Source of the DNA: Anadara kagoshimensis
Lineage: Eukaryota; Mollusca; Bivalvia; Arcoida; Arcidae
Reading direction: 5' to 3'
Assembly: GCA_021292105.1 (NCBI GenBank)
Contig: CM037874.1
Coordinates: forward strand, 60,475,261 to 60,539,260
Length of the DNA: 64,000 nucleotides
Below the pieces are notes generated by a model, which had not been told where the DNA came from, did not search any database, and saw nothing but the letters and a program-made list of their open reading frames with translations. Of this stretch, positions 1 to 64,000 are shown piece after piece. The translations under genes were made by a program, and so were the position numbers. Each line of letters opens with the position of its first letter. Position 1 is the stretch's first letter.

Positions 1-3000
1 GAATGTCCAAGAAGCGGAAAATATGAAATGGATATAAACTTCAATAACCAAGCCAACAAGGAAGGCTCTATCATAGTCAAACTACCATCTAGCGATGATA
101 TTTCAGCAAGATTTAGTCACTCTGGTGACCGCTCAAACTTCCAATCACATGGTGAATTAAGCTATGAAGCTGGCAAATTATACGAGGCTGACATCAAATT
201 TGTTCATGCAAGAAGAAGCGAAGGAAGCATTATTTTGAAATCACCAATTGCCGACAACATAATTGGCTCATTTAGACATTCTGGAGATCTAAGCAACTTC
301 CAAAGTCACGCTGAATTCCAATTTGCAACAGGAAGGAAATATGAATCTGATGTGGTATTCCGTAACGGCAAAAAGTCGGAAGGATCAATTACATTTAAAC
401 AACCTGACTATGATGACATCAAGGCGGCGGTCAGTCACCGGGGAAGAATATCAAATTTCAAAAGCCATGCCGAATTCACATATAAAAAGGGAGAAACTTA
501 TGAGGGTGATTTGGTTTTAAATGTCGATCGAAATATCAATAGTAAACTGACAATCAGTACTCCAGTGAATGGTTACAGAAAACTTAAAGCATCCTTCGTC
601 CATAAAGGGTCATGGAAGAGTTTCAACTGCCGTGCTAATATAGCTAATGGAAAACGTAACATAGAAGGCAATATAAGATTTAATCTCAAACCAACCATAA
701 CTGCCGAGGCTACCATAGAAACGCCATACAGAGGTTATAGAAATTTGAGAGCTGCTCTTTCACATGAAGGGTCAAGAAGAAATTTCAAATGCCACGGAGA
801 ACTCTCAAATGGCAATAGTAACAAAATAATCGGTGACCTCGAAGTTGCTGTTGACCCATCGATGAAGTTCGTTGCATCCCTTATGTCTCCATTTAAAGGG
901 TTTGAATCCATGCGGACTACAATGACACACGAGGCAGCACCAAATTCGTATAAGACATACGCTGATATCTCATACCTTGACCACAACCCAATTATTGTTA
1001 ATGCTAAATTGGACACGTCTTCGCAGATGTCTGCAGAAGTTAGCATACAGACTCCATTTACAGGATATGAACAAATGAGCGGCACAATTAACTATTCCGG
1101 TTCCATAGACAATTTTGCTTCCAGTGCAGAGATTGCTAATGGAGAAAACAAAATAAGTGGTGATGCTAGATTCAGCAAACTCGGTCCAATAACCGGAGAA
1201 ATTACAGTAACAACACCATTTAGAGGACTTAAAGTAAACAGAGTTGCATTTTCACATGACGGAACAAGACATAACTTCATATCTCACGGAGAAATACTAT
1301 TTAACAACAAAAAGTCGGAAAGTGACGTTACATTTAGTTCCATGGACAACACTGAAGGAAATATCGTCATAAAGAGTCCATACTTCGAACATATTAAGGG
1401 CTCATTTTCGGTACAGGGTAAAATATCAAACCTTAGAAGTCAAGCCAATATCATGTATGGTAAAACGAATATTGTTGACGGGATGCTGACATTTGCAACA
1501 GCTCCAACAACCAGGGGATCATTTACTTTACAAGCACTACAAAAACCAAGAATTCAAGGTACATTTACCCACGAAGGCCAGAGATCCAATTTCCATACGC
1601 AGGCTGAAATGTCATTTGGAAGACAAAGAATCGAGTTGGACACAGCAGTAAACATTGTTGATGACTTATCTGGTAACATTGTTCTTAAGGTTCCTTACAT
1701 TGAAGATATCCAAGCCGCTATTTCACACACAGCTAGGCGATCTGGATTCCGAAGTCATATTGAGGGAGCAATTGGAGTACAAAAAGTTGAAAGTGATGTT
1801 ACATTTTCTTCAAAGTCTGGAATTTCCATAACAGCAAACTTGAAAACCCCATTCCACAAATATAATGAAATGGAAGTATCACTTTCCCATTCCGGAAAAA
1901 TCAACAATTTCAAATCTCATGCTGAATATATCCACAATGGCAGAAAATCAGAAGTTAATGCCTTCTTCAATTCAAATGGAAGAATATCTGGTGGAGCCGT
2001 TTTGAAAACTCCAGTTTACAATGACATTGCCGTCCAGTTCAACCATGAAGGACCTTTACATCAATTTACTACCCATGGTGAAATCACTTATGCAGGTGAA
2101 AGGCAAATTACTGGTGATATCTCAATGCAAAGTCAACCATCAAAAATTTGCAACAACGATAAAAACACCAGTTGATATGATTAGATTTGTACAAGTTACA
2201 GCAAAACACGAGGGTTCTTTAGCCAATTTCAGAAGTGAAGCAGAAATTACTCGCAACTCAGAAAAGGCATCGTTTGTAGCCAGTTTTGATTCAACTGCTG
2301 ATATTGTTGCCAAAGCTTCATTAAGATTACCAGAACTTAATGAGATCGCAATCAGTGGTTCTCATTCTGGTGTTCCAAGGAACTTCCATTCACATGCAGA
2401 GATTATCTTCGGTGGTTCTAAACAGTATGAAATGGATGCATCATTGAACACGGCAGATTTACGTTTGATTGACGGTAGTGTTAATGTAAAGACACCATTG
2501 GATAAATTTGACAATGTACTTATTACTTTACATCACAGGAATAATGCCGAAAGTCTCTCAACTACCGGTTCCGTGGAAGGGATAGCCAGTAAAAAGATTG
2601 AAATCGCAATGAACTTGGAAAAAGGACAAAGGAAAGATTTGACATTTACATTATCGTCTCCTTTCTCCAGAGATATTCGTTTAGTTTTGTCTCATGAAGG
2701 AAGATTCCCAAACAGTCGCCTATCTGCTGATGCATTCTATGACTCACAAGAAAAATTACATGTTGAGGCAGATCTTGACAAGGGTGCAAGGACCACTGGT
2801 TCTTTGTTAATGAGAGTTGCCGGCAATACAGTTAACGCCATGTTCAATCATAGAGGCGATCTACAAAATCTAAACAATCATGTAGAGATTACAGTGAATG
2901 GGCAGAAAATGGAATCGGATATTCTCTTCAGTAGTACTGATAAAACAATTGGATCCCTTTCTATCAAATCTCCAATACGTCATATTGAAGATGTCAGAGC

Positions 3001-6000
3001 TTCATTCAACCACAAATCAACAAAAAGCAATACAGTAAGCCATGTCGAGCTAGGATATAAAGATCAGAATATTGTTGGAGACGTCTCATTCAAAGCTGGA
3101 AGAAAGGCGGAGGTATCTATCCAGACACCATTTAGTAAATTTGAAAATAACAGGGTAGCGATAATTTACACACCATCGAGCCAAGGCAGAACTGCACATG
3201 CTGAACTTTTCGCCCTCGGTCAGTTATACCAAAGCGATGTCATACTCAATACCGATGAATCAAGCTTAACTGTACAAACACCAATCAGAGGATATGAAAG
3301 TACCAAAGTTTTACTTAATCACAATTTTGGAGAAAACAGAATCCAAACACATGCTGAACTTGTATATGGCAATGGACAGAAAATTGAATCTGACTTAATC
3401 CTTCGTTTAGAATCACCATTTGAAGGAACTTTCATTCTAAAAACTCCATTTGCCGGCATCGAGAGTACTAAAGCGGCATTTAATTATGAATTTGTGAACA
3501 GTAGAATGCAAACTCATGGTGAATTTGTATACGGGAATCAACAAAGAATTGAATCTGACATCGTCCTTAGAGTGGAATCTCCATTTGAAGGAAGTTTTAC
3601 CTTAAGAACGCCATTTTTGGGTTTCGAAGAAATAACATCGTCATTTACACACCAATTCTCGGAGTCTAGTCTTCAAACACACGCAGAAGTGAATTATGCA
3701 CCACAAAAGAAGATTGAAACTGACATCAGCTTTGGCTCAAATGATCGCATGGAAGGTTCCGTTTCTCTTAAAACACCTTTCAGAAACTTAGAAGAATTGT
3801 CAGCCTCATTCCGTCATTCCGATACACAGTCACATGGAGAAGTTTCCTATGGTCCTCAGAAGAAAATTGAAGCTGATTTGTCATACACAGCAGAACCACA
3901 GCTGGAGGGATCTATAATGATTAAAACTCCATTTAGAGGAATGGAACAAACATCTGCATCTGCAAGACACCATATGACAAATGATAACATGGAAAGCCAC
4001 GCTGAAATAATTTTTGCAACAAAAAAATTTGAAGCGGACATCAATGCATCTAAATATCCACTCCAAGGACGCATGACTGTAAAAACCCCATATGCCGACT
4101 TCCGCGAAACAAGTTTCGCCGTGCAAAATGAAATGTCTGATGACAGTTTAAGAAACCACCTTGAATTTGTTTATGGACAAGGAGCAAAAGTTGAAAGTGA
4201 AATAACTGTTTCCAAAATCCACTTAGAGGAAGCTTGGTTTTGAAAACTCCATTTAGTGGTTTTGAAGATGTAACATACTTACTGCAACAAGAAAAGACAT
4301 CGGACATGTTTAAATTGCATTCAGAGCTAATATATGGGCAAGACAAAATAGAAGGTGAATTGGAATTGACAAAATCTCCTCTCTCTGGAACCTTAACATT
4401 GAAAACACCTTTCCCCGGAATGACAGAAACCGTATTGTTGATCAGCCATGACCAGAAACGAAGCAGTTTCAAAAGCCACGCTGAGTTAGTATACGGACAG
4501 CAGCAAAAGCTAGAAGCCGATATATCGTTAGATAATGGTAGACAACAGGAAGGACGCATCACCATAAAAACACCATTTTCGGGATTCGAAGAAACATCTG
4601 CCTCTTTCCAACATTTTTATATTGCTACAAACCTTAAGAGTAGTGCAGAAGTAAATTATGGAAACGGAGAAAAAGTTGAAGTTGATATCTTATTTAATAA
4701 CCAGGATCAGATAGAAGGGAAATTTGCTGTGAAAACACCATTTGCAGGATATAGGGAAACAGTCGCATTATTTAGGCATAATCCAACGTCTGGAAATATT
4801 CAAAGTCATGCTGAAATATCACTTGAAGGACAAAAATCCGAGGCTGATCTCGAAATTGAAAACAGACTTGATACTTTAGGAATTACAACTTCGGTGCAAT
4901 CGCCATTGTATGACACTATGGGGCTTCACTTTTCAAAGAATGGACCACTTGACAACATGGTTTTGAAGGGAGAAACAACAATGGCTAATAGAAAACCAGT
5001 AATGCTAATGGTTAAAAATGTTAAAATTGGAAGCAAAATTGAAAGCAGTTTAACATTCCAAAATCCTTACACAGAGGAAATTGCAGCTCGGTTTGATCAT
5101 AATGGCGGATGGAGAAGGTTTAGATCAACTGTTGAAGCTTCGATGGGAAATCAAAAACGATTACATGGCGAGTTAGTACTCAGAAGTAGAAGTAATTTTG
5201 TAAACATTGGATCGTCACTTGAAATCAGTTTTGATGATTCACAGTACACCACTGGATTCGATATGAAACATGATGGCGATATAAACAATTTCAAATCATC
5301 AGCTGTGGCAACTTATCAAGGACAAAAGGTAGATTTGAAGACTCAGTTCAAAAATGCAGGAACTGTCGAAGGATCCTTTACATTAAAAACACCAATTTCA
5401 TCGCTAAGTAACGTTGGTGCAAGTTTTCAACATTCAGGAAGCATCAACCAATTTTCTTCATCCGGAAATGTGCAGTATGCACCTGGAAAACTGATAGAGG
5501 CTAAAGCAGAATTTTTCAAATATGGATGGCGACGCATTAGTACCAGTATGGAACTTAAAACTCCTTTCAATGATTACAGATTTACCAAACTAACATACAA
5601 ACATAGAGGTGATTCAGACAGTATTCAGTGTAATGGGGATTTGACATACGGCTCCGGTAAGCAACTAATCGGATCTCTCAAGTCATCATTATCACCTCTT
5701 GAATTTGCAGTTGCTGCTAGAACACCATTTAAAGGTTTTGAAGACATCTCAGCCGGTGCAAAATATGAAGAACAAGGAGAGAGATACGTTTCCGAAGCCA
5801 ATGTTGTATATAACACTGGTAAAAAGATAGAAATCAAATCTGTCGTTGATATGCAGACAAATCCAATAACAGTTAACGCCAAAGTAACTACACCTTTCGC
5901 CGGATTTGAGTCCTCTGAGCTTACATTAACGAAGTCGGGCACATTGAGAAATTTCAGAACAACAGGAGAATTCCAAGCATCATATGTATCACCATTTAGG

Positions 6001-6917
6001 GGTGAAGTAACGCTAAGATATGACAATTTGTCCGAAATGGAAGGGTTGGTCACCTTTACAAGTCAATTTGATAACTTTGAAAACCTCAGGTTTAATCTAC
6101 GCAACAGCAAAACTGGAGATGAATGTCATTCCCATATGGAATGTTCATGGACAGCAACAAACGCAATTGTAACTGATACAGTCTTTGGGGTAACCGAGAA
6201 ATGGAATGGAAAATCTGTTGTCTATGGATTTACTATGTCAACTCCATTTGATTCTATGAACACAGTCATCGTTAAAGGAAACATAGAATTAACTGATAAA
6301 TACGCCGATCATATGTATATTGAGCATAATGGTGAAACCATTTTGGATATCGACATGGAATACACAAAGGAAAATAAGCACAGTGCAATTGTTACAATGA
6401 GAGAGCCAAGAGCTATGATACTCAGCACAAATGGCATCTACACTGACTCTCAGAAAGGAGGTGATATCACGTTCAACTGGGACACTAAAACATCTGACAG
6501 TAATGTTAGAATTGAAGGAATGATGAATGATAAAAATGATTACTACACCAGCAAGAAGGATATAAGTCTAAAAGCTTCAACATCTGACAGATCAGTGGGT
6601 CTTAATGGCGTCTATGAAAATCAAACTATCGTACAATGTCGTCTGCTGATCTCTTTGTTGATGCAGAAAGAAAAGTTGGTTATGAAATGGAATCAACATC
6701 AAACAGAGATGACCAGAAAAGTTGTTCCTTGAAGTTGCGTTTACCAACAAGAACACTGGCATTCACTAATTCCTACGAACCAAATTCTGCTAATGGGGCT
6801 TTTCTGTGGGACGCTGACCGTGATGAAACAAAGAAAATAACAATCACAGGAAGACTTGTGCCAAAACAAGATGGTAAAAAAGTTGACATCTCCTTCAGTA
6901 TGCCAAGCATTGGAAAG
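1..6917 (+). CDS. Giant exon of 53-residue beta repeats
   Basis: The exon reads in frame 1 from the first base, shifts near 2145 to frame 2, near 4215 back to frame 1, and near 6630 to frame 3, ending at AAAG|GTGAGT. Each repeat has the pattern (E)GS-x-hydrophobic-K-(T/S)P(F), then a segment ending in SHxG, NF-x-SHAE, a Tyr, and ESD-x-x-F. About forty units are present. Alternating polar and hydrophobic residues suggest a continuous amphipathic beta sheet like the lipid-binding beta regions of apolipoprotein B-type proteins. The three frame changes sit in or beside short A runs or repeats of dinucleotides and keep repeat phase when crossed, so they look like one-base indels and not introns. 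Confidence 0.7.
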
Positions 6918-9900
6918 GTGAGTTTTAGAAATCAAAATTATTGCAGTATAAGATTTCTTGAAATGATAGATATAATGTACATTATTGGATTTAATTCAAT
7001 TAGTAAATATATTTATACTGGTTTCAAATTATCATGAATTGCTTTCGTTGTTTGTAAGTTTATTTCTTTGTTTAAATCAATATGTTTGACAACTCAGTTG
7101 CTTACCAATTTCAACTTGTAGCTGTTGCATATTTGAATAGTTTTGTGACATAAAACACCGTTTAATGGTCTATATCTACACACGTTTACATATCTATAAT
7201 TAAAATACTGCGATAATTTGAAATAACTTAAACTGTTATTTATTGTCTTGTTTAAGGATGTACATTTGGATTCTGAAATGACCCTGAATGATGGCCGTGT
7301 AATTTTTGATGGTAAGACGAGTTCAGATACTCCGATGATTCCAGAAAGAAACTTGTCATTCATTCCAAGTTGGAAGATATTTCATCTGGATACAGCAAAA
7401 ATTACAGTCTGAGTTTTGGTGTCAGTCACCCATATACCAACGTTGACATTCAAATGGAATCACATATCGGAAAATCAGATGAAAAATACACTGCTGGGAT
7501 GGACGTCTTGTATCTTACAGCTCAAAGACAGAGGAAAAATTTGCTCTCATGGGAGAAATCGACAGCTATAGGAATGAAATTAATGTCCAGGTAACATATG
7601 AAAATATAAATGGATTCTTTAAAAGTATTTTAATAATTTCGATAACATACCGTTCACAAATTATTGCCTAATGATATACCTCATTAAATAACATCTAAAT
7701 GCATCAGTTTATCCGTTTTCACAATAACGCTGGTTTAATATTTAGCAAATACAGAAATTTATAGTTTGTTAATGATAAATGCAGAATTACAAACCAATAG
7801 ACGTTTGAAATAGTTCTAATGCACTCGTACTTTACTTGTGACTACATGTAATGAATGTAACTATTTTAAAGGCCACCATTTTAGTCATCAGTATTTAACG
7901 CTTACTGGTATTTTGTGAATTAATATGTGGAAATATATTCCACATTATTCAAAATAAAACTTGGTTAGTAACCATACATTTTATCATTTTAGGTCATTTC
8001 TCCTGTTAAATCAATCAGACTACAAGGCACCGTAAAAACACAGGCTCCCTACAAAGTATCTGTTCAGAATGTATATGGGGAAGTCCCAATGAATGCACAG
8101 GCTACATTTAACCCAGAGAGAAGAAGTATGGACTTCAGTATGAATTATGATTTAGGTTAGTTTATGACTTTTATCTCTATGATTTAGTTAATTTACATAT
8201 ATGTCTGGTGACGATTAGTGATAATCATTTTGTGGACTAAACTTAGAGATTGTTTTAAGAAAATGTGTTATATAATATTTTATATTAATAATCGAACATT
8301 TTTCAATTGACCAAATGTATAATTCCCTGGTGGAAGTTCACGTGTCTCACACGTGGCGGGTGTAGCTAGCTAAACAGGAGGTGCTTACCCTTCCGGAGCA
8401 TCCGGTCTCACTTCCCTGGTGGAAGTTCACGTGTCTAACTAACTTGTCAGTTTCAAAGTTTTTACTTTGCTTCTAAATTGAGTTTCGGGCATGGATTAGT
8501 ATGTTTGTTTTTATTATGTGTATGTTTATTTCTAAAAATATATTAATTTTGTATAATTTTATACTTTATTTTTATTTCATTCCATTCTTTGCTTTTTAAT
8601 TAAACAATTGTTTGTGTAATAATCTCTCTCTCTCTGCTATTAGAAATACCTATAAATATAAATAAAACATACGGAAAACATACGTTATTTTTTAAATGAT
8701 TGTGTTACAGACAATCCTCGTAAAATGTTCCATGTTAGTGCCAAATATGTAAACAGCACTGCAATACTTGCTGAGATGTTCAGAGAAGAAAATGGTCAAA
8801 GGGTAACTGACAGTCTGTTTGCAGTAAGACTAAACACAACCAGAATTATGCATACAAGACTCCATTGGAGACCAACAATGCTACAAGATTTGAAGGTAAA
8901 TTATCTCTATATAAGCTAGATTTAATGAATTAGACTTGACATTAAATGAAAAATACCATTCTTCTATGTTTAAATGATAATCAATAAAAAACTTTGACAT
9001 GGTCGATTTTATTTCAATCGATTGCCGATAAATGCGCGTTTTTATTGTGAGTGACAATGAATTGGGATACGAAATTGGTTAATAATTTCTACAATACTAA
9101 AATAAATACAGTTCAGTGCTTAATTTAAATTAATTTGTTTATTTGTATCTCAAAAAGGAATATGGACTTAACAGAATTCATCGCTATGGAACCAAGATGG
9201 ATGCTACTCTTTCTGAAGTTGGAGAGTCCATAAGTGAAGAGTTAAATTACAAGTACAACATAATCAAACAAGCCGGTAGTGAAGATTTCCAACCTTTCGC
9301 TGATTTTATAACTGAAACTATGGCTGAATTTGGTGGCAATATTCAAGCTGCCAGGCGTGAACTCAACAGAATGTACCAAACAAATGAATATTATACTCAG
9401 GATATCTACGTGTACTATGACAGAATGCTCCAAGATATTCAGTAAGAACTAATTATAAATATTCTTCTATAAATACTATTTCCATAAATGACTTGATATC
9501 TATCTTTTACTATGTAGGTATATTTGTTTTAATTGCATACATAAATGATTTTTATTTACATAATGATCATGCAATATTATCTTTAGTGTATATTTTACTA
9601 CACAAGATTTTAAACTATGTCGATATGAAACTTTTTCTCAAAACTATTAACTATGTAAGTTGTAGTAAAATCAATCACTAATAAATGACGATTTTCTATT
9701 ATCAAATGCAAAGAAATTCATTTTTTCATAAAACATACAATATATACTGGTAGTTTAATTAAATATAACAAAATGATTTTCTATTGTTATATACAAGGGG
9801 GTTTCAATTTTCTTTCTAGGACAAAATACAATACCAAAATGCAACAAGTTCGAGAATGGTCTGAAGGTTTGAAATCAGCCGCATCAAGTTGGACATACTT

Positions 9901-12900
9901 TCCACTTAAAGGAACTTATGATAGATATCTTTTAACTCTGAGAGAAATCTTACAGGTATTTATATTGTGTATAACTTGGATAAACAAAGATATTCTGAGA
10001 CTGATAATGAACAATCATAAAAACCAAAATTGACTTCTTAAAGCGTATAAAGTTTGGCTTCGTTCGCTCCATATTGTCCGTCATTGTGGAGTTGTCATAA
10101 ACCATTTTTGGCTTCGCTCGCTTCATGTTGTCCGTTATTGTGGAGTTGTCATAAACCATTTTTTCGCTCCATGTGTCTGTCATTGTGGAGTTGTCATAAA
10201 CCATTTTTTGAGTTAATCATAAAATACATTCATATGTATTGGTATACATTGTCGTATGAGTCAAAGTGTTAAATAGATAATAAATACTTTAATAGTAAGT
10301 AAAACCTATAGGCTCATACAGTTTATAATTCATCAATAAAACTACGAATAATGACAACTGTAAACCATACATAATTTCATATAAAGTCATTAATATAATT
10401 TTGTTAAATCATTCAGGAAGGTGAACAAACAAGCAGCCTGCTTTACAGACAACTGTTGGAAACTATTGAAGATAAACTTATCATGATGTCTAGATCTCTA
10501 GAAGAAAAATACAACTATTATCAACAACAAATAAATGGTAAATAGACGTAACTTGTACTTGTTGTACTTGGTAAAAAGCAGCATTTACACCCGACAAAAT
10601 TATTTATTGTTTTTATTAGACCAAACTTAACCCTTTTTCAGTACCACTGATTTAACGAAAATGTAATGGTTAAGAACCTCCTTAATTTAACTTGTGTAAT
10701 TAGTAATGACTAGTGCCATAACAAGTCCGGAGTTTATAACTAGTGATCCCAATATGTAGCTATTGTTTCTTGTTTTTCATGTTTCATTATTACTACAAAT
10801 TATTCTACATTTAAAGTTGTGCATTTAAGTTCTTTTGATTCGTGTACATGCACTGTGGCATTGTTTTGGTTAACAAGTAGATTTTTGTGTGGATAGATAT
10901 ACCAGCGACGACTATATAGACAATTCAACATTATACTTGGCCCTGTGTTATGTACACCATCTATTGTAACAATAGTTTTAACAGTTTATATTACTTATCC
11001 AGATGTGGTTTAACATATTTATTTCTAATTCACTGTGATGTTTGATATTTACAGAAACCGTTGTATCAGTATCAAGCCATCCACATGTACAGTTAGTTCA
11101 AGATAAATATACACAGTATTTGAACAAAATACAAAAATTCCAAATTCCACAACAAGCTAAATCTATGGCACAGAAATATTCCAGTGCTATATACAACGCT
11201 AGAGAACAAATAAGTGCTGGATTGAATTCAATAATGAATAGGAAAGACATAAAACATTTACAGTCAATTGCCAACGAGGCCTATTATCAGTGAGTGATCC
11301 AGAAAGAGAACAATATTATTTTATATTTAATCCAAGTCATAAAGTATGGTTAAGATACATGTCTAAGAATGCGTTTATCGCGTCATGTTTTCCTATTGCT
11401 TCTGCGTTTTATGTGCCCCAATATTTCATTTGCATTGTGGAAAGTTTACAATTATTTTATGTGTATTTTAGTATGTATTACAATTACTTTTAAAATAAAC
11501 CTACGTAAGATGGGAATTATTAAAAACTGCACGCCTACCAGTCATATGCCTATATAGTATATGATTACCAGTAACAAGCCAATAGTTACCAGTTACACGG
11601 ATATATTACCATGGTTACCAGTTGCATTATTATAGTGGCATCGTAATCAGTCTCATGCTAATCGTTAACAGTAGCACGGCTAAGTTGATATCGTTACCAG
11701 TCGCAAGTTGATATCGTTACCAGTCGCAAGCATGTAGTCATTTGGGTAATATATGTATATGTTAATTTTTCAGGGAGCTGCAGCATACAAATACTGGGAA
11801 GTTGAGGAAAATGTTAAATCAATTTTCAATGCATCGTAGAATATATCCGTGAAGATATTGAGGAGGAACTCACAAGCATTACAGACACTTTACTAAATCT
11901 ACAAAAATCAACTGTAACGGTGTATGATCTTGAAAATGGTGAAATTCAAACCGATACATACTTGCCAATTTCTGTGACATCTCTTGACACTGTCCCTAGT
12001 GTAAACGTTGTCAAATATGTGAAGAGAGTAAAGTCCTACATTCCAGATTCAAGCAGATGGTCAGCATCTCAATATATTCCAGACTCTGACAGTTACATGT
12101 TGCCGCCATTTAAAGGTATTTTGATTATTAAGTTATATGTGTATTTTATTTATCAATGTCTACAAAGGTATCATGTTTGACTGATAATGGTCCTTATCGT
12201 ATGATTACAGTTCTGTAAACATTCAATGCTGTATTGTACATGATTTATAATTGTTCTTCATAACATTTGTTATTGCATTTATTTCATACTCGAATAAAGT
12301 AATGTATACCTGACTCATTTAGATATACAGTCTAACCTGTCTATAAGGGCCACTAGGGGGAAGTTGCAAAAGTGGCCCTTATGGACAGGTGGCCTTTATA
12401 TAGAGGTTTGTAAATCCAGTTATGACATCAATATAAATATTAGTTGGAAAAATAGTAAGCAGTTCTAATTTATTTATTTTATTTGTTAAAATTTCTGTTA
12501 CAAAAAAGGCATTAGCTAATTTTAACAGAATAATTTCTTTGAAAACAATTTAAAAAAATCTTCTGACCACACTATTTATCAATCTTTGAAAAAAACAACC
12601 TTAAAAATCAGCAAGTATAATACACATATCTTAAATAAAGACATGTTTTTTTAATAGGTAGGAGCCAGTAATGAAAACAATAGAAAATAGTATATGAATC
12701 ATAATTAATAATGAGTAATAATCTATCCTTAGTGCTTTATGGCTTCATTTGTTGACATGAGGATAAATGACTTCAGAATTTTTTTTAAGTTTTTAAAAAA
12801 AGTTTCAAAAATATAATTTTTAAATATTCTTTTCTTATCAACATACAGATTTGGTTACGTGTACTTAGTTTAATGATCAGTGGTTTAAAGTTAAAAAATC

Positions 12901-15036
12901 AATGTTTAAAATCTAATTTTAGCTTCAAGATTTTTTGCACAAATTTTTAGAAACTATAACAAAACTTGTCCCCAAAATATGAATAAAAAGTGGCCTTTAC
13001 AGACAGGTTCATGAGCCATTTTGTACAAAAATACGGTGGCCTCTGGCTCAGTTGAACAGTGGCCCTTATATAGAGGTTAAATAAAGAGTAAAATGGCTTG
13101 GGAGGAATTGAAAGTGCCCTTTATAGACAGGTGGCCCTTATATAGAGGTGGCCTTTAACAAAGGTTGGACTGTACTACTTGTAGGTAGCTTTTTGGGTAT
13201 TTTGGTATATATTTACTTAACTTGCAAGACTACGTTTATCCGGCTATTCACTTGCTCTGTCACTCATGCGCTGTTTTACTATTTCATGCAGTCATCGACA
13301 ATTACATGTTGTCAGCTGATTTATTTCCGTTACAAGTATACAATGTATTTATGTTAGAACCATAGATTGTCAATTTAGAAGGTTTGCTTTAGAAGAGCAC
13401 TTACATTTTGACAGTTAAATCGACTTGTGTCCAACCTGTTGTAGAAGATTTGGTTGTGAAGTCGAATTGTGTCGAACCTGTTGTTGAAGATTTGGTAGAT
13501 TTATTTCTATTATTCTATAGTGATGTGGTTTTACTTTGATGTATTACAGGAATAGCACGTGTTAGTGGTGACCATATAACAACATTTGATGGAGAAGAAT
13601 ATGATATGTCTGGTCGCTGTAGTTATATACTGGCACGTGATTACACTGATGGAAACTTTACCATTATGATGGATTATTTGGGAAGACAAAAGAGAAAGTT
13701 GGTTGTTTATACAGCTACACAATCTATTCAGGTCTCACCAACAAGCAAGGTAAGACAAAAAGTTACAAGTTGGTTGTTTACACAGCTACACAATCTATGC
13801 AGGTCTTACCAACAAGCAAGGTTAGATAAAAAGTTACAAGTTGGTTGTTTACACAGCTACACAATCTATTCAGGTCTCACCAACAAGCTTACAAGTTGGT
13901 TGTTTACACAGCTACACAATCTATTCAGGTCTCACCAACAAGCAAGGTTAGACAAAAGGTTACAATTTGGATGTTTACACAGCGACCCAATCTATTTAGG
14001 TCTCACCAACAAGCAAGGTAAAACAAAAAGTAACAAGTTGGTTGTTTACACAGCTACACAATCTATTCAGGTTTCACCAACAAGCAAGGTTAGACAAAAG
14101 GTTACAAGTTGAACCAAAATTATTTCATATAAAAATTAGCATAATAATTCAATTACAAATCACAATCAATCACTAGGTAAAATAATAAGGAAACTGGAAA
14201 GTCAAGCTAAAAACGTGAACTTCCACTAGGAAAGTGAGACCGGGTGCACCGTAAAGCAAGCACAGCCTGATACATCACTATGTGTGTAATAAACATTGAA
14301 AGGAACATGTAGCATTATAATGTTCTTTATGTAATTACCCTTTGTTGTGTTATGCTGCTTTGTTTTATTGTTTGTCTCAAATAAAAACATTGAAACTGAC
14401 AAATTAACACGTGAACTATAATGTAAAAAAAGGTAAATGACTGAAAGTAGTCTTCAGGAGTATTTAAATGTTTAACTGGGACTGTTGTTCAGATAAACAT
14501 TCATTACCGAGCTATTAAACTTATTATAAGACAAATCACCTTTGACACCAAGGTTTTTATTTTAATCAAACACATAATTGCATAACTTGTGTAATTAACA
14601 CATTTCTTATAATTCAACACTTTTACAACCCATATGCTAAAAATAAATTCAGGTGTACCTTAGACCACATTCTGTTCTTTATTTATCTGTTTATATTCGA
14701 ATAACGACATATACCACTGAAGTTAATATATCATTGTTATTTCAGGTCAAAGTTGACGGTCTTCTTACCAACCTTCCATACAAATCCAGCGAGGTTGAAA
14801 TCAAACAAGAAGGCGACATCATTAAAATCAATGGTCGTGGATTTAGCGTTGTAAGCGACATTCCAAGAGACACCTATGATATCAGTGTTAGTGGATTTTA
14901 CTTCGGAAAGACCGGAGGTCTACTCGGAACCCTAAATAACGAACGCCACGATGATATGATGATGTCCAACAAGAGAACAACAACGGATGTGAACGCTTTA
15001 GTAGAAAGCTGGGAAGTCGATAGTAACTGCAGATAA
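1..15036 (+). CDS. Large lipid transfer protein (apolipophorin-like), 3' part of a split gene, frame-broken
   Basis: Partial gene, open at the left edge, ending with TAA at 15036. Eleven exons can be placed: 1-6917, 7257-7590, 7993-8155, 8711-8895, 9158-9441, 9820-9955, 10417-10537, 11055-11289, 11774-12115, 13550-13749 and 14746-15036, all with GT-AG introns and matching phases. The product has a long run of 53-residue beta repeats, a helical region and a C-terminal von Willebrand D domain. That order is known from apolipophorins and other large lipid transfer proteins, which carry lipid in circulation; the function here is inferred. Frame breaks of one base lie near 2145, 4215, 6630, 7318, 7530, 11775 and 11842. 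Intact splice sites and repeat phase between breaks favour assembly indels, but a young pseudogene is not excluded. The N-terminal lipid-binding module would lie upstream of the window. Confidence 0.7.
7257..7590 (+). CDS. Lipid transfer protein exon 2 (two frame breaks)
   Basis: Acceptor TTTAAG before 7257 and donor CAG|GTAACA after 7590. The exon continues the beta-repeat protein in phase 0 at both ends. Reading begins DVHLDSEMTL, changes frame near 7318, continues through SYGVSHPYT-like sequence (seen as SFGVSHPYTN), and changes frame again near 7530 before the donor. Both changes need only one base each. Crossing them leaves no stop codon. Confidence 0.6.
7993..8155 (+). CDS. Lipid transfer protein exon 3
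   Basis: Acceptor TTTTAG at 7987-7992, donor G|GTTAGT at 8156. Reads VISPVKSIRLQGTVKTQA and onward without stops, entering in phase 0 and leaving in phase 1. It is short and beta-rich like the preceding region. Confidence 0.65.
8324..8436 (-). repeat. Dispersed repeat copy 1 in an intron
   Basis: Carries the core TTACCCTTCCGGAGCATCCG, whose reverse complement recurs near 16800 and, diverged, near 14225. The segment TCCCTGGTGGAAGTTCACGT occurs at both ends of this copy (8324 and 8413) as direct repeats. Similar GC-rich dispersed elements are common in bivalve introns; I cannot name the family. Confidence 0.6.
8711..8895 (+). CDS. Lipid transfer protein exon 4
   Basis: Acceptor GTTACAG before 8711, donor AAG|GTAAAT after 8895. 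Phase 1 entry completes an Asp codon; phase 0 exit. Reads through MFHVSAKYVNSTAILAEM and ends LQDLK. No stop or frame break. Confidence 0.65.
9158..9441 (+). CDS. Lipid transfer protein exon 5 (helical segment)
   Basis: Acceptor CAAAAAG before 9158, donor CA|GTAAGA after 9441, leaving phase 2. The product is rich in Glu, Lys, Tyr and hydrophobic heptad-like spacing, predicting amphipathic helices. Such a helical stretch before the von Willebrand D domain is seen in apolipophorin-type proteins. Confidence 0.65.
9820..9955 (+). CDS. Lipid transfer protein exon 6 (helical segment)
   Basis: Acceptor TTTCTAG before 9820 and donor CAG|GTATTT after 9955. The first base completes the Gln codon begun in the previous exon. 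Reads TKYNTKMQQVREWSEGLKSA and continues helical to the exon end in phase 0. Confidence 0.65.
10053..10207 (+). repeat. 54-bp tandem repeat in an intron, about three copies
   Basis: Units begin at 10053 and 10107 with TTTGGCTTCG, and a shortened third unit runs from about 10161. Each ends GTGGAGTTGTCATAAACCAT. It lies in the intron between exons 6 and 7; reading frames through it on either strand are periodic artefacts. Confidence 0.8.
10417..10537 (+). CDS. Lipid transfer protein exon 7 (helical segment)
   Basis: Acceptor ATTCAG before 10417, donor G|GTAAAT after 10537. Reads EGEQTSSLLYRQLLETIEDK and on to QQQIN, phase 0 in, phase 1 out. Strong helical character. Confidence 0.6.
11055..11289 (+). 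CDS. Lipid transfer protein exon 8 (helical segment)
   Basis: Acceptor TTTACAG before 11055, donor CA|GTGAGT after 11289. Phase 1 entry completes Glu; phase 2 exit. The 77 codons read without stop and are helix-prone, ending IANEAYY. Confidence 0.65.
11535..11735 (+). repeat. Degenerate short repeats built on GTTACCAGT
   Basis: The motif GTTACCAGT(C/T) followed by GCA or ACA recurs irregularly in the intron before exon 9, including a near-perfect duplicate of AAGTTGATATCGTTACCAGT around 11682-11730. No coding role is seen. Confidence 0.5.
11774..12115 (+). CDS. Lipid transfer protein exon 9 (two frame breaks)
   Basis: Acceptor TTTTTCAG before 11774, donor AAAG|GTATTT after 12115. The phase expected from exon 8 gives a poor reading and a stop; a frame shifted by one base at the GGG run right after the acceptor gives GAAAYKYWEVEENVK, which then needs a second one-base shift near 11842 to reach the long clean reading ending DSYMLPPFK. 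Exit phase 1 matches the next exon. Confidence 0.55.
12328..13172. mobile_element. MITE-like DNA element with terminal inverted repeats, TA-flanked
   Basis: The ends are CAGTCTAACCTGTCTATAAG on the left and the complement of CAGTCCAACCTTTGTTAAAG on the right. Both are bounded by TA (12326-12327 and 13173-13174), the target duplication expected for the Tc1/mariner/pogo group. The 845-bp interior has no transposase frame, so it is non-autonomous. Subterminal GTGGCCCTTATATAGAGGT is repeated in direct and inverted forms near both ends. Confidence 0.75.
13420..13496 (+). repeat. Two-copy 42-bp direct repeat
   Basis: TCGACTTGTGTCCAACCTGT at 13420 and TCGAATTGTGTCGAACCTGT at 13462 each continue to GAAGATTTGGT. 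It lies in the intron just before exon 10. Confidence 0.7.
13550..13749 (+). CDS. Lipid transfer protein exon 10: start of von Willebrand D domain
   Basis: Acceptor TATTACAG before 13550, donor AAG|GTAAGA after 13749. Reads GIARVSGDHITTFDGEEYDM then SGRCSYILARD, the usual opening of a von Willebrand D domain (beta strand, FDG, Tyr, then Cys followed by Y-x-L-A). The last 53 bases and the donor are copied five more times in the following intron. Confidence 0.75.
13697..14110 (+). repeat. Sixfold tandem copy of an exon 3' end plus splice donor
   Basis: A unit of about 71 bp starting AGTTGGTTGTTTA and ending with CAAGCAAGGTAAGACAAAAA is repeated six times; the third copy is cut short. The first copy is the true end of exon 10. 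Later copies keep the codons and a donor-like AAG|GT(A/T)A. A continuous reading through them (to about 14112) is a consequence of the repeat, not evidence of a longer exon. Confidence 0.85.
14213..14265 (+). repeat. Dispersed repeat copy 2 (fragment)
   Basis: GAACTTCCACTAGGAAAGTG followed by AGACCGGGTGCACCG matches, in opposite orientation, the element at 8324-8436 and the one near 16786. It ends in the intron before the last exon. Confidence 0.55.
14746..15036 (+). CDS. Lipid transfer protein exon 11: end of von Willebrand D domain and C-terminus
   Basis: Acceptor TTATTTCAG before 14746; stop TAA at 15034-15036. Contains GKTGGLLGTLNNERHDD, the counterpart of the GLCGNYNGE-type motif of von Willebrand D domains, and ends WEVDSNCR with a terminal Cys. 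The domain closes the protein, as in vitellogenins and apolipophorins. Confidence 0.75.
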   Translation, partial: VKVDGLLTNLPYKSSEVEIKQEGDIIKINGRGFSVVSDIPRDTYDISVSGFYFGKTGGLLGTLNNERHDDMMMSNKRTTTDVNALVESWEVDSNCR

Positions 15037-15530
15037 ACTGTTAACGGACTTTACAAACTCTTTACAATGGATCATAATTTAATTTTGTAATTATTTGAAC
15101 TTTTAGACTGATATTTCAAAACACTAATTATTATTAAATGAATTAAAGCATCTGTTTTGCGTTGTCAAATTAATTAGATGATTGTGATATTGCTATGTAC
15201 AAGTCAAACTTTCACAATGTAAGCTAAAGGTGATATGAATAGCATGTACTTTGAAATATACAGTCACATCAAAATTACCCCAAAAAATAAGAAATATTAC
15301 CTAAAAACATATTGATACAACTCCAAACAAGGGGTTTAAAGAAATTTTATAGTACTGTCAAATTGTATGGGTCTAATTATATTTACATAGTATATCAGTG
15401 TTAATTCTATAGCACTATATTTACAATAGCAAATTTCCGTCTATGAAAGCTATTTCTCAACATTATCGTAAATTTGCTTCATTCCTCTATGAAAACGTAT
15501 GTTTGACCTTTTTGAACTAATGTTTTTTTA

Positions 15531-15676
15531 ATCAATGGAAGTAGGCGGGGTCACCTGTCATCCAAGTCATCGATGACGTCATCCTTCTTTGCGATGCAGT
15601 AGTATCAATGGAAGTAGGTGGGGTCACCTGTCACCGCACTCATCGATGACGTCATCCTTCGTTGAGATGCAGTAGA
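15531..15676 (+). repeat. Two-copy 73-bp tandem repeat with TGACGTCA
   Basis: Copies start ATCAATGGAAGTAGG at 15531 and 15604. Each holds ATCGATGACGTCATCC with a perfect TGACGTCA (15574-15581 and 15647-15654), the consensus site for CREB/ATF factors. It lies about 500 bases past the stop of the lipid gene. A regulatory role is only inferred. Confidence 0.7.
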
Positions 15677-15792
15677 CGGGTTCCACGATGCACTAAAATC
15701 AACGGAAGAAGTAACTTAACAAAAATGAAATGCGGTGATAGTTTTAAGTCCATATAGCAGATTAGATATAAAAAATGAATTGTTAATATAAG

Positions 15793-15916
15793 AAATGACA
15801 TTGTTTTGGGGTCACTTCATGCTAGTATGATACCGGGTGTTTCGCTCTTCATGCAATTTGTACCCGGAACACCCATTATCATACTAGCATGAAGTGACCC
15901 AAAACAATGCCATTTT
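15793..15916. repeat. Fold-back hairpin, arms about 49 bp
   Basis: The left arm 15793-15841 and right arm 15868-15916 are near-perfect inverted copies (core GGGTCACTTCATGCTAGTAT), with a 26-base spacer. Such foldbacks are often relics of small DNA transposons. Confidence 0.8.
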
Positions 15917-16785
15917 TAAATGAACTTTAAACTCGTTTACATACAACTCTAGTATAAATTATTGAATCATGTACTTTACATATTGTTACAATATATCGTA
16001 CCCAGATAAAAAAAAGCAATTTATGACTGAAATACATTTTTTAATGCACATTGCAACCACAAACACAAAAAAACATCAAAACAACAGATACATACATATA
16101 TACATTAAATACGTATTGTGACTATTGCTTATAAAACTCTCTGCACAACAAAATTTTGTTAAGTAGGAATCCATCATCAAAAGATATAATAGATATTAGA
16201 TATTCAATATGTGAATATAGTGTAACACAGTAGCCAGGATAGCAGTAGAATTGTAAGGCTAAGATACTCGAAAATGAAACTATATACTTTAAAATAGACA
16301 AAACAGTCAAGAAGACATTAAACCTTTGATTGCCGAAACCAACGAAGAATTTGTAGCTGAAAAATAACTTGTCAAAAGCGTAATCTTTAAAGAAATTATA
16401 CAAACGTCAATGATCAAGCTAAAACGAAAATACCTTATAAGAAATACCGAGACCACTGATGATAAAACTCGACTTTCTACCAGTAACGGCTTATATTACA
16501 TAATGCTATCAAATATATTGGTTGTTATATTATTAGTTGATCCAGAATGTTTAACGTTTTGAGTAAAATTTATTATATAAAAAAACAAATTTTTTATAAT
16601 CAGTGGTCTCTATAAGTGTTTCTATTATTATCTTACCATGTTCTTGCTTGCAAGTTTTCAGGGATAAATTTCTTCTGTTTCAATTTAAAAACAATGGAGT
16701 TTATATTATAGAAAAATAAACCAAACAGACCAACCCATGTCCAAAGTACAATCCCAAAGTAAAAATTTTTAAACAGGCTAGTAAA

Positions 16786-16860
16786 CTTTTAGCAGGAAAG
16801 TGAGACCGGGTGCTCCGGAAGGGTAAGCAAATCCCGTTAAGCTAGCTACACATTCGCAAT
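16786..16860 (+). repeat. Dispersed repeat copy 3
   Basis: AAAGTGAGACCGGGTGCTCC then GGAAGGGTAAGC and AAGCTAGCTACA match the reverse complement of 8324-8436 over most of its core. The rest of 15037-17430 is AT-rich, and I see no gene in it. Confidence 0.65.
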
Positions 16861-17479
16861 CAGGAATGAAAGGAACGTGGAAGTATGGGACGTCGAATTT
16901 TGGACACAGAGACATCATACTTATCAATGATATTGTGATTGCGGCAAATGTGAAACGTTTTTAAAGACCTTGATTAGCCTAGGCTTGTGTCAAGAGTTTG
17001 TAAGCAGCTTGTTTTGTTAAAAAGTCCCCGTAGTGGGATCTGGGAAGAGTCTCTACCATAGCGTTTTAATTTTGAAACAAATACACCATAAGCATGACAA
17101 GCTGCATGTATATTGCTTGATAGAAAAGTTGACAATTGAAAAATTGAAGTCATAACTGTTGTCTCACAAATTATTTCATAAAAATTTCTAATTCAACCAA
17201 TAACACCTTAATATGACTACTAGTAAATACAAATTCTACAAGTGTGTCATATTAATATTACAGTATAGGACCGAATAACAAGTCTCAGTATCCCCTAAAC
17301 AGACAACCTAAAATCCGTAATATTATTGGCCAATGTAAACATAGAACAGACAATGACCAGTCAAACTAGATGTGATCAAATAAAAAATATACATATGATC
17401 CCAGAGACAATAATATTGCATAAAATGATTAGAGGCACTGTGATCCGTTAAAAAACCCTGCTTTTCAGATCACATCCGC

Positions 17480-20400
17480 CGAGACAGTGGGAGATACTAT
17501 GATCTGTAAGTCGGTGTTTTGAACCACTTGGCAATCGAGACAGTGGGAGACACTATAATATGAAGGTCGGCGTTTTGAACCACTTGGCCATCTAGACAGT
17601 GGAGACACTATGATCTAAAAGCCGGCGTTTTGAACCACTTGGCCATCGAGACAGTGGCAGGCACTTTGATCTGTAAGCCAGCGTTTTGAACCACTTGGCC
17701 ATCGAGACAGTGGGAGACACTATGATCTGGAAGCCTGCGTTTTGAACTACTTGGCCATCGAGACAGAGGGAGACACTATGATATGTAAGCCGGCGTTCTG
17801 AACCACTTGGCTATCGATTTAATGGCAGACACTATGATCTGTAAGCCGGCGCTTTGAACCACTTGGCTATCAAGGCAATTGGAGACACTATGATCTGAAA
17901 GCTGGTGTTTTGAACCACTTGGTCATTGAGACGGTGGAGACACTATGATCTGTAAGCTGGTGTTTTGAACTATTTGGCCATCGTGATAGTTGCAGACACT
18001 ATGATCTGTAAGCCGGCGTTTTGAACCACTTGGCCATCGAGATAGTGGCAGACATTATGATCTGTAAGCCGGCGTTTTGAACCACTTGGCTATCGAGATA
18101 GTGGCAGACACTATGATCTGTATGCCGGCGTTTTGAACCACTTGGTCATTGAGACGGTGGAGACACTATGATCTGTAAGCCGGCGTTTTGAATCACATGG
18201 CGATCGAGACAGTGGCAGACAATATGATCTGTAAGTCGGCGTTTTGAACGTCTTGGCCATCGAGACAGTGGAGACACTATGATCTGTAAGCTGGTGTTTT
18301 GAACTATTTGGCCATCGTGATAGTTGCAGACACTATGATCTGTAAGCCGGCGTTTTGAACCACTTGGCCATCGAGACAGTGGGAGACACTATGATCTGTA
18401 AGCCGGTGTTTTGAACTACTTGGCCATCGAGACAGTGGGAGACACTATGATCTGTAAGCTGGTGTTTTGAACTACTTGGCCATCGAGACAGTGGGAGACA
18501 CTATGATCTGTAAGCTGGTGTTTTGAACTACTTGGCCATCGAGACAGTGGGAGACACTATGATCTGTAAGCCGGCGTTTTGAACCACTTGGTCATCGAGA
18601 CAGTGGCAGATACTATGATCTGTAAGCTGGTGTTTTGAACTACTTGGCCATCGATACAGTGGGAGACACTATGATCTGTAAGCCGGCGTTTTGAACTACT
18701 TGGCCATCGAGACAGTGGGAGACACTATGATCTGTAAGCTGGTGTTTTGAACTACTTGGCCATCGATACAGTGGGAGACACTATGATCTGTAAGCCGGTG
18801 TTTTGAACTACTTGGCCATCGAGACAGTGGGAGACACTATGATCTGTAAGCTGGTGTTTTGAACTACTTGGCCATCGAGACAGTGGGAGACACTATGAAC
18901 TGTAAGCCGGCGTTTTGAACCACTTGGTCATCGAGACAGTGGCAAATACTATGATCTGTAAGCTGGTGTTTTGAACCACTTGGTCATCGAGAGAGTGGCA
19001 GATACTATGATCTGTAAGCTGGTGTTTTGAACCACTTGGTCATCGAGACAGTGGCAGATACTATGATCTGTAAGCTGGTGTTTTGAACCACTTGGTCATC
19101 GAGACAGTGGCAGATACTATGATCTGTAAGCTGGTGTTTTGAACCACTTGGTCATCGAAACAGTGGCAGATACTATGATCTGTAAGCTGGTGTTTTGAAC
19201 CACTTGGTCATCAAAACAGTGGAAGACACTATAATCTGTAAGCTGGTGTTTTGAACTACTTGGCCATCGAGACAGTGGGAGACACTATGATCTGTAAGCC
19301 GGTGTTTTGAACCACTTGGTCATCGAGACAGTGGCAGATACTATGATCTGTAAGCTGGTGTTTTGAACCACTTGGTCATCGAGACAGTGGCAGATACTAT
19401 GATCTGTAAGCTGGTGTTTTGAACCACTTGGTCATCGAGACAGTGGCAGATACTATGATCTGTAAGCTGGTGTTTTGAACCACTTGGTCAACGAGACAGT
19501 GGCAGATACTATGATCTGTAAGTTGGCGTTTTGAACTACTTGGCCATGGAGACAGTGGGAGACACTATGATCTGTAAGCTGGTGTTTTGAACTACTTGGC
19601 CATCGATACAGTGGAGACACTATGATCTGTAAGTCGGCGTTTTGAACTACTTGGCCATCGAGACAGTGGGAGACACTATGATCTGTAAGCTGGTGTTTTG
19701 AACTACTTGGCCATCGAGACAGTGGGAGACACTATGATCTTTAAGCCGGCGTTTTGAACTACTTGGCTATCGATACAGTGACAGACACTGTGATCTGTAA
19801 GCTGGCGTTTTGAACTTCTTGGCCATCGAAACAGTGGCAGATACTATGATCTGTAAGCTGGTGTTTTGAACCACTTGGTCATCAAAACAGTGGAAGACAC
19901 TATAATCTGTAAGCTGGTGTTTTGAACTACTTGGCCATCGAGACAGTGGGAGACACTATGATCTGTAAGCCGGTGTTTTGAACCACTTGGTCATCGAGAC
20001 AGTGGCAGATACTATGATCTGTAAGCTGGTGTTTTGAACCACTTGGTCATCGAGACAGTGGCAGATACTATGATCTGTAAGCTGGTGTTTTGAACCACTT
20101 GGTCATCGAGACAGTGGCAGATACTATGATCTGTAAGCCGGTGTTTTGAACCACTTGGTCAACGAGACAGTGGCAGATACTATGATCTGTAAGCTGGCGT
20201 TTTGAACTACTTGGCCATGGAGACAGTGGGAGACACTATGATCTGTAAGCTGGTGTTTTGAACTACTTGGCCATCGATACAGTGGGAGACACTATGATCT
20301 GTAAGTCGGCGTTTTGAACTACTTGGCCATCGAGACAGTGGGAGACACTATGATCTGTAAGCTGGTGTTTTGAACTACTTGGCCATCGAGACAGTGGGAG

Positions 20401-23400
20401 ACACTATGATCTTTAAGCCGGCGTTTTGAACTACTTGGCTATCGATACAGTGACAGACACTATGATCTGTAAGCCGGCGTTTTGAACCACTTGGCTATCA
20501 AGGTAATTGGAGACACTATGATCTGTAAGCTGGCGTTTTGAACTACTTGACCATCGAGACAGTGGGAGACACTGTGATCTGTAAGCCGGCGTTTTGAACC
20601 AATTGGCTATCAAAACAATTGGAGACACTATGATCTGTAAGCTGGTGTTTTGAACTACTTGGCCATCGAGACAGTGGCAGACACTATGATCTGTAAGTTG
20701 GCGTTTTGAACTACTTGGTCATCGAGACAGTGGGAGACACTATGATCTGTAAGCTGGCGTTTTGCATTACTTGACCATCGAGACAGTGGGAGACACTGTG
20801 ATCTGTAAGCCGGCGCTTTGAACCAATTGGCTATCGAGACAATTGGAGACACTATGATCTGTAAGCTGGTGTTTTCAACTACTTGGTCATCGAGACAGTT
20901 GGAGACATTATGAACTGTAAGCCGGCGTTTTGAACTACTTGGTCATCGAGACAGTGGGAGACACTATGAACTGTAAGCCGGCGTCTTGAACTACTTGGTC
21001 ATCGAGACAGTTGGAGACACTATGAACTGTAAGCCGGCGTTTTGAACTACTTGGTCATCGAGACAGTGGGAGACACTATGATCTGTAAGCTGGTGTTTTC
21101 AACTACTTGGCCATCGAGACAGTTGGAGACACTATGAACTGTAAGCCGGCGTTTTGATCTACTTGGTCATCGAGACAGTGGGAGACACTATGAACTGTAA
21201 GCCGGCGTTTTGAACTACTTGATCATCGAAACAGTGGGAGACACTATGAACTGTAAGTCGGCGTTTTGAACCACTTGGTCATCGAGACAGTTGGAGACAC
21301 TATGAACTGTAAGTCGGCGTTTTGAACCACTTGGTCATCGAGACAGTTGGAGACACTATGATCTGTAAGTCGGCGTTTTGAACTACTTGGTCATCGAGAC
21401 AGTGGGAGACACTATGATCTGTAAGCTAGTGTTTTGAACTACTTGGCCATCGAGACAGTGGCAGACACTATGATCTGTAATTTGCCGTTTGGAACTACTT
21501 GGTCATCGAGACAGTGGGAGACACTATGAACTGTAAGTCGGCGTTTTGAACTACTTGGTCATCGAGACAGTGGGAGACACTATGATCTGTAAGCTGGTGT
21601 TGCCGTTTGGAACTACTTGGTCATCGAGACAGTGGGAGACACTATGGTCTTTAAGCTGGTGTTTTGAACTACTTGGTCATCGAGAAAGTGGCAGACACTA
21701 TGATCTGTAAGCCGGCGTTTTGAACTACTTGGTCATCGAGACAGTGGGAGACACTATGATCTGTAAGTTGGCGTTTTGAACTACTTGGTCATCGAGACAG
21801 TGGGAGACACTATGATTTGTAAGCCGGCGTTTTGAACCACTTGGCTATCAAGGCAATTGGAGACACTATGATCTGTAAGCCTGCGTTTTGAACTACTTGG
21901 CCACCGAGACAGAGGGAGACACTATGATATGTAAGCAGGCGTTCTGAACCACTTGGCTATCGATTTAATGGCAGACACTATGATCTGTAAGCCGGCGCTT
22001 TGAACCACTTGGCTATCAAGGCAATTGGAGACACTATGATCTGTAAGCTGGTGTTTTGAACTACTTGACCATCGAGACAGTGGGAGACACTGTGATCTGT
22101 AAGCCGGCGTTTTGAACCACTTGGCCATCGAGACAGTGGGAGACACTATGATCTGTAAGCTGGCGTTTTGAACTACTTGGTCATCGAGACAGTGGGAGAC
22201 ACTATGATCTTTAAGCCGGCGTTTTGAACTACTTGGCTATCGATACAGTGACAGACACTGTGATCTGTAAGCTGGCGTTTTGAACTTCTTGGCCATCGAG
22301 ACAGTGGGAGACACTATGATCTGTAAGCCGGCGTTTTGAACCACTTGGCTATCAAGGTAATTGGAGACACTATGATCTGTAAGCTGGCGTTTTGAACTAC
22401 TTGACCATCGAGACAGTGGGAGACACTGTGATCTGTAAGCCGGCGTTTTGAACCAATTGGCTATCAAGGTAATTGGAGACACTATGATCTGTAAGCTGGC
22501 GTTTTGAACTACTTGACCATCGAGACAGTGGGAGACACTATGATCTGTAAGCTGGCGTTTTGCATTACTTGACCATCGAGACAGTGGGAGACACTGTGAT
22601 CTGTAAGCCGGCGTTTTGAACCAATTGGCTATCGAGACAATTGGAGACACTATGATCTGTAAGCTGGTGTTTTCAACTACTTGGTCATCGAGACAGTTGG
22701 AGACACTATGAACTGTAAGCCGGCGTTTTGAACTACTTGGTCATCGAGACAGTGGGAGACACTATGAACTGTAAGCCGGCGTCTTGAACTACTTGGTCAT
22801 CGAGACAGTTGGAGACACTATGAACTGTAAGCCGGCGTTTTGAACTACTTGGTCATCGAGACAGTGGGAGACACTATGATCTGTAAGGTGGTGTTTTCAT
22901 CTACTTGGCCATCGAGACAGTTGGAGACACTATGAACTGTAAGCCGGCGTTTTGAACTACTTGGTCATCGAGACAGTGGGAGACACTATGAACTGTAAGC
23001 CGGCGTTTTGAACTACTTGGCCATCGAGACAGTGGGAGACACTATGAACTGTAAGTCGGCGTTTTGAACCACTTGGTCATCGAGACAGTTGGAGACACTA
23101 TGAAATGTAAGCCGGCGTTTTGAACTACTTGGTCATCGAGACAGTGGGAGACACTATGAACTGTAAGTCGGCGTTTTGAACTACTTGCTCATCGAAACAG
23201 TGGGAGACACTATGAACTGTAAGTCGGCGTTTTGAACCACTTGGTCATCGAGACAGTTGGAGACACTATGAAATGTAAGCCGGCGTTTTGAACTACTTGG
23301 TCATCGAGACAGTGGGAGACACTATGAACTGTAAGTCGGCGTTTTGAACCACTTGGTCATCGAGACAGTTGGAGACACTATGATCTGTAAGTCGGCGTTT

Positions 23401-26400
23401 TGAACTACTTGGTCATCGAGACAGTGGGAGATACTATGATCTGTAAGCTGGTGTTTTGAACTACTTGGCCATCGAAACAGTGGCAGACACTATGATCTGT
23501 AAGTTGCCGTTTTGAACTACTTGGTCATCGAGACAGTGGGAGACACTATGAACTGTAAGTCGGCGTTTTGAACCACTTGGTCATCGAGACAGTTGGAGAC
23601 ACTATGATCTGTAAGATGCCGTTTGAACTACTTGGTCATCGAGACAGTGGGAGACACTATGATCTGTAAGCTGGTGTTTTGAACTACTTGGCCATCGAGA
23701 CAGTGGCAGACACTATGATCTGTAAGTTGCCGTTTGGAACTACTTGGTCATCGAGACAGTGGGAGACACTATGAACTGTAAGTCGGCGTGTTGAACCACT
23801 TGGTCATCGAGACAGTTGGAGACACTATGATCTGTAAGTTGCCGTTTGGAACTACTTGGTCATCGAGACAGTGGGAGACACTATGATCTGTAAGCTGGTG
23901 TTGCAGTTTGGAACTACTTGGTCATCGAGACAGTGGGAGACACTATGATCTGTAAGCTGGTGTTTTGAACTACTTGGTCATCGAGACAGTGGGAGACACT
24001 ATGATCTGTAAGCCGGCGTTTTGAACCACTTGGCTATCAAGGCAATTGGAGACACTATGATCTGTAAGCCTGCGTTTTGAACTACTTGGCCATCGAGACA
24101 GTTGGAGACACTATGAACTGTAAGCCGGCGTTTTGAACTACTTGGTCATCGAGACAGTTGGAGACACTATGATATGTAAGCCGGCGTTCTGAACCACTTG
24201 GCTATCGATTTAATGGCAGACACTATGATTTGTAAGCCGGCGCTTTGAACCACTTGGCTATCAAGGCAATTGGAGACACTATGATCTGTAAGCTGGTGTT
24301 TTGAACTACTTGGCCATCGAGACAGTTGGAGACACTATGATATGTAAGCCGGCGTTCTGAACCACTTGGCTATCGATTTAATGGCAGACACTATGATTTG
24401 TAAGCCGGCGCTTTGAACCACTTGGCTATCAAGGCAATTGGAGACACTATGATCTGTAAGCTGGTGTTTTGAACTACTTGACCATCGAGACAGTGGGAGA
24501 CACTGTGATCTGTAAGCCGGCGTTTTGAACCACTTGTCCATCGAGACAGTGGGAGACACTATGATCTGTAAGCTGGCGTTTTGAACTACTTGGTCATCGA
24601 GACAGTGGGAGGCACTATGATCTGTAAGCCGGCGTTTTGAACTACTTGGTCATCGAGACAGTTGGAGACACTATGATCTGTAAGCTGGCGTTTTGAACCA
24701 CTTGGCCATCGAGACAGTTGGAGACACTATGATCTGTAAGCTGGCGTTTTGAACTACTTGGCCATCGAGACACTGGGAGACACTATGGTCTGTAAGCTGG
24801 CGTTTTGAACTACTTGGCCATCGAGACAGTTGGAGACACTATGATCTGTAATCTGGCGTTTTGAACTACTTGGCCATCGAGACACTGGGAGACACTATGA
24901 TCTGTAAGCTGGCGTTTTGAACTACTTGGTCATCGAGAGAGTGGCAGATACTATGATCTGTAAGCTGGTGTTTTGAACCACTTGGTCATCGAGACAGTGG
25001 CAGATACTATGATCTGTAAGCTGGCGTTTTGAACTACTTGGCCATGGAGACAGTGGGAGACACTATGATCTGTAAGCTGGTGTTTTGAACTACTTGGCCT
25101 TCGAGACAGTTGGAGACACTATAATCTGTAAGTCGGCGTTTTGAACTACTTGGCCATCGAGACAGTTGGAGACACTATGATCTGTAAGCTGGTGTTTTGA
25201 ACTACTTGGCCATCGAGACAGTGGGAGACACTATGATCTTTAAGCCGGCGTTTTGAACTACTTGGCTATCGATACAGTGGCAGACACTGTGATCTGTAAG
25301 CTGGCGTTTTGAACTACTTGGCCATCGAGACAGTGGGAGACACTATGATCTGTAAGCCGGCGTTTTGAACCACTTGGCTATCAAGGTAATTGGAGACACT
25401 ATGATCTGTAAGCTGGCGTTTTGAACTACTTGACCATCGAGACAGTTGGAGACACTATGATCTGTTTTCCGGCGTTTTGAACCAATTGGCTATCAAGACA
25501 ATTGGAGACACTATGATCTGTAAGCTGGTGTTTTGAACTACTTGGCCATCGAGACAGTGGCAGACACTATGATCTGTAAGTTGGCGTTTTGAAAACTTTG
25601 GTCATCAAGACAGTGGGAGACAACTATGATCTGTAAGCTGGCGTTTTGAAGTACTTGAACATCGAGACAGTGGGAGACACTGTGATCTGTAAGCCGGCGT
25701 TTTGAAACCAATTGGCTATCAAGACAATTGGAGACACTATGATCTGTAAGCTGGTGTGTTTCAACTACTTGGCCATCGAGACAGTTGGAGACACTAGATC
25801 TGTAAGCCGGCGTTTTGAACTACTTGGTCATCGAGACAGTGGGAGACACTATGAACTGTAAGTCGGCGTTTTGAACCACTTGGTCATCGAGACAGTGGGC
25901 ACTATGATCTGTAAGTCGGCGTTTGAACTACTTGGTCATCGAGACAGTGGGAGACACTATGATCTGTAAGCTGGTGTTTTTGAACTACTTGACCATCGAG
26001 ACAGTGGCAGACACTATGATCTGTAAGTTGCCGTTTGGAACTACTTGGTCATCGAGACAGTGGGAGACACTATGAACTGTAAGTCGGCGTTTTGAACCAC
26101 TTGGTCATCGAAATAGTTGGAGACACTATGATCTGTAAGTCGGCGTTTTGAACTACTTGGTCATCGAGACAGTGGGAGACACTATGATCTGAAAGCCGGC
26201 GTTTTGAACTACTTGACCATCGAGACAGTTGGAGACACTATGATCTGTAAGTCGGCGTTTTGACTACTGGTCATCGAGACAGTGGGAGACACTATGATCT
26301 GTAAGACGGTGTGTTTTAAACCATTGGCCATCGAGACAGTTGGAGCACTATGATCTGTAAGCTGGTGTTTTGAACTACTTGGCCATCGAGATAGTTGGAG

Positions 26401-29400
26401 ACACTATGATCTGTAAGTTGCGTTTGGAACTACTTGGTCATCGAGACAGTGGAGACACTATGATCTGTAAGCTGGCGTTTTGAACTACTTGGTCATCGAG
26501 ACAGTGGCAGACACTATGATCTGTAAGCCGGCGTTTTGAACTACTTGGTCATCGAGACAGTGGGAGACACTATGATCTGTAAGTTGGCGTTTGAACTACT
26601 TGGTCATCGAGACAGTGGGAGACACTATGATCTGTAAGCCGGCGTTTTGAACCACTTGGCTATCAAGGCAATTGGAGACACTATGATCTGTAAGCCTGCG
26701 TTTTGAACTACTTGACCATCGAGACAGAGGGAGACACTATGATATGTAAGCCGGCGTTCTGAACCACTTGGCTATCGATTTAATGGCAGACACTATGATC
26801 TGTAAGACGGCGCTTTGAACCACTTGGCTATCAAGGCAATTGGAGACACTATGATCTGTAAGCTGGTGTTTTGAACTACTTGACCATCGAGAGAGTGGGA
26901 GACACTTTGATCTGTAAGCCGGCGTTTTGAACCACTTGGCCATCGAGACAGTGGGAGACACTATGATCTGTAAGCTGGCGTTTTGAACTACTTGGTCATC
27001 GAGACAGTGGGAGGCACTATGATCTGTAAGCCGGCGTTTTGAACTACTTGGTTATTGAGACAGTTGGAGACACTATGATCTGTAAGCTGGCGTTTTGAAC
27101 CACTTGACCATCGAGACAGTGGGAGACACTATGATCTGTAAGCTGGCGTTTTGAACTACTTGGTCATCGAGACAGTGGGAGGCATTATGATCTGTAAGCC
27201 GGCGTTTTGAACTACTTGGTCATCGAGACAGTTGGAGACACTATGATCTGTAAGCCGGCGTTTTGAACTACTTGGTCATCGAGACAGTTGGAGACACTAT
27301 GATCTGTAAGCTGGTGTTGCCATTTGGAACTACTTGGTCATCGAGACAGTGGGAGACACTATGATCTGTAAGCTGGTGTTGCCGTTTGGAACTATTTGGT
27401 CATCGAGACAGTGGGAGACACTATGATCTGTAAGCTGGTGTTTTGAACTACTTGGTCATCGAGACAGTGGCAGACACTATGATCTGTAAGCCGGCGTTTT
27501 GAACTACTTGGTCATCGAGACAGTGGGAGACACTATGATCTGTAAGTTGGCGTTTTGAACTACTTGGTCATCGAGACAGTGGGACACACTATGATCTGTA
27601 AGCCGGCGTATTGAACCACTTGGCTATCAAGGCAATTGGAGACACTATGATCTGTAAGCCTGCGTTTTGAACTACTTGGCCATCGAGACAGAGGGAGACA
27701 CTATGATATGTAAACCGGCGTTCTGAACCACTTGGCTATCGATTTAATGGCAGACACTATGATCTGTAAGCCGGCGCTTTGAACGACTTGGCTATCAAGG
27801 CAATTGGAGACACTATGATCTGTAAGCTGGTGTTTTGAACTACTTGACCATCGAGACAGTGGGAGACACTGTGATCTGTAAGCCGGCGTTTTGAACCACT
27901 TGTCCATCGAGACAGTGGGAGACACTATGATCTGTAAGCTGGCGTTTGAACTACTTGGCCATCGAGACAGTGGGAGGCACTATGATCTGTAAGCCGGCGT
28001 TTTGAACTACTTGGTCATCGAGACAGTGGGAGACACTATGAACTGTAAGTCGGCGTTTTGAACCACTTGGTCATCGAGATAGTTGGAGACACTATGATCT
28101 GTAAGTCGGCGTTTTGAACTACTTAGTCATCGAGACAGTGGGAGACACTATGATCTGAAAGCCGGCGTTTTGAACTACTTGACCATTGAGACAGTTGGAG
28201 ACACTATGATCTGTAAGTCGGCGTTTTGAACTACTTGGTCATCGAGACAGTGGGAGACACTATGATCTGTAAGCCGTTGTTTTTAACCACTTGGCCATCG
28301 AGACAGTGGGAGACACTATGAACTCTAAGCTGGTGTTTTGAACTACTTGGCCATCGAGACAGTTGGAGACACTATGATCTGTAAGTTGCCGTTTGGAACT
28401 ACTTGGTCATCGAGACAGTGGGAGACACTATGATCTGTAAGCTGGCGTTTTGAACTACTTGGTCATCGAGACAGTGGCAGACACTATGATCTGTAAGCCG
28501 GCGTTTTGAACTACTTGGTCATCGAGACAGTGGGAGACACTATGATCTGTAAGTTGGCGTTTTGAACTACTTGGTCATCGAGACAGTGGGAGACACTATG
28601 ATCTGTAAGCCGGCGTTTTGAACCACTTGGCTATCAAGGCAATTGGAGACACTATGATCTGTAAGCCTGCGTTTTGAACTACTTGACCATCGAGACAGAG
28701 GGAGACACTATGATATGTAAGCCGGCGTTCTGAACCACTTGGCTATGGATTTAATGGCAGACACTATGATCTGTAAGACGGCGCTTTGAACCACTTGGCT
28801 ATCAAGGCAATTGGAGACACTATGATCTGTAAGCTGGTGTTTTGAACTACTTGACCATCGAGAGAGTGGGAGACACTTTGATCTGTAAGCCGGCGTTTTG
28901 AACCACTTGGCCATCGAGACAGTGGGAGACACTATGATCTGTAAGCTGGCGTTTTGAACTACTTGGTCATCGAGACAGTGGGAGGCATTATGATCTGTAA
29001 GCCGGCGTTTTGAACTACTTGGTCATCGAGACAGTTGGAGACACTATGATCTGTAAGCCGGCGTTTTGAACTACTTGGTCATCGAGACAGTTGGAGACAC
29101 TATGATCTGTAAGCTGGTGTTGCCGTTTGGAACTACTTGGTCATCGAGACAGTGGGAGACACTATGATCTGTAAGCTGGTGTTGCCGTTTGGAACTATTT
29201 GGTCATCGAGACAGTGGGACACTATGATCTGTAAGCTGGTGTTTTGAACTACTTGGTCATCGAGACAGTGGCAGACACTATGATCTGTAAGCCGGCGTTT
29301 TGAACTACTTGGTCATCGAGACAGTGGGAGACACTATGATCTGTAAGTTGGCGTTTTGAACTACTTGGGCATCGAGACAGTGGGACACACTATGATCTGT

Positions 29401-31635
29401 AAGCCGGCGTATTGAACCACTTGGCTATCAAGGCAATTGGAGACACTATGATCTGTAAGCCTGCGTTTTGAACTACTTGGCCATCGAGACAGAGGGAGAC
29501 ACTATGATATGTAAACCGGCGTTCTGAACCACTTGGCTATCGATTTAATGGCAGACACTATGATCTGTAAGCCGGCGCTTTGAACGACTTGGCTATCAAG
29601 GCAATTGGAGACACTATGATCTGTAAGCTGGTGTTTTGAACTACTTGACCATCGAGACAGTGGGAGACACTGTGATCTGTAAGCCGGCGTTTTGAACCAC
29701 TTGTCCATCGAGACAGTGGGAGACACTATGATCTGTAAGCTGGCGTTTTGAACTACTTGGCCATCGAGACAGTGGGAGGCACTATGATCTGTAAGCCGGC
29801 GTTTTGAACTACTTGGTCATCGAGACAGTGGGAGACACTATGAACTGTAAGTCGGCGTTTTGAACCACTTGGTCATCGAGATAGTTGGAGACACTATGAT
29901 CTGTAAGTCGGCGTTTTGAACTACTTAGTCATCGAGACAGTGGGAGACACTATGATCTGAAAGCCGGCGTTTTGAACTACTTGACCATTGAGACAGTTGG
30001 AGACACTATGATCTGTAAGTCGGCGTTTTGAACTACTTGGTCATCGAGACAGTGGGAGACACTATGATCTGTAAGCCGTTGTTTTTAACCACTTGGCCAT
30101 CGAGACAGTGGGAGACACTATGAACTCTAAGCTGGTTTTGAACTACTTGGCCATCGAGACAGTTGGAGACACTATGATCTGTAAGTTGCCGTTTGGAACT
30201 ACTTGGTCATCGAGACAGTGGGAGACACTATGATCTGTAAGCTGGCGTTTTGAACTACTTGGTCATCGAGACAGTGGCAGACACTATGATCTGTAAGCCG
30301 GCGTTTTGAACTACTTGGTCATCGAGACAGTGGGAGACACTATGATCTGTAAGTTGGCGTTTTGAACTACTTGGTCATCGAGACAGTGGGAGACACTATG
30401 ATCTGTAAGCCGGCGTTTTGAACCACTTGGCTATCAAGGCAATTGGAGACACTATGATCTGTAAGCCTGCGTTTTGAACTACTTGACCATCGAGACAGAG
30501 GGAGACACTATGATATGTAAGCGGCGTTCTGAACCACTTGGCTATGGATTTAATGGCAGACACTATGATCTGTAAGACGGCGCTTTGAACCACTTGGCTA
30601 TCAAGGCAATTGGAGACACTATGATCTGTAGCTGGTGTTTTGAACTACTTGACCATCGAGAGAGTGGGAGACACTTTGATCTGTAAGCCGGCGTTTTGAA
30701 CCACTTGGCCATCGAGACAGTGGGAGACACTATGATCTGTAAGCTGGCGTTTTGAACTACTTGGTCATCGAGACAGTGGGAGGCATTATGATCTGTAAGC
30801 CGGCGTTTTGAACTACTTGGTCATCGAGACAGTTGGAGACACTATGATCTGTAAGCCGGCGTTTTGAACTACTTGGTCATCGAGACAGTTGGAGACACTA
30901 TGATCTGTAAGTGGTGTTGCCGTTGGAACTACTTGGTCATCGAGCAGTGGGAGACACTATGATCTGTAAGCTGGTGTTGCCGTTTGGAACTATTTGGTCA
31001 TCGAGACAGTGGGAGAACACTATGATCTGTAAGCTGGTGTTTTGAACTACTGGTCATCGAGACAGTGGCAGACACTATGATCTGTAAGCCGGCGTTTTGA
31101 ACTACTGGTCATCGAGACAGTGGGAGACACTATGATCTGTAAGTTGGCGTTTTGAACTACTTGGGCATCGAGAACAGTGGGACACACTATGATCTGTAAG
31201 CCGGCTGTATTGAACCACTTGGCTATCAAGGCAATTGGAGACACTATGATCTGTAAGCCTGCGTTTTGAACTACTTGGCCATCGAGACAGAGGGAGACAC
31301 TATGATATGTAAACCGCGTTCTGAACCACTTGGCTATCGATTTAATGGCAGACACTATGATCTGTAAGCCGGCGCTTGAACGACTTGGCTATCAAGGCAA
31401 TTGGAGACACTATGATCTGTAAGCTGGTGTTTTGAACTACTTGACCATCGAGACAGTGGGAGACACTGTGATCTGTAAGCGGCGTTTGAACCACTTGTCC
31501 ATCGAGACAGTGGGAGACACTATGATCTGTAAGCGGCGTTTTGAACTACTTGGCCATCGAGACAGTGGGAGGCACTATGATCTGTAAGCCGGCGTTTTGA
31601 ACTACTTGGTCATCGAGACAGTGGGAGACACTATG
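17480..31635. repeat. 56-bp satellite array, about 250 copies, with higher-order blocks
   Basis: The unit, taken from GAGACAGTGGGAGACACTAT through GATCTGTAAGCCGGCGTTTT to GAACTACTTGGCCATC, is 56 bp. It fills about 14.2 kb up to the gap, with a degenerate edge from about 17430. Variants (CTGGTGTTGCCGTTTGG, GTAAGTTGCCG, TATCGATTTAATGG, TATCAAGGCAATTGG) mark longer periods: landmarks recur at about 1.8 kb (20981 to 22779; 27958 to 29759 to 31552), which is close to 32 units. The periodic minus-strand frames of about 74 codons are artefacts. The array is cut by the gap, so its true length is unknown. Confidence 0.95.
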
Positions 31636-32635
31636 NNNNNNNNNNNNNNNNNNNNNNNNNNNNNNNNNNNNNNNNNNNNNNNNNNNNNNNNNNNNNNNNN
31701 NNNNNNNNNNNNNNNNNNNNNNNNNNNNNNNNNNNNNNNNNNNNNNNNNNNNNNNNNNNNNNNNNNNNNNNNNNNNNNNNNNNNNNNNNNNNNNNNNNNN
31801 NNNNNNNNNNNNNNNNNNNNNNNNNNNNNNNNNNNNNNNNNNNNNNNNNNNNNNNNNNNNNNNNNNNNNNNNNNNNNNNNNNNNNNNNNNNNNNNNNNNN
31901 NNNNNNNNNNNNNNNNNNNNNNNNNNNNNNNNNNNNNNNNNNNNNNNNNNNNNNNNNNNNNNNNNNNNNNNNNNNNNNNNNNNNNNNNNNNNNNNNNNNN
32001 NNNNNNNNNNNNNNNNNNNNNNNNNNNNNNNNNNNNNNNNNNNNNNNNNNNNNNNNNNNNNNNNNNNNNNNNNNNNNNNNNNNNNNNNNNNNNNNNNNNN
32101 NNNNNNNNNNNNNNNNNNNNNNNNNNNNNNNNNNNNNNNNNNNNNNNNNNNNNNNNNNNNNNNNNNNNNNNNNNNNNNNNNNNNNNNNNNNNNNNNNNNN
32201 NNNNNNNNNNNNNNNNNNNNNNNNNNNNNNNNNNNNNNNNNNNNNNNNNNNNNNNNNNNNNNNNNNNNNNNNNNNNNNNNNNNNNNNNNNNNNNNNNNNN
32301 NNNNNNNNNNNNNNNNNNNNNNNNNNNNNNNNNNNNNNNNNNNNNNNNNNNNNNNNNNNNNNNNNNNNNNNNNNNNNNNNNNNNNNNNNNNNNNNNNNNN
32401 NNNNNNNNNNNNNNNNNNNNNNNNNNNNNNNNNNNNNNNNNNNNNNNNNNNNNNNNNNNNNNNNNNNNNNNNNNNNNNNNNNNNNNNNNNNNNNNNNNNN
32501 NNNNNNNNNNNNNNNNNNNNNNNNNNNNNNNNNNNNNNNNNNNNNNNNNNNNNNNNNNNNNNNNNNNNNNNNNNNNNNNNNNNNNNNNNNNNNNNNNNNN
32601 NNNNNNNNNNNNNNNNNNNNNNNNNNNNNNNNNNN
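31636..32635. other. Assembly gap of exactly 1000 N
   Basis: A round number of N is a placeholder between contigs, not a measured length. The left flank is satellite in mid-unit; the right flank is inside a viral DNA polymerase frame. Nothing shows that the two flanks are adjacent in nature. Confidence 0.98.
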
Positions 32636-32636
32636 G

Positions 32637-34997
32637 TACAAGGTGCTACCCGAGATGCCAGCGTCGCCTCTTACAGAGGAGATCGTCAAGACAATGCTTG
32701 ATATTCAAATGAAACACAAAAAATCAACGGACCCTCCATACTCGACAGTCGACGCGATAATGTTATTGTTCTATCTCTTTAAAGGGGATATCGACTGGAG
32801 ACCGTTCAATGCGTTGTTGGAAAAGTTTCGTGCCGTGGTCAACAACTGCTCCAAAAAGTTGAAGGGTCTTGAACATTTCTGTTCTTACGTCGTGCTTGTG
32901 AGACGTTGTATGTCTCCCATATCGGAGACGGCGGACTTGGTGTGGAAAGAATACAAGAAAAATCACAAAACGGACACCGTAGTAGCTGCCGCGCTTGAAC
33001 AGTTCATCAAATCAAATTTCGATGAGTTAATGATAGCCGCTAAGGAGTCTCAGGAATATCCGAAAGCAATGGCACCAGGTATGACACCCAATAAAGTGGC
33101 GGAAATCATTAAAAATCGAAACCGAGTCGCTGGCATCAAGCTCAAATTTTTACCTTACGATGGTGCCATGATAATCTTCAAGAAAGCCGACATTAACCTT
33201 GAAAACCCAATTTGTGTACTTGACTTTTGTAGCCAATACCCTAACGGTATGCGAGCCATCAACCTCGGCATAGACACCAACGTATCCATACAAAAAATCA
33301 TGAGGTGCATAGGTCTTATTCAAAAAACCCGAAAACTACCAACACGAAAAGAAGCTGCGAGGGTTTTGGAAAGGGAGTATGTGCACGTATGCTTTACTAG
33401 AGAAGAGGACGACGCCGTCGACTGGGTAAATTATCTCGAGGCCCCCGAGTACCTTTCTAGAAATTGTTTATTTTTTGTGCGCAACGTGACATCTATACAA
33501 AACCATCAGTTCAAAGCTGAAATTAAATCTAGAGTCATTGACAAGATTAAGGCCGAAGACAAATCTTTGCCTCTCGAAGTTAGAAAAAAACACCAGAATA
33601 GTAGCGCTGCTAAAAAGCTCAATATCAACTCTAGGTATGGGGTCATTCAATCTACAATTAATCCAAGATTTCAAGCCGCAGTTACGGGTGTTGGGCGCAG
33701 AAGCATTCAGACAGTTACCAAACAACTCAGAGAGATGATCGGAACTGAAGAAATGTACGGAGACACGGACTCGTGTTTCACCTTTATCAGGGACATGAAT
33801 GTTTTCAAAATGATGGAAATGACTTCAGAAGAAATGTACGAAAAGTTCAAATTTGGTACGTTAGGCCTGCCGTATGATAAATTTAAAACCACTATTTTTG
33901 ACAAGTACTATTCCATCGTAGACAAAAACGATCCAAAAAGTATCAGAAACGCCGGTGGTGGTATAGCGCAGGAGCTGTACCAAGTACTAGCCCCCGTTTT
34001 GTCAACGGAAGCTTTGGAGTTGGAAGCCGAGAAAAAGTCGCTCTGTCCCATGGTTTTACCGTCAATGAAGAAATACACGGCTTATAATTGCGTGACCAAA
34101 CGGTCTCTGACAAAAGGTCTCAGTATGCACAATAAGTCGGCTATACCCATGACAAAAACCATACTGGAAACGTTTGTGGAATTATTGGCTACTTGTTGGA
34201 ATGAACACGACTTAATATGTTCCTTATACGATTACCTCGGTAAGCACGTAACAGTACCCATTGAGGAAGGTGCCGTGGCTGCATTGAGTATTGCCAAACC
34301 GTGTTCGATAAACGTTAACAAAGTGAAGACAAAGTCAAAAAACAAAACACTTCTTAACTCAATGATTAGAGATGGTATGAACTTTATTTTCGAAATAATA
34401 CGCGTCAGACAGGTTCCCATCTATCCCGAGGATGGAGACAAAGATTGGTCCCTGTGCGATGTTTTGACACAGTCATGTAACGGCCGAGAGCATGTGGTAA
34501 AGATTAAGTACGACGTCTTGAAAGAGATCATGACCGTTCTGAAAGCAAAGTATAATCAGGGTGTTTGTGGTGTCGTTGAAGCTCTGATATGGGGTGAATT
34601 TTACCCGGACAGGTTCACTCCGGCCGATTTCGCAAAAATAGCCGCCGATAATCCCCAGCCGTATAAACCAGCAACATTTTCACAAATAATGAAAAGAGTT
34701 AGAAATGGTCACTGGTTGTTGGATCCTTTACCTTTGACAACATCATCTCAAAAGCCGTCAGTGCAACAGTCAACTAAGAGGAAATCGGATGGCGAGTCTG
34801 CTTGTGACGATAAAAAACAATGTAAATTAGACTTTTGGATGAGTGTTAAAAACAACAGTTGTATCAATACACCAATTCAACGTCCACCAAAAAAAAGTAA
34901 AAAACAGAAGAGTAAAGGAGGTAATCCAAAACAACACATTACACTTGAATACTGGAGAAATACCGGTTTTAATGTAATAACTACACAAACAAAATAA
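32637..34997 (+). CDS. Family B DNA polymerase, 5' part missing
   Basis: Replicative DNA polymerase of herpesvirus type. The frame is open from the gap edge and the first possible start is GTG, so the N-terminus with the exonuclease domain is lost in the gap; about 786 codons remain. The three polymerase motifs appear in order: DFCSQYPNGM (around 33229, motif A, usually D-x-x-S-L-Y-P), KKLNINSRYGV (around 33612, motif B) and YGDTDS (around 33757, motif C with both catalytic Asp). KKYT further on fits the thumb-proximal KK(R/K)Y motif. The C-terminal tail is basic and ends with two similar short motifs, KLDFW and TLEYW, perhaps for a processivity partner. An AATAAA overlaps the stop (34993-34998). 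Malacoherpesviruses encode such an enzyme; assignment to that family rests on the neighbours as well. Confidence 0.9.
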   Translation, partial: YKVLPEMPASPLTEEIVKTMLDIQMKHKKSTDPPYSTVDAIMLLFYLFKGDIDWRPFNALLEKFRAVVNNCSKKLKGLEHFCSYVVLVRRCMSPISETADLVWKEYKKNHKTDTVVAAALEQFIKSNFDELMIAAKESQEYPKAMAPGMTPNKVAEIIKNRNRVAGIKLKFLPYDGAMIIFKKADINLENPICVLDFCSQYPNGMRAINLGIDTNVSIQKIMRCIGLIQKTRKLPTRKEAARVLEREYVHVCFTREEDDAVDWVNYLEAPEYLSRNCLFFVRNVTSIQNHQFKAEIKSRVIDKIKAEDKSLPLEVRKKHQNSSAAKKLNINSRYGVIQSTINPRFQAAVTGVGRRSIQTVTKQLREMIGTEEMYGDTDSCFTFIRDMNVFKMMEMTSEEMYEKFKFGTLGLPYDKFKTTIFDKYYSIVDKNDPKSIRNAGGGIAQELYQVLAPVLSTEALELEAEKKSLCPMVLPSMKKYTAYNCVTKRSLTKGLSMHNKSAIPMTKTILETFVELLATCWNEHDLICSLYDYLGKHVTVPIEEGAVAALSIAKPCSINVNKVKTKSKNKTLLNSMIRDGMNFIFEIIRVRQVPIYPEDGDKDWSLCDVLTQSCNGREHVVKIKYDVLKEIMTVLKAKYNQGVCGVVEALIWGEFYPDRFTPADFAKIAADNPQPYKPATFSQIMKRVRNGHWLLDPLPLTTSSQKPSVQQSTKRKSDGESACDDKKQCKLDFWMSVKNNSCINTPIQRPPKKSKKQKSKGGNPKQHITLEYWRNTGFNVITTQTK

Positions 34998-35183
34998 AAA
35001 CACTTGTACCCGCAAAAGCTGTTATTGTTATTAATGTAACTCCTACTGTTATAACAAAGACAATGTTATCGCCCAGAGACATTGTTGTTATGTAAATATT
35101 TTTTCTGTCTTTCAACTAATACTTCTTTACCCCCCCCCTCCTTTCAACTATACACTACAGCTTATCATTTTTTGTTAGGGTGT

Positions 35184-36077
35184 TTAGGGAATCAAACACG
35201 ATACACACAGGGACACTAAAAATATAATCTCAATGAAGAAATGATATGTGTCACGCATACCAGTATCTATATTCTTATTTTTATTCAACAAAACAAACAC
35301 CGGTAAACACATTACAATTACCGGTACCGCCATACAAAATACTATAATCATCACGTTTCCGGATACAATTTTTTTATCTTCTGAGGTCCATTGTACTTGT
35401 ATAATTTTACTGGTAAATGCATACACCACCATTATCGTGTAGTATATTGCGGGTAATATCAATGATTCGACCTTTTTTACAAACATCATTTGAACAAAAG
35501 TAAGACTCGTCACCATACCCGTCAGGACCAATACTTCCAGTCTGCTTTCTCCTGCCCTTATCATAATTGTCTCCATAATAATCATCGACATGGCTGCATA
35601 TTTTATCCAAGCTATGTTTGCATAATTGTTTTTGATAGTGAGAAATAATGCGAAATTTGAAATCATTATCGAGAATGACAATACTATATCTATTATCATC
35701 GGAAAAGACGTCCATGATTTTCCCCAAAATTCAATAGGATATTGTGTGAGGTTGTCCCCTTTTAATATAGCGACCGATATGGAAACACATATTAAAAATA
35801 GTTCTATTCCTATTACCTTTAGTATAAAAAAATTTACTTTTGGTACATGTATGGAACTAGACTGTATCAACGGATCAAATTCTGGGTCGGGCTTAACGTA
35901 TTCAACCATCTTTGAACACCGATTTGTTAAAGTTGACAAATCGCCATCAGAATTATCTGGGTCACTTATATGTGGTATAGAAGTATTTTTAAAATCACCC
36001 AAATCAATCTCCGTTAGTTGCACGTCAACATCATATTTCGTTTCTGCCATACTCTGTGTTTTAAATTTTTTCAACAA
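35184..36077 (-). CDS. Seven-transmembrane viral membrane protein
   Basis: 297 residues. A hydrophilic N-terminus of about 80 residues, acidic, precedes seven hydrophobic segments at about 82-105, 125-148, 154-173, 181-200, 205-223, 238-264 and 278-296, the last reaching the C-terminus. The even spacing of seven segments and short loops recalls Bax-inhibitor/TMBIM-type or GPCR-like viral membrane proteins, but I see no signature motif for either. The start is not certain: Met10 is an alternative. The upstream DNA contains a second, diverged copy of the 5' coding end. It converges with the polymerase gene (186 bases between). Confidence 0.75.
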   Translation of the reverse strand: MLKKFKTQSMAETKYDVDVQLTEIDLGDFKNTSIPHISDPDNSDGDLSTLTNRCSKMVEYVKPDPEFDPLIQSSSIHVPKVNFFILKVIGIELFLICVSISVAILKGDNLTQYPIEFWGKSWTSFPMIIDIVLSFSIMISNFALFLTIKNNYANIAWIKYAAMSMIIMETIMIRAGESRLEVLVLTGMVTSLTFVQMMFVKKVESLILPAIYYTIMVVYAFTSKIIQVQWTSEDKKIVSGNVMIIVFCMAVPVIVMCLPVFVLLNKNKNIDTGMRDTYHFFIEIIFLVSLCVSCLIP

Positions 36078-36160
36078 ACCCTGATTTAACCTCCGTTAAT
36101 TGCACGTCAATGGTTTCCGTTAAAACTCTGTGTTTTATTTTATGACAACAAACCCTGATC
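36009..36160. repeat. Tandem duplication of the 5' end of the seven-TM gene
   Basis: CTCCGTTAGTTGCACGTCAA near 36010 and CTCCGTTAATTGCACGTCAA near 36091 begin two copies of about 75-80 bases. Both continue through ACTCTGTGTTTTA to CAACAAACCCTGAT. The first copy is the coding start of the gene; the second is noncoding and partly diverged. Confidence 0.75.
36074..36159 (-). promoter_or_regulatory. Two copies of recurrent viral intergenic motif (ACAAACCCTGAT)
   Basis: Copies at 36074-36085 and 36148-36159, upstream of the seven-TM gene. They match the motif ATCAAGGTTTGT found before other viral genes with one mismatch (G in place of A). The remainder of 36161-36429 is AT-rich leader for the next gene with no frame of note. 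Confidence 0.5.
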
Positions 36161-36429
36161 TAGGTTAAGGAGAGTTTGGCGTAAACAACAACTGACACCT
36201 GTCACTCAAATATATGGGCGTGACTATAACTTGTTGGATATGTTTACACGTTAGAGACCGCAGTGTTTGTCAAGGTATTGTAAAACGAGACATTAAATTT
36301 TTAGACACGAATGGAATTTGTAATGGCTGATTAATTTTAAACCATTGATTGCTGTGAGTAATAAAAAAAAACTGTGTACTAATAATAATCAAAAGTGTTT
36401 GACATTGTTGAAAAGAACTTGAAAAAAAA

Positions 36430-37494
36430 TTGAATATGGATATGAACAAGAAACAGAAACTAGTGCGTAAATACATCTGTCCAGATAGATTCCGGAATGG
36501 ATCTTTAAAACGAAGGTCGGAAACATCCAAGTACGAACCAGATGTTAAAAAACATTGTTCCAACTGTCTCAATACAAACTTAGTCAGTGTTAATGAGATA
36601 AGTAATGCCGTGAAGCAACTAGTACACACGACATGTGATCAGTGCGGTGTTTTGTGGAAGGACATTAAAGAAACCCGCAAAGGACATTTGGACATGCATA
36701 TCAGGAACTCAGCTTCGCGTGTGGGTATCGACATTAGCGCAAAAATAAACGCTCGTAAACATAACGACAAGAGTATTGAAGACCAAGCTTACCTGAAGTA
36801 TTGTTCGGATAATTTAGGCAGTGCTACCACCAAAGTCAGTAAATTCTCAAAACTGACCGGAGAAGAAAAACAAAAATACACTTCAAAAGTTGAAGGGGAT
36901 TACAAACAAGACATGTCATTTTTAAAAAGAACAGCCTTTTGGAATGATAGGGTGGATGACAGACCAGCGGTGGATTTATTACAAGTGCCTTTTTTTCTGC
37001 ACCAAAAGAACTCTAAAAGATTCCCTTTTCACGAAATAGTGAAAACTTATGGGACATATCGTTATATTTTCAATTATATACAAGATGAGGTATCACCACA
37101 TGTTACATTTATAACAGACATTGATGTCTCGACAGATAATTGGGGTACAGAAAACTACGTGTGTTACAAATGTACCGAACCTTTAGAGATAGACTTTACT
37201 TCTTCCGATTGTCCAAAAGTTAAAGACTCTAAAGCTTGTTCTTGTTCCATACACAACCCAACGGAATACACCGACAGAGAAGAGGATCCCCCAGAGTATG
37301 TTTCACCGCAATTGGACCTTTTAATGAACATTCTTACTCCGGAAAATGGTAAGCGTTCTAAACCAGTAAATACCCAGATACCTGTGACTTACTTAGGAAA
37401 AAAGAAATTTTTATATCAATGTAATGACATGTTTAGTGCTTATGTAATTCATTTAAATTGTTGCAGCAACCCTTTCAATAAGAACAATTTGTAG
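36430..37494 (+). CDS. Viral Cys-rich protein, unknown function
   Basis: 354 residues; I do not recognise a family. The N-terminus is basic (KKQKLVRKY, LKRRSE). Two Cys pairs, C43-x-x-C46 and C69-x-x-C72, spaced like a zinc ribbon, are followed by a Lys-rich region. A second Cys cluster near residues 240-275 (CYKC, CP, CSC) may bind another zinc. No signal peptide or membrane segment. The likely start is the first ATG at 36430; another Met at residue 3 is in frame. A nuclear or DNA-linked role is possible from the basic and zinc character, but this is inference. Confidence 0.7.
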   Translation: MNMDMNKKQKLVRKYICPDRFRNGSLKRRSETSKYEPDVKKHCSNCLNTNLVSVNEISNAVKQLVHTTCDQCGVLWKDIKETRKGHLDMHIRNSASRVGIDISAKINARKHNDKSIEDQAYLKYCSDNLGSATTKVSKFSKLTGEEKQKYTSKVEGDYKQDMSFLKRTAFWNDRVDDRPAVDLLQVPFFLHQKNSKRFPFHEIVKTYGTYRYIFNYIQDEVSPHVTFITDIDVSTDNWGTENYVCYKCTEPLEIDFTSSDCPKVKDSKACSCSIHNPTEYTDREEDPPEYVSPQLDLLMNILTPENGKRSKPVNTQIPVTYLGKKKFLYQCNDMFSAYVIHLNCCSNPFNKNNL

Positions 37495-37810
37495 GTCTAC
37501 CATGGACTTTACATATGACAAAAAAAAACATTAAATTTTCATTTATTGTAGAAATAAAGGAAAATCATTTAGATACATTATGGACAATAAAATGTTTGAA
37601 AATTACTATAACCAGGAAAGAGTATGATAGAATGGAATTATTTGTATTCATGGAATATTTTTGTTTTGTAATTATGTTTGAATTTGAAACTACTGCTCAG
37701 ACATTTTGATTGTATATATTTTACTTATGTTATTTTTTTATAAATAAAAACAAGAAAAAATTATATATATATATAAATATATCTTTTTTTTTTTAATTAC
37801 ATTAATAAAT
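37495..37810. other. AT-rich space between convergent genes
   Basis: Holds a short frame of 64 codons (37515-37709) behind an A9 run, with lysine-rich, low-complexity composition, and an (AT)n stretch near 37760. An AATAAA-like signal at about 37741 could serve the upstream gene. I see no firm gene. Confidence 0.5.
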
Positions 37811-40035
37811 TTATAAAAGTAATAACGCTGCCATTTTATGTAAATCTGCCTTGAGCGGAATGACCGGCATGATGAATCTTGAACTATCGAGGTCCTGACC
37901 GATCTCATTATAGAGACCTAGTCCCGTTTTTTGTGCAATTGATTTCATGACTCTGTAATGATTTGTATTGATTTCGTATTCATCCACCAACAGCCTTGTA
38001 AGTGATTGTAAGCGGTCTGTATCTCTTTGCTGGTCATCTAAAATCGCATGGGTGTGTTCAATCGCAGAGTTGAAATCTTCAAACGTTCTCAATGTCGTCG
38101 TTCTGTTATTTTTATAAAGGCGCCTTTTAACTTTCATAATGAGATCGTCGGGATCGACTACTGCGGCAACTTCTTCATCGAATTTGAGCATGTCCACAGC
38201 CGCTTGGGGTTCGATGTATTGAAATTTATTAAATTTGATGGCCCACTGTTTTAATAGATGTTTATTCAGGTGTCTCAAAATGAAAAAAGACGAAGCAAAG
38301 TCTCCCTTAAACAACTCTAATGTTTCGGTCACTTCTTTCAAAACTTGCATTTTAATCGAACTTAGATCCCCTTTGAAAATTGAATTGAAACTTTGAAGAG
38401 TAAGCGTGGTGTATTTAGAGATGTTTTTAACAAACAGCTTCTTACAGGTTTTTAAGGCCTTGTTCAAATGAGATTCCTTTGTAAGAAATTCGTGAGTTAA
38501 TTCCCATGAAGCCTGGCGATACTCAACATTTCCGACTTGTGTTGTTGCTATGAGTAAGCCGACCAAGACGTCAAAAATAATCTCGGGGACTTATTGAAAG
38601 ATCTTTCTAGTTTATGGGTCTTAAACACCATAGCATCTAAAGTGTCTTCCATGATGTCTGATTGTAATTGATATCCGTCCCATAATCGTGGATGCCAAGA
38701 TGTGTCATTGTTGTCGTCGTCGTTTGAACTGTTAATCATGTTCATATGATCAAACACTATTCCATCTGAATCCTGGTATTGAAAATCTCTCCTACGTTCC
38801 GACACGAACAGATTTATTGTTGAAGATTGTCGGTTTCTCCCTAATCCTTGGTATATGTCAGCGACACATGGCGTGTGGTCAACAGATAACCCATCCACGA
38901 TCACAAATGTCTGCGTGGCCCATTTGAAATTCAAATCTACTCCAACACTCACACATGTAGTATGAACAAGAACACGTTTGTTTTTTAACCCTTTTTGTGG
39001 GTCTGAAATGAAAGTCGATTTGACCGCTGTGGGTGTGGTTCCAGTGAGAAGTACTACTTTGTCGTTTCCTACTAGTTTCTGCACGAAATCAGCGATAAGA
39101 TTTGCTTGAGTACGAGTGTTACATAACACAACAGCATTTTCACCGAGGTTCAAAAGTACATGCATGAGGTAACCCCCAATGTCTCCGTCGTGTTGATGTT
39201 TATGTGATTTATAGGCTTTGGTAACTAAAGTGATAAACAAATCTTTGGCCGCCGATCCGTGTTTAGAGATAAAGAAATTCTCAGTTTTCATCATGTAAAA
39301 TTCTTCCTTCCCCAGCACATTTTTTAGTTTCCGACAAAACACTTTGGAATAGATAGAATAACTGACGAGTAACGAATCAAATACACGTACGTGATGATAT
39401 TTGTGACTATATTCATTAACAATACACACTTTTTTTCTCCTCGTCAATCCCGATAAGAGGTGCTTGTCTATAGCCGATAGGTGCCAAGGAGCAAGTGTCG
39501 CATCTGTTATAATCACCGTAGAAATGTTTGAAACAATGGTTCTGATGTATTTTGCAATATTTTTTCTTTCATTCATCGGTGTAACAGGCGAGATGATCTC
39601 GTTGAACACGCCGTTGGGTTCATCTATGTACACGAGATCCCAATGAGCAAATGTGGTTTCCGATTTGATAGCCTTAATGCGCCGTAACGATTGTACTTGA
39701 ATTATGACCCGTGGGTGTTCCTCTGCCGATATAGGTCCATTGATGTCCTGATAGTTAATCAATTCTGGTACAACAGTGCACATGTACGAACTATAAGACC
39801 GGCGACTAGATATTATCAACACCCTCTCATACTCTTTGATCACATTTAAGAACATGGCCGTTTTACCGCTACCCATGGGGGATTTTACAATCAATACATC
39901 GTGCGTATCAAGTTCTCTTCCAACATCACTCACGTATCTCTGATTGATTTTTTGATTCGTGCATTGGCTTGATGGGTTATTAAATGGAAATCCGTATAAG
40001 TTTTTCAAAGCATACTTTACGACCCCCGTTTGCAC
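37811..40035 (-). CDS. Origin-binding-protein-like SF2 helicase, frame-broken
   Basis: The first frame (40035 to 38548, 495 residues) has helicase motifs in order: I MGSGKTA (about residue 54), II VYIDEPNG (DE-box), III ITDATLA, V TTCVSVGVDL and VI QGLGRNR. The set and the variant spellings resemble herpesvirus UL9-type origin-binding helicases, which unwind replication origins. A second frame (38566 to 37811, 251 residues) starts only with TTG, lacks an ATG for its first 75 codons or so, and overlaps the end of the first; it looks like the C-terminal part of the same protein. The break falls in 38548-38592, with a G4 run at 38585-38588. Whether this is a true lesion or an indel error cannot be told here. 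The gene is divergent from the UL24-like gene, 54 bases away. Confidence 0.8.
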
Positions 40036-40089
40036 GTGCTCTATTGGAGTTAAATTTTCTCCTTCTTCTTCTTTTCTTTTCTTTTTTCG

Positions 40090-40671
40090 ATGCCTCGAAA
40101 GGCCTGGAGGAGCAATGTCTTTTCATCACCTCTTGTTAGGGGTATACAACGACATGAGAGACTACAAAGGTCCTGTGGTCGTGAGTTTAAAACCGTTAGG
40201 GATTTCAGTACAAAATCCAATGTGTCAAAGTTAATGGCAACAGAGCTGGCTCAAATCACACACGGGGCAGATCCAAACACTCGTGTGTACGTGTTCAAAG
40301 AATTGTCCGTAAACCGTATAAAACATCAATCTCGTCGAGCGGACTTGGTATTTTACATTCCTAAAACAGCCATAGTGTACGTGGAGTACAAAACCGTAGA
40401 GGGTGAATCAGAAAAATGTCACGTCACTCAATTACGAGAGACCCAAAATAATTTAATTCGCAACTTGATTTACAGGTTATCGGTTCTTCCATTTGAATAT
40501 AAGTCTGATTGTTTTATTCAAGTGATAACAGTTTTACTAACTAGAAAATTTAACGGAAACAAAAGACAAGATGATCATGTTATTCGTTATACCAAAACTG
40601 CTTCCGTGCGTGATACAACTGACTCAAAAAATATGGTATCTATTTTGGGTAGAATGGGACGGTTGCTTTGA
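40090..40671 (+). CDS. UL24-like PD-(D/E)XK nuclease-fold protein
   Basis: 193 residues from the first ATG. The core FKELSVNR, then RRADLVFYIP and VYVEYKT, then a Gln/Arg-rich helix (QLRETQNNLIRN), matches the pattern of herpesvirus UL24 proteins: conserved Glu (E71), Asp-Leu (D85-L86) and Glu-x-Lys (E99, K101) of a PD-(D/E)XK fold. UL24 proteins are nuclear or nucleolar and widely conserved in herpesviruses; a role here is inferred. The first 48 residues read poorly; another frame from ATG 40115 reads better up to 40234, so a one-base indel in 40115-40234 is possible, or translation may start at Met49. Confidence 0.6.
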   Translation: MPRKAWRSNVFSSPLVRGIQRHERLQRSCGREFKTVRDFSTKSNVSKLMATELAQITHGADPNTRVYVFKELSVNRIKHQSRRADLVFYIPKTAIVYVEYKTVEGESEKCHVTQLRETQNNLIRNLIYRLSVLPFEYKSDCFIQVITVLLTRKFNGNKRQDDHVIRYTKTASVRDTTDSKNMVSILGRMGRLL

Positions 40672-40746
40672 CATTTACATTAAACATTTAAATGAAAATT
40701 CAAAATCCCCCATACTCACTACGTGTCCGGATAACAAAAAAATTTC

Positions 40747-40885
40747 ACAAACTTGAATCTGATATACAGATAATGTATGCACATGACATTTGATCTTGAA
40801 ATTTTTTATCACAAACCTTGTTATGTAATACAGATAAATTAAACACAGGATTTGGCCCTTGATATTTTAAAACACAAACCTTGAT
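40747..40885. promoter_or_regulatory. Three copies of recurrent viral intergenic motif
   Basis: ACAAACTTGAAT (40747-40758), ACAAACCTTGTT (40811-40822) and ACAAACCTTGAT (40874-40885) lie in the 458-base space before the exonuclease gene. The frame of 68 codons antisense to this region is low complexity and not called. Confidence 0.55.
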
Positions 40886-41008
40886 ATTTGTTAACAGACT
40901 ATTTACCGAGCTAATTTTGATATGTATTTGAAACTTTTTTGTCGGACACAAACATTAATCTAAACAACGAACTACGTTTTAAATAAATAAACATAGAAAG
41001 CCGTGTAG

Positions 41009-41020
41009 TTATAAAAGGGG
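41009..41020 (+). promoter_or_regulatory. TATA box of the exonuclease gene
   Basis: TTATAAAAGGGG, a near-ideal TATA element, about 110 bases before the ATG at 41131. It leaves room for an RNA start near 41045 and a leader of roughly 85 bases. Confidence 0.65.
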
Positions 41021-41130
41021 GTGTCAGAAAAAATCTTTATAATTATCACTCAAACGTTGTCCAAGAGCAAGCATACATCAGACGTTATCTTTGTTACCTT
41101 GTTTTATTATTAACTGTACAACTACCACCA

Positions 41131-42708
41131 ATGGATTCTGTGGAGCAAGTCAATATTTCTACCGTTGAAACACCCAACACGTCGTGTCTCCCTGGCGATA
41201 TTAATGACGACGACGATGATGATTTTAACCCAGACGATGGTAAAAGCATTCTTCTACTACCCCAACGTTCAGATAAAGAAGATGATGATAAACCACGTAA
41301 AAGATTGTCAGAGATCGACGTTGAAGGACCAAATGCTAAAAATATAAAACAAGACACCACGGACAGCAATGCTGATAATGTAGAGGAATGTGGTTTTACG
41401 AGCGATGAGGTGAGACTAGCATATGAACTTAACAAAGATTGTATCGATGAATGTTTAGATTCTATATTTTGTTCAGATTCCGATGAGAAAGAGACCACTT
41501 ATACAGCACCTGAACTTACCGAACAAGTGTTACCGGAAACATTGGAGGACACTCTATTTAACCAGACCAGAAAATACCTGCTCGATTTGTCAGACGAATA
41601 CAATGTTATGAAACCGAAGATCAATGATAAAACCAACAAGAAGGACTTCATTAAAACAGTTTATGAAATGTCTAAATCATCCTCCGAATCAATCGACCTA
41701 ATGTTTTGGAAAACAATTAAATTGATCACTGTGGGCTCTAGTCATTCAATCGATCTAGCCAATACCAGAGGAGAAATAAGTAGAGCACAAATGCTTCCGG
41801 TACAGTTTGGGGGGACCAAATTGGGCATATGTGGTCCCCCGGTATTTCTTCAGGAGGTGGGTAAATATGGAGAAGACTGGGTGGGAGACCAACTTGCTTT
41901 AAAGAACATACCCCACGAGGCATCTGGAAAGATTTGTAAAATGTCCTTTCCGTTATCTTCTACAACACCCGATTACATTTTCTTCACGGGCGAACAGGAT
42001 TGCCCCGCTGATGCCCCTATCCATTTTGAACAGGGTGCCATAACAGGTGTGGGCGAAGTCAAGACGTCGTATATGGATAAATCAACGGTACCTATATGGA
42101 AGAATGATGACGTTACGGTAGACTCATTGTTCAAAGAAAAGTCGAAATTTATTAGAAATTCACATTGGAGTGGTGGTGACAAATCAAAGCTAACGTCAAG
42201 GTTACCTGTTACTTTGCGAAAACATAAGGATTTATGTAATCGCATTGCTACCGAAGCGGCCAATTCTACAAAATGGAGTTTATGGTACTATGACGATCCC
42301 GAAGACGAATCAGAATTTCGTATTGAAAAACAATTCGATCCTAAAGTTATCGAGAATCAGTTTTACATAAAGCTTTTCACTTCTCCCATCGGCCGTCAAA
42401 TGTTATGTGAGGCAATGTCTGTATTGGATTACGTAAAAGAAGGCACAGAAAAACTGACAATTCGGGCATTTTTTCCTTGTGTTATGGACAAAAACAGGAA
42501 ACCCATATCTATATTTGAGTATCTCAGAAGCGATGATAAATCCGACAGTGAAGAAGAGAAAGAGGAAACACCCTATTTTCTGGTTGCCTTTTCGGTCAAT
42601 GCCACTATGGAGGTATATGTTGATGATTTGAGAAAACTGGACAGCATTACGAACAGAGACTGTGCTAATGCCATGTATAAGGAGGCTCGGGCCAGATACT
42701 TGATGTGA
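41131..42708 (+). CDS. Alkaline-exonuclease-like PD-(D/E)XK nuclease (UL12 type)
   Basis: 525 residues. The first 130 are acidic (DDDDDD, SDSDEKE) and probably flexible. The core has YGEDW (E248), TPDYIF (D281) and GVGEVKTSY (E309, K311), the layout of the lambda-exonuclease/UL12 class of PD-(D/E)XK enzymes, which process replicating and recombining viral DNA. The spacing between D281 and E309 is usual for the fold. A second acidic insert (SDSEEEKEE) lies near residue 495. I infer a nuclear 5'-3' exonuclease; a different nuclease of the same fold is possible. Regulated by the TATA box at 41009; AATAAA at 42801. Confidence 0.65.
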   Translation: MDSVEQVNISTVETPNTSCLPGDINDDDDDDFNPDDGKSILLLPQRSDKEDDDKPRKRLSEIDVEGPNAKNIKQDTTDSNADNVEECGFTSDEVRLAYELNKDCIDECLDSIFCSDSDEKETTYTAPELTEQVLPETLEDTLFNQTRKYLLDLSDEYNVMKPKINDKTNKKDFIKTVYEMSKSSSESIDLMFWKTIKLITVGSSHSIDLANTRGEISRAQMLPVQFGGTKLGICGPPVFLQEVGKYGEDWVGDQLALKNIPHEASGKICKMSFPLSSTTPDYIFFTGEQDCPADAPIHFEQGAITGVGEVKTSYMDKSTVPIWKNDDVTVDSLFKEKSKFIRNSHWSGGDKSKLTSRLPVTLRKHKDLCNRIATEAANSTKWSLWYYDDPEDESEFRIEKQFDPKVIENQFYIKLFTSPIGRQMLCEAMSVLDYVKEGTEKLTIRAFFPCVMDKNRKPISIFEYLRSDDKSDSEEEKEETPYFLVAFSVNATMEVYVDDLRKLDSITNRDCANAMYKEARARYLM

Positions 42709-42800
42709 ACAAAAAACAATAAGAAATGTGTGATTGTTGATTTTTTGTGTATTATGAAATGAACTTTGGTTTCTTTTAAAAAATGTATTTGTAAATTAAA

Positions 42801-42856
42801 AATAAAACATAAAAAAAAGAAAAACTGATTATATCATACAATGTAGTTTTTTTATT
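42801..42856. terminator. Back-to-back poly(A) signals between convergent genes
   Basis: AATAAA at 42801-42806 serves the plus-strand exonuclease gene. TTTATT at 42851-42856 (AATAAA on the minus strand) directly abuts the stop of the minus-strand gene. This compact pairing is usual in herpesvirus genomes. Confidence 0.65.
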
Positions 42857-43447
42857 TCATAAAATATAAGAATACACCAATGGTAAAACGTTATTCTTGA
42901 TTAACATGAATACCAAAAACATAAAATCCCGTACCGGCGTATCTCTTACAGTATATACTATAATCGCTAGGATAAATCCAACTATCATTACCTTACTTAT
43001 TTTGGAAATGAACGATAAACCATTCATGTCATAAATGTAGGGGACTAACGTCAGCGACCTTTGGGTATCGTAAGACGCACACAATACTACATCAACGCAT
43101 TCTCCAGTGTGATAGGATTCCATGATGCATTTCATTTCCCCGTAGGTGATAATTTTACATTCTCCATCCGACCTTTCAAGAGAGTAAATATTACCATTTA
43201 GAACGCTGAGACGACAACGGTTTTGGTTAGCAATAAATTCCGCTTTAATGACTGAATCTCGTCCAAACATATCGAATAATTGACCCATGGGTATTTCTTT
43301 CTGTATCATATTGTTCACCTCTGCCGTATGAACACTGTAAACGCCCATAGTAATCTCGTCAAACGAGATCCGTCCTCCCTGGGTATCATATACGGTTTTA
43401 CTTTTATTTTTCCTCTGAACAATCATATTTACACACATAAGAGTCAA
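42857..43447 (-). CDS. Viral membrane protein with C-terminal hydrophobic segments
   Basis: 196 residues, family not recognised. Residues 1-145 are soluble in character with scattered Cys. Two hydrophobic segments follow, about 148-167 (VMIVGFILAIIVYTV) and 172-195 (FMFLVFMLIKNNVLPLVYSY), close to the C-terminus. That suggests a tail-anchored or hairpin membrane protein with its bulk on one side of the membrane. No clear signal peptide. The start could be Met4 or Met8. It is the last gene of a minus-strand run beginning at 45283. Confidence 0.65.
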   Translation of the reverse strand: MTLMCVNMIVQRKNKSKTVYDTQGGRISFDEITMGVYSVHTAEVNNMIQKEIPMGQLFDMFGRDSVIKAEFIANQNRCRLSVLNGNIYSLERSDGECKIITYGEMKCIMESYHTGECVDVVLCASYDTQRSLTLVPYIYDMNGLSFISKISKVMIVGFILAIIVYTVRDTPVRDFMFLVFMLIKNNVLPLVYSYIL

Positions 43448-43465
43448 ACAAACAATGTTAATGTT

Positions 43466-44083
43466 TCAAGCAGGACATATCTTGGTGAGAATGTATTGCA
43501 TTTGCGCTTTAAACTGTTTATTGTGTTTAATACATCCCATGGTGTTTTCTAAAGACTTTGTATATACGGATTGAAGAATCTCGATTACTACGTCAAACGT
43601 TTGTTGATTAATTTCGAAACCATCCAAAACATCATATATCCGATATAAGAGATCTCTAGCTGAATGATTGTAATTATTCATGAAATGGTTTACAAACGAA
43701 ATTTTGGATATTTTCTTATCGCCCTCGTACGAAGATTGAATGTCATCATGTTTTCTTTTTAAACCTCTTTTTTCATTTTCTTGTGACGTTTTTAGCTTCT
43801 TAAATGGTGGCTCTCGTTTACTCGGCGGTCGTTCGATCCACACGGACTGTGTATCACTGCTTTTGAAAACGTTATTCCCGTGAATATCTTCGTAAACGGA
43901 TTTATCGTAATTTGGTTGGCACCAAGAATTCACATCTACAGGTCCCACCATTGTTTCTAACGTATCGTAAACGATATATTCCTTATTATTGTATCGATTA
44001 AGATAAACCGTCATGTCTTTAATGTTCAATGCATCTTTCATAAACAAAGGAATGTCAAGTAGAGTGTCTGTGTTTGAATTCAT
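43466..44083 (-). CDS. Viral protein with basic nuclear-signal-like stretch, unknown
   Basis: 205 residues, not recognised. The centre (about 89-118) is rich in Lys and Arg, including KREPPFKKLK and KRGLKRKHDD, good candidates for a nuclear localisation signal. The C-terminal 80 residues are helix-prone. Its ATG overlaps the stop of the upstream frame (TAATG), so the two are tightly coupled. No membrane segment. Confidence 0.65.
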   Translation of the reverse strand: MNSNTDTLLDIPLFMKDALNIKDMTVYLNRYNNKEYIVYDTLETMVGPVDVNSWCQPNYDKSVYEDIHGNNVFKSSDTQSVWIERPPSKREPPFKKLKTSQENEKRGLKRKHDDIQSSYEGDKKISKISFVNHFMNNYNHSARDLLYRIYDVLDGFEINQQTFDVVIEILQSVYTKSLENTMGCIKHNKQFKAQMQYILTKICPA

Positions 44084-44280
44084 TACGACTGCATTGGCGC
44101 CGCTAAAGCCACGAGAAATTTGATGAATTGTTCCGTTCGTTCTCTTTGGCCACTAGATGACTGGTCAACGTGAAAACAATCGGCCTTTTCGAGGTACAGA
44201 TCTGTAATTTCGGCAATGGTTGTTGTCTTTTCAAACTTGGCGTTGAGAGGGTCTGTTTCGATATCTATCACGTCTGCCAT
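44083..44280 (-). CDS. Small viral protein, 65 residues, unknown
   Basis: Starts 4 bases after the stop of the small membrane protein and overlaps the next ATG by one base (TAATG). The sequence is acidic in the first half and hydrophobic at the end (FIKFLVALAAPM). The spacing with neighbours and lack of another frame support it as a real gene. No function can be given. Confidence 0.55.
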   Translation of the reverse strand: MADVIDIETDPLNAKFEKTTTIAEITDLYLEKADCFHVDQSSSGQRERTEQFIKFLVALAAPMQS

Positions 44281-44284
44281 TACA

Positions 44285-44467
44285 TTACGAAGTATTGGAA
44301 GAGGATGTTTTTTTGCAGCAACACGAGCAACAAAAATTACAGGTTCGTACGGTATAATACAGACAGCGAAATAATGTCGCTAAAATGACCAGCGATAATA
44401 ACACACCTAGTCCACAGAGTATGTACACAAACGGGGGGCTAGTTATAAATGAGATAAAATTAGTCAT
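44285..44467 (-). CDS. Small single-pass membrane protein with poly-Cys tail
   Basis: 60 residues: short outer end, one strong membrane segment (about residues 13-35, VYILCGLGVLLSLVILATLF), then a Cys-rich membrane-proximal stretch (CNFCCSCCCKK) and a Ser/Thr-rich end. Clusters of Cys next to a membrane segment are often palmitoylated; that is inference. It sits between genes on the same strand with gaps of 21 and 4 bases. Too short for family assignment. Confidence 0.65.
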   Translation of the reverse strand: MTNFISFITSPPFVYILCGLGVLLSLVILATLFRCLYYTVRTCNFCCSCCCKKTSSSNTS

Positions 44468-44488
44468 GTCATAGTTTTATATACAACT

Positions 44489-45283
44489 TTAATGGAAAAT
44501 TTCGTCACCCCAATATACAACAAAGTCCGTTCCACCGGAAGCCTTGATAATTAACTTTACCAATGGGCCCTGTAAGGTGTATTTTCCGTAAAGCGAACAA
44601 ATACTATCGTTGAGTCTAAATTGTTCAGGTAGTCCGAAAAGGTCAATTTCTTCATCACCTTCGGTGATTTTGAAATATATATCGCAGAGGGCGCATCTTC
44701 TAGAACACGGATCTTTGAGAAACATTTTCATATAAGCGACCGCCTTAGTTAAATACCCCAAATCTTCTGGAAAATAAAACCATTCGGGGTGAGAAACGTT
44801 CAATCTGGGTAGTGGATTAGGATCGTTTTTGTCTTTAAAGGCGTCTTTGATACACATGGGATTAGTACACAAGTGCGTGTCAAAAAAACAATCGATGTTT
44901 TTTGTGGTCAGCGTATCGTTGTTCAGTTCCGCTAAACGCTGCCTTATCGTCCGTCTAAGCACCGTGAGTCCAGGCAATACCGACTTACACAGCGCTTCAC
45001 GTGCCCTGTCTGATGTAAGTGTCGAAGGGACGCATTTCTTGTACACGGCCGACAACAAGTCCGATTTGAACTTTTCAGTAAATACTCTCGGTAAAGTTTG
45101 ATCTTCAATTGATCCTTGCATGCTCTCTGCACAACGCTCTGCATCGTGGTTTACATCACAACCGGCATCTTGATTGACAATGAGGATCGAACCGTCGTGG
45201 CATTTAACGAGCCGCTTACAACTGTTGGAGATTGCATTGACAATATCGTTACATTTAGACAAATCTTCGAGGTGGTCAGTCAT
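44489..45283 (-). CDS. Viral Cys-containing protein, unknown
   Basis: 264 residues, not recognised. Fourteen or so Cys are spread along it, with closer groups THLCTNPMC (about residue 140) and CSRRCALCDIYF (about residue 200) that could hold zinc. A helical, basic middle (TVLRRTIRQRLAEL) and a globular C-terminus ending WGDEIFH follow. It heads the minus-strand run that continues to 42857. A C9 tract near 45343 lies upstream. Confidence 0.65.
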   Translation of the reverse strand: MTDHLEDLSKCNDIVNAISNSCKRLVKCHDGSILIVNQDAGCDVNHDAERCAESMQGSIEDQTLPRVFTEKFKSDLLSAVYKKCVPSTLTSDRAREALCKSVLPGLTVLRRTIRQRLAELNNDTLTTKNIDCFFDTHLCTNPMCIKDAFKDKNDPNPLPRLNVSHPEWFYFPEDLGYLTKAVAYMKMFLKDPCSRRCALCDIYFKITEGDEEIDLFGLPEQFRLNDSICSLYGKYTLQGPLVKLIIKASGGTDFVVYWGDEIFH

Positions 45284-45366
45284 ATCTAGTCTCAGCTATA
45301 ATAATGAATTGATGAGATTTTCGAATTCTTTTTATACTATCACACCCCCCCCCTTCCCGTACTAGA

Positions 45367-48309
45367 TCAAAGTTTGTTGCAAGAAATCGACATTTTTTCA
45401 ATAATGTCGGTGATTTCATTCACGGATTCCTCATTAGTTAAATTCTCTACCTTACTTTGAAGCTGTTCATTTCTCCCTTTAAGATCATCCATCCGTGAAA
45501 AGACAGTGGGCATTTCGTGTTGGGGATGACGTGATTCTTTCGCTTTCATTTTAATGTCGTTGTTGTGATCTATATCAGCTAATTGTTTTTTTAATATCTG
45601 TTCAGATTGCCGACTCTCCTCACATTCACTGTTAAAGGTAGAATACATGACATCTATTTCTTTTTTGTGTCGCGCTTTGAGGTTACTGATCTCAATTTCG
45701 TGATCTCGTTTCATCTCCTCCAACATTTTATTGTGACGAGCCGTTTCTGTTGCCAGAACAGAGTCATAATCATTCTCGTAATCGTTAATATGTTGTCTTA
45801 ATTGTTTCCGCTCTTCGTCGAATTTGGATTTTATCGTTTTGATTTCGTCTGTATGATTTCTATTGATGACGACTAGCCGCTCGTTATAATTCTCTTCTTG
45901 TTTTCTAAGGTCATCCTTGTACTTCTTCTCTGCCTCGGCAAGTAAGGTTTCGTGTTTTCGTTGTTGTTTTTTCATCTCTGTCATCATGTTGGTAGCCTTA
46001 AGTGTTTCTTTTTCTAACTGTTTGGTCGCATTGTCGAGCTGTTTTTCCGTTTTAATAGCCGTTTCAAGTCGAGTTTGGAGATTTTTTATTTTTTTCACCG
46101 CATCATTTTGTTCATCTGTAGTAAAGTTCATATACGCCACTTGTTCCGCTAATAAATTACTGTAATTTTGCCTTTTTTCTTCCAGCTCCCCTTTCAAGAC
46201 GGAAATTTTTTTCTCGGCTGCGGTTAATTCATTTGTTAATGTATCTTTGTCGTTATTGACAATGATTAGAGTTTTAGTCAACCTGTCTATCTCGGTAGAT
46301 TTGTCGTCGATAATTTGTTCAAATCTACACGTCTCCTCCTTTAACATTTCCTCTGCGATTTCTTTTTCTATAGTTAATTGTGAAATGTGTCGATCTATCT
46401 GACTCACATCCTCATTTAAGTCTCTATCGTAACTTGCGAGTTCATCGTTCGCTTTTTTCAGTTGGTTGGTTAAATCCGTGTTTTTTGTTCGTTCCCGTTT
46501 TAATTCGTCATTGGTTGTTTTTACGGTATCGGTCATTTTGGACAATTCAATTCGTAAACGATTTTTCTCTTCGTTATCTTCTACAGATTTCTGTATTAGC
46601 GAACATTTCTCTTTTTCAACCATGTCAATACTGTTTTTGAGGTCGTCGATAGTCGTTTCATTTTTTTCAATAATTTTTTTGAACACCTCGTTTTCTGTAT
46701 TTCTAGTCTGGACAAACTCGTCATATCTCTGCAATTGGTCACAATAATTCTTGGTCACATCGTTATATGTAGATTTTTCTTCTTCTAAACGTGTCACTGT
46801 TTCTTCTAATTCTTGATTTATTTCTATTAGCTGATTATTCTGTTCATATATTTTTTCCAACTGTTTTGTCATTCTGGTGAGGTCGTCCACGAGTTTGTCA
46901 TAATTAAACCGCATGTGTGTGTTTAGATTTTCTGCTTCCCCCAGTCTAACTCCGAGTTCATTTCTATCGGTAACAATTTCGTTCATGTCCCTTTCCGAGT
47001 CTTCTAAACGAGATTCAAGATGTTTTATAATGTCGTCTTTTTCAACCAGTATTTGTTTAAATCTATCTTCTTGGTCATTCACTTGTTTCATAAATAACAA
47101 TCTATTGCTTTCAATTATCTCTTTACAATCATCTAGATTGTTTTGTAATGATTTGTTTTTACTGTACAAATTACCCATCTCTTGATCTAAACTTTCTCTA
47201 TCTCGGTCTAATGCATTTTCTTTACAATCGTTCATGTCCATTTCCGACGCCTCCAAACTAGTTTCCATTGGTTTGATTTTGTCATTATTATCATTGTCTT
47301 TTTCGGCCAATAATTTTTGAAATTTATCTTTTTGGTCATCCAATTGTTTTATAAATAATAATTCATTGCTTTCAATTTCCCTTTTACAATCATCTAGACG
47401 CTTTTGTAATGATTTGTTTTTATCGTGTAAAGTAATTATCTCTTTAACTAAACCTTGTTCATTTTGTTCTAATACATTTTCTTGACAATCGTTTATGTTT
47501 TCGTCTAATCCACTTTCAAAATCATTTCCCTCGTCGTCAAAAGTTAAACTATCGTTATTCATCGAAAAGACATCTTCGTCGTCCGTAAATGCTTCCAAAG
47601 ACATTTTTCGTTGTCGATCGGTCGAGATGAGTCTATAAGGCGACGTCATCAATGTAATTAAACTTTGTATTTTGTACATATCTGCAAGTTCGATGGCAGT
47701 ATAACCGTCTCTATCGGTAGTACTAAACGGCTCATGTGACACATTTATGGCATATTTTACCAACATAGTGGCTATCGTGGGATTATTATTCATACCACCG
47801 CTCTTAATGGCCAACGCCAACGGTGTGTCCCCTTGTGCGTTTCGTATAGTTGCCACTTTAAGATCGTCTGTCATGTTAAGCATAGCGCTCAACGTGTATA
47901 TGTTACCCACAGCTAAATGTACCGCGGTATTACCTGAAATTGTCTGATCATTTAAGAGATAACTCAGAGAACTGTTTTCCCTAACAAATAACATATCCGT
48001 AAATTTTTTACTAATGTGTGACATGCTAGCAACCTTGCAAAATAAATTCAAACCATGTCGATCTTTTGTCGACGAATCCGCCTCGAGCGACAAAAAATAT
48101 TCAAACATATCTGTGCTATTGTTATCGACAGCCAAAAACGACAGATGTGTCAAAGGACCTCCTGAGTAAGGTTCTATGACTTGATTGACATTGACATTCT
48201 CAGGCACCATCTTTTTTACATACTTCATATCTCCGTTAATTACAGCATGTACAAGTTTTTTTACCTTTATATAAGGTAATGGGTACCGTTTAATTTCAGC
48301 CATTATCAC
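45367..48309 (-). CDS. Ankyrin-repeat protein with very long coiled coil
   Basis: 980 residues. Residues 1-235 contain about five ankyrin-type repeats (GNTAVHLAV, GDTPLALAI, DGYTAIELAD, GLNLFCKVA). An acidic linker (240-270) follows. Residues about 290-930 are almost entirely coiled coil, rich in Glu, Lys, Asn and Leu, with no Pro for long stretches. Two units of 87 residues at about 273-357 and 360-443 are tandem copies (both start NDC-x-EN, share KNKSLQ and LDDCK). An ankyrin head on a coiled-coil stalk suggests a scaffold or tether between proteins; tegument location is a guess. The second ATG (Met3) may be the true start. Confidence 0.8.
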   Translation of the reverse strand: MIMAEIKRYPLPYIKVKKLVHAVINGDMKYVKKMVPENVNVNQVIEPYSGGPLTHLSFLAVDNNSTDMFEYFLSLEADSSTKDRHGLNLFCKVASMSHISKKFTDMLFVRENSSLSYLLNDQTISGNTAVHLAVGNIYTLSAMLNMTDDLKVATIRNAQGDTPLALAIKSGGMNNNPTIATMLVKYAINVSHEPFSTTDRDGYTAIELADMYKIQSLITLMTSPYRLISTDRQRKMSLEAFTDDEDVFSMNNDSLTFDDEGNDFESGLDENINDCQENVLEQNEQGLVKEIITLHDKNKSLQKRLDDCKREIESNELLFIKQLDDQKDKFQKLLAEKDNDNNDKIKPMETSLEASEMDMNDCKENALDRDRESLDQEMGNLYSKNKSLQNNLDDCKEIIESNRLLFMKQVNDQEDRFKQILVEKDDIIKHLESRLEDSERDMNEIVTDRNELGVRLGEAENLNTHMRFNYDKLVDDLTRMTKQLEKIYEQNNQLIEINQELEETVTRLEEEKSTYNDVTKNYCDQLQRYDEFVQTRNTENEVFKKIIEKNETTIDDLKNSIDMVEKEKCSLIQKSVEDNEEKNRLRIELSKMTDTVKTTNDELKRERTKNTDLTNQLKKANDELASYDRDLNEDVSQIDRHISQLTIEKEIAEEMLKEETCRFEQIIDDKSTEIDRLTKTLIIVNNDKDTLTNELTAAEKKISVLKGELEEKRQNYSNLLAEQVAYMNFTTDEQNDAVKKIKNLQTRLETAIKTEKQLDNATKQLEKETLKATNMMTEMKKQQRKHETLLAEAEKKYKDDLRKQEENYNERLVVINRNHTDEIKTIKSKFDEERKQLRQHINDYENDYDSVLATETARHNKMLEEMKRDHEIEISNLKARHKKEIDVMYSTFNSECEESRQSEQILKKQLADIDHNNDIKMKAKESRHPQHEMPTVFSRMDDLKGRNEQLQSKVENLTNEESVNEITDIIEKMSISCNKL

Positions 48310-48528
48310 GATCTAGGGTGAGGGAGTTTTAGAAGAGAATCATACATACTACATACATACATTGTAATAATACAAATTACAACAAAAACACATATTAATA
48401 GTTTTTTTTCTGATACATTTTTTAATTTCTAAATTACAATTTAAAATTCAAAATACAATCACTTCAGGATAGATTCGTCTTTCAGAGTACTGTATACTGT
48501 ATTTATATTTTAGGCATGATTGTCCTAA

Positions 48529-49977
48529 TCACTGAAAATCTTTCAGGGTACGAGATACTACCGAACCAATAAAGTTTGTCTTTTTTCTCTTAGTTACACT
48601 ATCGTTATCACTATCATCATCGCTTTCTTCGCCATCAGATACGAAAAAACGAGTCCATTTTCTTTTCTTTGAAGTCTGGTCCAATGTATCGTTCATTGTT
48701 GTTTCTTCTTTGCTGGATGATTGCTTTTCTGGTTTATCTTTAATGGTACGAGATACTACTGAACGAGTGACGTTTTTGTTTTTCTTTTCCTTCTTAGCTA
48801 TTTCATCATAATCATCATCTTCGCTGTCAGATAGGGAAATAGCAGGTGATCCCGCTTTACTGATTATTTTCTTTGAAGACTGATCTGATTCACCGTCCAT
48901 TGTTGGTTTTTCTTTGCTGGGTGATTGCTTTTCAGATTCGTTATCGCTCTGTTCTATGTCATGTTCAAATTCCATTTCATTCGAAATATCTACGGATTCT
49001 CTGTTATGTCTGGCCTTGGCATTCTTCTTAAGAACACCTTCAATTACTCGATAATAGCCTGCAAATTCCCCTTCAAAGGACAAATCCACGGAGTTTTTCT
49101 TTACTTTAATGAAACATTCTGTATTGAGATTCTTGGGAAGATCGGCTGCCGACACCCAATAAGACACGTAACGTTTAATATCGTCGGAAAAAAATACAAG
49201 CTCGACATTTTCACAACAGTCATCACGCACCGTTGTTATTCCATTGGTCCCAACCTTCAACATGACGGTTGCTGCCATGAGGGGGAATTTTTGATCTCCC
49301 TTATAGCACAAATAAGGTTGCTGTTTATTCGCTTTGATATACTTTACAAACACTGGTTCGGTAACAGCATCCTTCGATCTAGCAACAAAATAAAACCAAC
49401 ATTTGCCAGCTGTTACATCGTCCCTCGTCACCTTACTGTCGTCCTTTTTACATGCATACAACGCTACCGATGTCTTAGAATCAGAATCTTTGATCTTTCT
49501 CAGGTTATTCGTGACCGTGTTAATGGAAGCCTTTGAATAATTTCTTAACTTGATACTGTCTCCCAAAAGGCTGTTATCAAACTTATAAACAGCTTTCCGA
49601 TCCATAGATCCACAATACACAGAGTACCTGTTGTTGCCTTCTTTAATGGTAATTTCATCTGGTGTCATGTATATCAAACTCCCACTAAGAATATTTTTCA
49701 TTAAATGATAACCGATTTCACCTAAGAAGGTAGCCACATGAGTGTCTGTTCTGGATGGATTAGGCCTTTTTTGTTTCTTTGATGGTTTACTTGCCAGTTG
49801 ACAATCTTCGACGGTCGTAGGAACGACAGATACCGATTGCGGTTTACTCGTTGCATTCTCCTGCCCATTTAACAATGGTAGCGGTTTGATTTTGATTTTC
49901 ATATTCTTGTTTGACATTCCACCATCCCCCTTAGAAGGAACCGAAATATCAGTGGAGGTGAACATAATTCTTCTCAA
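48529..49977 (-). CDS. Possible DNA polymerase processivity factor (clamp-like), unproven
   Basis: 482 residues. Residues about 80-320 form one globular, beta-rich region; 320-482 is a charged tail with acidic Ser clusters (SLSDSEDDDYDE, DGEESDDDSDND) and basic signals (KKRKW, TKRKKT). Within the tail a unit of about 67 residues is repeated (EKQSPSKE/EKQSSSKE; SVVSRTIKD/SVVSRTLKD). A globular beta body plus disordered basic tail is the layout of herpesvirus clamp-like processivity factors, and parts of the body (a Met-Asp after a beta strand, an SxNT helix) loosely recall PCNA folds. This is weak inference. Other nuclear phosphoproteins could look the same. Met5 and Met21 are alternative starts. 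Confidence 0.6.
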   Translation of the reverse strand: MRRIMFTSTDISVPSKGDGGMSNKNMKIKIKPLPLLNGQENATSKPQSVSVVPTTVEDCQLASKPSKKQKRPNPSRTDTHVATFLGEIGYHLMKNILSGSLIYMTPDEITIKEGNNRYSVYCGSMDRKAVYKFDNSLLGDSIKLRNYSKASINTVTNNLRKIKDSDSKTSVALYACKKDDSKVTRDDVTAGKCWFYFVARSKDAVTEPVFVKYIKANKQQPYLCYKGDQKFPLMAATVMLKVGTNGITTVRDDCCENVELVFFSDDIKRYVSYWVSAADLPKNLNTECFIKVKKNSVDLSFEGEFAGYYRVIEGVLKKNAKARHNRESVDISNEMEFEHDIEQSDNESEKQSPSKEKPTMDGESDQSSKKIISKAGSPAISLSDSEDDDYDEIAKKEKKNKNVTRSVVSRTIKDKPEKQSSSKEETTMNDTLDQTSKKRKWTRFFVSDGEESDDDSDNDSVTKRKKTNFIGSVVSRTLKDFQ

Positions 49978-50203
49978 TGTTACTTGTTTAAATAAAAGTA
50001 AAACGCAGACAACAACACCAACCGCTAGATTCAGTATGACTATATCAACCGCCAGTGAGAGAATACTTTAGATAGACAAATACGCTCCGTTTAATAATCC
50101 TCTTTTACAAAACAAACTTCGTTGATTTAGAATGAAAGTCTGTTGATTTTATCTTGATAACAAATACTCCCGCTTCACTGGAGTATGTAATACACTCAAT
50201 TGA

Positions 50204-50444
50204 ATCTAAGTTTGTAGATTATTTTAAATAATTGCCCTACTTTTCTGACACTTATGACTGTCTAATCAAGGTTTGTAAAATATTTTTTAGTTAAGTAAAC
50301 AAAGTGTATTCTGCCCGTGTTTAAATCATAGTTTGTGCAATATTTTATTTTTAGATTACAATATGTAATCTGTTTAAGTCACAGTTTGTGCAATATTTTT
50401 TAGTTTAGATTACAGAATGTGTGTTTGTTAGATATCAAGTTTGT
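50204..50444 (+). promoter_or_regulatory. Five copies of recurrent viral intergenic motif
   Basis: ATCTAAGTTTGT (50204), ATCAAGGTTTGT (50265), ATCATAGTTTGT (50325), GTCACAGTTTGT (50378) and ATCAAGTTTGT (50434) are spaced about 50-60 bases apart. Three are followed by (G/A)CAATATTTT or AAAATATTTT. They fill much of the 457-base space between two minus-strand genes; I see no gene here. Confidence 0.6.
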
Positions 50445-50719
50445 TGGTTTTCTTCTAAACAATAGTCTTCCCTTTCTGACATATGCAATGCACTAGGTTC
50501 GGTGCGGAGTTTGTGACTTTCAAAACCTTTCGAAACCGTTTTTACAGTAAATAATTCTAGGTTAATGACGAGTTCGTTTTCCTTGTAAGCACAAGCTGTG
50601 CGTTTTTTGGAACAGTGTGTAAGAAATACCGGATAAGATTTAAATTGATTCCCGCAATTATTACAAAGAAAAACACACGCGTCCGTGCATGAATTCGTAT
50701 TATCATCCATAAATAACAA
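50435..50719 (-). CDS. Small viral zinc-finger protein
   Basis: 94 residues. FLCNNCGNQFKSYPVFLTHC followed by SKKRTAC is close to a C2H2/C2HC finger (C-x-x-C, Phe, Leu, His, Cys). The rest has no recognised motif. The AT-rich upstream region could hold its promoter. A nucleic-acid binding or E3-like role is possible; nothing in the window decides. Confidence 0.6.
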   Translation of the reverse strand: MLFMDDNTNSCTDACVFLCNNCGNQFKSYPVFLTHCSKKRTACAYKENELVINLELFTVKTVSKGFESHKLRTEPSALHMSEREDYCLEENQQT

Positions 50720-50824
50720 CTAATTTCTGATTTGGGTTTATAATATTTTTTTTAAAAAAATACTTTTTAATATAAAATAAATCACAAAACAATAAATACT
50801 TTCTTGATGTATTGTTTTTTTTTT

Positions 50825-51460
50825 TTATATCTCGAAAAACAATTCAAACGGTACATATGTATATACGAAATCGTGAGTAATTTTTTCACGAATATGTACA
50901 CGTCCGTTCATACTTAGAGATTTTGTCATGTATATATCACCTTCCAGAGTATTACAAACGAGTTTATCTGAACCGAGCCATTCCTTGATGGCGTTGATAT
51001 CCTTCCTCGTCAATCGTTTTGAATTTAATTGATGTGCATCCACGTTGGTCAAGAAAACCGCACTATCTTCATCATATTTGAATGCAACAATGGTATATGA
51101 CGTCTTTCGTCCCGCATTCAAGGCTTTATGTTTAAGATGTTTTCCCATTGGGTAACAATAATAAATGTTGTCCCAACTAGACTCATTTGGGCATGGATCG
51201 GTCTGTTTGTTATTGGATTCATCTTCCGCATCAGTTACATTGTCTTTAGTATCGGACATTTTTTTAAGTATTTGTTCTTCGTCTTTCTCTTTGCTTTTTT
51301 CCATCTTCACGCGGTTCTTCTTTTTAACCACGGTGGAGCAATTGATGCACTTATAGCGTCGCTTCGGTGGATATTTTAAGCGCAACCTACTACTCCTTCG
51401 GAGCACTATTCTCTGTCCACATTTAATGCAGCCTACCATTATGATGACCTCGGAGGACAC
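50825..51460 (-). CDS. Viral protein with N-terminal zinc ribbon
   Basis: 211 residues. Residues 11-42 have CIKCGQRI and YKCINCS, two Cys pairs about 23 residues apart, as in zinc ribbons. A Lys/Glu-rich linker (52-95) leads to a globular C-terminal half ending FELFFEI. The 5' end overlaps the start of the divergent gene by up to 35 bases; using Met8 here or a later Met there would separate them. Function unknown. Confidence 0.65.
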   Translation of the reverse strand: MSSEVIIMVGCIKCGQRIVLRRSSRLRLKYPPKRRYKCINCSTVVKKKNRVKMEKSKEKDEEQILKKMSDTKDNVTDAEDESNNKQTDPCPNESSWDNIYYCYPMGKHLKHKALNAGRKTSYTIVAFKYDEDSAVFLTNVDAHQLNSKRLTRKDINAIKEWLGSDKLVCNTLEGDIYMTKSLSMNGRVHIREKITHDFVYTYVPFELFFEI

Positions 51461-52839
51461 GACAGAATCCCTGTTAGAAGCTACACACAGTTTCTATAAT
51501 TTAATGTTTGATTTACACAACAAATACGAAAACTGCATAAAAAAAACTGCTGCTCGCCATCCAGAGTCTACGACATCAATAATTCAATTTCGGTGGATCC
51601 ACTTCTTTTGTACAAAAACCCGGTTAATCATTCCTTGAGAAAAAACAGGAAACCTAGTTACGATGACAACAGAGTTATAGTCAAGGCCGGTCTCAAAAAA
51701 ATAAAACGACTTCTTGACGTGAAGCCCCCAGTTACTCATGGAAAAATTGTTAAACTCATGGGCATTATGGATATACCAGTGGAAAAGTATGTGGCACAGC
51801 GTGTAGATATATTGATTCGTAAATACCTCACTGACAGTATGAAAACGTTTACAGAAGATACATTTAAGAGACATTTTTTCAACATGGCCCCACCGTTTAC
51901 CCCCCCTAGCACCATGAACATAAATTGGGAACGGGATCTGAAGGGTTTAATGAAAACAACATTAGACTCTGAGGGTTTGTTGGTAAAGCGCCCCACAGAA
52001 CACTTGACGTCCATAATAAAATATTGCAGTCCCGTCATAAACGGAGCGTACAAAGATTTCGACCATCATGTACCCGGTACGAGTGAAGAAGAAGCGTTTG
52101 TACAGCGAGTGAAGAGATATAACGGATACGCTTTGTTAGTAAATAACATATCGGCATATGTTAGATTTAACGCGTCTTCGTTGATATTTACTTACTTTAA
52201 AAGAGCCAACGAGAAGGTTACGTTCGACACCCTATATAACTCTATCGTAGACCTAAGTTGAGTGCAGATATCGAACATGTCGTTCTCAATCACATTTCGA
52301 AAGACAAAATCTTTAGTGACGACGACGACACAGATTTGGCTGTAAAAGATCCTTATAACATCGTGTATTTAAGTGGCTTTCCTTATGAACAGATAAGACC
52401 CGCTCTCAGAGCCGAATACGTACTTCTTAAACTGTTGTTTTATCTGAACGTTCGTTTTGGTCTAAATTTAGAAACAGCATACAGAAAGAAGTACCTATCA
52501 ATAGAACAACAGCCCTTTGTAATCGAAAATGTATTGCAATTATTTCCGGGACTCATGGCTATCATGTTTTATTTAATCAATTCGGTGAAAGACAAAGAAG
52601 GAACTGCATATATTAGTGACCTCAACTTCAAATTGTGGTCTCTTTCGTCGACTAAAAAATACTACGGCAACAAACAAGAAGTCATTGAGATACACAAAAA
52701 CATATCTCACATAATGGAAAGGACTGCTTTGAAATGCATAGACATTTTGTCAGTAAATAACAACGCACACAACATCATTACAGGATACTGTAATCTGTTA
52801 TTTTTGAGAAGCGGGTTGATTAGAAACGTTGTTGATTAA
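51426..52839 (+). CDS. Unknown viral protein, split by two frame breaks
   Basis: Three overlapping frames in tandem: 51426-51638 (has the ATG), 51593-52261 (opens at 51512, first codon with start potential is GTG), and 52258-52839 (no ATG for about 100 codons). The last two therefore cannot start on their own and look like continuations of one protein of about 470 residues. The first break is within 51512-51638, where there is an A8 run (51539-51546); the second is within 52240-52261. The product is largely helical, with no membrane segment or motif I know. A capsid or packaging role is conceivable from the position near terminase, but is only a guess. Confidence 0.6.
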
Positions 52840-53014
52840 GAAGAATATAAAATGTAAAAAAAAAGAAAAGACAATTTTAAACGCATCAAAAATTCATGTT
52901 TGTGACTTTTTTTTTGCGGTAAATATATATTTTGTTTAACACCGTCATTCTTTAACATAGTAAATTCATTCGCGTCTGAGTCATGTCCTTTGAAAAGTTT
53001 TCTCTCGGGCAGTC

Positions 53015-54040
53015 ATGTTTTGGGGTGGCGATTATAAGTGCCCATTGTTGCGGTTGGGTATGTTTAAATACGTGTTTGAACCTTTAAGAATGGATTTTCC
53101 CGAAGGCGAAAAAGATTTTGAACATGCCGTTAATGTAGTGTTTGAATACGCCTCTATGGCAAAATTATACTTTGAAAAGGATTTAATTCAGTTGATCGAA
53201 AATACCAAACAGTCGACTGGCAGACGTAGTAAACCCTCCGAACTGCCTTTTTGGAAAACCGCGGTCAAATATCGATATTCTATGATCGAACCGATGGCCA
53301 TGACGAAATCAATGAACATGTCTCAACACGTTGCTTCGGCCACCTCGTTCGAGAAGATAACCCCGAACCCCGTGATCAACATACGGGATCTAGCCTATTC
53401 TGACAACACACTGCATTTTTTACACAATTTGGTGTACAAGAGGTTTCATGAAAACCCTGTTTCATTGGTAAGATCGATTGTGAAATACATGAACGACAAT
53501 TCCGACGCAAGTAACATATACATCTGCAATATTTTATATTCGCTAGTGAAGGCTCATAAGGCCGGACTGGGAGTGAATCTAATTCTGCGAACACGCGGTC
53601 TACCCAAAGGTTGCCTATGTTTGGGAAAAAACAACGTCAAAGTAAAGCGTGTATTAGATGCTTTTACAATCAAAATGTGTCCATGGTGTTACAAACCAGT
53701 TAACGTTGTTTACAAGAAGAAGTCATCCGTCGGTGGCTCTCACAAGTCGGAAATATTCACCGATGAATACACAAACAGACCCTTGTACTGCACGGAAAAA
53801 AATCATAGAGGTATCATGGTTTTCCCATTGATATCTTTTGACGGCAGGTCTTTTTTTGTAAATGACTTAGAGTGGAAAATAAACAGTGGTTTTTCCCGTG
53901 TTTTCACTATCGAATCTTATACAAACGGCATAAGGATGGTCGTATTGAATAAACTAACCCAATCTGTGATATATGTACCCATAGAAGTTGATGTCGAAGA
54001 GTGTGGTGATACCTGTCTGATATGTATTAATAAAAAATAA
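53015..54040 (+). CDS. Viral multi-zinc-cluster protein, unknown
   Basis: 341 residues. The C-terminal half has four Cys groups: GCLCLG, KMCPWCYKP, YCTEKNH and CGDTCLIC, enough for two zinc sites. The N-terminal half is helical. Some herpesvirus packaging proteins (UL32 type) have conserved zinc clusters, but I cannot show that this is one. Another ATG at 52983 is in a different frame 32 bases upstream and reads MSFEKFSLGQS up to this start, so a one-base indel may hide a longer N-terminus. Stop followed by AATAAA signals at about 54035 and 54044. Confidence 0.65.
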   Translation: MFWGGDYKCPLLRLGMFKYVFEPLRMDFPEGEKDFEHAVNVVFEYASMAKLYFEKDLIQLIENTKQSTGRRSKPSELPFWKTAVKYRYSMIEPMAMTKSMNMSQHVASATSFEKITPNPVINIRDLAYSDNTLHFLHNLVYKRFHENPVSLVRSIVKYMNDNSDASNIYICNILYSLVKAHKAGLGVNLILRTRGLPKGCLCLGKNNVKVKRVLDAFTIKMCPWCYKPVNVVYKKKSSVGGSHKSEIFTDEYTNRPLYCTEKNHRGIMVFPLISFDGRSFFVNDLEWKINSGFSRVFTIESYTNGIRMVVLNKLTQSVIYVPIEVDVEECGDTCLICINKK

Positions 54041-54120
54041 AGCAATAAAGAAAACATAAAAAAAATATTTTTGTTTGTTTTAATTTTTATTATTATCGAT
54101 AAAAATTCAAATTTACAAAT

Positions 54121-56213
54121 TTACAACGGACACTTGCAATTAGTACCAATCCAAGGTGGTGTACAATGCGTTATTTGTTCTGTATGCAGGTTTGAAATAC
54201 GCTTGTCTGCCGTCAATCTGTAGGATATGCCGTGATATAAGCTCATAACTAGGCACGTAGTCATATCGTCGGTAGAAACCTTGTTAATTTTTCCCGTATA
54301 TTTACGATCCTTATAGTGAAAGTTTTTATTTCCTCCACAAGGTGTTCTATAGTACACGTGTTTTTGGTAAACACACCATGTTCGACCGTAGAGGCTATCC
54401 TAAAATGTGTATTATGTCTATTGTTTAAGAAAGACACTATGGTGCTAAAGATGTGTTTTTTCCTTACTCCTATATTATACCCATAAGACAAATTCCGACC
54501 ATTGTAAACATCCACGTAATAAAAAAAATCACATTGGCGTTTCGTGACCACTCCTTTAGAATGAAGGTTTACCCAAGTGTTGTAATAAGATCTAACGGCG
54601 TCTGGATTGCTATTGCGCTCGATAGCAACGAAAAAATAACATTTGACCGGAGACATTTCCACTAGGGTAGTCACACATTGTACATACATTTCTTCAATGA
54701 TATCCGATACTCTCCCAAGGTCGCCATGATTTACAAGTTTCCTATCGGCAAAGCATAATACGGCTTTGTTACCGCGAACAAAACGAACGCACGTAATAGC
54801 AATGGCCGATTGTTCCGAAGGGTGAAAAGCGGGGTCCATGTAAATCCAGTAACATGCATATTCCTGGTCATAAAGCAAATCTTGTATTCTAACGTGGGTT
54901 AACGGATTACGTATGTGGTTTATAAACTCTTTCGTGAAAACGGCTCTTGTTGAATCGTCGTCGTTCTCGGCATCATATCTCCCGTGTGCCACATCCTCGG
55001 GGCGTATAACACCTAGCTCGTTTTCATATGAAGCTTCAGATCGAGTGATTACTCCTTCAAAGTTTTTATTAGCTTCATCGTACGTTATGTATTTAGGGGC
55101 AAACAACTTTCTATAGCATCCCGTATGCGAAACACTATATTGTACGTGTAACCCATTCATACAAAAGAAACACAACCGATAAAGGTTAATCGTACTACAT
55201 TTTGACTTCATGTTGACAACCAAATTCACTAAAGCATATTTCTTACTCGATATCGGACTAGACAACATTCCGATCTTAGTGTGGTCCCGCTGAATCATTG
55301 CAATAATGACACCGAGCGACTCTTCGGGCACACACAGGGCTTCATCTAAAAATCCAATATCGGGATCATTACCTCTTAAGGAGGAGGGTCTACATGCCGA
55401 AGCGTACTTGAGTCTACTACTGCTTCCGTCTTTGAAATGTAAGATAAGGCTGTCTTCATGTTTTCGCATTTCATACCCGTAAACAATGGGGGAAAATTTA
55501 GTCAAAAGCGTGGTTTCAATATCGTCTTTCGTTGTGCATATCAAGCTTCTTGTGTGTGCCATAGAAAGTATTTCACAATTTCTCCATGTGATTAACGCGA
55601 CAGCCACCGACAACTTGATGCATCTCGTTTTTCCTAACCCGCGGGGGATTATAGAAACGTACTGTTTTCCCGTATATTTTTGTCTCATACGGTCGATGGA
55701 GGCTATGGGAAACCCTAAATATGTATCGTTACATCCCAATATCATAGTGGTTAGTAAATCTTCGGACGTTTTATGCATACAATAATAAAAACATACTTCG
55801 TAAAAAATAGACTTTTGAAACATTTGATGAGTGGTCGTTTCATTCTCCATGACATCGCTATGTATTCGATTGAGAAACGTAACAAATGGTTGTAAGATTT
55901 CGAGAAGCTTCTTGAGTTTTGCTACTCCTTCCTCGGGTTTTCCGGTATATTCTGGAGAGGGTCCATACAGGTCGTCGAACAAATCATTTTGAGTATCAGA
56001 ACAAATTAAGTATGGATTGTACGAAAAAAACAGTTTATTGTTTTGTCTACATCTGGGAGTATCAAAAATCAATCGTTTGTATATGTAAGTGTCTGCTTTT
56101 TTGGTTAAAAGATCGACCCACTCATCGTCGTCGTCCTCCGTTACACTTCCCCACAAATCATTGTGTGTCATAAAGATTTCGAAAGAACATCTATTCGGGT
56201 TTGTAATCAACAT
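54121..56213 (-). CDS. DNA packaging terminase ATPase/nuclease subunit, frame-broken near 3' end
   Basis: Motor that drives viral DNA into capsids and cuts concatemers. The main frame (56213-54261, 650 residues) has Walker A IIPRGLGKTR (about 188-197), Walker B DIGFLDEAL, and nuclease-domain motifs YMDPAFHP and FVAIERNSN, as in herpesvirus UL15-type terminases. The last nuclease element, with STDDMTTCLVMSLYHG (the DD-x-x-x-x-L-x-M-x-x-Y type motif), lies in another frame (54357-54121) that has only a GTG start. The break is at or beside the T5 run 54361-54365. Apart from that the gene is a single uninterrupted frame, without introns. It overlaps the upstream gene by 23 bases. This is the strongest herpesvirus marker in the window. 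Confidence 0.9.
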
Positions 56214-56835
56214 TATGTAATACGTCGTATCGAGTCTTTTTGACTGTCAAAATGTGTTCGCAACCGCCCTCTGGGAGTTCAGGATTGACTCCACGTTTTG
56301 AAACTGTGCCCGAACGATCGGACGCTGATTTTGGACAAACGTAATCCGTCCAACCAATATCGGAGTATGCATCAGTCAGTATACACAAGGGACATACAAA
56401 ATCATCACGAAACATTTCGTCTAATTCCTTTTTGGGATAACTAATAAAACTAGAAAGTTTACAGAAATTCATATAAACATCTTGTATACACTCTTCGGCG
56501 TCGTCCAATCCCAAAACAATTCTCTTGAAAGAGTCGACTTGTGTTTTTAACTGGTCAATTGTAATTCGTCCTTCCTCTTTCGTTCGAACACACTGATAAT
56601 ACAACGCTAAGTTACAAGAATCAAGACCGAAACTGGCAATGTTCACGTCGGGGATAGATTTATCCAGTAAAACGGACAGTCTATCACCACATCTGAGTTT
56701 GAAATTAACAAAATCGTCGTCCGTACAATTAACATTGTTTAAATAACACATCAAATGCAATAATTTACGTGATTTAGGTATACATCTAATCATAATGTCG
56801 TGAGTACGTTTACATTTTAAAACTTCAGCATCCAT
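56191..56835 (-). CDS. Viral zinc-binding protein upstream of terminase, unknown
   Basis: 214 residues, not recognised. Helical first 130 residues, then a Cys/His group: FVCPLCILTDAY, YVCPKS, and GGCEHILTVKK, suggesting one zinc site. It begins 2 bases after the dUTPase stop and its end overlaps the terminase start, so the three are likely expressed as a block. Partner or regulator of packaging is possible by position only. Confidence 0.65.
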   Translation of the reverse strand: MDAEVLKCKRTHDIMIRCIPKSRKLLHLMCYLNNVNCTDDDFVNFKLRCGDRLSVLLDKSIPDVNIASFGLDSCNLALYYQCVRTKEEGRITIDQLKTQVDSFKRIVLGLDDAEECIQDVYMNFCKLSSFISYPKKELDEMFRDDFVCPLCILTDAYSDIGWTDYVCPKSASDRSGTVSKRGVNPELPEGGCEHILTVKKTRYDVLHNVDYKPE

Positions 56836-56837
56836 GC

Positions 56838-57572
56838 TTAAACGCTCGTGGAACCAACACCCGTGTTTCCTCTGTCGTCGACAGATTCTTCCGAGTTTTC
56901 TATCGTCTGGATGTCGCTAGCCAAGAAATACTCCGTTTTCAACTCACCATGTAGCAATCGAGGCACCAGTATAGCAATTCTGTCACCCGCTACGTAATTA
57001 TACTGTTCAGTCGGTGAACTGTTGTAGATTGTAATAAATACCTCTCCTCGGTCAGTGTTATCCATCACCCCTCCGACCGATATTCTTCCCCGCGTAGCCA
57101 TACTCGATCTATCCTTAACTTTCATGAAACAACCTTCGGGTGGAATTACGTATACACCTGTAGGAATAGTTTTGCTTGTCAACGGAGGAACATGTCCATC
57201 CGTTAACGGACTGATGTCGTAACCTACGTCATTTATATATCTCATTCGAGGGATAGCCCCCTCTTTAACTTCTTCAGACAAAAAGAAGCGAACGTACGTG
57301 TCACATGGTTCAATCATGTCTAGTGATTGTAATTTGGCATTCGTAAACATACTTTGTTTATTCAATCGCCGTCTCCAAAGTGGTATAAACCCACCCAATG
57401 GTGTTTCACGATGTTGTTTGTCTGTGGTTTTATCGTCACTGTTTTTTATATACTCATTCATACTGTTTTTCATAGACTTATTCTGATCAACACAAAACTG
57501 TCCCGTTATCGGTCTCATGTATCCTAAATACCGGTTTGACGTAGTCCCAATTTCATTAATGATTCCCGACAT
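56838..57572 (-). CDS. dut: dUTPase
   Basis: Hydrolyses dUTP to dUMP and pyrophosphate, keeping uracil out of viral DNA. All five motifs are in the standard order in 244 residues: 1 DVGYDIS (115-121), 2 DRSSMATRG (154-162), 3 GVMDNTDRGEV (168-178), 4 GDRIAILV (196-203), 5 DRGNTGVGSTS (233-243). One copy of each, in order, means the trimeric form and not the doubled monomeric form of mammalian herpesviruses. Motif 3 has Asp where most enzymes have Tyr. About 85 residues precede the catalytic core, an extension of unknown role. TATA-like ATATATATAC lies just upstream (57583-57592). Confidence 0.9.
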   Translation of the reverse strand: MSGIINEIGTTSNRYLGYMRPITGQFCVDQNKSMKNSMNEYIKNSDDKTTDKQHRETPLGGFIPLWRRRLNKQSMFTNAKLQSLDMIEPCDTYVRFFLSEEVKEGAIPRMRYINDVGYDISPLTDGHVPPLTSKTIPTGVYVIPPEGCFMKVKDRSSMATRGRISVGGVMDNTDRGEVFITIYNSSPTEQYNYVAGDRIAILVPRLLHGELKTEYFLASDIQTIENSEESVDDRGNTGVGSTSV

Positions 57573-57631
57573 CTCTGTTATGTATATATATAGTATTTTT
57601 TCGGTACATTGTTTGTGGTTTGTTGTTTAAG

Positions 57632-57685
57632 ACTAAGGTTTGTGGCAGATTTTGTTTTGTGAAATAATTCTATAATCAAGTTTGT
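57632..57685 (+). promoter_or_regulatory. Two copies of recurrent viral intergenic motif
   Basis: ACTAAGGTTTGT (57632-57643) and ATCAAGTTTGT (57675-57685) lie in the 145-base space between the divergent dUTPase gene and the gene starting at 57718. Confidence 0.55.
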
Positions 57686-57717
57686 TGATAATATTACATC
57701 ATTTCATTTCATCCGTC

Positions 57718-58441
57718 ATGTTATCTCTACATGACCTAGCAACAAGTCCCGAGGATTTCGTGACTTTAGGTGGGAACATTTTACACGGGCAATAGTATTC
57801 AAAACGTTTTTCTGTAACCCAGACAGAGACTTTATAGTCACTCCACAAAATGTCTTGGAAAACGGAACTATTGAAGAAAAATTCCCTCTGGATGCGATAT
57901 TTGACTGTCCCCTGTTTCCCACTCCATACAAAAGAAACTTATATCGACTGTATGTTACAATAGCGTACGTCACAAAAGGCATACAATTAGGTATTCCGTT
58001 TGATCACATGAGTAAACTGAGAGCAATAAGATACGGACACACACAAATTATTAACACCTATTTCAATTCCGAACGAGACCGACAGATTGCAATTGCTCTT
58101 AAAGACATTTATTCGGTACTCAACACCGATGTCATTTCCCACCCGTTTCAAGAAACGACGTTCTCCCGGTGGCCACGGATATCATCTGAGAGATGCATGG
58201 ATACCTTATCTCGAATTCTTTTTTGTTGGCGTATATGTGTTTTGAAAAAAAGTTTAACAAAATAGTTCCAACGGGTACAGTCCTCCGACAATCAATTTCG
58301 TTAGATGTTTTTAACCTGAAATACACATGTAACTGTCTGAGGGTGGTGTATAATTCCATGAGCGTAATGATAGAAGGAGCTGCACTATCGGTGCTGACTG
58401 TGTATCTTTTAATGTCTTTTCTCTCAAACTCGTCTAAATAG
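57718..58441 (+). CDS. Unknown viral protein, probably split by two frame breaks
   Basis: An ATG at 57718 opens a frame (MLSLHDLATSPEDF) that stops at about 57795. A second frame, open from 57735 and lacking an ATG, continues to 58265 (FPLDAIFDCPLFPTPYKRNL). A third, open only from 58190, ends at 58441 with a hydrophobic stretch (ALSVLTVYLLMSFL). The changes fit one-base shifts in 57735-57795 and in 58190-58263, the latter with a T6 run at 58219-58224. The sum would be about 240 residues. I do not recognise the family. Two or three separate small genes would be the other reading, but the lack of ATG codons argues against it. Confidence 0.5.
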
Positions 58442-58501
58442 TATTTAATGGCAGCAATTTCATTCGCATTGTCGTGATGAAAAAATCAGCCATCATCAAT
58501 A

Positions 58502-59747
58502 ATGGAGTTTCCGTACACAGATTTTGTAATAGTTGATTCGTTGTCGTTAGCTATCCAGTCGCAAGGATTGTCAACTAATAATAGTACTCCGGTCATTACA
58601 CCCCCCAACCCCATCGCTCAGTTCGACGCACTGTGTGATGCCGTGGCCAAAAGTTTTGGATGTTCTCTTTATCTAGATGATAAAGTAAGGAAGTCTAAAA
58701 ACGTATACAATACCCATGGACCTGCATCAAACACAAATGTCGTATTCATTGAACGCAGTCCAGAAGCGTTTATAATTAGTCCTCAACAACAAGACACCAG
58801 TTGTTACTCTAGGTACGAAGCCGCACATGCAATTACAAATCTCGAAGAGCTCGAAAAGGCACCGGAAAACATTGAAAATTACGGAAGATTTCACAGAGGA
58901 AGCTTTAGGATGGTTTTATGATGTATTTAAAAACGATCCCAAAAGCCCTTATAGTACAATTCCTAGAAACGTGTACCCGGCAGACCTAAAAGAAAGTGCT
59001 AGTAGCGTCCCGCGAGGAGAAAACGACATGATAATTCAATGTCCAGAAAAAGACGTTATCCATGTGTTGGGGTATTCCTCAAGAGGCATGATCACCTTTC
59101 CCAAATCAACTTTGTATACAAACAAGTTATCGACACCGATCCTTAGAGTTCCAGACGGATTGGGTATATGTTTGGTGGCTGGTGCGCAAGAGATTTTCCT
59201 TTTAAGCTCATCCTTTAATCCCATTCTAGCGTTTCAGTTTATTCCACAATTTGTTAGATTCGTAAAAGCTATCGGAGTCAAAGGATGTTTCATTACCGTT
59301 TTAGACGACCCCATACCAACCAAACTAGACGAAATTATTGATGCAGACATAGAAGCTAAATACGGAAACCTAAGGGTGGGAACAAACATTGTGCAAGGAG
59401 AATGTACGTATGATTACGAGGCACTTGATCGTGACGGTATACCTCAATCAAGTACAATAAACCATTTAGTATCACGTTGGGGTATTACAAAACCAATTTT
59501 GTGTGTCAAAGAGTCGTTCCTGTGTATGAATCTTCATACCCTCGAACGTATAATTGAAGTGATTGACGGATACTTACCCAGAGACAGATCGGTCATTTAC
59601 AAAACCATTGAACGATTCGTTAATTTTTTATATCGCGTGGGCTATTCCGGAGAAATACCTCAATACGAAAACTTGACTGATGCGTTTGTGGCATACCAAA
59701 ACATTAAAGTGATAAACAGCCAGCTAGTTACTAAAGAGGAACATTAA
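58502..59747 (+). CDS. Unknown viral protein, one frame break
   Basis: Frame one runs 58502-58921 with an ATG at its start (MEFPYTDFVIVDSL). Frame two, from 58827, continues to 59747 with a clean globular composition (YSSRGMITFPKS; LRVPDGLGICLVAGAQ; NHLVSRWGITKP). The last sensible part of the first frame (LEELEKAPENIE) joins the second by a one-base change in 58827-58921, near short A runs at 58864-58880. Total about 415 residues, no membrane segment or motif I can name. Confidence 0.6.
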
Positions 59748-59755
59748 CCATCGAC

Positions 59756-59845
59756 ATGTCTCCCTTTTCGAAGTATTCACGATATCAAGAACTTTGCATA
59801 CGGGACTGGAAAGAAACCAATTCAAACGTTTCATATACGATTTAA
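59756..59845 (+). CDS. Possible mini-gene, 29 residues
   Basis: ATG at 59756, 8 bases after the previous stop, to TAA at 59845. Basic and Ser/Tyr-rich, with one Trp. Its place right after a gene and before an AT-rich spacer is suggestive, but a frame this short can arise by chance. The rest of 59846-59997 is (AT)n and T-rich. Confidence 0.25.
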   Translation: MSPFSKYSRYQELCIRDWKETNSNVSYTI

Positions 59846-59997
59846 ATTGGAATATTGTATGTATATATATATATATATAGTATATTAAATTAAGAACAAA
59901 AATCTGTGTTTTTTTTTTCTTTGCTTATTTATCATGTGCTATGAAATACAATAAAGTACATTCACATATATGTATATACAGTCTCGTGAATGATAAT

Positions 59998-60699
59998 TTA
60001 ATGATTGATAAGTAAGTTAGAGACAGCTGAACTAAATGAATCATCTTGTGAAATGATGCATTCCAAACATTCTCCCTGGATTCTAGGTGAATCAAATACA
60101 ATTTCAAAAGAACACTGGAATGTTACTGAATCTACGGTCACTTGTGGTATCCACGTTTTGTTGAAATGTGTTGTGTGGTCCGTTTTACCTTTATACATAA
60201 CGTACCCAGCCGCCGATGTTATCGAATCATCTGTTGTTAACGAATCGTTAATAATTCTTGCATGGTGTGATTTTTCTAATTTGAGTGGTATAAATGTATC
60301 CCGAAACGTGATTGAGGGGGCACAAAAATAAGTCTCTTTATCTGAACGGGAAATGATTCCCGTTTTCAAAAATCCCGTAATGGCGGTGTTATCAACAACA
60401 TTCATATCTTTTGTATCCCATAGGACAAGACCTTCATTACATTTCCATTCAATCAAAAGTTTATACACGTTGCTTATATATTTACATTTTTGTAATATCA
60501 CGTTGTTTATCTTTAAATCGATTATTGAGCTTCTTAAATACATTCGGTTTAGGTCCGCATTGTAAAAGATGATGTGAAAAGCTTTCGTATTCACACCTTC
60601 TATGCAATAAAAAAATGTCCAATAATGACCCCCAAACGACACTCTGGAATTTCCCAAAACCCATAATTTAGACGTCACAATATTAACGACAATTTCCAT
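59998..60699 (-). CDS. Unknown viral protein, beta-rich
   Basis: 233 residues, alternating hydrophobic and polar residues through most of the length, suggesting a beta-sandwich. No signal peptide, membrane segment or zinc motif. It does not show dUTPase motifs, though diverged dUTPase-like proteins of herpesviruses can lose them. It is divergent from the IAP gene, with 115 bases between the two starts. Confidence 0.6.
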   Translation of the reverse strand: MEIVVNIVTSKLWVLGNSRVSFGGHYWTFFYCIEGVNTKAFHIIFYNADLNRMYLRSSIIDLKINNVILQKCKYISNVYKLLIEWKCNEGLVLWDTKDMNVVDNTAITGFLKTGIISRSDKETYFCAPSITFRDTFIPLKLEKSHHARIINDSLTTDDSITSAAGYVMYKGKTDHTTHFNKTWIPQVTVDSVTFQCSFEIVFDSPRIQGECLECIISQDDSFSSAVSNLLINH

Positions 60700-60814
60700 G
60701 TTTGTTAGTTAACCTTGATAAACCCACTCGACTAATACACACCATTTATATGTACTGTTTTATAGGTTGAATAAGTAATACAAACACAATGTCGAAAGAG
60801 GTCATGCAGTCGGA

Positions 60815-62430
60815 ATGGATAGGATATCATCATTTGCACACTTCCCATTAGAGAGTCCAGTTCATACACTAAAGTTAGCGGAGGCTGGATTTTATTATCA
60901 AAACAAAAGTGACGAAGTTACATGTTTCAGCTGTGGTAGAAAGTACAGTGGATGGAAAACAGGCGATGATCCAATACGTATTCATCGGAACATATCTCCT
61001 CATTGTCGATTCATAATTGGGAATAAGAGCGGTAATATCACTGTCAAACAGAATGGAGAATCGTTTTTTTCTAAAATCGAGTCCTTAATAAACAGTGTTG
61101 AAAAAAACCCGCCATCGGACAATTCTAAAGGAGCTTGTGGTGGCAATGCGGAAAATGTTCAAAATAATTCTACTTCTAAAGTGGACAACAAACAATCTAG
61201 AAACCCACCCGTTTCGAGGAATACCCTTCAGGAAAAGAGTTTAGTTTGTCAAGATGACAGTCGAGACTTCATTTTGAAACCAAGTAGTAACAAAAACCAA
61301 CAGAGTGAAACAACGAGCTATGAACCATTAGGGATTACTACACAACATCCCGTTTATCCACAATATGCAATAACTGTAGTTCGAATGTCATCCTTTCGTC
61401 ATTGGCCTAAAGATAAGAAACAACATCCTCAGGATCTGGCTAAAGCGGGATTCTTCTATGAAGGTAAATACACTTCATTTTGTTTTTTGGCGGCGGGGGT
61501 GTTTTGGGGTCATTGTTTAACACATAATTATTTGTAGTTCGTTATCTCTTATACATATTTTTGTTTTATTTGATAAAACAGGTATTGACGATAGAGTAAG
61601 GTGTTTCTTTTGTGGCGGCGGTCTCGTTAATTGGGACCCTGAGGATATCCCATTCGTTGAGCATGCTAGATGGTACCCAAAATGTGTATTTTTGCGGCAA
61701 AGTAAAGGAGATGATTTCATTCTACAGATACAAAGGCAAATCCAGCAAGAGTATGATGATGTAAGTATATTTTTTGTATGTAACTATATTATTTTGGTTT
61801 GTATTGACTATGTTAGACATGTTTTGCCCACACTCACCCTTCCACATATAAATGTTTATTTTGTGTACCTTTTTTATATTTCAGTCGGTTAATTCGAAAG
61901 ACTCGGAAAAACAGAAAGAAACCGATATGATGTCTCACCCAGCTGTTATGAGTGTGATGGATATTGGAATTAATGTCGATATGATTCGAAAAGCTCTCCT
62001 TGAGGTTCATTTATCAACATTATCTGCAGATAACCTTTTGAAAAAAGTATGGGAAATAGAGGATTCCAAAAGAGAAAAAGAAACCAAAACGGCAACTGTA
62101 ACTAACGGAATTCAGGTTTCGGAAGAAATACAAAATACCACAGAACAGGTTTCTGAGGAAACAACACATACAGAAGACGAAGAAACAACACATACAGAAC
62201 ATGTTTCCTCAGCGGATATAAAAACAAACGATAAACTAGAAACCATTATGGGAGAAAACCAATATTTGAAGGAGCGACAGCTGTGTAAAATTTGTTTAGA
62301 CGCAGACGTTGCTATTGTTTTTCTACCATGTGGACACCTTGTTACGTGTGTGGATTGCTCTCATGCCATGCGTAAATGTCCTATTTGTAGAACGTATGTA
62401 AAGGGTACTGTGAAGTCTATATTGAGTTGA
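60815..62430 (+). CDS. Inhibitor of apoptosis (IAP): two BIRs, UBA-like segment, RING; two introns
   Basis: Three exons: 60815-61463, 61582-61760, 61885-62430. Donors G|GTAAAT and GAT|GTAAGT, acceptors AAAACAG and TTTCAG, phases 1 and 0, introns of 118 and 124 bases. BIR1 (about residues 8-70) and BIR2 each have the exact zinc pattern C-x2-C-x16-H-x6-C. A helical region (MSVMDIGINVDMIRKALLEV) resembles the UBA domain of animal IAPs, followed by a Glu/Thr-rich linker. The C-terminal RING has CKIC, CGHLVTC, CPIC. IAPs block caspases and act as ubiquitin ligases. Malacoherpesviruses are known to carry IAP genes. This one keeps an animal-style architecture with introns, unusual among its single-frame neighbours. 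TATA-like TTTTATAGG at about 60758. A different ATG at 60789 is out of frame. Confidence 0.85.
61464..61581 (+). other. IAP intron 1, inside BIR2
   Basis: 118 bases, GTAAAT to ACAG, phase 1, splitting BIR2 after the FFYEG stretch and before the zinc Cys pair. Reading through it would destroy BIR2 and stop at 61537, so the intron is strongly supported by the domain. Confidence 0.85.
61761..61884 (+). other. IAP intron 2, between BIR2 and UBA-like segment
   Basis: 124 bases, GTAAGT to TTTCAG, phase 0, T-rich before the acceptor. It joins QQEYDD to SVNSKDSEKQ in frame. Confidence 0.8.
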
Positions 62431-62443
62431 ATACATATATTAA

Positions 62444-62482
62444 AACAAAGTTTGTGACCGTTTTGTTTTAACAAACCTTGAT
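62444..62482. promoter_or_regulatory. Inverted pair of the recurrent viral motif
   Basis: ACAAAGTTTGTG (62444-62455) and ACAAACCTTGAT (62471-62482) face each other and could form a short hairpin between the IAP stop and the next gene. A TATA-like TGTATATAAAAA follows at 62516-62527. Confidence 0.5.
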
Positions 62483-62603
62483 TCAATATACTTGATTTGT
62501 CAACAAATTATTATTTGTATATAAAAATTCATGATTCCAAGGTGCTAGTTAATACCCATAATTGAATTGTGTTAGTGAATATATAACATACTAACAGGTT
62601 GAC

Positions 62604-63692
62604 ATGGTTTGTTTTTTGGCCATATTATTTCACACTTTGAATAAAATTAAAAGAAACGAAAGTCAAATGTTGATTGAGTTCTCTATCACCGACAAGACGT
62701 TGGAGAATGGATTTCAGCCTTTTAGGTTTCCTAGTTATGTGTTCAAGAACACAAAGACCCAGGAACAGCTAGCATATCAAGTATTGCAACGTACGCGTTA
62801 TGTTGATGTCATAACATTTGGGACTGGCACGACTCACATTTGTCACCTGTTAGACGAAAACTACTATCATTTGCAAACGATCGACTATGAAGGTTTAGTT
62901 TGGGCATTACGAAACAAAGCCCTGGATTTAGAACATTGTGAATTCATCCGTAATAAGAAGAAAAGTAGCATGTGTGAAGCCCTATTTTTGAGTATGTCCA
63001 TAAACAATTCGGCCATAAAAAGACGCTACAACATAAACGACAATCGTTTATTGGTGTCGGTGAACCCGATTCCATTGTATCTGAGTAAACCTGGTTGCGG
63101 TTTAGAACCAATTTTCGAGGTTTATGTGACCTATAACTCTTTCGAGTTGTTCAGGATCCATTCTATTGCGAAACGATACAAGTATCCTTTCTTCCCGAAA
63201 AGGTTCCGATACATTACGGTCGGAAGTCTTTTTTACAAGACTCACATGACTTTGAGGGAAATACGTTATCAGTTGCTGTTCGGTCAGAAACTAATGCCAA
63301 TGTTTTCGTACGAATGGATAGAAGAATATTCAAAATACCAGTATAAAAGTGACCGAGCCACATTCAAGCATTTGCGTGCTGCGTTTAAAGACAATGATAA
63401 TATGTACTCTGCAATAAACGAAAGCGCGTGGTCAGATCTTCACGAAAGTTGGTTTAACAAGATCATGTCGGAATCTGGGGTCTGCAGATGTATCGAAACT
63501 ACACCCAGAGAAGACCAGTTAGATGAGATCTTCAACGAACGCGCATACCACGAATATAACGAGTTGAGAAAGGAGAAATGTGGTCGTGAGTGGCACAAAT
63601 GTGACAGTATAACATGTGGAGAATACAGAGACTGTTACGGGAGTAGATATATCTACGAAGCCATCAGTTTAAGAACAGAAAAGACTACCTGA
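62604..63692 (+). CDS. Unknown viral protein with Cys-rich C-terminus
   Basis: 362 residues, not recognised. The first 20 residues include a short hydrophobic run (VCFLAILFHTL) that might be a signal, but Met22 (MLIEFSITDK) is an equally good start and would drop it. The body is rich in Tyr, Arg and Lys (RYNINDNRLL; KRFRYITVGS). The last 75 residues hold six Cys (VCRCIETT, KCGREWHKC, CGEYRDC). An upstream copy of the intergenic motif ties it to the viral block. Confidence 0.6.
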   Translation: MVCFLAILFHTLNKIKRNESQMLIEFSITDKTLENGFQPFRFPSYVFKNTKTQEQLAYQVLQRTRYVDVITFGTGTTHICHLLDENYYHLQTIDYEGLVWALRNKALDLEHCEFIRNKKKSSMCEALFLSMSINNSAIKRRYNINDNRLLVSVNPIPLYLSKPGCGLEPIFEVYVTYNSFELFRIHSIAKRYKYPFFPKRFRYITVGSLFYKTHMTLREIRYQLLFGQKLMPMFSYEWIEEYSKYQYKSDRATFKHLRAAFKDNDNMYSAINESAWSDLHESWFNKIMSESGVCRCIETTPREDQLDEIFNERAYHEYNELRKEKCGREWHKCDSITCGEYRDCYGSRYIYEAISLRTEKTT

Positions 63693-64000
63693 AAAGACCG
63701 AGGGGAGCTATATTAGTAGTCTAGATAATAGTGGGAAAGATATCCAACACGGAAATGTTACAATTTATTGAAAGGCTGTCTTTTCAAGAGCGTTATCTGA
63801 ATGGACATTTAACGAGTCATATGTTACAATAAAGAGAAGGTGAAAGGTCCAGTTAAAAAACAGAACAATAAAACCAGACAAAACATCAGAGAATATACAG
63901 GTCCAATGTAGTCATACATACACAATGGAAATCAAAGCAAAAACAATAGTTGGCTATACAGAGAACGCTACTATAATAAAGGTGTTAGGCAAACAACAGA
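63693..64000 (+). other. Unassigned tail; possible remnant coding sequence
   Basis: No complete gene. Short readings in changing frames look protein-like (SYISSLDNSGKDIQ; then an open frame of about 50 codons reaching the window edge, with TYTMEIKAKTIVGYTENAT). It may be a decayed or frame-broken gene, or the start of different DNA. The recurrent viral motif is not seen here. Confidence 0.3.

Follow-up and report, generated by a model that had tools for sequence, protein, structure and literature searches.

Background

Integrated HHV-6 genomes have one prevailing orientation. Herpesviruses located at telomeres in the germline are known from HHV-6 and are suspected in sturgeon (PMC12031113). 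Acipenserid herpesvirus 3, a fish alloherpesvirus of sturgeon, is integrated with several host junctions and telomere-like repeats, and its telomeric position was inferred from an rDNA site (PMC12031113). Large herpesvirus-type DNA has also been described in invertebrate genomes, namely BelcheriHV-1 and earlier sequences of amphioxus and Capitella (PMC12373286, PMC5552708, PMC2994540). In the available parts of these reports, BelcheriHV-1 has one or two copies with repeat-rich flanks, and no link to telomeres was met; in PMC2994540, "telomer" occurs only in a reference on HHV-6. Teratorn, which derives from a herpesvirus and resides in animal DNA, is described as a member of the piggyBac superfamily (PMC5601938, PMC5822658). 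Among the titles and abstract openings listed from the open-access literature, none mentioned an invertebrate herpesvirus that is linked to telomeres or present in several copies.

In this study, we analyzed a window of 64,000 nucleotides from Anadara kagoshimensis (C18:60475261-60539260) together with its assembly (1.115 Gb, 36 contigs). As judged from the assembly, the herpesvirus DNA lies near scaffold ends, in two copies on the same scaffold as a nearby telomeric array, and is probably in the germline, which may correspond to the situation in HHV-6. All five placed copies lie <300 kb from a scaffold end and four of the five share one orientation, a pattern that may resemble the HHV-6 type (C19, C23, and C35 are not placeable). 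Unlike HHV-6, the virus belongs to another lineage, the host is an invertebrate, several block-wise differing copies occur in one assembly, 25-38 kb lies between the array and the conserved genes, and the array flank is only a candidate viral end. Whereas the sturgeon virus was placed through rDNA, the telomeric position here comes from scaffold positions and telomeric arrays. The window shares IAP-like genes with the amphioxus herpesvirus DNA, as far as the accessible text of those reports goes (PMC12373286, PMC5552708, PMC2994540), but its element occurs in several copies in place of the one or two of BelcheriHV-1. In contrast to Teratorn, no piggyBac-type transposase was present among the ORFs scanned here.

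Structure of the window

The left part of the window is host-type, with repeated ORFs followed by a 56-bp satellite that also occupies the final 10 kb of scaffold C18 (Table 1). Three long ORFs built of many weak internal repeats were observed at positions 1-6732, and these are presumably exons of one large host lipid-transfer protein, judging by eye. The placeholder gap has exactly the length given in the initial annotation, and the gene at its right edge does start in mid-gene, as claimed there, the polymerase gene beginning left of the gap. No N was present in window 32636-64000 or onward through C18:60568260.

The host stretch at window 9537-20451 has a second occurrence on this scaffold, beyond the right side of the viral contig (L023:1-10000), in two parts (98.6% and 92.3%), and again leads into the 56-bp satellite, up to the scaffold end. 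In the one counted part of a duplicated host stretch, 2.8 kb contained 10 substitutions and 7 indels. A false duplication or mis-scaffolding is possible. The join across the gap may be wrong, because the duplicate lies further right on the scaffold and because the C18 copy is reversed relative to the four other copies near known ends.

Table 1. Features of the window, with positions, strands, and the basis of each assignment.
Feature	Position	Strand	Basis
56-bp satellite array, host, ~252 copies	17480..31635		directly left of the gap
Placeholder gap, exactly 1000 N	31636..32635		base count
DNA polymerase B, C-terminal part	32643..34997	+	Pfam DNA_pol_B 2.2e-11
Hypothetical protein, 297 aa	35184..36077	-	ORF list, Pfam
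Hypothetical protein, 354 aa	36430..37494	+	ORF list, Pfam
Origin-binding (UL9-type) helicase, two overlapping frames (37811-38566 and 38548-40035)	37811..40035	-	Pfam Herpes_ori_bp 1e-24 (38548-40035), profile
Possible UL24-type nuclease, 193 aa	40090..40671	+	weak HSDR_N match
Possible nuclease by eye, 525 aa	41131..42708	+	marker for mapping copies
Three hypothetical proteins, 196, 205, 264 aa	42857..45283	-	ORF list, Pfam
Protein with ankyrin repeats, 980 aa	45367..48309	-	Pfam
Two hypothetical proteins, 482 and 211 aa	48529..51460	-	ORF list, Pfam
Three hypothetical proteins, 222, 193, 341 aa	51593..54040	+	ORF list, Pfam
Terminase large subunit (UL15 type), 650 aa	54261..56213	-	Pfam DNA_pack_N (PF02500) 4.3e-9
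Hypothetical protein, 214 aa	56191..56835	-	Pfam
dUTPase	56838..57572	-	Pfam 6.7e-14
Hypothetical proteins, 306 aa (+) and 233 aa (-)	58827..60699		ORF list, Pfam
BIR-domain (IAP) protein	60815..61537	+	Pfam BIR 2.9e-28
RING-finger protein	61852..62430	+	Pfam RING 1.2e-14
Hypothetical protein, 362 aa	62604..63692	+	ORF list, Pfam

Viral gene content and relatives

The DNA past the gap is densely coding, and the matches of its polymerase, helicase, terminase, and dUTPase genes bear out the herpesviral origin that the initial annotation had proposed, together with its naming of these four genes and of an IAP. Three Herpesvirales markers were identified, namely a UL15-type terminase, a family B DNA polymerase, and a UL9-type origin-binding protein. 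A profile of the terminase with 22 relatives matched the tripartite terminase subunit 3 (6m5r, 1.5e-26), as well as UL15 and UL89 chains, and the helicase matched the replication origin-binding protein 9hgj (9.5e-9). The predicted relations of terminase and helicase to herpesviruses are firm. BIR (IAP) and RING genes, as in Malacoherpesviridae, were both present, and such genes are not exclusive to that family. Residues 1-635 of the window terminase were matched by other copies, whose open frames are longer, and the helicase of the C5 copy is one open frame of 773 aa.

The proposed UL24-like nuclease received some support from HSDR_N (0.0025, + strand), but the score was below the curated cut-off. 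Similarly, an E-x-K motif was seen by eye in the 525-aa ORF that had been called UL12-like, but this ORF had no Pfam match up to 0.05. No HK97-fold major capsid protein, portal, or protease was recognised by Pfam in the scanned ORFs, the distal part of the element being outside the scan.

The viral DNA, annotated at first as far as 63692, does not end there, and the copies run on at both sides. C35, C2, and C3 stay similar up to and past the window end, and C5 up to 63664. The C23 copy extends the element leftward by ~19 kb (C23:1-19353) beyond the far edge of the gap, with more large ORFs, and the exonuclease part of the polymerase was found further left in this copy. Two left-side ORFs of 830 and 783 aa are a putative helicase and primase by eye from their motifs, and PDB searches with both gave no useful match.

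Among the matches listed, at least 26 proteins were related to the terminase (97-36% identical), and the named ones belonged to Elysia crispata, E. chlorotica, and E. marginata. Terminases and helicases of these sea slugs, which are known from database entries alone, fall in the same protein clade, with terminases 36-58% identical. In a tree of 23 rows, which leaves out P0015, P0018, P0019, and P0024 as partial, the window terminase joined P0001 (97%) within a supported group of nine members. Neither OsHV-1 nor HaHV-1 was named among the listed matches of a word-based search (26 terminase and 20 helicase, most of them nameless), and no relative was retrieved from IMG/VR with either the terminase or its profile.

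Copies across the assembly

The 525-aa protein had 16 matching stretches on 8 of the 36 contigs, comprising five large scaffolds (C2, C3, C5, C16, and C18), the small C23 (217 kb) and C35 (617 kb), and C19. The match was full at 99-100% in C35 and C2, full at 95% in C5, and in pieces in C23, C3, and C16. C19 had five pieces (49-81%), three of them with stops. This marker rules out a single young copy. Of the two options in the initial annotation, the young endogenous copy is preferred, with the amendment that there are several such copies, most of them close to scaffold ends. Nine stretches on six contigs matched the terminase, which was open on C18, C3, and C5 and interrupted on C35, C2, and C23; a search of the assembly contigs gave no terminase match on C16 or C19, indicating that these are partial copies.

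For the five placed copies (C2, C3, C5, C16, and C18), the distances to the nearest scaffold end, in ascending order, are 5.3, 6.4, 25, 117, and 298 kb. Under uniform placement, the chance that all five fall <300 kb from an end is ~9e-11, a value to be read with the possibility that scaffolding biases contigs endward. The polymerase side faces outward on C2, C5, C16, and C3 (for C16, the orientation of a fragment only) and inward on C18, whose copy sits behind the 1000-N gap. The C2, C3, and C5 scaffolds end inside the element, and C23 begins inside it. A possible chromosome-end habit is supported by these scaffold positions.

Divergence between copies

Copy comparisons with the window covered 4.0 to 28.6 kb per copy. 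Substitutions amounted to 0.47% in C2, C3, and C16, 0.55% in C23, 0.75% in C35, and 1.75% in C5. The differences were distributed in blocks: the window and C5 had 0 differences per kb at 37-40 kb, and at 48-53 kb there were 0-2 differences per kb between the window and C2, C3, or C23, and 5-14 per kb between the window and C5. The dUTPase block of C5 was highly divergent, and kilobases without substitution occurred between copies. Pooled pN/pS against the window was 0.25-0.34 in five copies and 0.45 in C5, with ORF comparisons of <60 codons left out of the totals, suggesting that most differences between copies arose under selection. This block-wise, selected pattern points either to recombining strains that had accumulated their differences under selection, or to gene conversion that acted among them afterwards.

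In the compared ORFs of six copies, in-frame stops relative to the window were seen in two C5 genes only. Substitutions and indels against the window in 10-kb stretches numbered 11 and 18 (L018), 15 and 15 (L026), and 16 and 13 (L030). The many indels are likely read errors, so that frameshifts prove little; with indels about as numerous as substitutions in some stretches, frameshifts were rejected as proof of decay. C16 was likewise rejected as a decayed copy, since its protein match has stops, yet the DNA comparison gave 0.47% substitutions and no in-frame stop; these stops therefore reflect frameshifts, possibly read errors. CpG content was not diagnostic as a test of host residence, with host pieces spanning 0.03 to 1.00; the viral DNA had no CpG depletion (o/e 1.13).

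Helicase loss and inserted elements

The origin-binding helicase gene is gone in four of six copies (C2, C35, C3, and C23) and kept in C18 and C5, C16 and C19 being outside the comparison. C2 and C35 lack approximately window 37944-39969, and C3 and C23 lack approximately 37774-39943; by sequence, the loss is apparently two deletions of a nearly identical stretch. Relatives of the terminase and of the helicase were listed on contigs of 53,064, 21,904, 97,136, and 7,978 bases, with the same sizes for both proteins. They are probably on the same contigs, and therefore the helicase gene is probably ancestral.

The C35 copy carries a TTAA-flanked MITE of ~270 bp at window 40703, and the C5 copy carries a related TTAA MITE at window 61812 (ends and TTAA by eye in both). 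Both sites are empty in the window copy, and the same family occurs three times at near full length in the DNA right of the C18 copy. The MITEs in the C35 and C5 copies and the divergent C19 fragment with stops are signs of host residence.

A 465-aa TnpB/Fanzor-type gene with a Cas12f1-like TNB domain was observed at L025:2229-4777 (C18:60560489-60563037), with a TTAA MITE on either side of it, the two being inverted relative to each other, where C2 has only ~135 bp. The gene and its inverted MITEs look like a composite transposon. Between the viral genes and the C18 telomeric array there was also a CRESS-type Rep gene (L024:4159-5133, - strand; Viral_Rep 1.1e-21 and an RNA_helicase domain). 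C2 carried a tandem array of a 165-173 bp unit (L012:1-4034), single pieces of which were seen in L011, L009, and L024. Fragments of this unit were present in the C35 and C18 copies, and their scatter suggests that reshuffled repeats are abundant at the element's inner end.

Telomeric arrays and their flank

Matches to (TTAGGG)6 were frequent genome-wide (6431 forward and 9766 reverse; 0 for the reversed control). A (CCCTAA)12 array with one short unit lies at C18:60564586-60564656, 25.3 kb past the window end, and C18 is gap-free from the viral genes through MITE-bearing DNA to this array and AT-rich repeats. Among the matches listed, C2 had outward arrays at 65628333, 65640764, and 65648370-65648669 and inward arrays near 65236918 and 65244419, ~0.5 Mb from its end; internal TTAGGG is thus common on C2. 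The third outward array (300 bp) ends 37.9 kb from the C2 equivalent of window 64000, continuity between array and viral genes being assumed across C2:65650600-65678999. A segment of 25-38 kb therefore separates the array from the conserved viral genes on C18 and C2.

The 2 kb at and after the C2 array end matched C18 beside its array (95% over 1003 bp, 98% over 475 bp, and 95% over 382 bp), and both arrays break at the identical TTAGGG phase. On the other side of the C2 array, 500 bp matched C18 only in the repeat and 29 bp. This match on the viral side only suggests that two different telomeric arrays were joined to one sequence. The common flank represents either the end of the viral genome or subtelomeric DNA that travels along with the virus. 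Beside the arrays it contains a 385-bp direct repeat starting TTAGGGGCT (L035:65-449 and 1620-2000; L025:5947-6331 and 1801-2171), amid which lies a small gene that is apparently split by an intron (by eye). AT-rich repeats in which a TGTAACTTA motif recurs come after the two remaining outward arrays of C2, and by eye the motif was also seen beyond the C18 array. A scan of L001-L034 and the window found telomeric arrays in L025 (C18) alone. None was present in the compared pieces of C3, C5, C35, C23, and C16, the inner ends of C3, C5, C35, and C23 being beyond the scan, and the flank had no match in the first 5 kb of C1, C2, C4, and C18.

Origin of the copies

We consider it probable, though by no means assured, that a herpesvirus of an undescribed invertebrate lineage entered the germline repeatedly and recently, at or beside telomeric repeats, and that the window holds one of the copies. 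This explanation draws on the five placed copies 5-298 kb from scaffold ends, the viral genes and telomeric array on one gap-free C18 stretch, the 95% agreement of the C2 and C18 flanks in the same TTAGGG phase with a different other side, and the distal polymerase side in four of five placed copies. It also draws on pN/pS of 0.25-0.45, the MITEs in C35, C5, and beside the C18 copy, and the divergent C19 fragment. Germline integration is likely, and direct targeting of telomeres is plausible but unproved. In the presumed mechanism, which resembles the one put forward for HHV-6, recombination or repair at TTAGGG stretches would probably link one end of the viral genome to telomeric DNA. The joined end would then lie inward and the polymerase end toward the chromosome tip; copies would later acquire MITEs and deletions and may swap segments. 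Against this explanation, scaffolders can hang ill-placed contigs on ends, and C2, C3, and C5 end inside the element. In addition, C18 is reversed, arrays were seen only at C18 and C2, and C2 has internal arrays of opposite direction.

Alternatively, the element may have been a subtelomeric passenger that entered once or a few times and then spread by ordinary exchange between chromosome ends, with the array flank being host subtelomere that has its own internal telomeric repeats. We regard this as rather unlikely. The three outward arrays within ~20 kb on C2 and the two inward ones near 65.24 Mb would suit it, as would the TTAGGGGCT repeat and the intron-split-looking gene in the flank, and block-wise differences fit gene conversion. 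However, the two arrays have unlike flanks on their non-viral side, the flank had no match in the initial 5 kb of C1, C2, C4, and C18, and the pN/pS values indicate differences mostly under selection and not passive host duplicates. That selection signature, together with undepleted CpG and kilobases free of substitution between copies, also accords with a free virus in the sequenced animal, several strains of which would have been assembled from an active infection and attached to scaffold ends. Also compatible with a free virus are the low number of substitutions, the indels that resemble read errors, the three scaffolds ending inside the element, the 1000-N join, and C16 stops that reflect frameshifts, possibly read errors, and not decay. 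Nevertheless, this origin is improbable given the gap-free passage of C18 from viral genes through MITEs to the telomeric array and AT-rich repeats, the junction common to C18 and C2, the MITEs inside two copies (C35 and C5), the divergent C19 fragment, and the partial state of C16 and C19, which have no terminase match. A fusion of transposon and herpesvirus like Teratorn, moved by its own transposase, could account for many dispersed, nearly identical copies, and TTAA-type MITEs and a TnpB/Fanzor gene are nearby. It is very improbable, however, as the MITEs lie singly inside individual copies and the 48 Pfam-scanned ORFs (four of them host; viral ends outside the scan) contained no transposase domain but the TnpB-type one.

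Implications for Herpesvirales

Returning to repeated germline entry at telomeric repeats, we tentatively propose, at somewhat less than even confidence, that an invertebrate herpesvirus lineage always uses the same end of its genome to integrate into telomeric repeats and is then passed on to offspring. Telomere integration would then be ancient or repeatedly evolved across Herpesvirales, and the helicase loss in four of six copies would mark copies unable to replicate independently. Such copies in assemblies can pass for contamination or infection, which calls for caution. If the explanation is true, an invertebrate herpesvirus would enter chromosome tips as a human herpesvirus does, and telomere integration would not be a vertebrate speciality. 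The copies would supply several strains, recombining with one another, from a virus lineage about which little is known. With a multi-copy case in an invertebrate, it would become possible to test across Herpesvirales how old telomere integration is and by what mechanism it proceeds.
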